From Archivesica marissinica (Eukaryota > Mollusca > Bivalvia > Venerida > Vesicomyidae): DNA of 64,000 nt. Below, one piece after another: positions 1-64,000 of this stretch. Both the position numbers and the translations under genes were made by a program. The notes under the pieces were generated by a model, which did no database searches, was not told where the DNA came from, and saw only the letters and a program-made list of their open reading frames with translations. Every line of letters begins with the position of its first letter. Position 1 is the stretch's first letter. The stretch spans positions 41,745,823 to 41,809,822 of the forward strand of contig CM026394.1 of NCBI GenBank assembly GCA_014843695.1, written 5' to 3'.

Positions 1-557
1 AAACCCTGCCACTACAGTCCACGTCTGAAACTAACATTGTTATAAAACCCTGCCACTACAGTCCACGTCTGAAACTAACATTGTTATACAACCCTGTCAC
101 TACAGTCCACCTCTGAAACTATAGTCCACGTCTGAAAGCAACATTGTTATACAACCCTGCCACTACAGTCCACGTCTGAAACTAGCATTGTTATAAAACC
201 CTGTCACTACAGTCCACGTCTGAAACTAGCATTTGTTGCTTTTATATAACCCTGTCACTACAGTCCACGTCTGAAACTAATTTTTGCATTCTTATGCAAC
301 CCTGCCACTACAGTCCACGTCCGATACTAACATTCTTATGCAACCCTGCCACTACAGTCCACGTCCGATACTAACATTCTTATGCAACCCTGCCACTACA
401 GTCCACGTCCGATACTAACATTCTTATGCAACCCTGCCACTACAGTCCACGTCCGATACTAACATTCTTATGCAACCCTGCCACTACAGTCCACGTCCGA
501 TACTAACATTCTTATGCAACCCTGCCACTACAGTCCATGGATGTCTGAAACTAACAT
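1..557. repeat. Minisatellite VNTR-1, 44-bp unit
   Basis: About twelve tandem copies of a unit whose core is CCTGCCACTACAGTCCACGT. The second half (about 300-530) is nearly perfect at a 44-bp period; the first half is more variable, with CTGAAACTA in place of CCGATACTA and small insertions. The array runs off the left edge of the window, so its full length is unknown. It presumably lies in an MLH1 intron, because the first visible MLH1 exon is downstream at 1184. Confidence 0.9.
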
Positions 558-667
558 AATATTTGCATTAATTTTTGTCGAATAAAACATGGTTTGTGGT
601 TCTGAGCACCGGAATTAACCACTTAGGCCTATTGGGCAATTCCTACTCTTGAGAATTCCAAACCATG

Positions 668-815
668 TGTCCGTCTCCGTGGTCTTACAAAGACAGGTGT
701 CTGCCTTCGTGGTCACGGTCGCTGACTTGAATACCATAGTAACTGGTTATATGAAAATGTTGGCAGTTTCTTACGCAGGTTGGTGCACCAAGTACTTGTT
801 AGTTAACCGCTGGCT
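668..815 (+). repeat. SINE-A relic, plus orientation
   Basis: A diverged copy of the SINE-A family found repeatedly below. The tRNA-like head is recognisable around 705-745 (GGTCGCTGACTTGAATACC) and the body at 755-815 (GTTGGCAGTTTCTTACGCAG, then GGTGCACCAAGTACTTG and TTAACCGCTGG). It is one of the few SINE-A copies in plus orientation. It is not a tRNA gene: no intact cloverleaf is visible. Confidence 0.6.
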
Positions 816-935
816 GGGAATAGGTCAGAATTTTTGGGATTAATCGCACCCTTAAAAACCCAAAGTAGTTAAAATTCACAGTACGACCATTAAATACAAC
901 ATTTGAATAGGAGTGATTTATAATGGCCAATTGTT
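816..935 (+). repeat. Truncated MITE-like repeat (MITE-1 family)
   Basis: Shares GGTCAGAATTTTTGGGA, CCATTAAATACAACATTTG and GAATAGGAGTG-type motifs with the elements at 22541-22817 and 32058-32321, which have inverted termini. Only the left part is present here. From 936 to 1183 I see nothing beyond ordinary AT-rich intron. Confidence 0.5.
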
Positions 936-1183
936 TAAATGGGTGCAACTGGACAACAGAAATAGTGTGGAGCCAGTCACACTATTCGAGAGGCTACAGT
1001 TAAGACAATACAGATAGTTTTATTCTGGTATAAATAGAATATTGTCATAAAACAAATACAAAATCAACATAGTACATATGTGAGCAATGACACAGAAAGA
1101 GAGCAACCAAGCTCTTATTTCCATTGTGGTGTGGCTAAACCGTGACCCTAAGAAATATGTTGTACATTGTTATCTTATTTCAG

Positions 1184-1276
1184 AAAGGATATATGCACAC
1201 ATTACCGCTGGTGCTGGACGACTACATACCAGACCTGGATGGACTGCCCATGTTGGTGTTACGGCTGGCCACTGAG
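1184..1276 (+). CDS. MLH1: MLH1 exon (third from last)
   Basis: This 93-bp exon encodes 31 residues, [20 protein letters not shown] followed by [11 protein letters not shown]. The acceptor is TTATTTCAG before AAAGGATAT and the donor is GAG|GTACCC. It corresponds to the MLH1 segment before the conserved NWDEEKECFE-type stretch. The upstream exon is not visible between 557 and 1183. Confidence 0.93.
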
Positions 1277-2676
1277 GTACCCACCCTCGTACTATATTAT
1301 AAATCAACTGTATATCGTATTTATGCAAAAATGTTGGCAATTACTGGTGAGCCTGAAAGGTGCTAGGTGACTGCCTGCAGGCGATATATCCCAAAGTAGA
1401 CGACGGATCCATTTGTTGTACAGAAATCAGCTCAGTTCATAAGGGCAATGACCCTAAAATCCCCCGTTCATTATTTTGTTAACTCGGCACTCAATCCGTA
1501 TTAAAGTGACAGAAAATCCTAATCATTGCATTTTTCAGGTTGATTGGGATGGTGAAAAAGAATGTTTTGAAACATTTGCACGGGAATTGAGCAGTTTTTA
1601 TGCAGTGAAGAAAAATTTGTTTGCATCCTCTATAGATGAAAAAGCTGACAGTAAATTGGAGGTAAAACCTATATTGAGCGGCAGGGTGCTCTGTTGTTGA
1701 ATTTAAATTACTTGCCCTGGAGGTATGAAGATGTAGCATCACCATGTGCAGACTCGAAGCCAACTAACTAAAAAAATAATGACAAGATATTATGCAAAAA
1801 CATATATATAAGCATTGTTCATTCAGGTGGAGTATTCCACCCACCCACCCATGGGACATCTACCCCATTTTGTCCCCTCTACACATGGGCCTCTTGAGGT
1901 ATGTCCGACCCACACATGGGTCTCTTGAGGTATGTCCGACCCACACATGGGCCTCTTGAGGTATGTCCGACCCACACATGGGTCTCTTGAGGTATGTCCG
2001 ACCCACACATGGATCTCTTGAGGTATGTCCGACCCACACATGGGTCTCTTGAGGTATGTCCGACCCACACATGGGTCTCTTGAGGTATGTCCGACCCACA
2101 CATGGGTCTTATGAGGTATGTCCTGTCTGTCCCATCTACACATGGGTCTCGTGAGGTATGTCCTATCTGTCACATGGGTCTCTTGAGGTATGTCCGACCC
2201 ACACATGGGTCTTATGAGGTATGTCCTGTCTGTCCCATCTACACATGGGTCTCGTGAGGTATGTCCTATCTGTCACATGGGTCTCGTGAGGTATGTCCTG
2301 TCTGTCACATCTACACATGGGTCTCTTGAGGTATGTCTCCTGTGTTATGTCCTGTCTGTCCCACCCATGTACCTCATGAGGTAATGTCCTGTCTGTCCCA
2401 CCCATGTACCTCATGAGGTAATGTCCTGTCTATCCCATGGGTCTCTTGAGGTATGTCCTGTCTGTCCCATCTACACATGTGTCTCTATCTGCACTGAAAC
2501 GATTTATATTTCAGAATGACCCCAAGAACAGGTCGTCATGGAAATGGACTGTGGAACATGTGATTTTCCCGGGCTTGCGCACTCTCTTCTACCCACCTAA
2601 AGGGTTTGCAGAAGACTCGAGTGTGTTACAAATAGCAAATCTACCAGATCTGTACAAAGTGTTTGAAAGATGCTGA
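1184..2676 (+). CDS. MLH1: MLH1, C-terminal exons (join 1184-1276, 1539-1661, 2515-2676)
   Basis: The three exons join in one frame into the last 125 residues of the mismatch-repair protein MLH1, which pairs with PMS2-type partners to form the MutL-alpha endonuclease acting after MutS recognition in the nucleus. This stretch is the C-terminal dimerisation region. Seen directly: [17 protein letters not shown], then LRLATE joined to [11 protein letters not shown], then [10 protein letters not shown] and the terminal [16 protein letters not shown] with stop. The final FERC tetrapeptide is the conserved MLH1 C-terminus. All joins are phase 0 with GT-AG borders. Earlier exons lie left of the window. 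The second intron carries a minisatellite that ends about 25 bp before the last acceptor. I see no AATAAA shortly after the stop. Confidence 0.95.
1539..1661 (+). CDS. MLH1: MLH1 exon (second from last)
   Basis: This 123-bp exon encodes 41 residues starting [20 protein letters not shown] and continuing YAVKKNLF. The acceptor is TTTTTCAG|GTTGAT and the donor GAG|GTAAAA. The WD-EKECFE motif is typical of MLH1. The less conserved end ([12 protein letters not shown]) matches the variable loop before SWKWTVEH in other animals. Confidence 0.95.
1862..2490. repeat. Minisatellite VNTR-2, 31-bp unit, in the last MLH1 intron
   Basis: Tandem copies with core CACATGGGTCTCTTGAGGTA followed by TGTCCGACC (31 bp) occupy 1885-2105. 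From 2105 the unit lengthens to about 40-45 bp, with GTCCTGTCTGTCCCATCTAC inserted between cores. The array ends at about 2490, roughly 25 bp before the AG of the final MLH1 acceptor (2513-2514), so it abuts the branch-point and polypyrimidine region. Short open frames within it are repeat artefacts. Confidence 0.93.
2515..2676 (+). CDS. MLH1: MLH1 terminal exon
   Basis: A 162-bp exon, 53 residues plus TGA. The acceptor is TTTATATTTCAG|AATGAC. It encodes [19 protein letters not shown], then [20 protein letters not shown] and LYKVFERC. This is the most conserved end of MLH1 and fixes the identification and the orientation. Confidence 0.97.
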
Positions 2677-2924
2677 TTACACCAACGGAACATTTCTGGA
2701 GCTACTTTGAAAAGGCGTCTGCTATTAGTGATTATGGTGTTGACACACAAGGCTGTTTCATGAAAATTGGTGGGCCTCAACAATAAGAACCACATTGTAG
2801 CACTGACGTACACACCTTCGATACAATTTCTGGCATGTGAAAGTGTATTGATTGACGAAGATATCCACACGTTTATGGCATACAGTGTCGACAAGGGTTG
2901 TATTCACATGTGGCATCCATATGA
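2677..2924. other. Convergent intergenic gap between MLH1 and the ABCB1-like gene
   Basis: There are 248 bp between the MLH1 stop (+) and the ABCB1-like stop (-). No canonical AATAAA is seen on the + strand (AACAATAAGAACC at about 2779 is the nearest) and no TTTATT on the - strand side. The 3' UTRs of the two genes therefore probably overlap or use variant signals. Confidence 0.7.
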
Positions 2925-3128
2925 TTAATCTTTCTTGCGTAGTTGCGCCATATTGAGTTTATAGTAGAAGCCTTGTTTCTGCATTAATTCATTGTGTGTG
3001 CCTTCTTCTGCGACGACCCCGTGTCGTATCACACAGATTTTATCTGCATTTTGTATTGTAGATAGTCTATGAGCAATAACAATACTGGTTCGCCCCTCTC
3101 TCGCTTTGTCTAGCGCCTCTTGTACGAT
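2925..3128 (-). CDS. ABCB1: ABCB1-like exon 21 (last in window), NBD2 H-loop and stop
   Basis: 204 bp. The acceptor in minus sense is AATTACAG|ATCGTA. It encodes [37 protein letters not shown], then [20 protein letters not shown] and [10 protein letters not shown] with TAA. The H-loop histidine in IVIAHRLST is present. The end matches the usual short C-terminal tail of ABCB1 proteins. Confidence 0.97.
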
Positions 3129-6100
3129 CTGTAATTGAAACAATGTTACCCAATTTAACGTTTGACCAAGTGAAATTCGGCACGATAGAACCACAAACCT
3201 TCCAGGATTCTCAAGTTGTAATTGTTTGTTACAACTTGAGAATCCTGCAATCTAGCTAAAATAAATTTGTATAAAAAAATTTGCCATCAAGCTTCTTTCA
3301 TTTCAAGTGGGATTCGAACCTACAGCGGTGAAAGGCAAGTGGTGTCTAGTTAAGTCAAGGACCAAACATATTTATCATACTGCAACATTTGGTTAGGGAA
3401 GAAACATACTGCAACATTTGGTTAGGGAAGAAACATACTGCAACATGTGGTTAGGGAAGAAACATACTGCAACATTTGGTTAGGGAAGAAACATACTGCA
3501 ACATTTGGTTAGGGAGCAAACATACTGCAACATTTGGTTAGGGAAGAAACATACTGCAACATTTGGTTAGGGAACAAACATACTGCAACATGTGGTTAGG
3601 GAACAAACATACAGCAACATTTGGTTAGGGAGCAAACATACTGTAACATTTGGTTAGGGAACAAACATACTGCAACATTTGGTTAGGGAACAAACATACT
3701 GCAACATTTGGTTAGGGAGCGCAAACATACTGCAACGTTTGGTTAGGGAACAAACATACTGCAACATTTGGTTAGGGAGCAAACATACTGCAACATTTGG
3801 TTAGGGAGCAAACATACTGTAACATTTGGTTAGGGCACAAACATACTGCAACATTTGGTTAGGGAACAAACATACTGCAACGTTTGGTTAGGGAACAAAC
3901 ATACTGCAACGTTTGGTTAGGGAACAAACATACTGCAACATTTGGTTAGGGAGCACAAACATACTGCAACATTTGGTTAGGGAACAAACATACTGCAACA
4001 TTTGGTTAGGGAACAAACATACTGCAACGTTTGGTTAGGGAACAAACATACTGCAACATTTGGTTAGGGAGCACAAACATACTGCAACATTTGGTTAGGG
4101 AACAATCATACTGCAACATTTGGTTAGGGAACAAACATACTGCAACATTTGGTTAGGGAACAAACATACTGCAACATTTGGTTAGGGAGCACAAACATAC
4201 TGCAACATTTGGTTAGGGAACAAACATACTGCAACATTTGGTTAGGGAACAAACATACTGCAACATTTGGTTAGGGAACAAACATACTGCAACATTTGGT
4301 TAGGGAACAAACATACTGCAACATTTGGTTAGGGAACAAACATACTGCAACATTTGGTTAGGGAGCACAAACATACTGCAACGTTTGGTTAGGGAGCACA
4401 AACATACTGCAACATACTGCAACATTTGGTTAGGGAACAAACATACTGCAACATTTGGTTAGGGAACAAACATACTGCAACATTTGGTTAGGGAGCACAA
4501 ACATACTGCAACATTTGGTTAGGGAACAAACATACTGCAACATGTGGTTAGGGAGCGCAAACATACTGCAACATGTGGTTAGGGAGCGCAAACATACTGC
4601 AACATGTGGTTAGGGAGCGCAAACATACTGCAACATTTGGTTAGGGAGCGCAAACATACTGCAACATTTGGTTAGGGAGCACAAACATACTGCAACATTT
4701 GGTTAGGGAGCACAAACATACTGCAACATTTGGTTAGGGAGCACAAACATACTGCAACATTTGGTTAGGGAACAAACATACTGCAACATTTGGTTAGGGA
4801 ACAAACATACTGCAACATTTGGTTAGGGAACAAACATACTGCAACATGTGGTTAGGGAGCGCAAACATACTGCAACATGTGGTTAGGGAGCGCAAACATA
4901 CTGCAACATTTGGTTAGGGAGCGCAAACATACTGCAACGTTTGGTTAGGGAGCGCAAACATACTGCAACATTTGGTTAGGGAGCAAACATACTGCAACAT
5001 TTGGTTAGGGAGCAAACATACTGCAACATGTGGTTAGGGAGCGCAAACATACTGCAACATTTGGTTAGGGAGCGCAAACATACTGCAACATTTGGTTAGG
5101 GAGCGCAAACATACTGCAACATTTGGTTAGGGAGCACAAACATACTGCAACATTTGGTTAGGGAACAAACATACTGCAACATTTGGTTAGGGAACAAACA
5201 TACTGCAACATTTGGTTAGGGAACACAAACATACTGCAACATTTGGTTAGGGAAGAAACATATTTATCACACTGCAACATTTGGTTAGGGAAGAAACACA
5301 CTGCAACATGTGGTTAGGGAAGAAACATATTTATCATACTGCAACATGTGGTTAGGGAAGAAACATATTTATCACACTGCAACATGTGGTTAGGGAAGAA
5401 ACACACTGCAACATGTGGTTAGGGAAGAAACATATTTATCATACTGCAACATGTGGTTAGGGAAGAAACATATTTATCACACTGCAACATGTGGTTAGGG
5501 AAGAAACATATTTATCATACTGCAACATGTGGTTAGGGAAGAAACATATTTATCATACTGCAACATGTGGTTAGGGAAGAAACATATTTATCATACTGCA
5601 ACATGTGGTTAGGGAAGAAACATATTTATCACACTGCAACATGTGGTTAAGTATTCCAACTAAACGGACGAATACATCGGGAGAAGGAACCAGCAATGTC
5701 GCTTATTACAAAATGTTGATGGAAGTGTACAGCACCTTTTCACTTTCTGTATCCAGAGCCGATGTGGCCTCGTCTAACAACAGTATCTTTGGGTTGCGGA
5801 CCAAAGCCCGGGCAATAGCTACCCTCTGTTTCTGACCACCGCTAAGTTGGGTTCCCTTCTCTCCCACATTGGTGCCATAGCCCTGAAATCCAGTATATGC
5901 AACTATATATATAGTTTCTAACGAGAGCCCATGACGTAGTCAGGGTAGAGCAGACATTATTGCAACATTACCAGAGATGTATTGCAACAGTACCTTTGGC
6001 CTCTGATAGATGTTATGTTATATTTCGGGTTTTACACCTGCATCGTGCTAGCACCATTTTGGCTATATCGCCGACGGGCAGTTTACCTAACAACACCTTT

Positions 6101-9100
6101 CCTGGGCAGACTCCAAAGGTTAACCAGTACTTAGGTGCACCAACCTCCGTAAGAAACTGCCAACTTTTTCATATAAATGTGACACGGTCGGAGCGGGGCT
6201 CGAACCTGTGACCATCAGTGATGATAGGTTACAGTGGTATACAAGTCAGCGACCTTAACCACTCGACCACAGACGCGGACTGAACATATACTTTTTCATA
6301 TAAATGACACCTCTGGTAGAGACAGCAGACATGTATTGTAACAGTACCTCTGGTAGAGACAGCAGACATGTATTGTAACAGTACCTCTGGTAGAGACAGT
6401 AGACATGTATTGTAACAGTACCTCTGATAGAGAAGAACCAGAGATGTATTGTAACAGTACCTCTGGTAGAGACAGCAGACATGTATTGTAACAGTACCTC
6501 TGATAGAGCAGAACCAGAGATGTATTGTAACAGTACCTCTGATAGAGCAGAACCAGAGATGTATTGTAACAGTACCTCTGATAGAGCAGAACCAGACATG
6601 TATTGTAACAGTACCTCTGGTAGAGACAGCAGACATGTATTGTAACAGTACCTCTGATAGAGCAGAACCAGAGATGTATTGTAACAGTACCTCTGATAGA
6701 GCAGAACCAGAGATGTATTGTAACAGTACCTCTGATAGAGCAGAACCAGAGATGTATTGTAACAGTACCTCTGGGTAGAGACAGCAGACATGTATTGTAA
6801 CAGTACCTCTGATAGAGCAGAACCAGAGATGTATTGTAACAGTACCTCTGATAGAGCAGAACCAGAGATGTATTGTAACAGTACCTCTGATAGAGACAGC
6901 AGACATGTATTGCAACAGTACCTCTGGTAGAGACAGCAGACATGTATTGCAACAGTACCTCTGATAGAGACAGCAGACATGTATTGCAACAGTACCTCTG
7001 GTAGAGACAGCAGACATGTATTGCAACAGTACCTCTGGTAGAGACAGCAGACATGTATTGCAACAGTACCTCTGGTAGAGCAGCAGACATGTATTGCAAC
7101 AGTACCTCTGGTAGAGACAGCAGACATGTATTGTAACAGTACCTCTGATAGAGCAGAACCAGAGATGTATTGTAACAGTACCTCTGATAGAGCAGAACCA
7201 GAGATGTATTGTAACAGTACCTCTGATAGAGCAGAACCAGAGATGTATTGTAACAGTACCTCTGATAGAGCAGAACCAGAGATGTATTGTAACAGTACCT
7301 CTGATAGAGCAGAACCAGAGATGTATTGTAACAGTACCTCTGATAGGGTAGAGACAGCAGACATGTATTGTAACTGTACCTCTGATAGAGCAGAACCAGA
7401 GATGTATTGTAACAGTACCTCTGATAGAGCAGAACCAGAGATGTATTGTAACAGTACCTCTGATAGAGCAGAACCAGAGATGTATTGTAACAGTACCTCT
7501 GATAGAGACAGCAGACATGTATTGTAACAGTACCTCTGATAGAGACAGCAGACATGTATTGCAACAGTACCTCTGGTAGAGACAGCAGACATGTATTGCA
7601 ACAGTACCTCTGGTAGAGACAGCAGACATGTATTGCAACAGTACCTCTGGTAGAGACAGCAGACATGTATGGCAACAGTACCTCTGGTAGAGACAGCATT
7701 GCAACAGTACCTCTGGTAGAGACAGCAGACATGTATTGCAACAGTACCTCTGGTAGAGCAGAACCAGATATGTATTGTAACAGTACCTCTGATAGAGCAG
7801 AACCAGAGATGTATTGTAACAGTACCTCTGATAGAGCAGAACCAGAGATGTATTGTAACAGTACCTCTGATAGGGTAGAGACAGCAGACATGTATTGTAA
7901 CTGTACCTCTGATAGAGCAGAACCAGAGATGTATTGTAACAGTACCTCTGATAGAGCAGAACCAGAGATGTATTGTAACAGTACCTCTGATAGAGCAGAA
8001 CCAGAGATGTATTGTAACAGTACCTCTGATAGAGACAGCAGACATGTATTGCAACAGTACCTCTGGTAGAGACAGCAGACATGTATTGCAACAGTACCTC
8101 TGGTAGAGACAGCAGACATGTATTGCAACAGTACCTCTGGTAGAGACAGCAGACATGTATTGCAACAGTACCTCTGGTAGAGACAGCAGACATGTATTGC
8201 AACAGTACCTCTGGTAGAGACAGCAGACATGTATTGCAACAGTACCTCTGGTAGAGACAGCAGACATGTATTGCAACAGTACCTCTGGTAGAGACAGCAG
8301 ACATGTATTGCAACAGTACCTCTGGTAGAGACAGCAGACATGTATTGCAACAGTACCTCTGATAGAGACAGCAGACATGTATTGCAACAGTACCTCTGGT
8401 AGAGACAGCAGACATGTATTGCAACAGTACCTCTGGTAGAGACAGCAGACATGTATTGTAACAGTACCTCTGGTAGAGACAGCAGACATGTATTGTAACA
8501 GTACCTCTGATAGAGCAGAACCAGAGATGTATTGTAACAGTACCTCTGATAGAGCAGAACCAGACATGTATTGTAACAGTACCTCTGATAGAGCAGAACC
8601 AGAGATGTATTGTAACAGTACCTCTGATAGAGCAGAACCAGAGATGTATTGTAACAGTACCTCTGATAGAGACAGCAGACATGTATTGCAACAGTACCTC
8701 TGGTAGAGACAGCAGACATGTATTGCAACAGTACCTCTGGTAGAGACAGCAGACATGTATTGCAACAGTACCTCTGGTAGATACAGCAGACATGTATTGT
8801 AACAGTACCTCTGATAGAGCAGAACCAGAGATGTATTGTAACAGTACCTCTGATAGAGCAGAACCAGACATGTATTGTAACAGTACCTCTGGTAGAGACA
8901 GCAGACATGTATTGTAACAGTACCTCTGGTAGAGACAGCAGACATGTATTGCAACAGTACCTCTGGTAGAGACAGCAGACATGTATTGCAACAGTACCTC
9001 TGGTAGAGACAGCAGACATGTATTGCAACAGTACCTCTGATAGAGACAGCAGACATGTATTGCAACAGTACCTCTGGTAGAGACAGCAGACATGTATTGC

Positions 9101-12100
9101 AACAGTACCTCTGGTAGAGACAGCAGACATGTATTGCAACAGTACCTCTGGTAGAGACAGCAGACATGTATTGTAACAGTACCTCTGATAGAGCAGAACC
9201 AGAGATGTATTGTAACAGTACCTCTGATAGAGCAGAACCAGAGATGTATTGTAACAGTACCTCTGGTAGAGACAGCAGACATGTATTGTAACAGTACCTC
9301 TGATAGAGCAGAACCAGAGATGTATTGTAACAGTACCTCTGATAGAGCAGAACCAGAGATGTATTGTAACAGTACCTCTGATAGAGACAGCAGACATGTA
9401 TTGCAACAGTACCTCTGGTAGAGACAGCAGACATGTATTGCAACAGTACCTCTGGTAGAGACAGCAGACATGTATTGCAACAGTACCTCTGGTAGAGACA
9501 GCAGACATGTATTGCAACAGTACCTCTGGTAGAGACAGCATTGCAACAGTACCTCTGGTAGAGACAGCAGACATGTATTGCAACAGTACCTCTGGTAGAG
9601 ACAGCAGACATGTATTGCAACAGTACCTCTGGTAGAGACAGCAGACATGTATTGTAACAGTACCTCTGATAGAGCAGAACCAGAGATGTATTGTAACAGT
9701 ACCTCTGATAGAGCAGAACCAGAGATGTATTGTAACAGTACCTCTGATAGAGCAGAACCAGAGATGTATTGTAACAGTACCTCTGATAGAGCAGAACCAG
9801 AGATGTATTGTAACAGTACCTCTGATAGAGCAGAACCAGAGATGTATTGTAACAGTACCTCTGATAGGGTAGAGACAGCAGACATGTATTGTAACTGTAC
9901 CTCTGATAGAGCAGAACCAGAGATGTATTGTAACAGTACCTCTGATAGAGCAGAACCAGAGATGTATTGTAACAGTACCTCTGATAGAGCAGAACCAGAG
10001 ATGTATTGTAACAGTACCTCTGATAGAGACAGCAGACATGTATTGTAACAGTACCTCTGATAGAGACAGCAGACATGTATTGCAACAGTACCTCTGGTAG
10101 AGACAGCAGACATGTATTGCAACAGTACCTCTGGTAGAGACAGCAGACATGTATGGCAACAGTACCTCTGGTAGAGACAGCATTGCAACAGTACCTCTGG
10201 TAGAGACAGCAGACATGTATTGCAACAGTACCTCTGGTAGAGACAGCAGACATGTATTGTAACAGTACCTCTGATAGAGCAGAACCAGAGATGTATTGTA
10301 ACAGTACCTCTGATAGAGCAGAACCAGAGATGTATTGTAACAGTACCTCTGATAGAGCAGAACCAGAGATGTATTGTAACAGTACCTCTGATAGGGTAGA
10401 GACAGCAGACATGTATTGTAACTGTACCTCTGATAGAGCAGAACCAGAGATGTATTGTAACAGTACCTCTGATAGAGCAGAACCAGAGATGTATTGTAAC
10501 AGTACCTCTGATAGAGCAGAACCAGAGATGTATTGTAACAGTACCTCTGATAGAGACAGCAGACATGTATTGCAACAGTACCTCTGGTAGAGACAGCAGA
10601 CATGTATTGCAACAGTACCTCTGGTAGAGACAGCAGACATGTATTGCAACAGTACCTCTGGTAGAGACAGCAGACATGTATGGCAACAGTACCTCTGGTA
10701 GAGACAGCAGACATGTATTGCAACAGTACCTCTGGTAGAGACAGCAGACATGTATTGCAACAGTACCTCTGGTAGAGACAGCAGACATGTATTGCAACAG
10801 TACCTCTGATAGAGACAGCAGACATGTATTGCAACAGTACCTCTGGTAGAGACAGCAGACATGTATTGCAACAGTACCTCTGGTAGAGACAGCAGACATG
10901 TATTGCAACAGTACCTCTGGTAGATACAGCAGACATGTATTGTAACAGTACCTCTGATAGAGCAGAACCAGAGATGTATTGTAACAGTACCTCTGATAGA
11001 GCAGAACCAGACATGTATTGTAACAGTACCTCTGGTAGAGACAGCAGACATGTATTGTAACAGTACCTCTGATAGAGCAGAACCAGAGATGTATTGTAAC
11101 AGTACCTCTGATAGAGCAGAACCAGAGATGTATTGTAACAGTACCTCTGATAGAGCAGAACCAGAGATGTATTGTAACAGTACCTCTGATAGAGACAGCA
11201 GACATGTATTGTAACAGTACCTCTGATAGAGACAGCAGACATGTATTGCAACAGTACCTCTGGTAGAGACAGCAGACATGTATTGCAACAGTACCTCTGG
11301 TAGAGACAGCAGACATGTATGGCAACAGTACCTCTGGTAGAGACAGCATTGCAACAGTACCTCTGGTAGAGACAGCAGACATGTATTGCAACAGTACCTC
11401 TGGTAGAGACAGCAGACATGTATTGTAACAGTACCTCTGATAGAGCAGAACCAGAGATGTATTGTAACAGTACCTCTGATAGAGCAGAACCAGAGATGTA
11501 TTGTAACAGTACCTCTGATAGAGCAGAACCAGAGATGTATTGTAACAGTACCTCTGATAGAGACAGCAGACATGTATTGTAACAGTACCTCTGATAGAGA
11601 CAGCAGACATGTATTGCAACAGTACCTCTGGTAGAGACAGCAGACATGTATTGCAACAGTACCTCTGGTAGAGCAGAACCAGAGATGTATTGTAACAGTA
11701 CCTCTGATAGAGACAGCAGACATGTATTGCAACAGTACCTCTGGTAGAGACAGCAGACATGTATTGCAACAGTACCTCTGGTAGAGACAGCAGACATGTA
11801 TTGCAACAGTACCTCTGGTAGAGACAGCAGACATGTATGGCAACAGTACCTCTGGTAGAGACAGCAGACATGTATTGCAACAGTACCTCTGGTAGAGACA
11901 GCAGACATGTATTGCAACAGTACCTCTGGTAGAGACAGCAGACATGTATTGCAACAGTACCTCTGATAGAGACAGCAGACATGTATTGCAACAGTACCTC
12001 TGGTAGAGACAGCAGACATGTATTGCAACAGTACCTCTGGTAGAGACAGCAGACATGTATTGCAACAGTACCTCTGGTAGAGACAGCAGACATGTATTGC

Positions 12101-15100
12101 AACAGTACCTCTGGTAGAGCAGCAGACATGTATTGTAACAGTACCTCTGATAGAGCAGAACCAGACATGTATTGTAACAGTACCTCTGGTAGAGCAGCAG
12201 ACATGTATTGTAACAGTACCTCTGATAGAGCAGAACCAGAGATGTATTGTAACAGTACCTCTGATAGAGCAGAACCAGAGATGTATTGTAACAGTACCTC
12301 TGATAGAGCAGAACCAGAGATGTATTGTAACAGTACCTCTGCTAGAGCAGAACCAGAGATGTATTGTAACAGTACCTCTGATAGAGACAGCAGACATGTA
12401 TTGTAACAGTACCTCTGATAGAGACAGCAGACATGTATTGCAACAGTACCTCTGGTAGAGACAGCAGACATGTATTGCAACAGTACCTCTGGTAGAGACA
12501 GCAGACATGTATGGCAACAGTACCTCTGGTAGAGACAGCAGACATGTATTGCAACAGTACCTCTGGTAGAGACAGCAGACATGTATTGCAACAGTACCTC
12601 TGATAGAGACAGCAGACATGTATTGCAACATTACCTCTGGTAGAGAAGAAATGAACTGGTGTATGTTAGCATTTCTAGCAGCAGTGATGATCTCGTCCAT
12701 AGGCACGTCCCTCGAGTTGTCTCCGTAGGCAATGTTTTCTCCGATACTTCCATCAAACAGGACAGGTTCCTGTGATACAATACCAATCTGGGACCTCAAC
12801 CATTTCACGTTCAATTCCTTTAGATTGTTTCCATCCAAGTACTGAAATGTCAAACTATCCTATATAAAATGCTATTGTCTGGTACCGTATTATTTGTAAT
12901 AAATCCTGCTTCACACTTTCTAAACAGTCGGGATGTTATTTACTAGACATACGATACTTGATGGTCAAGATGTATTTGCAAGACCAGAATTTGGAAAATT
13001 GACGTGCAAAGCGCAGCAAATTACTCTGTACAATTATTTATTTATGGGAAATTTTTTTCCAACAAGACATGGTGGCTTTTATAGAAAGTGGGACTACTTT
13101 TGGCAGTTTGGGTATAAAATAGTTTTATCTAGCAGGTGCTTGTTTCAGTCAATAAAACAAACACATCTGTACCCTTCTTCAGAGAAAAATGGAAGAGGGA
13201 TATTTATTGACTTAAACAAGCACCTGTGTTTACTCTGGTAAAGTAGTTACGACCAACAGTGTAGAATCTCTCTGTAAGCTGCACGGTCCCACAATCTTAC
13301 CACAGCACCGTCGGTCGTATCATAGAATCTCTCTGTAAGCTGCACGGTCCCACAATCTTACCACAGCACCGTCGGTCGTATCATAGAATCTCTCTATAAG
13401 CTGTACGGTCCCACAATGTACAACAATCTTACCACAGCACCGTCGGTCGTATCATAGAATCTCTCCGTGAGCTGTACGGTCGTACTCTTGCCGCAACCAG
13501 AGCTTCCTACAAGGGCGACAGTCTGGCCTTGCGGTACAATGAGATTCAGACCCGTGAGAATGGCGGTATCTGGTCTGGATGGGTACATGAATTTTACATC
13601 GGAGAAGACGAAGGTGCTACGATACTTGCCCTGTAAATATATGTGTGATAGGTGAATGTGCTTCCTCACCACGTAATTCTGAACAACAGCTTAGAATCAC
13701 AGTCAATATGGTGTGTGTTTTACGCTTATTTATCATCGAACCTGCTAGTGTAGTATGGCTCACGCCAGAGGCGAATCAAGCGAAATGGTGACTTCATTTG
13801 CCTTATTTCTAGAGGAAAGAATACTTGCTAATTCGTATATATTTGACAGTCTTGAAATACAAAAGGCGAGGCCAAAGCTAATCTCCCTCGGACAAACGAC
13901 GATAAAAATTTCATAATAGGGGTGACTATAATACGATATTAAATATTCATCTGGACAAAAAACGGCCGAAAGGACACCCATACCAAATGTAGAAACAAAT
14001 TAAACAATATAATGCAGCACTTAACAGATATTTGGAGACATCTCAATAAATCGTCGCTACAATATACATGGCACTCTAACACAAAGCCTCCGATATTTAG
14101 CAGGTTAGATTTCTTTTTAGTGTCTGAACATTTTTGCAACATTACAAAGGCATGCAATATTAAACCAGGATACAAGACTGATCATTCCATAGTTTTAATT
14201 AATATAAGTTTTATTAACCAAGAAAGGGGACCTGGCTACTTCAAAGTAAACAATAGTCTATTGCTTATCAATGAGTACCAAAGTATAATAAAGAATAGTA
14301 TAAAGGAAACAGTTCAATTCAATCATGCTGCTAGTCCAAATGTTTTATGGGAATTGATTTAAGGAATGCAACTCTTGACATAAAAGAGGAAGCCAGACTA
14401 ACTAATGAAATAGAAGAACTTGAAAATAAACTAATAACATCAAATGTAGATCAAAATAAAGAAGATCTAATACATAAACAACAAGAACTCAATAATTTAT
14501 ACGATCAACGCGTCAATGGTATGATGATAAGATCATAAGGCCTTACATATTGAAGGAAATGAAAAGAACACAAAATATTTTGCAAACCTTGGAGAAACGA
14601 CATGCGGAAAAAGAAAACTATTACAAAATTAAAAATTATATGTAAATGAACACGAAATAGTAGGTTCCAAAAACATCTTAAATGAAGAAGTGACTTTCTA
14701 TAAGAGTCTCTACAAAAAACGTGATATAGCAGCATCAAAGATAAATTTCTTCAATCAAGTCAGTAAATAAATTTTCACATAATTATAGCGTAAATTGTGA
14801 AGGTCTATTAAATGAATACGAGTGCTCGAATTCATTACTTGAAATGAAAAATAATAAAAGTCCTGGTTCGGATGGATTAACAACTGAATTCTACAATGAT
14901 TTAAAACAATATTACGTCAATTCGCTAAACTGTTCTTTCTGTACTGGTGAGTTAACAGACCTCCAAAAACAAGGCAAGGCATCCAATCAGTCTTCTTAAT
15001 ATTGCTACCAAAACAGTAGCCAACAGACTGAAAAGTGCTTTACCACAAATTATTAGTCCTGAACAAACTGGTTTTATGAAAGGTCGTTATATCGGTGAAA

Positions 15101-18100
15101 ATGTCCGTTTAATATTTGAAAATCTTGAAGATAAAAACCTTCCCGGCATCCTATTCTTCTCAGACTACGAAAAAGCATTCGACAGTCTCGGTCATGATTT
15201 CATATTTAAATGTCTGCAACATTTTAACTTTGGAGAGAATCTTATTAAATGGGTAAAGCTATTCTACAATAATGTAAACAGTGTAATAATAAATAACGGC
15301 CATATGTCTGAATCGTTTCAGATTGAAAGAGGTGTAAGACAAGGTTGTCATCTTCTCTTTTTATTATATGTATGGAAGTACTTTCCAGCGTAATTGCAAA
15401 AGATATAGATCAATAATGGTGAACAAAAGTCATTTGAACGTTTAATAGAGGTCATAACCGAATTTGGAACGATTTCAGGTCTTAGTCTTAACACTTTCAA
15501 GTCAACAGTTCTCAGAATATGTTCATTAAAAGATGCCAACAGTTCTCAGAATAGGTTCATTAAAAGATGCCAACATAAGATATCGCGATGATATAAAATT
15601 TACCTGGACAAATCAAAATGCAAAAACTCTGGGAATGGTTTTCAGCACAAATAAAGAACTGAACATTAAGTTAAATCTAGAACCAAAACTACAAGAATTT
15701 AAAAACTGTTTGAAGCAATGGCAACACCGCAAATTAACACTTCTAGGCAAAGTACTGTAATCAAGACCTTTGCGTTATCAAAATTAGTATATCCATTTAC
15801 CGTTTTATCTAACCCTTCGGAAAATATCATGAAAGACATCAATAAATCCATATATAGTTTTCTATGGGATGGTAAACCGGACAAAATTAAACGAAATGTG
15901 TTGAAGCAACAGTATGAAAAAGGAGGTTTAAAGGTAACTGACATTCAAGCATTTCTTTACTCAATTAAAGCATGTTGGGTGAAAAGATTTTTAAATAAAG
16001 ATAATAAAGGGTTATGGAAATGTTTCTTTGAATCACCTCTTCAAAAATTTGGAGAAGATTTATCTTTGAATGCAACATGTCATTAGCAGATATTAATAAC
16101 ATATGTTTTAAAAAACAATTTTCTGAAAGACGTTTTGTATGCATGGTTTAAAGTAAACCAATGATACTGTAAGAAAACATATCAAGACATTATTTATAAA
16201 AAATTGGTTTGATAAAGGAATGAATTATATAGAGCAATTATACGACTTTCGAAACAATAATTTTTTTTCATTTAATGAAGCTAAAATAATATTTGATATA
16301 AATGAAGACCTATTTCTAAATTACTTCAAACTGACTAAAAGTATCCCAAGGAAATATTTAACCATCTTAAACCCAGAAATCTTAACACATGCCAGAAAAG
16401 AAACATTGTTAGACAAATTGGTAAAATCTAGAAATCCTAATCAACTTCTATATCATATACAAATACAAGCAGCAAGTGAAGAATCTATAACCTCAGAACA
16501 GAAGTGGAATACTATGTTTCCAAAACACATCCTGTATTGGAAACATATTTATTCACTAACATTTGAAGCTACAATAGATACTACATTAAGAAGTTTTCAA
16601 TATCGCTTTCTAATGCAGCTTATCCCAACAAATACATACTTATTTAGATGTAAATTGACTCTAACTAATATATGTGATTTTTGTAACATGCATGTCGAAA
16701 GTATCGAACATATGTTTTGGGAATGTGCATACATCCAACAATTATGGAATAACCTATCTCAATTTTTAAAATCCAAGAATATTACTGTTGTGTTCAACCT
16801 AGCAGACATATGTTTTGGTAGAACACAAAATTCTAAATCATATAGATGTATAAATTACATTATTATTTTGTGCAAATTTTTAGAATGAAAACTATTCCCC
16901 ATTTCGAGCATTTTAAAAGATACTTAGATATAAGAATTAATCTAGAAAAGGCCATAGCACTGGAAAGAAACAAATTAGAACAACACAATCGGAAATGGTC
17001 TCTTTTTTCTTAAATCATGCACTGAACCCCGAGTTTAAAAATATAGTACATTAATATTGTCAAATGGAAACGATTACTTATACCCAACTACGTTTATGCT
17101 TTTTGCTGTTTTTTTCTCCTTGCATTTGTCCATCTATCAAAATGTTAAGGAATGTTGGTACTCTTTCTGTCAAGGTACATTATTCTCAATCAAAAACATT
17201 TGTAAAATACACTAATAATACATGTAATGCTTAACAATATGTGATATCAATGTATGTATAATATATATGTATGTTATCTATGTATCAAAATAAAGAAGGT
17301 TACCCGATAGGGGCCTCAACAAATAAAAAATCTGGATAATAAACTTAATCAATACGTATAGCCAATCAGCATCGTCGATATAAGACAGCTTTACATATTT
17401 CGCAGTCTAATTAACATAAATATCCAGATGCTATTATGCAAATTGCTACCGTCCATTCTCGCCTATAAGACGACCCCCTACTTTGTTCCTGAAATCTGTG
17501 GGTTTTGGCATGCACTCGCCTATAAGACGATCCCCTACTTTGTTCCTGAAATCTGTGGGTTTTGGCATACACTCGCCTATAAGACTATCGCCTACTTTGT
17601 TCCTGAAATCTGTGGGTTTTGGCATGCACTCGCCTATAAGACTATCGCCTACTTTGTTCCTGAAATCTGGGTTTTGGCATGCACTCGCATATAAGGCAAA
17701 TCCCCTACTTTGTTCCTGAAATCTGTGGGTTTTGGCATGCACTCGCATATAAGACAAATCCCTACTTTGTTCCTGAAATCTGTGGTTTTGGCATGCACTC
17801 GCATATAAGACAAATCCCCTACTTTGTTCCTGAAATCTGTGGGTTTTGGCATGCACTCGCATATAAGACAAATCCCCTACTTTGTTCCTGAAATCTGTGG
17901 GTTTTGGCATGCACTCGCATATAAGACAAATCCCCTACTTTGTTCCTGAAATCTGTGGGTTTTGGCATGCACTCGCATATAAGACAAATCCCCTACTTTG
18001 TTCCTGAAATCTGTGGGTTTTGGCATGCACTCGCATATAAGACAAATCCCCTACTTTGTTCCTGAAATCTGTGGGTTTTGGCATGCACTCACATATAAGA

Positions 18101-21100
18101 CAAATCCCCTACTTTGTTCCTGAAATCTGTGGGTTTTGGCATGCACTCACATATAAGACAAATCCCCTACTTTGTTCCTGAAATATGTGGGTTTTGGCAT
18201 GCACTCGCCTATAAGACAATCCCCTACTTTGTTCCTGAAATCTGTGGGTTTTGGCATGCACTCGCCTATAAGACGATCCCCTACTTTGTTCCTGAAATCT
18301 GTGGGTTTTGGCATGCACTCGCCTATAAGACGATCCCCTACTTTGTTCCTGAAATATGTGGGTTTTGGCATGCACTCGCATATAAGACGGGCTGATAAAA
18401 TGGACAAAGTATAAATTGCATGTTTGGCCAGTGCAATTTGAAAGCATCAGTGCGATATCTTTACTAAAACTCAATTATGATTTATCACTTATAAACTGGA
18501 AAGCCACTTCGAGGCCATAATCTGGCGGTAAAAAACTTGTCTTATAGGTGAGTATGGACGTAAGTACACTTTGGAGATCTCCCCTCACAACAACATTTTG
18601 GAATGACTATTTAGCGGTTATCGAGTGATAACTAATTTTACAGGAACAAAAATATGTCAGTGTCACATACAGTACAAACATAATATATCTTGGACATTAA
18701 TTAGTCTAAGGTTCGTCTTGTAGTCGTCGAGGAAATGAGTTGGCCGTCAAGGAAATTTTCAGCGTCAGAGTTGGTCGTCGAGGATATTTTCAGTGTCAAG
18801 AGTTAGCCGTCGATGAAATTTTCAGCGTCAGAGTTGGCCGTCGATGAAATTTTCAGTGTCGAGAGTTAGCTGTCGAGGAAATTTTCAGTGTTAAGAGTGC
18901 TTTGTTTTCGGTGCACCAATCACATGTCATGTTATCCGGTATTTCACACGATCGGCATGTGCTCTTGCAAAGTCTACCATGAGGGTTCATCCATTACAAA
19001 AACAAACAGTTTCGGGCTATATTGCCGGCGGGCAGTTTACCTAACAACACCTTTCCTGGGCAGGCTCCAGCAACCAGTACTTGGGTGCACCAACCTCCGC
19101 AAGAAACTACCAACTTTTTCATATAAATGAGACACGGCCTGAGCGGGGCTCGAACCCGTGACCATCAGTGATGATAGGTTACAGTGGTATACAAGTCGGC
19201 GACATTAACCACTCGACCACGGAGGCGGACCGTTAATGAGATTAATGAAAACATTTACATACTTTCAAAATAAAATGTAAATATTTTATCTATTTTTGTG
19301 CATTTTCCTGTAGGACACTCCAGCTTGTACCATATAAACCAAGCACCTGCTACTGACATCATTGGCAATCAAAACCGTGTGAATAAAGAATATAACTCGA
19401 AAACAGATGGGGAACAAAACGGGGCGATTGGACGGTAAAATGCGTACCTCTTGGAGTTGAGTACCCTCTTCAGAATACGAATCAATCGCAGGTTTACGAT
19501 CAAGGAGTCGGAAGATTTCTTTTGCCGAGGCATCTGCTTTCGCAGCACTTGGAGCGAACGAACTGGCTTCCCCGATGGACATGCCTCCAAATACAATAGC
19601 CGCGAAGACCCTGCAAACATGGAAACTATTGACCTGCTATTCGTACATTTACATCACTATTCTATCCAACGTCAGAAACAAACTAAAATGTATGGCCACA
19701 TTTGCAACTTGCCGCGTCATCATGGGAACTACGTAAGATACACCTTTAATATCAAAGAAACATGTGCATGCTGCCCGTAAGATTGTGTGTGCTGGTTAAC
19801 TGCATATCATTAGTGAGGAAATTCATACGAAAATAAGATATGAATACAATAGCAATGTAAATATTCCTACATTCTATTTCGAGGCAAGTGCCCCATTCGC
19901 CTCTGTGTGGTTACGGGCCTGACTTCATTGTGAAGCAAGAGCATTTTTCGCAGTCTGTAGAACTGCCCAACATGGAATTTTAATTCAATTTTGGATAGGT
20001 TTCAGGAAAATTCTGGAAATGCTTCGAGAAGACTGCAAGAGCAAATAGGCAGTTATGAAATGAACAAAACACTTACTTGAATACGTCAACAAAGTCCAGT
20101 TCTGACTGTCGAATCAGGTAGGCCCCTAGCCAGTAAGATGCGGCATACGCGAAGAAAATAACGCCCTGGGACATGGAGAAGGAGATTCCGATCACGTGGG
20201 CCTTCCTCAGTGCGTCCCGGTATGGGGTCTCCAGCTCGCCACAGAACTGTCTGTAAAACATATCTTCTCGAGTGAGCGAAGCGACCGTTCGAATGTTTTC
20301 TATAGATTCAATAGCAATCTAAAACAAAAAGCAGATTGTAATTATTATTTGTATTTCATAAATATTACAAGATGTTGGTATAGATAATGGGGGTATGAAT
20401 ATTCATGAGCAGAGCCTGTGACCGCACAGGCTCTTGTTTATGCGTCTCATCGGTGCTTCCACCGTCACATCTAATTTTATCCTTAGTTACAATGGAGGCA
20501 TGTAATAATGATTAAAAATTACATGCCTCCATTGTAACTAACTATCGTATATACTTGCTCATAAGTCGAGGTGGTACTTTGACAGCTAGAAAACATGTAT
20601 TTTATATACACTCATAAGTTGAGGTGGTACTTCGAGAGCTAGAAAACATGTATTTTATATACACTCACTCATAAGTCGAGGTGGTACTTCGAGAGCTAGA
20701 AAACATGTATTTTATATACACTCATAAATCAAGGTGGTACTTTGACAGCTAGAAAACATGTATTTTATATACAGTCAAACCTCCAGAGCAAACACCACCC
20801 GGATACACCCAGATTGGTTGTTGTAGAGGTTGTTGTTCTAATGAATGGTGTTTTATGGCGCATCGACATCTAAGGTCATGTAGCACGCATTAAAGTTATG
20901 TTTATTGTCGAGAGTATGAAATAAAATTCTATATAAGTATATGCATTACGTAAAAATTAATACTAAGAAGTTATAAAGACGTAAGATTAATTACAGGTAA
21001 TATATGAATGAATGATTACTACAAAGGCATGATTAACAATTGATATCACAGCTTATTATAAATTCCTATTGCCTTGATAAATGATATGGTTGTTCTAGGG

Positions 21101-24100
21101 AGGTTCAATTTTTTGAAGTTTGGAAATGCGGGAATAGTCAGTTTTGACTCATTGGCTCATATTGATTTGAATATAGAGTATGGGGTACTACTTTCATTAT
21201 ACAATTGATAGATTGAACTAAGATTGAATATTTTGTAACATTTGATGTATTCACGACTTAATTGCATTACTGCTCAACAGAGGAGACTCAATAATGTTGA
21301 AAATTAATGAGGTGCAACTGAGGACGCACTGTTAAAATCGCCAGATTATGCAAATTTATGTACATTAATGATTTATGTTGGCAATACATCAAAGTCAAAA
21401 AGTCTGATAAATTACGCGAGTACTCGGACACAGTTCCGATCGAGTACAAGAGTGCTCGGAAACGATCATTTGATTTTTGGGATCGTATGTTTGATTTAAT
21501 TTCAGATATTTGGTAAGTATTTCGGATATATGGCGTGTCCGAAAACTGATGCTAAATTATCTTATTATGGTATGTGATAAAAACATTGCAAAACAAAAGC
21601 TAAACCCGGGTAAATGAAAAATACTTTATTCATTTTAATGAGATAATTATTAAACAAACTGAGATAATTATTAAACAAATAACGTTTATAGACAGTCACC
21701 TCTGTATACGGAATGCACCTGCAAAATTCCTTTTTTCTTCATTTTAAGCGATCAAAAGATATACGCGGTATAATCAGCCAATCGTGTGTTTATTTTAGAA
21801 TACCCGTAAACAATAATTATTTTCACACTTATGGTCCAGCCTGTAGATTATTGCCACACCACCCCGGATATGGTCCCAGATTAAGATAGTCACTGTTTAT
21901 TGAAAGGAACAATTGGCGATTATGTGCGTCTGATGACACATACAGTCACACATTCGTTCTTTTTCAGCCAAATATTTGTCTGTTCTTGGGAGGTTTTCTG
22001 CATCGCTGGGTGGGAAATTGACTGTCGTGTGTTGTTGGGAGGTGTCGATCACGAGAGGTGAAATTACATGAAAATACAACGGGTGGGAATAAAAGTGCCG
22101 TTATAAAGAGGGTGTCGCTCTTGGGAGGTGGGACTGTACTCTCACTCTCAAGTCGAGGTGGTACTTTGATATCTAGATACAATATTAACAACACACGACT
22201 CAATATAGAATGTTGCTGCTATGTTTGTTTCTTGGTGAAATTTGTTTCGATTAAAGGTGCATCAATATTGGCACGTTTATTCACCATTTGGAATCTGGGT
22301 CGATATTGATTGAATATAGCGGTCGTTGGTCGCGTTAAATGATAGGTCGTTTTAATCCACTTAAATTATATAGCAAAATTTATTGGGGGGGATTTGAAAG
22401 TGGTCGCATAAGACAAAGGTCGCTTAATACACGTGGTCGCCGCGTAAACAAGTTAGAGACTGTGTGTATCTCTAACACTAACACCCCAGGCTGATCGTAG
22501 TGATATTAGCATTCTTTCAGATGGGACTATAATAATTCAGTCATTCTAGGTCATAATTTTTGGGAAAATCTAAAAAAGCGCGTTATCAAAATATGTATAA
22601 AATGCACAGTATAACCATTAAATACAACATTTGAATAGAAGGAGGGTTTTATAATGGGCCAGTGTAGCTGGATAATGTATACTGGACAAAATTTTGAATG
22701 AAAATTGTAAAAAAATAAATGTTTTTAATTCATTTTTTAGGGGGAAGTGAAAAAACCCAAAGGGCAAAGTCAGGGTCCCTAGGGCGACTATTTCGCTCAA
22801 ATTGACCTCTAGAATGAGCCCTGGGTCACTATAAACCAAGGTCTCATGTATCAATGCTACACACCGAATCGGGAATGCTTCTGGAATTGGGGCATCTTCT
22901 ATATCTAGCACTATCCTCCAAAATTACCTCAATTAACAAGGTGTAGGACAATAAAAACAAATTACAATCATTATTTGATTCAGTCGGCTTGCCAGAAGTA
23001 AAATGGTGCAAAATCATCAGATTGGAATCCAGGTTACAAACATGCTACAAAACCAAAGTTGGTCTGCTATGCGTTTTGGGGATAGAGGGAGCTTACTGTA
23101 CAAACATGTCACAAGTGATCCCTACCTTTCCAGCAGCCTCGAGGGCCTTCTTGTTCTTGCCCGCAGCTCCGGCCAGCATTTTCATCTGAAGTGCTCCCCC
23201 AATCATGATAAACGGAAGAAATGCAATTATCAACAGCGTTAGCTTCCAACTGTAGATAAACGCGATTATCAACCCGGCCGATATACTGCATACACCCATC
23301 AAGCTTGAGCCCAACTTAGCACCGGCTGCCTGAAATAAAAGTAAACTATTACCGCCCATACTTGCCTATAACATGACCCCCCCACTCTATGTTGGTCCAG
23401 AAATCTGTGGGGTTTGGCATGCAGTCGCATATAAGACGGGCTGATTAGATGGACATTAGACTAAGTTTAAATTTAGATAATACAAATTTATTTTAGCTCG
23501 ATTTTAGCTCGATTGCGAAACAAGTTCTTACAACTTATATTAATCACTCTCGAGACCTCATTCCTGATGCCCATTCTCTCTCCCTCGTGGCGATGGATTC
23601 CAACATGGAATTTAAATGCCTTGCCTAAGAGCACAATCGTAACGGCTCCAGTGGGGCTCGAACTCCGGGCCTTTCGCACCTGAAGCGAACGCGCATCCAC
23701 TGCGCTGCGCTATCACGACTTCCACTTGTTTAAGTATAAATTGCATGTTTGGCCAGTGCAAGTTGAAGGAATATTCAGTGTCAAGAGTGTTTCCTTTTCC
23801 AAAAGGTAATGATGGATACCATTTTAACACAATTTTAGCTTATAATTCGGAAAGCCACTTTGTCGGTAAAAATCTCATCTTATTACATAGTATAATGTTG
23901 GTCGTTTCTCACCTATGAGACACTCGCCCATTATAAACATCAGGACTCTCAGAATCGTATCATCGCAGGCCAGGAGCCAGATTATTAGGCAACCTGAAAC
24001 CATTGTTTAACTAGCTAACAATTATTATATGTTATATTTCGGGTTTTATGCCTGCATCAGCACCATTTTGGGCTATATTGCCGACGGGCAGTTTACCTAA

Positions 24101-27100
24101 CACCTTTCCTGGACAGGCTCCAGCGGTTAACCAGTACTTGGGTGCATCAACCTCCGTAAGAAACTGCCAACTTTTTCATATAAATGAGACACGGCTTGAG
24201 CGGGGCTTGAACCCGTGATCATCAGTGATGATAGGTTACAGTGGTATACAAGTCAGCGACCGTAACCACTCGACCACGGAGGCGGCCAACTAGCTAACAA
24301 AGTTGACAAAAACATAACAAATCACTTACCCCATGATTGTGTCGAGAGTCGGACACACAGTTGAGAGAATATACCATATAACATAAAGCACTTACCCCCT
24401 GAATCTGGGATGCATCTGTTGAGAGCCGGGTACAGAGGGCTCCTACATTGTTATCAGGGTCATCAAAGTAGGCTATGTCCTGAAGCAACATATACTATAT
24501 TATATCTGGTACATCTACCATATATTCTCGGCCATAAGTCGACCGTTTTCTCGTCCAGAAATGTGATGAAAGTTCAAGGTCGACTTATGCATGAGAAACG
24601 AGCCAACAAATTATTTTGAAAAAAATAAGTTATTTTTTTTTTATTTGTTGGAACTTTATTTATGTCTGTTTTATTAGATTTATAACAATTTGCTTAGAAA
24701 AATATGTACATTATAAACCATAGAAAAGCTGATAAACTCACTTCATAAATTGTTGTTGTGCATCAGTGTATTTTCTATGATTTGTAATGGATTAAAGTCG
24801 ACCAGATATCTCAAATTGAGCCCAGTTTCATTCAAAAATGAGAGAAAAACAATTGTCGTAACGAATGTCATACCGGTAAGTTCACAAAGTACCCTCGACT
24901 TATCGTCACAAAGTACCCTCGACTTATCGTCACAAAGTACCCTCGACTTATCGTCACAAAGTACCCTCGACTTATCGAAGGATCCAGCTTAAAATTAGCA
25001 TTTTCAAGCCAAAATTCAACCCTCGACTTGTGGCCGAGATCGACTTATGACTTATATACGGTATACATTTATAACTATACACTCAACACAATTTATAACA
25101 TAAACTTAACTTAAATATAACATAACTTTGCTTGTATTCAGTGTAATACAGTCATCTCGTAACTTCTTATATAACAACATGTGCAATATCACCTCGAAGG
25201 ATTGTGATTGGTCGAGAGAATAATCCTTATAATTTGTAAACCAAACATCTCATGGCGATGGTTTCCATCAGGAATGAGGTTAATCTAACGTTTCGTTCTA
25301 ATCCCTTTCAATCTGCTGATTTTGACTAGCGAGATCATTGCTATTTATAGATACATGATAATCATGAACATGTTTGTAAAGCAGTCCGAGATATTAGTGA
25401 CGTCACGCGCGACACGATTTTACCTTGACCAGAGTAATTTTCCACAAATAGACTCGGGGAATTTCCAATTTTTTAATATTTTACAGATTTTTGCCGTTTT
25501 TATCATTTTAGCCAAACTGAGTTTTTATTAGCCAATTTTGCCATATTTTTGCCAATGGTACTTGGGATTGCCAGTGCAGGACATGGTGGTAAAAACTTTT
25601 AAGTTTCATAATCGAGCTAAAATAAATTTTATGATCTAAACTAATGCATTTTATTGCAAATAATGTGTCTGTAATAAAATATATTAAATAAGGTGATATG
25701 AATATGTTTGATATTATACGGATATTAGTTTGTACCAAATATTGTAAAACACCAGGTGTTTTTTTTTGTGTTTTTTTTTGTTGTGGTTTTGTTGTGTTTT
25801 GTGTTTTTGGTTTGGGTTTTTTTGGGGTGTTTTGTACCTGAATTTTAATGAGTGTATACATTACATGTATATCTATGTCTAAATAGATTGATCATATGGG
25901 ACCCACTGGGTGATGACGTTACGTCGAGAAATGACGTCTAAAGTAACATCACGCAATCGAAAACTGCAGCGTTCGCGCTATGATGTGTAAATAATCTACA
26001 CGAAACCTTTTTTTCACATATAAATGCATTGCTACTACAAATTCTTCTGAATACATCGAACACTAACATTGAATCAATTTAACGTTTTTTTGTGGTATAC
26101 AAACTTTCAAACGTGAAAGTAGGATTTCATATAACGGTAATCCGGGCTCCTGAATTGACGTTTGTTGTCATTGAAGTCAATAGTAAATACGTGATACTTT
26201 CGCTTAGAGATAATTTAATTAAGATTAGTCTGCAAATATTGTGGTGTGGTTGGTTTGTAGCATAGCCTGTGTTATTCAGGATAAATGTTGACCCTATTTA
26301 CATTATTTTGTTATGTCAACAAACCTTGTATATGACGTTTGTTTATTTGTTGAAAAACTCGGTTTTTGGAGGCAAATATTTGGAACAAAATTATACCATA
26401 TAATAGCAAATTACATTCTGCAGACATTTGCGTTTTCACCGATGTAGTGTCACTTTAAGGAAATGACTGAAAAACATAATTATGGGGGAAAAAATCATTT
26501 TTGAAAATTTCACCCAGTGGGTAAATTTTGATAAATTGTATCACATATATGTATATGGAAAAGTTATATGTAAATATACATATGAGACATGTTTTGGGGA
26601 TATCTACAGTATATACCCAGCCATAAGTCATTGTAAGTTGTCGGTGCGAATTTTAACTAAGAAAATAAAAAGAGTATTGTTGCTATAGTACTTTTATTTT
26701 TATCCAACATGCCGCACCATCATTGTGGAATGCACTCTCCGATGTTATAAGACACTGTGTCACATTTTCTAAGCAGAATTCCATTAAAACTAGAAGAATC
26801 CTCTAAACACCTTTATGAACTTGTGATGCAAACAAAGAAATTGATTGTTGGGTCAACCAAGGAATCGAGTTTATTTTATACTCTTGTAAAGTTTAAATTT
26901 AACAAATGTATGAACCTGTAATGTAAATAATAAAGAATGTATGAATCTGTGATGTAAATAATAAAGAATGTATGAATCTGTAATGTAAATAATAAAGAAT
27001 GTATGAATCTGTAATGTAAATAATAAAGAATGTATGAATCTGTAATGTAAATAATAAAGAATGTATGAACTAATAAAGAATGTATGAATCTGTGATGTAA

Positions 27101-30100
27101 ATAATAAAGAATGTATGAACCTGTAATGTAAATAATAATGTATGAATCTGTAATGTAAATAATAAAGAATGTATGAACCTGTAATGTAAATAATAAAGAA
27201 TGTATGAATCTGTAATGTAAATAATAAAGAATGTATGAATCTGTAATGTAAATAATAAAGAATGTATGAACCTGTAATGTAAATAATAAAGAATGTATGA
27301 ACCTGTAATGTAAATAATAAAGAATGTATGAACCTGTGATGTAAATAATAAAGAATGTATGAACTAATAAAGAATGTATGAATCTGTGATGTAAATAATA
27401 AAGAATGTATGAATCTGTAATGTAAATAATAAATAATGTATGAACCTGTGATGTAAATAATAAAGAATGTATGAACTAATAAAGAATGTATGAATCTGTG
27501 ATGTAAATAATAAAGAATGTATGAACCTGTAATGTAAATAATAAAGAATGTATGAACTAATAAAGAATGTATGAATCTGTGATGTAAATAATAAAGAATG
27601 TATGAACCTGTAATGTAAATAATAAAGAATGTATGAACCTGTAATGTAAATAATAAAGAATGTATGAACCTGTAATGTAAATAATAAAGAATGTATGAAC
27701 GTGTAATGTAAATAATAAAGAATGTATGAACATGTAATGTAAATAATAAAGAATGTATGAACCTGTAATGTAAATAATAAAGAATGTATGAACCTGTAAT
27801 GTAAATAATAAAGAATGTATGAACCTGTAATGTAAATAATAAAGAATGTATGAACGTGTAATGTAAATAATAAAGAATGTATGAACCTGTAATGTAAATA
27901 ATAAAGAATGTATGAACGTGTAATGTAAATAATAAAGAATGTATGAACCTGTAATGTAAATAATAAAGAATGTTGTAAAACAAAGAAATTGAGCCTTTAG
28001 TTTGTTATAGTTTATTTTAGATTGGCTCCAATTTTGGCTTATATGGCTCCAAAGTGGCTCCAACTTTTTGAAAGTGGCGACAAAGGTGGCATCACCTTAA
28101 AAAAAGCCAGTGGAGGCCCTGCTGTGATACACCAGTAGAATTCAAAACCAAGGTAAAAAAACACACATGTTCAAGAAACACTATGGAGTGTAAATTACAC
28201 GAAACATTTTAGAACATTTAGAGTATTGGTGTAACAGTCAAATGGGGTCTATTCCGAGGAGACTAGCACAGGTGTAGTGGGAGCCTCGTAGGTAGGGATC
28301 GACCCAATCACTGGACCGGCTACACTCTGTGATACACTTGTTGGAAGCAGATTTTAGTTTGGTGTGTTCCATCTAACGCTGTATCGATAGCATTTTAATT
28401 CTTAACCTTTAGTACTTTTTATTTTATCGCTTTATTTTTTGTTCCTACCAAATTGTTGTCCTTAATGTCGACTATTGTATTGCATGTTGTAAAAATGTCT
28501 TACTATGCTAAATTAATGTTAAGCACTTCTGAACGTATAATTTCTGTATGAAAAAAGTGCTATACAAATCTGGTAAAATAATAATACATGTACCAAGTAA
28601 GTACCTGTCTGAGAAGTGCTTTGAAGGAAAACGCCCGTAGTCTCAGGGTCAGATGCTCCCCCGACATACCAAACATGGAACCCTGAAAGAGTTACATAGC
28701 AACATTTATCATAATGACCGACGTGCATGACTGACACACAATGTGTTATCAGATTGTTAGTTTGTTCGGGTTTTACCATTGTGGGCTACGGTATATAGCC
28801 AGCAGGCAGCTTGCCCAACACCTTTCCTGGAATGGCTCCAGCGGTTAACCAGGCCTGGAGGTTATAAAACGTTTCTCCAATCACAAAACTCAGTCTCAAT
28901 CGTCTGATTGGTTCAGCTGCCAATAATACTCAGAATCAACCAATCAGATCACTTGAGCTCGAGATCTGAGAAAAGGTTTATAACCTCGGGGCCAGTACTT
29001 GGTGCACAAACCTCCGTAAGAAACTGCCAAATTTTTCATATAAATAAGACACCGCCTGAGCGGGGCTTAAACCCGTGACCATCAGTGATGGTCAGCCTGA
29101 GCGGGGCTTAAACCCGTGACCATCAGTGATGATAGGTTACAGTGGTATACAAGTCAGCGAGCATGACTCGACCACGGAGGCGAACTAAGCCACGATTGGA
29201 AATATAGCCAGAAAATGATCTTGTAAATAACGTGCCTTAAAAAGTTTGTATTGCGATGTCGGACTGGCTCGCACTGGACAACATGTACAATGTTCTTGTA
29301 AATAACGTGCCATAAAGAGTTTGTATTGCGATGTCGGACTGGCTCACACTGGACAACATGTACAATGTTCTTGTAAATAACGTGCCATAAAGAGTTTGTA
29401 TTGCGATGTCGGACTGGCTCACACTGGACAACATGTACAATGTTCTTGTAAATAACATGCCTTAAAGAGTTTGTATTGCGATGTCGGACTGGCTCACACT
29501 GAACAACATGTACAATGTTCTTGTAAATAACATGCCTTAAAGAGTTTGTATTGCGATGTCGGACTGGCTCACACTGGACAACATGTACAATGTTCTTGTA
29601 AATAACATGCCTTAAAGAGTTTGTATTGCGATGTCGGACTGGCTCACACTGGACAACATGTACAATGTTCGCTGTACAACTCAAACAATCTTCACAATTT
29701 CAACATAGATTTTGAAACCCAGACCCATCCGATCAGGAAACACTTTCATATTCACACATTCTCATACCTACATATCTGTTAGAAAGAGATTTGAATAATA
29801 GTATTAATAACGATTATTCTTGCGCGAGACATACTCTCTTATCACCTAATTTTCCTTCTTTTTTCTCTTGCACAATCCATTATATTATGATCCTTTTTGT
29901 TAATGTTTAATATGTAGTTTTTGCATGTATTCATGTTTTCGCCTTTCATTCTATGCCATACTACAGTAAAAACCCTCTATGCAACCCGATTTCGAGACCA
30001 CACCGATATTGCGGAAAAAAATTCAGAACGGAATACTTCACAATATATGTCAATGGTCGTTGACACCGATAACCAGACCACCCCGTTATTCCGTAATACG

Positions 30101-33100
30101 ACCAGTTAATTCAGACAAATGCCATTAATCCTATGCTAATTGAACCTCTAATACGACCACAGGCGATTTTCTCGCGTTCATTAATCGTACACAATATGAT
30201 AAATATGTTATATTTCGGGTTATATGTCCGGCTGGCAGTTTACCCAACAACACCTTTCCTGGGCAGGCTCCAGCGTATACAAGTCAACGACATGATAAAA
30301 CATTTTTAATTATGTCCCAGTTTTACGACAATTAAGCGACCACTTTATGGTATAGGTCAAGTGTGATAAACACGGAAGTGTTATGTTATATTTCGGGTTT
30401 TACGCCTGCATCAGCACCATTTTGGGCTATATCGCCAACGGGCAGCTTACTTAACAACACCTTTCCTGGGCAGGCTCCAGCGGTTAACCAGTACTTGGGT
30501 GCACCAACCTCCGTAAGAAACTGCCAACTTTTTCATATAAATGAGACACGGTCTGAGCGGGGCTCGAACCCGTGACCATCAGTGATGATAGGTTACAGTG
30601 GTATACAAGTCAGCGACCTTAACCACTCGACCATGGAGGTGGACTTGTACATGTAGTAAAATCATCATAATTTGGTCTTCTTGACCAAACTCGATAAAGA
30701 GACCACCCCGCTAATAAGACCACTTTGATCTTATTATAGGGGTTTTACTGTACTTTCGGATTCATTTGTCAAACTTTTCCAACTTTATAAAAAAATTGCA
30801 AAAGCACAGTGAAATACATACACACTTTGCAGAGGAGACTGATCACTCTAATCCTTTTTCTGTATATTGATATGTGTAATGTATGCATTGATCAATAACA
30901 TATGTTTAATCTACAACACAAGACTGGTTCCCACTTAGCACGAGACTGGTTCCCACTTAGCACGAGACTGGTTCTCACTTAGCACGAGACTGGTTCCCAC
31001 TTAGCACGAGACTGGTTCTCACTTAGCACGAGACTGGTTCTCACTTAGCACGAGACTGGTTCCACTTAGCTGGTTCCCACTTAGCACGAGACTGGTTCCC
31101 ACTTAGCCGAGACTGGTTCCCACTTAGCTGGTTCCCACTTAGGAGACTGGTTCCCACTTAGGGAAAATATGCAACAATTACCTGAAGAAAGTAGGAGAAG
31201 AGACTTAGAAACCCGAGACTGTTCCACTTAGGGAAATATGCAACAATTACTGAAGAAAGTAGGAGAAGAGACTTAGAAACGCCGAGACTGGTTCCCATTA
31301 GGGAAAATATGCAACAAATTACCTGAAGAAAGTAGGAGAAGAGACTTAGAAACGCCGAGACTGGTTCCCACTTAGGGAAATATGCAACAAATTACTGAAG
31401 AAAGTAGGAGAAGAGACTTAGAAACGCCGAGACTGGTTCCCACTTAGGGAAAATATGCAACAAATTACCTGAAGAAAGTAGGAGAAGAGATTAGAAACGC
31501 CGAGACTGGTTCCCACTTAGGGAAAATATGCACAAATTACCTGAAGAAAGTAGGAGAAGAGACTTAGAAACGCCGAGACTGGTTCCCACTTAGGGAAAAT
31601 ATGCAACAAATTACCTGAAGAAAGTAGGAGAAGAGACTTAGAAACGCCGAGACTGGTTCCCACTTAGGGAAAATATGCAACAAATTACCTGAAGAAAGTA
31701 GGAGAAGAGACTTAGAAACGCCAAACCAATAAACATAAGTACAAAATTCTCGATCTCCCTCTCTTGTTTTGTTTCGTCTTCAAGAGCAAATACCTGCAAA
31801 TATAAACAGCATGCTTATTCCTCGTATACACTGCATTCCTTCGCATAACTGTATATTTTAATATTACATTCATCTCTTCTTGCGGAAGGTCGGTGGTTTT
31901 ACATGTGTGCCAGTCAGCGTACCATGGCCTTCCTCCACCAATAATAGATGAAAGACCGTTGGTGTGATTCTTAAACCTCAACAAACAAACATTTGGCAGA
32001 CAACAAATATCTATTATGTTTTCCACTCGGTGAAAGAAAACTACATCTTCCCAGGGTTCATTCTAGGTCAGAATTTTTGGGAGAAGTGAGAAAGCGCGTG
32101 ATCTCTTCCTTAAATGGTGTTCTTTAATATACTTCTGCAAAATAGGGTTAAAATGCACAGTATGACCATTAAATACAACATTTGAATAGAAGGAGTGCTG
32201 TATCTTACTAGACAAAATTTTGTTTGAAAATCGTAAAAACCAAAAAATAAAACCTTTTTTTTTTAGGGAAATGTGGGGCCCCAGAGGGAGACTATTTCGC
32301 CCACATCGCCTTCTAGAATGATCCCGGTCTTCCACTGCTTTGAAACGGTGAAAGATGGCTTTTTCACTGCCACTTCTAGAGTTAACAGTTAATTATAAAG
32401 TAATACTCTTGACAGCAAACAGAAACTAACTTGAAATTTACATCGGAACTATTTCTTATTATGGGCGTATATTGTAGTGCAACGAGGCTACCAACAGGGC
32501 AGTTAAAATGAATAAAATTTGAAAACAACTATTATATTTGCCAAAATTATTGCCAATTATAAAAGAATAAGATTTGCATTTATTAGTGTATTTAAAGATA
32601 GGATTTTAAATTCTCCGAAATTAGTATTTCTCGTTAAACACAGATATCCCTCTATGTACCCCGAGTATTTCTGCAAAGATGATGGCAAACGCAGGCATGA
32701 GGCCACCATTGATGATACTTCCAAAACACCCCAGTATGATGAGATACCACTCGGACGCATTCATCTTCATCACTCGCAGTAAACCAGAATCCACTGCATC
32801 ATCTTTAGACTTCTGAAAGAAAGGGAAAAACTAGAACCGTAATCTAGTAGATTATACAAATATAATTTAGCTTGATTGCGAAACATGTTCTCACAACTTG
32901 GTCTAATCACTCTCGAGACTTCATTCCTGATGGAATCCATCACCAAGTCTCGAAACCTCATTCCTGATGGAATCCATTGCCATGTCTCGAGACCTCATTC
33001 CTTATGGAATCCGTCACCATGTCTCTAGACCCCATTCCTTATGGAATCCGTCGCCATGTCTCGAGACCTCATTCCTTATGGAATCCGTCACCATGTCTCT

Positions 33101-36100
33101 AGACCTCATTCCTTATGGAATCCGTCGCCATGTCTCGAGACCTCATTCCTTTGGAATCCGTCACCAGTTCTAGACCTCATTCCTTGTCTCTAGACCTCAT
33201 TCCTTATGGAATCCGTCGCCATGTCTCGAGACCTCATTCCTTATGGAATCCGTCACCATGTCTCGAGACCTCATTCCTTATGGAATCCATCACCATGTCT
33301 CTAGACCTCATTCCTGATGGAATCCATCACCATGTCTCTAAACCTCATTCCTTATGGAATCCGTCGCCATGTCTCGAGACCATATTCCTTATGGAATCCG
33401 TCGCCATGTCTCGAGACCTCATTCCTTATGGAATACATCGCCATATCTCTAGACCTCATTCCTGATGGAATACATCGCCATATCTCTAAACCTCATTCCT
33501 TATGGAATACATCGCCATATCTCTAGACCTCATTCCTTATGGAATACATCGCCATATCTCTAGACCTCATTCCTTATGGAATACATCGCCATATCTCTAG
33601 ACCTCATTCCTGATGGAATACATCGCCATATCTCTAGACCTCATTCCTTATGGAATACATCGCCATATCTCTAGACCTCATTCCTGATGGAATACATCGC
33701 CATATCTCTAAACCTCATTCCTTATGGAATACATCGCCATATCTCTAGACATCATTCCTGATGGAATACATCGCCATATCTCTAGACATCATTCCTGATG
33801 GAATACATCGCCATATCTCTAGACATCATTCCTTATGGAATACATCGCCATATCTCTAAACCTCATTCCTTGTGTCTCTAGACCTCATTCCTGATGGAAT
33901 CCATCGCCATGTCTCTAGACGTCATTCCTTATGGAATCCATCGCCATGTCTCCTAGACCTCATTCCTTATGGAATCCGTCACCATGTCTCGAGACCTCAT
34001 TCCTGATGGAATATGTCACCATGTGTCTAGACCTCATTCCTTATGGAATCCATCGCCAAGTCTCGAGACCTCATTCCTTTGGAATCCGTTACCATGTCTC
34101 GAGACCTCATTCCTTTGGAATCCATCGCCATGTCTCTAGACCTCATTCCTTTGGAATCCGTCACCATGTCTCGAGACCTCATTCCTTTGGAATCCGTCAC
34201 CATGTCTCGAGACCTCATTCCTTATGGAATCCATCACCATGAGAGAGAAAGAGAAGTGGCAATGTGGAATATATGTACCTTGCCCATGGGCACAGTCATA
34301 ATGACACCAGCTGGGAGCATGCTCCAGGCCTTTCACACCCGAAATGAATGCGCTATCACGACTTCCACATGCATTCTAGTTTAGCCTATTTACACTAGCA
34401 AAATGATCATAAAAACCCATAAACGAGATTGGCCGTCTTACATTTCTAACAGAAAGTGGAGAACAGAATATTTATCAAATAATTATCAGGCACTATTCAT
34501 ACTATTGACATTTGAATGCAACTGTTGATAGATGCCGGCTAATACACCTCAAGACTCATAATGGTCACCAGAGCTCACAATGGACAGATAAGCTCACAAT
34601 GGACAGCTGAGCTCACAATGGACAGCTGAGATTACAAAGAACAACTGAGCTTACAAAGAACAGCTTAGTTCACAATGAACAGATTAGTTCACAATGGACA
34701 GTTGAGCTCACAATGAAAAGCTGAGCTTACAAAGAACAGCTGAACTCACAATGAACAGCTGAGCTTACAATGGACAGCTGAGTTTACAATGAACAGAAAG
34801 CTGAGCTCACAATTGACAGCTTACCTCATAATGGACAGATAATCTTGCAATGTACAGCTGACCTCACAATGGATACCTGAGCCAACAATGGATAGAGCTG
34901 AGCTCACAATGGACAACTGAGCTCACAATGTTCACATCTATGTCGGGGGTTGCATCAGAAAATCAACTTGACCGGTGAAAAATCGCAACTTGGCTTGCAA
35001 TGGGACGATTCTTGACCGAAAAGCCACACCTGGTTATAAACTTATCCGTGAACAATTTTATTATTATTATACTGCACTTTTTTCAGTCTGCGCCATTGCA
35101 TTTTGCAGCAGAGTAAATTATATTTGTGTACGCTCGACTATAAAGAAAATCTATGGGCTTGTAAAATAATCTTAAATTTGTAGTAAAATTTCAATGAAAT
35201 TCCACATCTATTTTTAGACATATAGCGATTACCTCCCTTATAGACGGGCTCACAATCTACACTAATAATCCTTGTAATACTATGCATTTATTCGTGTCCC
35301 AAATTGAGGGTATTAACTCTTTGCATGCTGGGTAAAATATTAGTTATAAATAGTTCAAATAATTGTAGCAGACGACAATTCATTAATATGTTTTTCTTAT
35401 TTGTAACTGAAAAATCTGGCAATTATGTCATGGAATTTTTTTATTTATTTTCACCCCTAGCATGTAAATAGTTAAATCGAGTCGGCCATTTGAAATTGAT
35501 CGACAATGTAGTGCCTCGGGATAACATCTGCCTCGGATTAATTTAGGGCTTCAGATATTCGGAAAATAGGGGCAATCAACAAGGACTAGTGAAGCAGGTC
35601 ACGTATCATATCGTCTCATTTTATTAGTTAATTGGATAATTTGCAGCCGCAGCGGTGCCGTAAACAATCTAATATTGAACGTGTAAAAAAAATACGATTT
35701 TCAAAGCACTTGCCCCGACCGGTCTGCCAAGCAGGAAACCAGTGCTTGCCTGGCAGTCCTTTAGCACTGGTCCCGGGCGGCTGGGCAATGAATTTGGCAA
35801 CCCCTGTCAATGTATACAATCGAATATTAAGCTACATTTGAGCTCATTACCTTCTCTTCCCCATCTTTATTGTCCACCTTGTCGTCCTTCTTGTATACCA
35901 GTGTTTCCAACTGGGAGTTCTGGGTCTTCAGTGGCGTCTTCTTCATCTCGGCAGCTTTCTCATACATCTCGGCCTCAACATCTACAATATGCAGTTATAT
36001 TATATGGACATTGAATCGAGTGATCTTGCCTCTAGATATTCTAAACCGATCGATCTTGCCTCTAGACATTCTAAACCGATCGATCTTGCCTCTTAGACAT

Positions 36101-39100
36101 TCTAAACCGATCGATCTTGCCTCTAGACATTCTAAACCGATCGATCTTGCCTATAGACATTCTAAACCGATCGATCTTGCCTATAGACATTCTAAACCGA
36201 TCGATCTTGCCTCTAGACATTCTAAACCGATATATCTTGCCTCTAGACATTCTAAACTGATCGACCTTGCCTCTAGACATTCTAAACCGATCAATCTTGC
36301 CTCTAGACATTCTAAACAGATCGATCTTGCCTCTAGACATTTTAAACCGATCGATCTTGCCTCTAGACATTCTAAACCGATAGATCTTGCCTCTAGACAT
36401 TCTAAATCGATCGATCTTGCCTCTAAACATTCTAAACCAATCGATCTTGCCTCTAGACATTCTAAACCGATCGATCTTGCCTCTAGACATTCTAAACCGA
36501 TAGATCTTGCCTCTAGACATTCTAAACCGATCGATCTTGCCTCTAGACATTCTAAACCGATAGATCTTGCCTCTAGACATTCTAAATCGATCGATCTTGC
36601 CTCTAGACATTCTAAACCGATAGATCTTGCCTCTAGACATTCTAAACCGATAGATCTTGCCTCTAGACATTCTAAACCGATAGATCTTGCCTCTAGACAT
36701 TCTAAACCGATCGATCTTGCCTCTAGACATTCTAAACCGATCGATCTTGCCTCTAGACATTCTAAACTGATCGATCTTGCCTCTAGACATTCTAAACCGA
36801 TAGATCTTGCCTCTAGACATTCTAAACCGATCGATCTTGCCTCTAGACATTCTAAACCGATCGATCTTGCCTCTAGACATTCTAAACCGATCGATCTTGC
36901 CTCTAGACATTCTAAACCAATAGATCTTGCCTCTAGACATTCTAAACCGATCGATCTTGCCTCTAGACATTCTAAACCGATAGATCTTGCCTCTAGACAT
37001 TCTAAACCGATAGATCTTGCCTCTAGACATTCTAAACCGATCGATCTTGCCTCTAGACATTCTAAACCGATAGATCTTGCCTCTAGACATTCTAAACCGA
37101 TAGATCTTGCCTCTAGACATTCTAAACCGATCGATATTGCCTCTAGACATTCTAAACCGATCGATCTTGCCTCTAGACATTCTAAACTGATCGATCTTGC
37201 CTCTAGACATTCTAAACCGATCAATCTTGCCTCTAGACATTCTAAACAGATCAATCTTGCCTCTAGACATTCTAAACTGATCGATCTTGCCTCTAGACAT
37301 TCTAAACCGATCAATCTTGCCTCTAGACATTCTAAACTGATCGATCTTGCCTCTAGACATTCTAAACCGATCAATCTTGCCTCTAGACATTCTAAACCGA
37401 TCGATCTTGCCTCTAGACATTCTAAACCGATCGATCTTGCCTCTAGACATTCTAAACCGATCGATCTTGCCTCTAGACATTCTAAACCGATCGATCTTGC
37501 CTCTAGACATTCTAAACCGATAGATCTTGCCTCTAGACATTCTAAACCGATCGATCTTGCCTCTAGACATTCTAAACCAATAGATCTTGCCTCTAGACAT
37601 TCTAAACTGATCAATCTTGCCTCTAGACATTCTAAACTGATCAATCTTGCCTCTATACATTCTAAACCGATCGATCTTGCCTCTAGACATTCTAAACCAA
37701 TAGATCTTGCCTCTAGACATTCTAAACCGATCAATCTTGCCTCTAGACATTCTAAACCGATCGATCTTGCCTCTAGACATTCTAAACCAATAGATCTTGC
37801 CTCTAGACATTCTAAACCGATCATCTTGCCTCTAGACATTCTAAACCGATCGATCTTGCCTCTAGACATTCTAAACCAATAGATCTTGCCTCTAGACATT
37901 CTAAACCGATCAATCTTGCCTCTAGACATTCTAAACCGATCGATCTTGCCTCTAGACATTCTAAACCAATAGATCTTGCCTCTAGACATTCTAAACCGAT
38001 CAATCTTGCCTCTAGACATTCTAAACCGATCGATCTTGCCTCTAGACATTCTAAACCAATAGATCTTGCCTCTAGACATTCTAAACCGATCAATCTTGCC
38101 TCTAGACATTCTAAACCGATCGATCTTGCCTCTAGACATTCTAAACCGATCGATCTTGCCTCTAGACATTCTAAACTGATCGATCTTGCCTCTAGACATT
38201 CTAAACCGATCGATCTTGCCTCTAGACATTCTAAACTGATCGATCTTGCCTCTAGACATTCTAAACCGATCAAACACAAATGATGCAAAATCATAAAATC
38301 AATACACCGATGCAAAACAATAAATTTGATTTCTTAAAATCCTATTTCTAACACCCTTTGAGTTATTTCAATATACGGCCATCAATTATTGAGTCGGACG
38401 AAACTGATTAAAAAAACATTATTCCCCATAAGTTTTCTTTTTATCACTCGCTTATAAGACGGGGAGCCACTTGATAAAAATCGCGTCTTATAGGCGAGTA
38501 AGAATGGTATATTCAGTTCTTACGGGTTCTATCAATTCAAATGTCATAGGATGATCATAAAGAACAATACCTGGTCCCAGACAATAGGAGGGTCCCATGC
38601 AGCAATATAATATATCCAGACAATAGGAGGGTCCCATGCAGCAATACAATATATCCATACAATAGGAGGGTCCCATGCAGCAATATAATATATCCATACA
38701 ATAGTAGGGTCCCATGCAGCAATATAATATATCCAGACAATAGGAGGGTCCCATGCAGCAATATAATATATCCGTACAATAGGAGGGTCCCATGCAGCAA
38801 TACAATATATCCATACAATAGGAGGGTCCCATGCAGCAATATAATATATCCATACAATAGGAGGGTCCCATGCAGCATATAATATATCCATACAATAGGA
38901 GGGTCCCATGCAGCAATAATATAATATATCCATACAATAGGAGGGTCCCATGCAGCAATACAATATATCCATACAATAGGAGGGTCCGTCATGCAGCAAT
39001 ACAATATATCCATACAATAGGAGGGTCCCATGCAGCAATACATGCAGCAATAAATATATCCAGACAATAGGAGGGTCCCATGCAGCAATACAATATATCC

Positions 39101-42100
39101 AACAATAGGAGGGTCCCATGCAGCAATACAATATATCCATACAATAGGAGGGTCCCATGCAGCAATACAATATATCCATACAATAGGAGGGTCCCATGCA
39201 GCAATACATATATCCATACAATAGAGGGTCCCATGCAGCAATAAATATAAATATATCCATACAGTAGGAGGGTCCCATGCAGCAATACAATATATCCATA
39301 CAATAGGAGGGTCCCATGCAGCAATAACATATATCCATACAATAGGAGGGTCCCATGCAGCAATACAATATATCCATACAATAGGAGGGTCCCATGCAGC
39401 AATAACATATATTCATACAATAGGAGGGTCCCATGCAGCAATACAATATATCCAGACAAAGTGGGTCCATGCAGCAATATAATATATCCAGACAATAGGA
39501 GGGTCCCATGCAGCAATAAAACATATTACGAGATGTTAAAATGTTATTTATCAGCACAGTTTGTACCAATTTATCTGAGCTCGATTGTGAAACAAGGTCC
39601 TACAACTCGTTCCTAAACCTCGTTCCTTATGGAATCCATCGCCACGAGGGAGAGAAGAGGCAATGTGGAACTTAAAGTGCCTTGCCCAAGGACACAATCG
39701 TAACGGCTACAGCTGGGAACGAACTCCGGGTCTTCCAAACCTGAAGTGAACGCGCTACCGCGACTTCCATTCTTTTGCATTGAAATATTATGCCCATATC
39801 AGTCATGAATAGGTACAGTACTCAACAATAAGTTGCAAGAACTTGTTTCGCAATCAAGTTAAAATGAATTTGTATAAAATAAACAAATCGGAAATAAATG
39901 TAAAAATCTTAAGTAACCGCATTAACAGTGTTCAAGCGATAGAGAAGAATATCACATTCTCCGATATTTTATTGAAAATGTTGGTGTAATATTTCATATT
40001 GTGATAACCTGTCGTGCATCAGAGGTCACTAGACAATTGTTTCAATTCAACATAACCTGTCGCGCATCGTCAGGTCACTAGACACGATTGTTTCAATTCA
40101 ACATAACCTGTCGTGCATCGTCCGGTCACTAGACACAATTGTTTCAATTCAACCTAACCTGTCGTGCATCGTCCGGTCACTAGACACAATTGTTTCAATT
40201 CAACATAACCTGTCGTGCATCGTCCGGTCACTAGACACAATTGTTTCAATTCAACCTAACCTGTCGTGCATCGTCAGGTCACTAGACACAATTGTTTCAA
40301 TTCAACCTAACCTGTCGCGCATCGCAAGGTCACTAGACAATTGTTTCAATTCAACCTAACCTGTCGTGCATCGTCAGGTCACTAGACACAATTGTTTCAA
40401 TTCAACCTAACCTGTCGTGCATCGTCAGGTCACTAGACACAATTGTTTCAATTCAACCTAACCTGTCGCGCATCGCGAGGTCACTAGACAATTGTTTTAC
40501 TTCAACCTAACCGGTCGTGCATCGTGAGGTCACTAGACACAATTGTTTCAATTCAACCTAACCGGTCGCACATCGTCAGGTCACTAGACAATTGTTTCAA
40601 TTCAACCAATGTTATTTTTAAAAGGTTGAAAATGGCATATGTGTACTTTATAAAGTATGTGTTTATGTAGTTCAATGCGTGGTGCTAATTATCAGGTTCA
40701 TTTCATTTCCAATTGTTTGTTCGGGTTTTACGCCTTCATCAACCCCATTTTGGGCTATATCGCCGAAGGGCAGCTTACCTAGCAACACCTTTCCTGGTCT
40801 AACCAATACTAAGCCGCAACCTCAGTAAGAAACTGCAAACTTTTTCAGATAAATAGACACTGACCCATGACCATCAGTGATGATAGGTTACAGTGGTATA
40901 CAAGTCAGAGACTGTAACCACGGATTTGGATAATTTCTGATTAAGCAAAGGAAAATCAGGGGAGGTAACTAGAAAATTGTGTTTTAAATGAAGTTCCTTA
41001 CCATCATCCGTAGTAGCACTCTGAAAACAGAACAAAAGCAGGTCATTTTAAAGAGTCTATATTATATTCCAATGCGTTATATAGCCGGTTATAAGCACTT
41101 TAATCCGCTAGCACACATGGTTCGCCGGAGGCGAGGGTAAATAAGCTCAATCATCATCATCGCACTATAACCCTTTCAACACTACAGGCCTCTAAATAGA
41201 CTTACAAAAAGTGTAGATCCAGATGAGCCATCTCATCAGGATCTGCACTTTTTGCCGGTAATAATTATTACTTATTTTTAGATCAAATTACCCATTTTGA
41301 TAAATGAACTGGTCCAAAGGTAATTTTCTTATTAATTTATTGGTCTATAACTATCATGTACCAGTCCATGTCAGTTACTTGGTGTTGAATGAGTTAATAT
41401 CATGTACCAGTCCATGTCAGTTACTTGGGGTTGAATGAGTTAATACCATGTACCAGTCCATGTCAGTTACTTGGGGTTGAATGGGTTAATATCATGTACC
41501 AGTCCATGTACGTACCATTTCCCCCAATATGTACTGCCCTTCCTCTTACTGCCTCTTTGAAAAAGTCACCATAAGTTAGCACATTTTTCTCAGGGCTCCA
41601 GCAGTTAACCAGTACTTGGTGTACCAACCTCCGTAAGAAACTACTACAGGTGAGATAGCTGATGCTACAGGTGAGATAGCTGATGCTCGAGCAGTTAACC
41701 AGTACTTGGTGTACCAACCTCCGTAAGACAACGAGGCTAATATTCTATAAGTGTTAGGTATAAACGTACACAAGATCATTTTCCGCTTCGATTCATGTTG
41801 TATACCACTTCCTGCTATCATTTTCTGCTTCGATTCATGTTGTGTACCACTTCCTGCTATCATTTTCTGCTTCGATTCATGTTGTGTACCACTTCCTGCT
41901 ATCATTTTCTGCTTCGATTCATGTTGTATACCACTTCCTGCTATCATTTTCTGCTTCGATTCATGTTGTGTACCACTTCCTGCTATCATTTTCTGCTTCG
42001 ATTCATGTTGTATACCACTTCCTGCTATCATTTTCTGCTTCGATTCATGTTGTATACCACTTCCTGCTATCATTACAAAATCTCATGTATTTACTCGTAA

Positions 42101-45100
42101 ATGTTTGAACATTCAAAAAATCTTAAGAAATGTTTCCAAGTTTATTCGGTTACTCCAAAAATTAACTCCCTTGATTACTATACGAACAAGCATATTTACC
42201 TGACTGTTCACAAGCTTTTGATAGATTCCATTTTTGGACATGAGCTCGGAATGAGTTCCCTTCTCAACAACAACGCCATCTCTGAGCCCAACAATCACAT
42301 CAGCAGTCTTGATGGTAGAGAGTCTATGGGCGATGACAATGGTCGTTCTACCATGACTAGCCTGTAATGTATTAAATAGTTCATTCGTTAATATGCGTTC
42401 ACGATTTGTGAAAGCAAATAACCGCAACTACAGTCAAACATGTGTTAGTGGTCACCCTCTATTAAGCAGCCAACCTGTATTAAGCAACCAGTTTCCGGAT
42501 TCCAAATATGTTGTTTTATTATTCATTTGACCTCTATTATCGTAATCGTGTAAGACGCACTTCCCCTCCCCCAAATTAGTATCCAAAAGTCTGGTGCGTC
42601 TTATACTCCAGTTTAGAACTAAATTCCATTGTTTCAAAGACTCAAAAATGACAAATGGCGTATTACAACAAAGGGAAATAAATGTTTCATACTATTTTTC
42701 TAAGTCCCGTAACATGCCGTATTTCGTTCGAGTCTATATATCTACATCATGTGGGAAATCATTCAAAGTTAAAAATGTTATTGTATTTATGATAAAAAAA
42801 AGAAAATCTATATAGAAAATAGATTATAAAAAATATTAAAATCAACAAAGCAACTTTTATTGAAGGAAAATTAATGATTGTTCACATACTCACTGACACA
42901 TGTCAAACACGCTATTATACTGATTGTATAAATGAAGTCATGAGCAGATGATCATTTTAAACGTAAAACACACACATGATCATACCCAGCGAATAAGAAG
43001 TTAGCTGCCTACGTCGAAGCACGGTACACAGAGCCGTGAGAGAGAATATGGCATATTAACGATTTAGTGGTCATACACCAGTCATTATCAAAACAAATCA
43101 CATTCAGTTTATTAGTTTTCGCGACATTTGGTCCTTTTCTTCAATGATGCGTTTTATACAGCAAATAAGTTTTTCCCCCTGGAATTTCTGTTTTTTTAAC
43201 TGCGTCTTATACTCCAGTGCAACCTATACATACACGATTATGGTAAGCAGCCACCTGTGCTAAGCAGCCACTTTCCGAGTTTCCCTCGACTGGCTGCTTA
43301 ACACAGGTTTGACTACATTTTGTCTACACATGTCTATATAGGCAGTACAAGCAGGACTCATTCCGTTATTAAAACCACATAATAGTTCATTAGTTAATAT
43401 GTGTTCACGAATAGTGGAAGCCAATAACCCCAACTACAGTAAAACCTCTATTAAGCAGCAAACTTGCATGAAGCAGCCAGTTTTCATATTCCCATTATTT
43501 GATATACATTTGACCTCTATTAAACAGCCACATTCTGTGATTCCCATGGCTGGCTGCCTAAGAGAGGTTTGACTGTATATCGCTTCGATACACATACTCT
43601 CTGGACGTTATTTAAGAAAGCGCACATGTACATGCAATATGTGTACAGCAGATATTAAATTACAAGTAAACCGATGGATGTTCCGCAAACACGGTGCTCG
43701 ATGGAGAAATATTTAGAAATGATAAGTGTATGAAGCGTTTTTGGTGGATGTATTTTTAAGGAGATAAGCGAGAAACATTTTAACAACATTTTTTAAAATT
43801 TAAGTTTATTTACGTCGCTACCAGTTGTCCATTTGACCATTTCAGTTTACCTAACAACACCTTTCCTGGACAGGCTCCAGCGGTTAATCAGTACTTGGGT
43901 GCACCAACCTCCATAAGAAACTGCCAACTTTTTCATATAAATGAGACACGGTCTGAGTGGGGCTAGAACCCGTGACAAGTGATAATAGGTTACAGTGGTA
44001 GACAATTCAGCGACCGTAACCAATTGAGTAGTGATAAACCGATTGTGAAAATGTGTAATCGATTATAATCGACGAGTCTTTATTTTTGTCTCTTACTTTT
44101 ATGTTTGTCTCTTACTTTTATGTTTGTTTATACCTCAAATAAAACCACGATTTACTATTGGCTGTATTTTATTAGCATTGCACATTTGCAACAACAATTC
44201 TAAATGCATCTAGTACTAGACTTTTCACTAGTATGTCACTAAGCGTTCTGTCCTCTATTAACTTAAAAACTAATTTTATATCAGGTGGCAGTCCAGTAAC
44301 TAAGTCTAGTAGGCCTACTCAGATGTAACAGAGTAACTAATTTGTCGAAACTAGTAACTTGTAAGTAATTTATTAGTACTTATGTTATATTATATTTCGG
44401 GTTTTACGCCTGCATCAGCACCATTTCGGGCTATATCGCCGGCGGGCAGTTTACTTAACAACACCTTTCCTGGGCAGGCTCCAGCGGTTAACCAGTATTT
44501 GGGTGCACCAACCTCCGTAAGAAACTGCCAACTTTTTCATATAAATGAGACACAGCCTGAGCGGGGCTCGAACCCGTGACCATCAGTGATGATACTATGA
44601 TAGGTTACAGTGGTATACAAGTCAGCGACCTTAACCACTCGACCACGGAGGCGAGATTGTTAAACTCACAAATTAGATGGAATGATTTCGATTTATAACT
44701 ATCTCAATTGCCCGATTAATAATCAATTATCTAATTGGTTTACCCATCCAATTATTCCGATTAATCGATTATGGATTTTGAAACCGATGCATATTGAGTG
44801 CCATATGATGATTTTATATAGAAATATGCTTACACGGAATTATGTTGGATTGTATTCCCTAAAACTCGGGAAACACCATTATCCAGTAAGGTATGTTCAA
44901 GTCACATTGATCTACGAACAGTGATATTTCGTTCACAGCACTCTCCTCATTGCCCAGTTACTCAAGTTTCATCTACCTCGGGAAACACCATTATCCAGTA
45001 AGGTATGTTCAAGTCACATTGATCTACGAACAGTGATATTTCGTTCACAGCACTCTCCTCATTGCCCAGTTACTCAAGTTTCCATGTTCTGTTCCAAACA

Positions 45101-48100
45101 AGCGTTTATTGGAGTGAAAAGGGGACATATGTGGCCATGAGAACTGGGATTACTGCCTGTTCTAGGGTTACGTGGCTATGAGAACTGGGATTACTGCCTG
45201 TTCTAGGGTTACGCGGCTATGAGAACTGGGAATACTGCCTGTTCTAGGGTTACGTGGCTATGAGAACTGGGATTACTGCCTGTTCTAGGGTTACGTGGCT
45301 ATGAGAACTGGGATTACTGCCTGTTCTAGGGTTACGTGGCTATGAGAACTGGGATTACTGCCTGTTCTAGGGTTACGTGGCTATGAGAACTGGGATTACT
45401 GCCTGTTCTAGGGTTATGGGCTATGAGAACTGGGATTACTGCCTGTTATAGGGTTACGTGGCTATGAGAACTGGGATTACTGCCTGTTCTAGGGTTACGC
45501 GGCTATGAGAACTGGGATTACTGCCTGTTCTAGGGTTACGTGGCTATGAGAACTGGGATTACTGCCTGTTCTAGGGTTACGCGGCTATGAGAACTGGGAT
45601 TACTGCCTGTTCTAGGGTACGCGGCTATGAGAACTGGGATTACTGCCTGTTCTAGGGTTATGTGGCTATGAGAACTGGGATTACTGCCTGTTCTAGGGTA
45701 CGCGGCTATGAGAACTGGGATTACTGCCTGTTCTAGGGTTACGCGGCTATGAGAACTGGGATTACTGCCTGTTCTAGGGTTACGTGGCTATGAGAACTGG
45801 GATTACTGCCTGTTCTAGAATTACGTGGCTATGAGAACTGGGATTACTGCCTGTTCTAGGATTACGTGGCTATGAGAACTGGGATTACTGCCTGTTCTAG
45901 GGTTACGTGGCTATGAGAACTGGGATTACTGCCTGTTCTAGAATTACGTGACTATGAGAACTGGGATTACTGCCTGTTCTAGGGTTACGCGGCCATGAAA
46001 ACTGGGATTACTGCCTGTTCTAGGGTTACGCGGCTATGAGAACTGGGATTACTGCCTGTTCTAGGGTTAGTGGCTATGAGAACTGGGATTACTGCCTGTT
46101 CTAGGGTTATGTGGCTATGAGAACTGGGATTACTGCCCGTTCTAGGGTTACGCGGCTATGAAAACTTTTCTGCAGCTATGAATTCCATTTTATGTGGCTA
46201 TAGAGGTCAAAAGAATAGCCAATTAATATACAATTAAAAAAACAACATACAATTTTGGGTATGTGCAGACGGACAGACAAAGTGTAAACGAAATGCTCTT
46301 TTTTGGTCGAGAGAGCATAAAAACCGTTCCCTTTAAATCTCAAGAAAGACCAAATAAAACAACGTGATAATACTTTTTCCAAGGCCTCTTGCACCACGCC
46401 TTCACTTTCCATGTCCAGCGCCGAGGTAGCCTCGTCCAATAAGAGAATTTTCGGATCACGCACGAGGGCACGTGCAATGGCAATTCTCTGTTTCTGACCT
46501 CCACTCAATTGGGCACCATTATCTCCAACCAGTGTATCATATTTCTGCAAAACATACATATAATTACAATTTGCAATGTGGCGTTGCTGATTCAGACCAT
46601 TCGTCGCCGTTCATAACCCAATGAACCACAACATGATTATATATATTCTCTAAGTATCCAAGACGACAAATCAAAAGAACCACTTGTTTTCTGTTTGTTT
46701 GTTTGTTTGGGTTTTACGCCGGCATCAGCAGGGTTTTCTCCCATACGATTGACCACATATAGGCTTTCATCTTCACCAACGAGAGTGATTAATATAAGTT
46801 GCTAAAACTTGCTTCGCAATCGTTGTAAAATAAATAAAGTTTAAACTAAGCGAGTGCTAATAAAATATATATAATTGTGTCACATGGTATCACTAAATTA
46901 TGGCCAAGTTAATATTTGGTTGCACGTCAGTTTGTTATATCTGCTTCCACATACCTCAGGAAGAGCCATGATGAAATCGTGAGCATTGGCCATCTTCGTA
47001 GCCATTTCTATCTCCTCTTGTGAGATGGACTCGTGTCCATAACGGATATTTTCGCCAATTGTTGTACCAAACAGCACCGGTTCCTGGCTTACTATGCCAA
47101 TATGCTCTCTCCACCATTTTATATTGATGTCCTTCAGATCAACACCATCAATCTGAATCTATAAAACAACACCATCAATCTGAATCTATAACACCATCAA
47201 TCTGAATGTATAAAACAACACCATCAATCTAAATCTATATAACAACACCATCAATCTGAATCTAAAACAACACCATCAATCTAAATCTATAAAACAACAC
47301 CATCAATCTGAATGTATAAAACAACATCATCAATCTGAATCTATAAAACACCATCAATCTGAATGTATAAAACAACACCATCAATCTGAATGTATAAAAC
47401 GAACACCATCAATCTGAATGTATAACAACACCATCAATCTGAATCTATAACAACAACATCAATCTGAATGTATAAAACAACACCATCAATCTGAATGTAT
47501 AAAACAACACCATCAATCTGAATGTATAACAACACCATCAATCTGAATGTATAAAACAACACCATCAATCTGAATCTATAAAACAACACCATCAATCTGA
47601 ATGTATAAACCAACACCATCAATCTGAATCTATAACAACACCATCAATCTGAATGTATAAAACAACACCATCAATCTGAATCTATAAAACAACACCATCA
47701 ATCTGAATGTATAAACCAACACCATCAATCTGAATCTATAACAACACCATCAATCTGAATGTATAAAACAACACCATCAATCTGAATCTATAAAACAACA
47801 CCATCAATCTGAATGTATAAAACAACACCATCAATCTGAATGTATAAAACAACACCATCAATCTGAATGTATAACAACACCATCAATCTGAATGTATAAA
47901 ACAACACCATCAATCTGAATGTATAAAACAACACCATCAATCTGAATGTATAAAACACCATCAATCTGAATGTATAAAACAACACCATCAACTGAATGTA
48001 TAACAACACCATCAATCTGAATATATAACAACACCATCAATCTGAATCTATAAAACAACACCATCAATCTGAATGTATAAAACAACACCATCAATCTGAA

Positions 48101-51100
48101 TGTATAAAACACCATCAATCTGAATCTATAAAACAACACCATCAATCTGAATCTATAACAACACCATCAACCTGAATCTATAACACCACCATCAATCTGA
48201 ATGTATAAAACAACACCATCAATCTGAATGTATAAAACACCATCAATCTGAATCTATAAAACAACACCATCAATCTGAATGTATAACAACACCTTCAACC
48301 TGAATCTATAACAACACCATCAATCTGAATGTATAAAACAACACCATCAATCTGAATGTATAAAACAACACCATCAATCTGAATGTATAAAACAACACCA
48401 TCAATCTAAAACAACATCAATCTGAATCCCCAATTGAAACAAACAAAAAATCGAAACAAAATAACCCCAAATATTTTCGCCAATTCACAAAATTAATCAC
48501 AACTATTTGTTTTTTTGTCGCAATTGGCGTCCGACAACGGGAGCACTGCTTTGGTAACCATTGATTCGCTTCAGCTATCGGGTTACGAGATTTAAAGACA
48601 AAATTTGTCAGACTTAAGGAGATACAGGCCCATCTTTGATTTCAAGCGGCTTCAGGCTGTCCTATTTTTCGAGAACTAACTATGTATCCCCTGACAATCA
48701 TGGAGTATACTCAACAAAACTAGAAACGTCCCTGTTTTATAGCCGGTGCCGCACTGTCTGTACGTGCTACATGTTCAATGTACATGCATTTTAAGCCCTG
48801 GCGATGTTCAGAATACGATCGTGTAGAGCTTACCCGATACACACGTTTTACATATCGGCCAGTGACCGGAACGTTGATTTGCACGTGCATGATATACATC
48901 GATATGTTGATTCAGTTCATGTCGTACCATTCATGCGATAGTGGCTATTCGGAAAAGTAAAACACTTTTTGAATTTTTTCACTGTTTTCGATATGCCACG
49001 GCTTTCCGAAAACAAGCGAAATCAGGCAATTGGGATGCTTGCGGGTGGGATGTCCGCCAGGGTGGTCGCGCGTCGGTTCGGGTGCTGTCGGAAGACGATT
49101 GATCGTCTTGCAGCCCGGTACTAGCAGACTGAGGCTGTTCACGACCGATGGCGACCTGGTAGGTCTCGTGTAACGACGGCTAGAGCCAATCGTTACATTA
49201 CGTTGACGCACTTACGTCAACGTCGTTTGGCAGTCACTGCTAGGCGATACGGTGTCTCAGGGCAGACCATTCGCAACCGGTTGCATCATAACGCCCAACC
49301 AATTGGGGCACGCCGCCCGTACACTGGTCAGATAATAATTACCAAATGTCACCGTGCTGCCAGGCTGTTATGGGCGTGACGTCATCTGAACTGGAGAAGA
49401 ATGGCCGACTGGAACCGAGTTTTGTTCGCCAATGAATCTCGTTTCACAGTTAGTCATGCTGACGGAAGATTACGGGTATACAGGCGTAAAAATGAAAGAC
49501 AGAGTTGGTTGTTGTACAGGGCAACATCAATGCCCAACGTTAAGTTGCAGAGGTGCTAAATGCACATGCCTTACCATTTATTTGTCAACATGGTCCTGGT
49601 GTGACATTGATTCAGGACAATGCCCGCCCTCGCGTAGCCAGGGTCAGAACTCGATACTTGCAGCAAATCAACGTCATCGTCATGCCATGGATAGCGGTTT
49701 CCCCGGATCTCAACCACATTGAGCACAGATGGATGAGCTGGGCCTCATAGCACGAGCTAACCATCAGATTGACAATGTTCGCGATCTTACACGGGCGTTA
49801 CAACGGGAATGGAGGAATTTGCCCAATGCACTGGTATTGTGCAATGTTACGTCGATGCGTCGTAGGATCAGTCATGCAAATGGTGGCCACACTCGGTACT
49901 AACGAGATTTACTGGATGTGTCAAATTTCTTATTGAAATTCCATCTCTAAACATAAGTAACACCTTTCTAAGTATTTGTGATTTTGACCCTACAGCCCTT
50001 GGCCGGTTATCTCTCGAAAAGTTAACAAAATAGCCAGATGCAATGAATTGGCTTTGATACAGAAATGAATGAACTTGTTTTTCCAAATTGATTCATAAAA
50101 GTAAACCTTTTGGTTTTCGATAAATCTTTCCTTAAATATGGAGGCGACGTTTCTAGTTTTGCTCAGTATATATATAACAAAGACATAAATATGAAATTAA
50201 CTCGGAAGTACCTGACCAGATTCTGGATCATAAAACCTCTGTATGAGCTGTACAACAGTGGATTTGCCACACCCACTTGCCCCGACCAATGCCACCGTTT
50301 GACCTCTGCTGATCTCGAGGTTAACACCATGCAATACCTGAATATGTAAGTTACAATGTATAATAGTATTGGTTATTACTGTCTATACTCGCCTATAAGA
50401 CGAGTTTTTACAACCAGATTATGTCCACAAAGTGGCCATTGGAAGGATCAGCCTCAAGTCGAGGACAAACCCAATGGATGGGCGAGCATCACGATCGTTC
50501 GGTTGCACCCATGTTCGATAAACATGTCTTGACAGAAACAATAAATAGTGTGCCCAGTTTAGCTCTAGTAACACAAACAATAACAATCCGTTCCCGTGTG
50601 AATTGGCAGCATGTTCTGTAATTAACATTTTCAAAATACCAGACTGGAGTTTGCTAACTACAGTGAAAGGAAAAGAAAGTATACACCCTGTATAAAAGTT
50701 GATAGTTCAAAGTACAATGAATTTATTGCATAGAAATGTTGTACATGTATATTTCATCATATTGTTGAATCACAAAACAGAAATGTAAATCATTCCATTG
50801 CAAAATAATGTGAAAAAATCACGTCATTGCCCATCACATGTGTAAACAGAATTACAGAAATGCCAATACTTGGTGTGACCCACTTGAGCTGAAATACACG
50901 TTAAACATCTTTTTCTCATCGACTGTATTACTGACAGTAATTTCGCTTGTGGCATAGCATTCCAGGCATGAAGCAATACTGCTCTCAATTCTACAACGTT
51001 TGACGGGACAGGGTTTCTTTCATGCACAGACCGTCCCAACTCGCTCTAAATGTTCTCGATAGGGTTCAGGTCTGGTGAGTGACCAGTCCATCACATTAAT

Positions 51101-54100
51101 GTTCTGCATATTAATTATGGCAGTGTACGGGCGTGCATTATCCTGTTGCATTATATCAGTGACACGAGTGCAGTTAAAGTGGCGTGCAACCGCTAACTGT
51201 GAAGAGCCAGCACGCAACATCCCAACGGTTTCACAGAGTTGATTTTCAGTGGGTCTCCCCATGAATCAGTGATGTTTTTCAATGCGTTTAAAGTGTACTT
51301 CTTTTTGCTAGGCTAAACTCAGTCTGTACAGCAACAGTTCGATTGAATTGCTGTCCGTGAGCTAAACGCATATTTCATGAAACACGTGCTATACGTTTCT
51401 GCACGGACTTGAGTAGTCGCTCATGAAGGGGAATCAATACTTGATGGACTGACCAATGTATTTTTCAAAACATTCAATCTGTTTCTTAGCCAATTATGAA
51501 ATAATTTTTAAAATAAAAATATATACTTTCTTTTTCCTTTGACTGTAGATATTGGTACCTGATTTTGTAAAGCGCTATTTCATTAGTCGCAAATTGGCTT
51601 CACCTTTGTGTCAAAGTAGGTGGCCATTTTGCTATAGGAAACTATATACTTAGATGGTGAGCGGCACTTTGAGAGAGAGTTCATTTTGGTTCTATTACTG
51701 AAAACTGAACAATCAGGATATTGATGTTATAAATTATGACTGATTTAATTTCGGACTTAAAGTAATGCAATGTGTGGAACTAATGATTAACTTGTCTAGA
51801 TAGATGTAAAAATGATCCTGAACATCAAACATAAAGTACACGCCTGGGCAGTCGTTGTGGTGTAAAAGCAACTAAGTGTCTGATGATGTACTGTTATGTG
51901 CTCCATTGTAACAGCCTGGCCACTTTCCAAATGGTTATTTATGTGGCCATATTGCAAAACAAAAATAGGTCCAAGCTTTATTTTTCATTATTCGACCGAA
52001 AGTGGCTAACTATGTGCAGTGGTCGAGTATCTAACTCGGGGACAGCAATATTCCAAATCGGCCACTCCGACTCTTTATCACAACGCACGTTTGCAGGTTT
52101 ATCAAAAGATTTAGACTTTAAATCTAATTCTAACACGACCTAGCTAATAACATACATACTTATAGAGTAAATTCAATCTCCGGTTATTCTGCGATATACC
52201 TACCTTGAACTATGCTGCACGCGCACCGTATTTTGGCTATTCCATTTATACAATGCGTGTAAAGTTTGGGTTCCAGTCAAAATGTACCCACGTCAAAACG
52301 TACCCAAGTCAAAACGTACCCAAAAAAGTCAAAACGTATAAGTGGGTATAAGTCAAAACGTACCCACCCAGAAGTCAAAACGTACCCACTAAGAAGTCAA
52401 AACATACCCACACAGAAGTCAAAACGTACCCTACCATAAGTCAAAACGTACCCATGGGATAATATAGAGATTGCATATCGGGAAATAGATTGGAAATATT
52501 ATGTGTCAAGTTAAAAGTTGTAGATAGGTAAAATCATACATAGAAGGTACATGTATTAGTATGAGGAAAAAAGGTATTCTAGAGATTAAAATAAGCATAT
52601 AAATTGGTAATTTTTTCTCTCAACATACATGAAGGTATTTTTTCCTGTGAGTTACAGATTGCATAAAAGAATTTGATATTTGTTAATTTGTTTGTGTTGG
52701 TAATTGGAAACACGCTTGCTTTAATTTGTGATAATGCTGGAGTGTTTGTAGATATGATGGCCGATTGATCAATGATAATTGGATGTGATTGATTAATCTG
52801 GGTTAATTGGTGTTGGTTGAAGACCTTGGAATGTGAGTTTGTCTGTGATCATAAAATGATTACCTTAAAAAAATGAAAATATAGTGATACGTCTATACTG
52901 TTCGAAGTTTGTAATTTAATAATTTGAACACACATAATAAATAAAACAAATGTTCTGTATATACTTGTTTAGTTCTGTTTAAAATTCCAAATGGCCAACG
53001 ATTTACTTCTTGAGTGGGTACGTTTTGACCAAAGAATGGGTACGTTTTGACTTATCGTTGGGTACGTTTTGACTTAAAATGCGGGTACGTTTTGACCAAA
53101 GAATGGGTACGTTTTGACTTAAAAAATGCGGGTACGTTTTGACTTGGGTACGTTTTGACCAACACCCTAAAGTTTTATGAATGAAAGTCACGTGATGTTT
53201 GTAAAAAATACCGTTGGAATTCACGGAAGTGAGCTATTTTTAGAATCAAATAATCTCTTGTCTGTCTTGTTTTTCTGTTAAGTAACGTTTCAGTTACTAT
53301 TCTGTACAATTTTATTTGACAAAATAAATAAAATTATTGATCAGTTACAACTTTTGTTCATTTATGCACTAGATTGATATTTTTCATAAAAAATAACGTC
53401 ATCACCCCTTGGCGGGGGACATTTCGAAAGCCAAATGCAGCGGCGTTTGAAGAAAATACTCCTTAAAAATTATTAGAAGTAAGTCGTGTTAGAATCGAAA
53501 TAATAAGTATCAACCGTGGTATATCGCAGAATAACCCGAGTTTGTAGGTTCTTATGCGTAGAAATATATCACGAAGGCCTTTCACAGTTGATACTTATTA
53601 TTTCTTAAATAGTTGGACTAGGACATATTTAAACTCCTGTTATCGTACTAACCTTTGTGTCGGGTCTGGAAGGGTAATTGAAATGTACATTTCGTATCTG
53701 GATGCTTCCTTGAAAGTTCTGTAATTTCTGACCTTCGGTGGAATAACTGTCAATCGGTGGTACCTAGTTAAACAAAAACATATTTAACGTGTTTTCCGAA
53801 ATTTTATAACCAAAAGTATTGGCTCCTAAATAACGTATTTACCAGCAAAATAGTCATTTTGCATAATGACGCTCGTATTCTGGGTGCCCGGGGAAAGCGA
53901 GCTCTACATCCGCACGTGACTGCCAATTGACCTTTCTGCCGATTTTGATTGACAGCTGGCGTTAGCATCGCACCATTTGCGCACACCCCCGGCAACGGCT
54001 TATCGCCGCCATCTTGTTAGACAAACAATGCATATTAGACAAACTAGTAACGAGTAGACAAATTTGAAAAGGCATGAATTTGATCGAAAATACGGGTTTA

Positions 54101-57100
54101 AACTTGTTTTAATGATGTTGAAAATGTGTAGCTTTGGTGTGTGGGTTAGTTATAGTACAAACTTAGTCGATATCCTGGTGATCGACGTTAAATTCAACCC
54201 ATTTCAAAATCCTTGGACAAATCTAAAAGTGTGTATATGAACCACAAAATACCAGACAGCTGCTTTAAAAACAATGCATCTATAAAAACACCGACTGACC
54301 CCATATAGTCATTCTTTTCTAGCAAACACAGCAATCAAATTTAAGCGTGTCACACTGTTTATTGGGAGTAATCAACAACTAATCGACTACCGGTACATCA
54401 CAGAGACCGCCGACTTTATAATATCCCGGATAGGGGCCTACTGCTATTATCAAGATCAAAATTGCACATCGGAATTTAGCACTGATTGTGCTAATTGGTC
54501 AATTATAAAATGTGTGCACATAATTATAGCATTGATTACTACACCGAATCATTGTTTTATCGTTCTGTCAGACAAACGAGTTATTTAGTAACGTTTTAAT
54601 CAAATCTGATAACGAGTGATCGTGATCTGAAATTATGTTTTGAAAAATAATTACAAATTAATTAATGCTGTCTGTCATTGACAATGGTGAAAAGATGTAG
54701 TTACGGTCTGTGTGATAGTAGATATCCAGATCGATTGATAGGTGACGTTAAATTCGTGCCATTTCCAAAACCTAAGACAAATCTTGAAACATGTCTAAGG
54801 TGAATTAAACGACCAGCTGAATACATCCAAAATTAATGCAAACAGATATATTTGCACAAAAGTAAGTTGAAATTAATTTATTTATGCATAATAAAATATT
54901 TCGAAAAAATATATTCTGCATTTATAGATTTACTGTTCACAAGAGATATGTGAGTATAATGGTGATTAAAATTATACATGTGGTTCATACATATTGTCGT
55001 GGATGGTGGACTAGGGATCAGATAGTAGTAATAGTACCCATGCATGTGCAGAGCTGTGGGATTCCCATATTAGCTCAGTGAACGTACTGGTGTTCAGTTT
55101 TTGGGCATAATGTTCGAGTCTTCTAGGAGGCATAGGGTCGAGTCTCTCAAGACGGTGGCATATTTCATTTCTTTTGATGTCAAAGTTGACACGATATGGT
55201 TGTTCACTCTTCCGTTGACTGCGAAAGCATTTTCCACGAACACTTAACACGTCCTCACCCGTTAATTATATCTGTACTTTAGAGAAATAACCATCACTGA
55301 AAAACTTAAACCATTGCTGTCTTGCTTTCAACGAGATATTCTTATCTGGGTGAAATAAAACCGAGAAATTCGACGGAATTTACCTAGATTAACTCGATGC
55401 AGGACTGCGTTAGATGCCATTTTGTTAGATAGCTTGTCTCGCGTGGTTACAGCGAGCACCGGTAACTATGGGGGGCGTGCCTAAGTAGCGTTTGCAGAAA
55501 AGTCAATTGATCTTTCTGCAAACGCTACTTAGGCACGCCCCCCATAGTTACCGGTGCTCGCTGTAACCACGCGAGACAAGCTATCTAACAAAATGGCATC
55601 TAACGCAGACCTGCATCGAGTTAATCTAGATAACATTCCGTCTCGTTGAAAGTAAGAAGGCAGGGGTTTTAGGTGAATTCAGGTGATTTCGTATAATCCC
55701 TTGTTCGTCTAATGGTAGTTTCGTATACTAGTGCATTCGTATAATCACAGGTTCGTATTTTATATATATATATATAGTACTGCAATATACAGGCCCATTA
55801 TAAATAATGCTATTATTAGCTATTTAGGTAATTAGACAGTGTCTAATATGCATTGTTTGTTTAACAAGATGGCGGCGATAAACCGTTGCCGGGGATGTGC
55901 GCGAATGGTGCGATGCGATTGGCTAACGCCAGCTGTCAATCAAAATCGGCAGAAAAGTCAATTGCCAAAAGCACCCCGAATGCACGATAATAAAACCCCG
56001 TACCCGGACTCCAGTCTAGGTCTTACACCTATAAATCCATTCCACTTGTTTTTTGCTTACAATTGGCAATTCTGTTTCAAAGGGATGCCATTTTTTCACT
56101 ATTTGCTGAATGGAAAACTTAGTGAACAACATAGCTGCGCTAATGGGAAGATATATCTACTGGAACGGCTAAGAAAGGTGTTGAAAATTATCTATGAAAG
56201 AACATGTTCTTTGTTTATTAGTTCTATACCATCACACTATACAACAGTCTATCTATCTAGTCTTATATAAGACCTATACATAAATGTTTTTGATCTGTTA
56301 TTTGTAAAATGCCTTGATAGTGAAATGTCACATTTTTCAAGTCTTAATATTTGGACTATCTCTCTATCTATCTTCCTGTAATGTCAAACCCCTCGCTGTG
56401 ATGTAGACATGTTGCGCGTCAAATACCGCAAAGAAGTTAAAAAGTATGAGTAGTTAAAAAGCATAAATATAAGAAAGTAATGAAAACTAAGTTGGGTTAA
56501 GAGTCTAAAAGCAGCTGGACAGAACAACTAGGGGCTGACATGATCAATACAGCAAACTGTCGTATTGAATTGCTCTATGGTAGGGAGATGGACAATGCCA
56601 GGTGGGATATTGTTCCGATGATAGATTGTTCTATGGAGAAAAGGAAAACTTGTAGTAGTCTATAGTTGCTGTAAGTAACCAATAGCTTAAGGAATGGCAG
56701 TGGCGTGTGGCACGGAAGAGAGGAACTAGATAATTTTCAATGGGACTAAAATAACATTTATCAAATACTAATTTCTATGTTACCGATAGCCTGGGAACAG
56801 GCGTCGATATATTTTGCCTGGTCAGTCAAATAAATATATGTTAACACCGAGAATATTAATTGGGCCGTATTGAGTTTCTGATCATATCATTTTGCCAGAA
56901 GTTAAAAAGTGAAAAATCGACAGACTGGAACCCAGGCTATGTTACAGAGAGAATTCCCCAATTCCACATTCACTACCAACTCATACACCATCTCTTACCA
57001 GTTCTATGAGTTTGTACACGATATAGGCAGCGCCTCTAGCAACAGCTAAGCTTTGTAAGGGTGGAGCCGCATTACCCAACGAGAACGCACCAATCAACAC

Positions 57101-60100
57101 GCTGAAAAATACCTGAAAGTGGATTTATTAAATGTTCAACTTTATAAGACGTTGTCTTGCGTTCATAGCCTGCAATACTATTATTTGTGGACGTCGTGAT
57201 AACGCGTTCGCTTCAGGTGCGAACGGCATGGAGTTCGCACTCAGCTGTAGGTGTTACGATTGGCAAGGATTTAAATTTCACATTGTCTCTTCTCTCTCCC
57301 TCGTGGCGATGGATTCCACCAGGAATAAGGTATCGAGAAGGATTAATATAAGTTGTAGGAACTTTTTTCGCAATTAAGCTAAAGAATAAGTTTGTATAAA
57401 CTAAACTATTGCTTATGTATACTTGGTTCACGCACAATTTATCTGTAATAAAATATATTTTGTCCAATTGTTCAGCACATTTATGTGTTCGTGTTTATGT
57501 TAATTGAAAATTGTATTAGGAACAAGTATGGAACCACAAGCGAGTACAGACGGATCTGTAGTCCAATGGTAACACACTGAACTGGTATCCAGGGATCGCA
57601 GGTTCGATCCCCCGTCTGACCCTAATTAAATTAACAGTCTTTCAGATGTGACGTTAAACCGAGGTCTCGTGTCGGTGCTTTACACCGTGCACGTAAAAGA
57701 ACCAGAGGAGACTGTATTATTGCACTATCCTCCAAAAATCTAAAAAATGACTAATATCTTCATGAGGCGTCGCTCATATGGGCAACCGTTAGTGACGATA
57801 AATAAACGTAAAACACACACAAATCCAATAAGCTTTTAGCTTTCATTTCAATCCACTTGTATTTATTGTGTACATACTTATTTGTAGTAAATTATGTTAT
57901 ATAATGTCGAATAAATATGTTTAATCCAAAACAAAACAAAGTAACTTATTATAAATTCCAACTTACAATCATCACATTTCCTATGGTGTATGTGTCCGGT
58001 TCGGTTCTAGAAAGTTTAGCACCATACCAGAAGCCCAGGGCGTAGGCAAGGAATATTATCATCCAAACTAAGCCCAGAGATATGCCATTCACTATGCCCT
58101 TCCTTATTCCCAGATCTCTGGCATCGATCAGGTTTTCATTGTACCTACAACAGTTGTAAAATGATACATTTAGCGGATCAGTGGTCCAGTGGTTAGCAGG
58201 CCGGACTTGTAATCCAGGAATTGCAAGTTCGGTCCCAGTTGTGCCATACCAAAATTAATCATATCATAGTCGTTCGGATGAGACATTAAACCGAGGTCTC
58301 GTGTCGGTGCTGTACACCGTGCACGGAAAAGAACGAGAGGATACTCTGGAATGGGTCTACGTCTGTATCATTGCACTACCCTTTAGGATCGGGCAGTATG
58401 TGAGATGGTGCGATGGTCACCAGATCGGACAGGTGTGTTTTCTCCGGGTACTCCAGTTTCCTCCCACACGAATGCCCACATATATATACGCTTTCATCTA
58501 GACGAGCCAACGAGAGTGATTAATATAAGTTGTTAAAACTTGCTTCGCAATCGTTGTAAAAGAAATAAAGTTTAAACGTTACCCTTCAAACTTGGGGAGG
58601 GCCGTAACCAATGTTGTTAAAACGTGTGGCCCAACCCATTTGCTTCAACATTTATTGACAATTCTTGTGAACAACAATGACAAAAAGCGCATATACTATG
58701 CATAATTATACAAGTATGTGTATTTGTTTTTGTTCTGTACATTGTATATAAATATGTATATTGCAAAAAAATATGATTAAACTAAACTACCCTTTAAACT
58801 CTAATCTATTCAGGAGGCGTCGCTCATATGGGCAACCGGTAGCGAGGATAAATAAACGTAAAACACGTGTACGTCATCATGTTAGTTAAGCATATTTTAT
58901 TGCATTTATCATGACATAACATATAAACATAAGTACAAAAACATACCATATAAACATAAGTACAAAAACATAACATTATAAACATAAGTACAACAACATA
59001 ACATTATAAACATAGTACTAAAACATAACATTATAAACATAAGTACAAAAACATAACATATAAACATAAGTATAAAAACATAACATATAAACATAAGTAC
59101 TAAAACATAACATATAAACATATGTACAAAAACATAACATATAAACATAAGTATAAAAACATAACATATAAACATAGTACAACAACATAACATTATAAAC
59201 ATAGTACAAAAACATAACATTATAAACATAAGTACAAAAACATAACATTATAAACATAGTACAAAAACATAACATTATAAACATAGTACAAAAACATAAC
59301 ATTATAAACATAAGTACAAAAACATAACATTATAAACATAAGTACAAAAACATAACATTATAAACATAGTACAAAAACATAACATTATAAACATAAGTAC
59401 AAAAACATAACATTATAAACATAGTACAAAAACATAACATTATAAACATAAGTACAAAAACATAACATTATAAACATAAGTACTAAAACATAACATATAA
59501 ACATAAGTACAAAAATTTATAAAATAAGTACTAAAACATAACATATAAACATAAGTACTAAAACATAACATATAAACATAGTACAAAAACATAACATTAT
59601 AAACATAAGTACAAAAACATAACATATAAACATAAGTACTAAAACATACCATATAAACATAGTACTAAAACATAACATTATAAACATAAGTACAAAAACA
59701 TAACATATAAACATAAGTACTAAAACATAACATATAAACATAGTACTAAAACATACCATATAAACATAGTACTAAAACATAACATATAAACATAGTACTA
59801 AAACATAACATTATAAACATAAGTACAAAAACATAACATATAAACATAAGTACTAAAACATACCATATAAACATAGTACTAAAACATAACATTATAAACA
59901 TAAGTACAAAAACATAACATATAAACATAGTACTAAAACATACCATATAAACATAGTACTAAAACATACCATATAAACATAGTACTAAAACATAACATAT
60001 AAACATAGTACTAAAACATAACATTATAAACATAAGTACTAAAACATACCATATAAACATAAGTACTAAAACATAACATTATAAACATAAGTACAAAAAC

Positions 60101-63100
60101 ATACCATATAAACATAAGTACTAAAACATAACATTATAAACATAAGTACTAAAACATAACATATAAACATAGTACTAAAACATAACATATAAACATAAGT
60201 ACTAAAACATAACATTATAAACATAAGTACAAAAACATAACATTATAAACATAAGTACTAAAACATAACATATAAACATAAGTACAAAAACATAACATTA
60301 TAAACATAAGTACAACAACATAACATTATAAACATAAGTACTAAAACATACATTATAAACATAGTACTAAAACATAACATATAAACATAAGTACAAAAAC
60401 ATAACATTATAAACATAAGTACAAAAACATAACATTATAAACATAAGTACTAAAACATACATTATAAACATAGTACTAAAACATAACATTATAAACATAA
60501 GTACAAAAACATAACATATAAACATAAGTACTAAAACATAAATATAAACATAAGTACTAAAACATAACATTATAAACATAAGTACAAAAACATACATTAT
60601 AAACATAGTACTAAAACATAACATTATAAACATAGTACAAAAACATAACATTATAAACATAAGTACAAAACATAATAAAACATAAGTACTAAAACATAAC
60701 ATATAAACATAAGTACTAAAACATAACATTATAAACATAAGTACTAAAACATAACATATAAACATAAGTACTAAAACATAACATATAAACATAAGTACAA
60801 AAACATAACATATAAACATAAGTACTAAAACATAACATTATAAACATAAGTACAAAAACATAACATATAAACATAAGTACTAAAACATAACATATAAACA
60901 TAAGTACTAAAACATACCATATAAACATAGTACTAAAACATAACATATAAACATAGTACTAAAACATAACATATAAACATAGTACTAAAACATAACATTA
61001 TAAACATAAGTACTAAAACATAACATTATAAACATAAGTACTAAAACATAACATATAAACATAGTACTAAAACATAACATATAAACATAAGTACTAAAAC
61101 ATAACATTATAAACATAAGTACAAAAACATACCATATAAACATAAGTACTAAAACATAACATTATAAACATAGTACTAAAACATACCATATAAACATAAG
61201 TACTAAAACATAACATTATAAACATAAGTACTAAAACATAACATTATAAACATAGTACTAAAACATAACATATAAACATAAGTACAAAAACATAACATTA
61301 TAAACATAAGTACAAAAACATAACATATAAACATAAGTACTAAAACATAACATTATAAACATAGTACTAAAACATACCATATAAACATAGTACTAAAACA
61401 TAACATATAAACATAAGTACAAAAACATAACATTATAAACATAGTACAAAAACATAACATATAAACATAAGTACAAAAACATAACATATAAACATAAGTA
61501 TAAAAACATAACATATAAACATAAGTACAAAAACATACCATATAAACATAAGTACAAAAACATAACATATAAACATAGTACTAAAACATAACATATAAAC
61601 ATAAGTACAAAAACATAACATATAAACATAAGTACAAAAACATACCATATAAACATAGTACTAAAACATAACATATAAACATAAGTACAAAAACATAACA
61701 TATAAACATAAGTACAAAAACATACCATATAAACATAGTACTAAAACATAACATTATAAACATAAGTACTAAAACATAACATTATAAACATAAGTACAAA
61801 AACATAACATATAAACATAAGTACAAAAACATAACATTATAAACATAAGTACAAAAACGTGTAATTAAACTATAGAAGGTTTAATTACATTCGGTCTCAA
61901 GCTGATATCAAATCTGATATGAAACTAGCCATGTAATAACCTGTAAGTATTTAGTTTTACCCTTTCTATCCGTGATAATATCTGTCAACTTTGTCATGCA
62001 ATTTGATCAGAATTGTGTCGTAGTTTATACAAATTTATTTTAGCTCAATTGCGAAACAGGTTATATTAATCACTCTCGAGACCTCATTCCTGATGGAATC
62101 CATCGCCACGAGGGAGAGAAAAGAGGCACCGTGGAATTTAAATGCCTTGCTTACGGGCACAATCGTAACGGCTCCAGCGGGGCACGAACTCCGGACCTTT
62201 CGCACCTAAGCGACCGCGCTACCACTGCGCTATCACGACTTCCACTGTCGTAATGACATAGTTGTGATGAAATTCCATGACATATATCCAGAGTTGTCGG
62301 TACAAATAAGAAAAGGTTAATTAATGAATTGTCATCTGCTACAATTATCTAAGTTGTGAGTAGTATAAAAGGTGAGCTCCGACTAAAATTATCGATTTGC
62401 CATATACATTGCAGTTGTGTCCGCATTGTCTGGGATATACAACAAGCAAAGTCTTACTTCACTAAATTCGTATTAAAATGTGTGTTTTACGTTATTTATC
62501 GTCGCTACCGGTCGCCCATATGAGCGACGCCTCCTGAAGAGATTAGTCATTTTAGAGTTTTGGAGGATAGTGCAATGATACAGACAGAGACCCAGTCCAG
62601 AGTCGCAACTGGTTCTTTTACGTGCACGGTGTAAAGCACCGACACAATACCTCGGTTTACAGTCCAATCTGAAAGATTGTTAATTGTATTAGGGTCAGAC
62701 GGGGGATCGAACCTGCGATCCCTGGGTTACCAGTCCAGCGTGTTAATCACTGGACTACAGATCCGTCTGTGGTATTAAAATAAATATATATACCTAATAT
62801 ATAGGTGTGTATCAATATATGTATGTGTGTAAATGTATATATGTATAACGTGTTTGTATGTGTGTGTGCATATTTGTGTTTTTTGTGTGAATGCATTAAC
62901 ATGCATGCATGGGCGCTTTTGTATATGCATGTATGGGTGTATATACGCATGTTTGTATATATAAATAAAACAGTATGGCAACAACTTGCATTTGCAATAT
63001 GTGTAGGAGCCCCATTGTTAGACGTAGATGCTTTTCATATAGTCTGCATTGTTACCTATCGTTGCTGTAAAAAGGTTTATGAAAATAGGCTTCGCCAAAA

Positions 63101-63369: not shown

Positions 63370-64000
63370 CTACACGAGGTAACAAATACTTTCTGTTAAT
63401 ATACCTTATGCTATGTAAACCATGAATATGCTGGAGTTCCAGCCTCCCACTATTTCTTCCAGTACACGAAATGTGATTGACATAAGGACACAACTAACAC
63501 ATTAAATTAGTACGCAGTGCGGTTTATCGTTAAGGACCATCCATGTTGGAATCACAAATGTTTCACTTTTTTACTTCTGACAGTTGATATTATCAGAAAC
63601 TCAATACGGCTCAATTAATGGTATCGGTGTTAAAATATATGTATATGACTGTCCAGGCAACTATATATCTAGGCCTGTTCCCAGGTTACTCTATCAGATG
63701 AGTGTACTTAACAAATATTTCAAGCCTTACACACTTTCATAGAAAAATCCAAACGCTTCGACTGAACTACCATGCATTCCAGTACTCTGCACGGACTTCT
63801 GTGCCAACAGTCGTTCCATATTTACTTTCTTTTTCTCATATTCTTCTCAGTCAACATAGTTGTCCGATTACCGCAGTGGTTAGCACGCTCGCTCCTCACC
63901 AATGCCACCGGGTTCGGTCATCCCTCATGAGTGACCACATATTCAAACGCTTCAACTGCATTCCAATGCTCTGCCCGGACTTCTGCACCAATAGCCATTC
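63370..64000. other. Upstream intron with MITE-7 copy, tRNA-like repeat and a duplicated segment
   Basis: 63535-63690 is an inverse MITE-7 copy. 63862-63935 has a tRNA-like stretch (GCAGTGGTTAGCACGCTCGC, GGGTTCGGTC), probably a fourth SINE type. 63728-63815 and 63937-64000 share CGGACTTCTG, ATTCCA and AAACGCTTC motifs in the same order, a diverged direct duplication on both sides of the tRNA-like stretch. Confidence 0.5.

Follow-up and report, generated by a model that had tools for sequence, protein, structure and literature searches.

Minisatellites straddle 5' splice sites in an ABCB1-like transporter gene and other genes of the clam Archivesica marissinica

Tandem arrays that carry exon bases within their repeat unit were found at 12 of 72 donor (5') splice sites sampled in Archivesica marissinica and at three of 75 acceptors (Fisher P = 0.014). 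These are probably ordinary minisatellites that arose by local duplication across splice junctions and survive because the donor closest to the exon works. The work began from one 64,000-nucleotide stretch of contig CM026394.1, which we call the window and to which all positions below refer unless another locus is named.

Four arrays span splice junctions of one transporter gene

The window holds an ABCB1-like (P-glycoprotein) transporter gene on the minus strand (2928..63369). Its 20 coding exons there were mapped by tblastn with a protein (P0001) of Mercenaria, which like Ruditapes is a bivalve related to this clam, with borders placed by AG/GT and translation, giving 39 splice junctions (20 acceptors in AG and 19 donors in GT). 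The 5' part of the gene lies outside the window, where upstream exons were found (L039). An earlier note on this DNA had described four junction-spanning arrays in the gene; exon mapping together with Tandem Repeats Finder (TRF) coordinates confirmed all four, at the donors of E18, E17 and E11 and the acceptor of E6. The exons concerned stand, and the numbers 19, 18, 12 and 6 used in the note correspond to E18, E17, E11 and E6 here, the start of the gene being beyond the window. As that note had held, exon bases are present in all four units, and the arrays are separate, with consensus units that look unrelated by eye. The exons (capitals) and arrays are as follows.

12635..12841, minus strand: exon E18, 207 bp, donor CCAGAG/gtaatg
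6309..12646, minus strand: E18-donor array, 37/39-bp unit, 12 exon bases inside, donor at 12635
5951..5994, minus strand: unit-like remnant of the E18 array, ∼69 bp from the E19 acceptor
13433..13630, minus strand: exon E17, 198 bp, donor GCTGTG/gtaaga
13262..13481, minus strand: E17-donor array, 61-71-bp unit, 3.4 copies, 49 exon bases, donor at 13433
31689..31793, minus strand: exon E11, 105 bp, donor CTTCAG/gtaatt
31143..31722, minus strand: E11-donor array, 72-74-bp unit, ∼8 copies, 34 exon bases, donor at 31689
46955..47158, minus strand: exon E6, 204 bp, acceptor ttttatag/ATTCAG
47140..48407, minus strand: E6-acceptor array, 24-27-bp unit, ∼48 copies
36022..38271, no strand assigned: contrast array without exon bases, 30-bp unit, 75 copies, stopping 41 bp from the E9 acceptor
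3376..5649, no strand assigned: contrast array without exon bases, 29/38-bp unit, covering 87% of the intron that follows E19 and lying 87 bp from the donor

Array sequence makes up 94% of intron 18, and the E18 remnant is split from the main array by ∼314 bp of other sequence. The E11 array is contiguous with a 22-bp array starting at 30917. The E6 unit (∼27 bp) consists of eight intron and 19 exon bases around the acceptor at 47158. The intron at 42199-35982 was scanned for a microexon that would restore the phase between E8 and E9 (filter of at least three acidic residues); four candidates were obtained, none convincing.

Tandem arrays occupy 41% of the window, a load that the earlier note left out of account, and in two paralogous regions they reach 69.5% and 81.4%, so contacts between arrays and junctions are common. 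For the ABCB1-like gene alone, the four junctions under arrays compare with 0.8-1.6 expected (P = 0.008-0.075, in a window picked by an earlier reader), an excess only weakly beyond chance; the sample from other loci weighs more.

Straddling arrays recur at donors of independently sampled genes

In an independent sample of chaperonin genes, five of 32 donors had a straddling array (loci L058, L073, L077, L078 and L085); such arrays are therefore not peculiar to the ABCB1-like gene. At the 12 positive donors, TRF reported units of 17-76 bp, and the arrays have the form of minisatellites (∼10-100-bp units in several to many near-identical copies). They include 2 to 78 exon bases (at least 12 in 10 of the 12), and the repeats start 5 to 81 bases into the exon.

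Observed counts were set against a null in which a randomly placed repeat unit straddles a junction with full tolerance. All 72 donors gave 12 arrays where 2.7-3.9 were expected, an approximately threefold excess, and the 53 donors outside the window gave nine (2.2-3.3 expected). Across the null variants run the donor excess was 2.7- to 4.5-fold, with P ≤ 0.0015 for the full donor set and P ≤ 0.018 for the complete set outside the window; in one variant ("slack 10") the observed number of donors was 10. These P values are nominal, many zones and null variants having been tried. The sampled acceptors (n = 75) were at null expectation. The suggestion that the hits are non-random is supported for donors only.

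The counts were restricted in several ways. The chaperonin sample used 35 of 57 matches, leaving out three intronless ones, six second copies and 13 others. A list of 30 loci was not used as such, and its members lying neither in the window nor in the paralogue stretches were set aside. Also left out were the C9p.4 acceptor (border unfixed), the L083 acceptor (flank too short), the donors of the last exons of L075, L076 and L084, and both junctions of the C9p exon at 64169-64321, which is disrupted by a partial duplication; in that exon, a 68-bp array also lies over the acceptor and exon bases. Walk hits at the donors of W.E13, C13p.2 and L060 were excluded from the array count.

If tolerance were the whole story, the donor excess should be absent. 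We regard it as unlikely, though a serious contender, that seeding is uniform, that donors are unprotected and that the excess is sampling noise or reflects an under-counted background. Over the final 108 exon bases before donors, the density of array starts matches the background (1.70 vs. 1.51 per kb; ratio 1.12, P = 0.64), and unit lengths fit length-biased straddling (mean of 46 vs. 41.5 expected). Subsets also bear on this: the chaperonin donors alone are borderline, with P = 0.06-0.23 under a walk-based background, and fall to three of 32 when at least five exon bases are required (P = 0.07-0.23, not significant), and under the same requirement four of 39 donors remain without the window and C9p (P = 0.03-0.12). 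However, the per-base comparison disregards the loss of arrays lying wholly inside exons, and straddling geometry yields the excess given above both for all donors and outside the window.

The proposal that intronic arrays grew inward and were halted by selection at the exon edge is improbable, and it fits poorly at donors. Starts are raised on the acceptor side, in the 40 intron bases at the exon (10 starts, 3.43 per kb; 2.3 times background, P = 0.027, several zones having been tried), as such growth might leave them, but the donor intron side (−2 to +40) has three starts (1.29 per kb) and no pile-up. Moreover, since the unit includes exon bases, the seed itself already lay across the junction.

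A probable origin by duplication across the donor, with the exon-proximal copy still working

We instead favor a birth by local tandem duplication, in which a 17-76-bp segment straddling a splice junction, usually a donor, would be copied in a genome in which arrays of this kind arise throughout, and the array would then expand into the intron. Splicing would use the exon-proximal copy, with the remaining copies as decoys, and arrays would survive because that copy keeps working as the donor. Tolerance of this kind, raised earlier as the outermost site still working, would account for array survival. Arrays across acceptors are less common, probably because additional AGs on the upstream side of an exon are misused more frequently. 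The approximately threefold donor excess would mean that arrays either are born preferentially at donors or last longer there; a process favoring junctions, another of the earlier proposals, may be a candidate there.

The E18 array contains 168 AGAGGTA sites, with 163 reading GAGGTACTG, four GAGGTACAG and one GAGGTAATG, the last being only the exon's own copy; the 163 carry one weaker base relative to the native site. In 10 of the 12 donor arrays, there are decoys that equal or exceed the native donor in score (27 of 28 in C9p.12, five of five in both L073 and L078), so donor choice is unexplained by sequence strength, a point against the favored account. Both decoy donors found in the E17 array score equal to the native one.

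Translation continuing beyond the native donor runs into an in-frame stop within 63 bp in 10 of the 11 arrays evaluated (C9p.1 is not among the 11). Decoy use would thus usually add a premature stop, and rare errors would probably be destroyed by RNA surveillance. The frequent stops also rule out selection for translatable arrays, except at E18, where the array is open in frame for 6336 bp and decoy use would, from the sequence, meet no stop. We leave this openness as chance.

A selected function, with repeated donors kept as back-up sites or for control of splicing or expression, is very improbable. Array length does alter splicing and expression of human ABCA7, according to the available part of that report (PMC5954066), and every E18 decoy found in the first 4 kb (106 of 106) keeps its GT. 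GT retention at E18 is, however, also what homogenization predicts; GT was lost in several other arrays (kept in seven of nine decoys found at E11 and in 15 of 17 at L085), and homologous junctions in paralogues mostly lack arrays.

It is scarcely credible that the arrays were seeded by a donor-like motif or carried by a dispersed repeat. Some other arrays in the window have units resembling dispersed sequence by eye (e.g., 32911-34241), but the best donor score in 106 intronic arrays showed no sense-strand bias (2.52 sense vs. 2.05 antisense, P = 0.32), and the E18 unit, searched as a 27-base pattern, had 69 matches in the 1.54-Gb assembly, all 69 within the E18 array. That single-locus distribution also sets the E18 unit, the only one evaluated in this respect, apart from introner-like or other dispersed elements. 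Collapse or inflation of repeats at exon edges during assembly is hardly to be credited either, since despite runs of N in three stretches the E18 array mixes 19 unit types, exons beside arrays are intact and donor-straddling arrays lie on five contigs (C1, C8, C9, C14 and C18).

Arrays appear younger than their introns

Exon lengths in paralogues match at E6 (204/204 bp), E18 (207/207 bp) and E17 (198/198 bp), with 105/102 bp at E11, but the four homologous paralogue junctions found (the C9p.15 acceptor and the C13p.1, C9p.10 and C13p.2 donors) had no straddling TRF array, with a weak repeat at C13p.2. The arrays are therefore probably younger than their introns, and their turnover would be fast. 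Intron gain by tandem duplication is similar in that a boundary-crossing duplication copies splice signals, but it makes a new intron, whereas the clam introns are common to paralogues and probably pre-existing; on the exon lengths of the paralogues we rejected it here.

Relation to known systems

The earlier note knew of no described class of such arrays, but a human minisatellite has the same anatomy. In the available text of PMC5954066, the ABCA7 intron-18 VNTR has a unit of 25 bp that takes in the donor of exon 18, reaches ∼427 units, begins with the two bases of the canonical donor and has one unit retained in a minor isoform, with proven length polymorphism in addition to its effects on splicing and expression. 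Skipping of the next exon has also been seen for ABCA7. As in the clam, an array within a single intron of an ABC transporter gene sits at a donor with the GT in its unit, the shared gene family probably being coincidence. The ABCA7 array starts at the GT and is described there for one locus in one species, whereas the clam arrays hold exon bases and are many, unrelated and spread over many genes, known from the sequence of one assembly. An array at the exon with the donor in its unit, as at ABCA7, is what all 12 positive donors have.

Human internal tandem repeats across exon-intron boundaries, likewise resembling the clam arrays, have been surveyed in segmental duplications, where they altered splicing and 27 intron modifications were retained after manual inspection; as far as the consulted portion goes, that set comprises recent human paralogues, variable repeats and new introns, and donors are not set against acceptors there (PMC2812944). 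The accessible portions of PMC12783039, PMC3549977 and PMC12480690 contained nothing on junction-straddling arrays, and a search of the open-access literature returned no genome-wide report of donor-anchored minisatellites. Given the ABCA7 precedent, what may be new is how common such arrays are, the class itself being known already.

We tentatively put forward, at somewhat less than even confidence, that minisatellites of this lineage preferentially arise or persist at 5' splice sites, forming a genome-wide class that affects about one donor in six, some three times random straddling, and thousands of genes. Were this so, those genes would form a natural test of splicing among competing near-identical donors.

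How the spliceosome chooses one donor among near-identical neighbors is a classic question, addressed so far mainly with constructs. The clam arrays offer a natural series of exons followed by anything from a few to 167 near-copies of their donor, including in housekeeping genes, where splicing has to be correct. Exclusive use of the exon-proximal copy would strongly support exon definition in vivo; use of inner copies as well would mean a wide range of hidden isoforms. An excess at donors would further suggest that the birth of repeats is tied to landmarks of transcription or splicing. Gene prediction in such genomes may suffer; the E18 frame extends over 2187 codons, and some exon matches of 50-100 codons sit within open frames of 340-420 codons.

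Minisatellites at splice junctions of an ABCB1-like gene

The window lies on contig C9 and carries 20 coding exons (E1–E20) of a minus-strand gene. The exon translations best matched ATP-dependent translocase ABCB1-like, at 77% identity in Mercenaria mercenaria and 76% in Ruditapes philippinarum, which places the organism among bivalves close to the Veneridae. AG precedes all 20 exons, and GT follows every exon except the last; four further upstream exons lie in the adjoining 10 kb (UP, L039). The reading frame is unbroken except for a phase step at E8/E9, which should require a small exon with a length of 1 mod 3 (∼22 nt by comparison with Mercenaria); a search of the array-rich intron (window 42199-35982) did not find it. 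Plus-strand open frames at 14335-17013 resemble reverse transcriptase by eye, pointing to a putative LINE-type element inside the gene.

Tandem repeats with a period of at least 10 bp form 37 blocks that together make up 40.6% of the window; four of these blocks overlap a splice junction. In each of these four, which we refer to as straddling arrays, the unit comprises exon end, splice site and intron:

E18 donor array, minus strand, 12 exon bases inside
E17 donor array, minus strand, 49 exon bases inside
E11 donor array, minus strand, 34 exon bases inside
E6 acceptor array, minus strand, 19 exon bases inside

Some window arrays seem to have originated in interspersed repeats, judging from 37-bp units at 32911-34241, 57213 and 62035 that are similar to a dispersed sequence in peptide reading.

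Straddling arrays recur, mainly at donors

We sampled 147 junctions (72 donors and 75 acceptors) from this one assembly (1.54 Gb), drawn from the window, UP, paralogues on contigs C9 (C9p) and C13 (C13p), and the chaperonin family PF00118 (mostly CCT, and called CCT here). The CCT sample comprised 35 of the 57 PF00118 exon matches, taken in E-value order after removal of intronless and duplicate matches. Splice sites were positioned by homology and AG/GT; among straddled junctions, the exon start of UP.u4 is the least certain. Tandem-array content was 22.5% in UP, 69.5% in C9p (C9 57.09-57.16 Mb, L040-L046) and 81.4% in C13p (C13 32.86-32.92 Mb, L047-L052), where the array adjoining one exon has ∼226 units of 39 bp.

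Straddling arrays, here all those with exon bases in the unit, hold two to 78 exon bases and were found at 12 donors (W.E11, W.E17 and W.E18 in the window; UP.u3; C9p.1, C9p.7 and C9p.12; CCT loci L058, L073, L077, L078 and L085) and at three acceptors (W.E6, UP.u4 and C9p.12). We compared these counts with a null expectation of seeds per unique base multiplied by unit length, which is fair for straddling arrays because an array started in an exon survives only if its unit extends past the junction. Requiring at least five exon bases removes L077 (two bases) and L085 (four bases).

Straddling arrays at sampled junctions
Sample; donors vs. acceptors (Fisher P); donors expected under the null (P)
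All; 12/72 vs. 3/75 (0.014); 2.7-3.9 (from <0.0001 to 0.0008)
Outside the window; 9/53 vs. 2/55 (0.027); 2.2-3.3 (0.0004-0.007)
Without window and C9p; 6/39 donors; 1.5-2.3 (0.004-0.03)
CCT alone; 5/32 vs. 0/34 (0.023); 1.2-2.1 (0.007-0.06)
At least five exon bases, all; 10/72 vs. 3/75 (0.043); (0.0003-0.0015)
At least five, outside the window; 7/53 vs. 2/55 (0.09); (0.0035-0.018)
At least five, without window and C9p; 4/39 donors; (0.03-0.12)
At least five, CCT; 3/32 donors; (0.07-0.23)

The three acceptor arrays compare with 2.8-4.1 expected. Donors thus likely carry an excess of about threefold over the straddling null, from a small sample. We also walked from exon to intron and noted where the first repeat starts, a measure in part at odds with the comparison against the null. 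Over 120 kb of unique sequence from UP, C9p, C13p and the window there were 182 starts, a background of 1.51 per kb. With P values uncorrected for the number of zones compared, donors had 1.70 starts per kb in the last 108 exon bases, from 12 arrays (ratio 1.12, P 0.64), and acceptors had 0.38 (ratio 0.25, P 0.0055); donor ratios were 1.82 in the last 60 bases (P 0.08) and 2.36 in the last 30 (P 0.047). In the adjoining intron zone (-2 to +40), acceptors showed a ratio of 2.27 (P 0.027, likewise uncorrected) and donors one of 0.85.

Possible causes of the donor bias

Because full tolerance is built into the null, the donor excess is not accounted for by tolerance alone. Arrays could survive longer at donors because the first unit, anchored in the exon, would not be deletable. 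Polymerase pausing or R-loops at donors could also produce the bias, as could a nucleosome edge coinciding with the exon border. A sequence motif is an unlikely cause, as 106 intronic arrays showed no sense-strand donor bias.

Array growth and donor choice

The seed probably spans the splice junction, with the array afterwards extending into the intron. The E18 array fills 94% of intron 18 and has 168 AGAGGTA sites, spaced mostly 37 or 39 bp apart: 163 are GAGGTACTG, four are GAGGTACAG, and one, the exon's own donor, is GAGGTAATG. A 27-base pattern from its unit had 69 matches assembly-wide, all inside this array. In a matrix built from the 72 sampled donors, GAGGTAATG outscores GAGGTACTG (9.2 vs. 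6.8). In 10 of the 12 donor arrays, some decoys, the donor copies beyond the native exon-proximal site, equal or exceed the native donor in score, which argues that position, presumably through exon definition, would have to decide donor choice.

Human ABCA7 supports this step. There, the canonical donor is formed by the two bases with which the array opens, transcripts that keep one unit make up a minor isoform, and the following exon is skipped more often as the array lengthens (PMC5954066). The splicing effects of that array are measured.

Beyond the native donor, an in-frame stop follows within 63 bp in 10 of the 11 arrays evaluated. The exception is E18, open for 6336 bp; its exon and entire 6.3-kb array form a single minus-strand frame of 2187 codons (window 6296-12859), and two more minus-strand frames (2133 and 2028 codons) span most of the array. 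Duplicated splice sites are reportedly the subject of classic work by Reed and Maniatis in 1986, which would offer a basis for asking whether the exon-proximal or intron-proximal donor wins.

Age of the arrays

None of the four homologous paralogue junctions that were found has a straddling TRF array; at the E18 homologue (C13p.2) a weak repeat is present. Exon lengths in the window gene and its paralogues are equal for E6 (204 bp), E17 (198 bp) and E18 (207 bp) and near-equal for E11 (105 and 102 bp), so the introns at these junctions probably predate the arrays. One further pair, UP.u3 and C9p.1, represents a single exon that bears an array in each copy, with differing intron parts.

With exons in both orientations, one of them damaged, C9p may be partly a pseudogene. 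At L046 (C9p 64169-64620), an exon with a partly duplicated start adjoins a 68-bp array with acceptor and exon bases; such an array possibly caused the damage. Finally, numerous alike ABCB signature-region exon matches of equal length at C7 ∼6.9-10.5 Mb suggest a large recent ABCB gene expansion.
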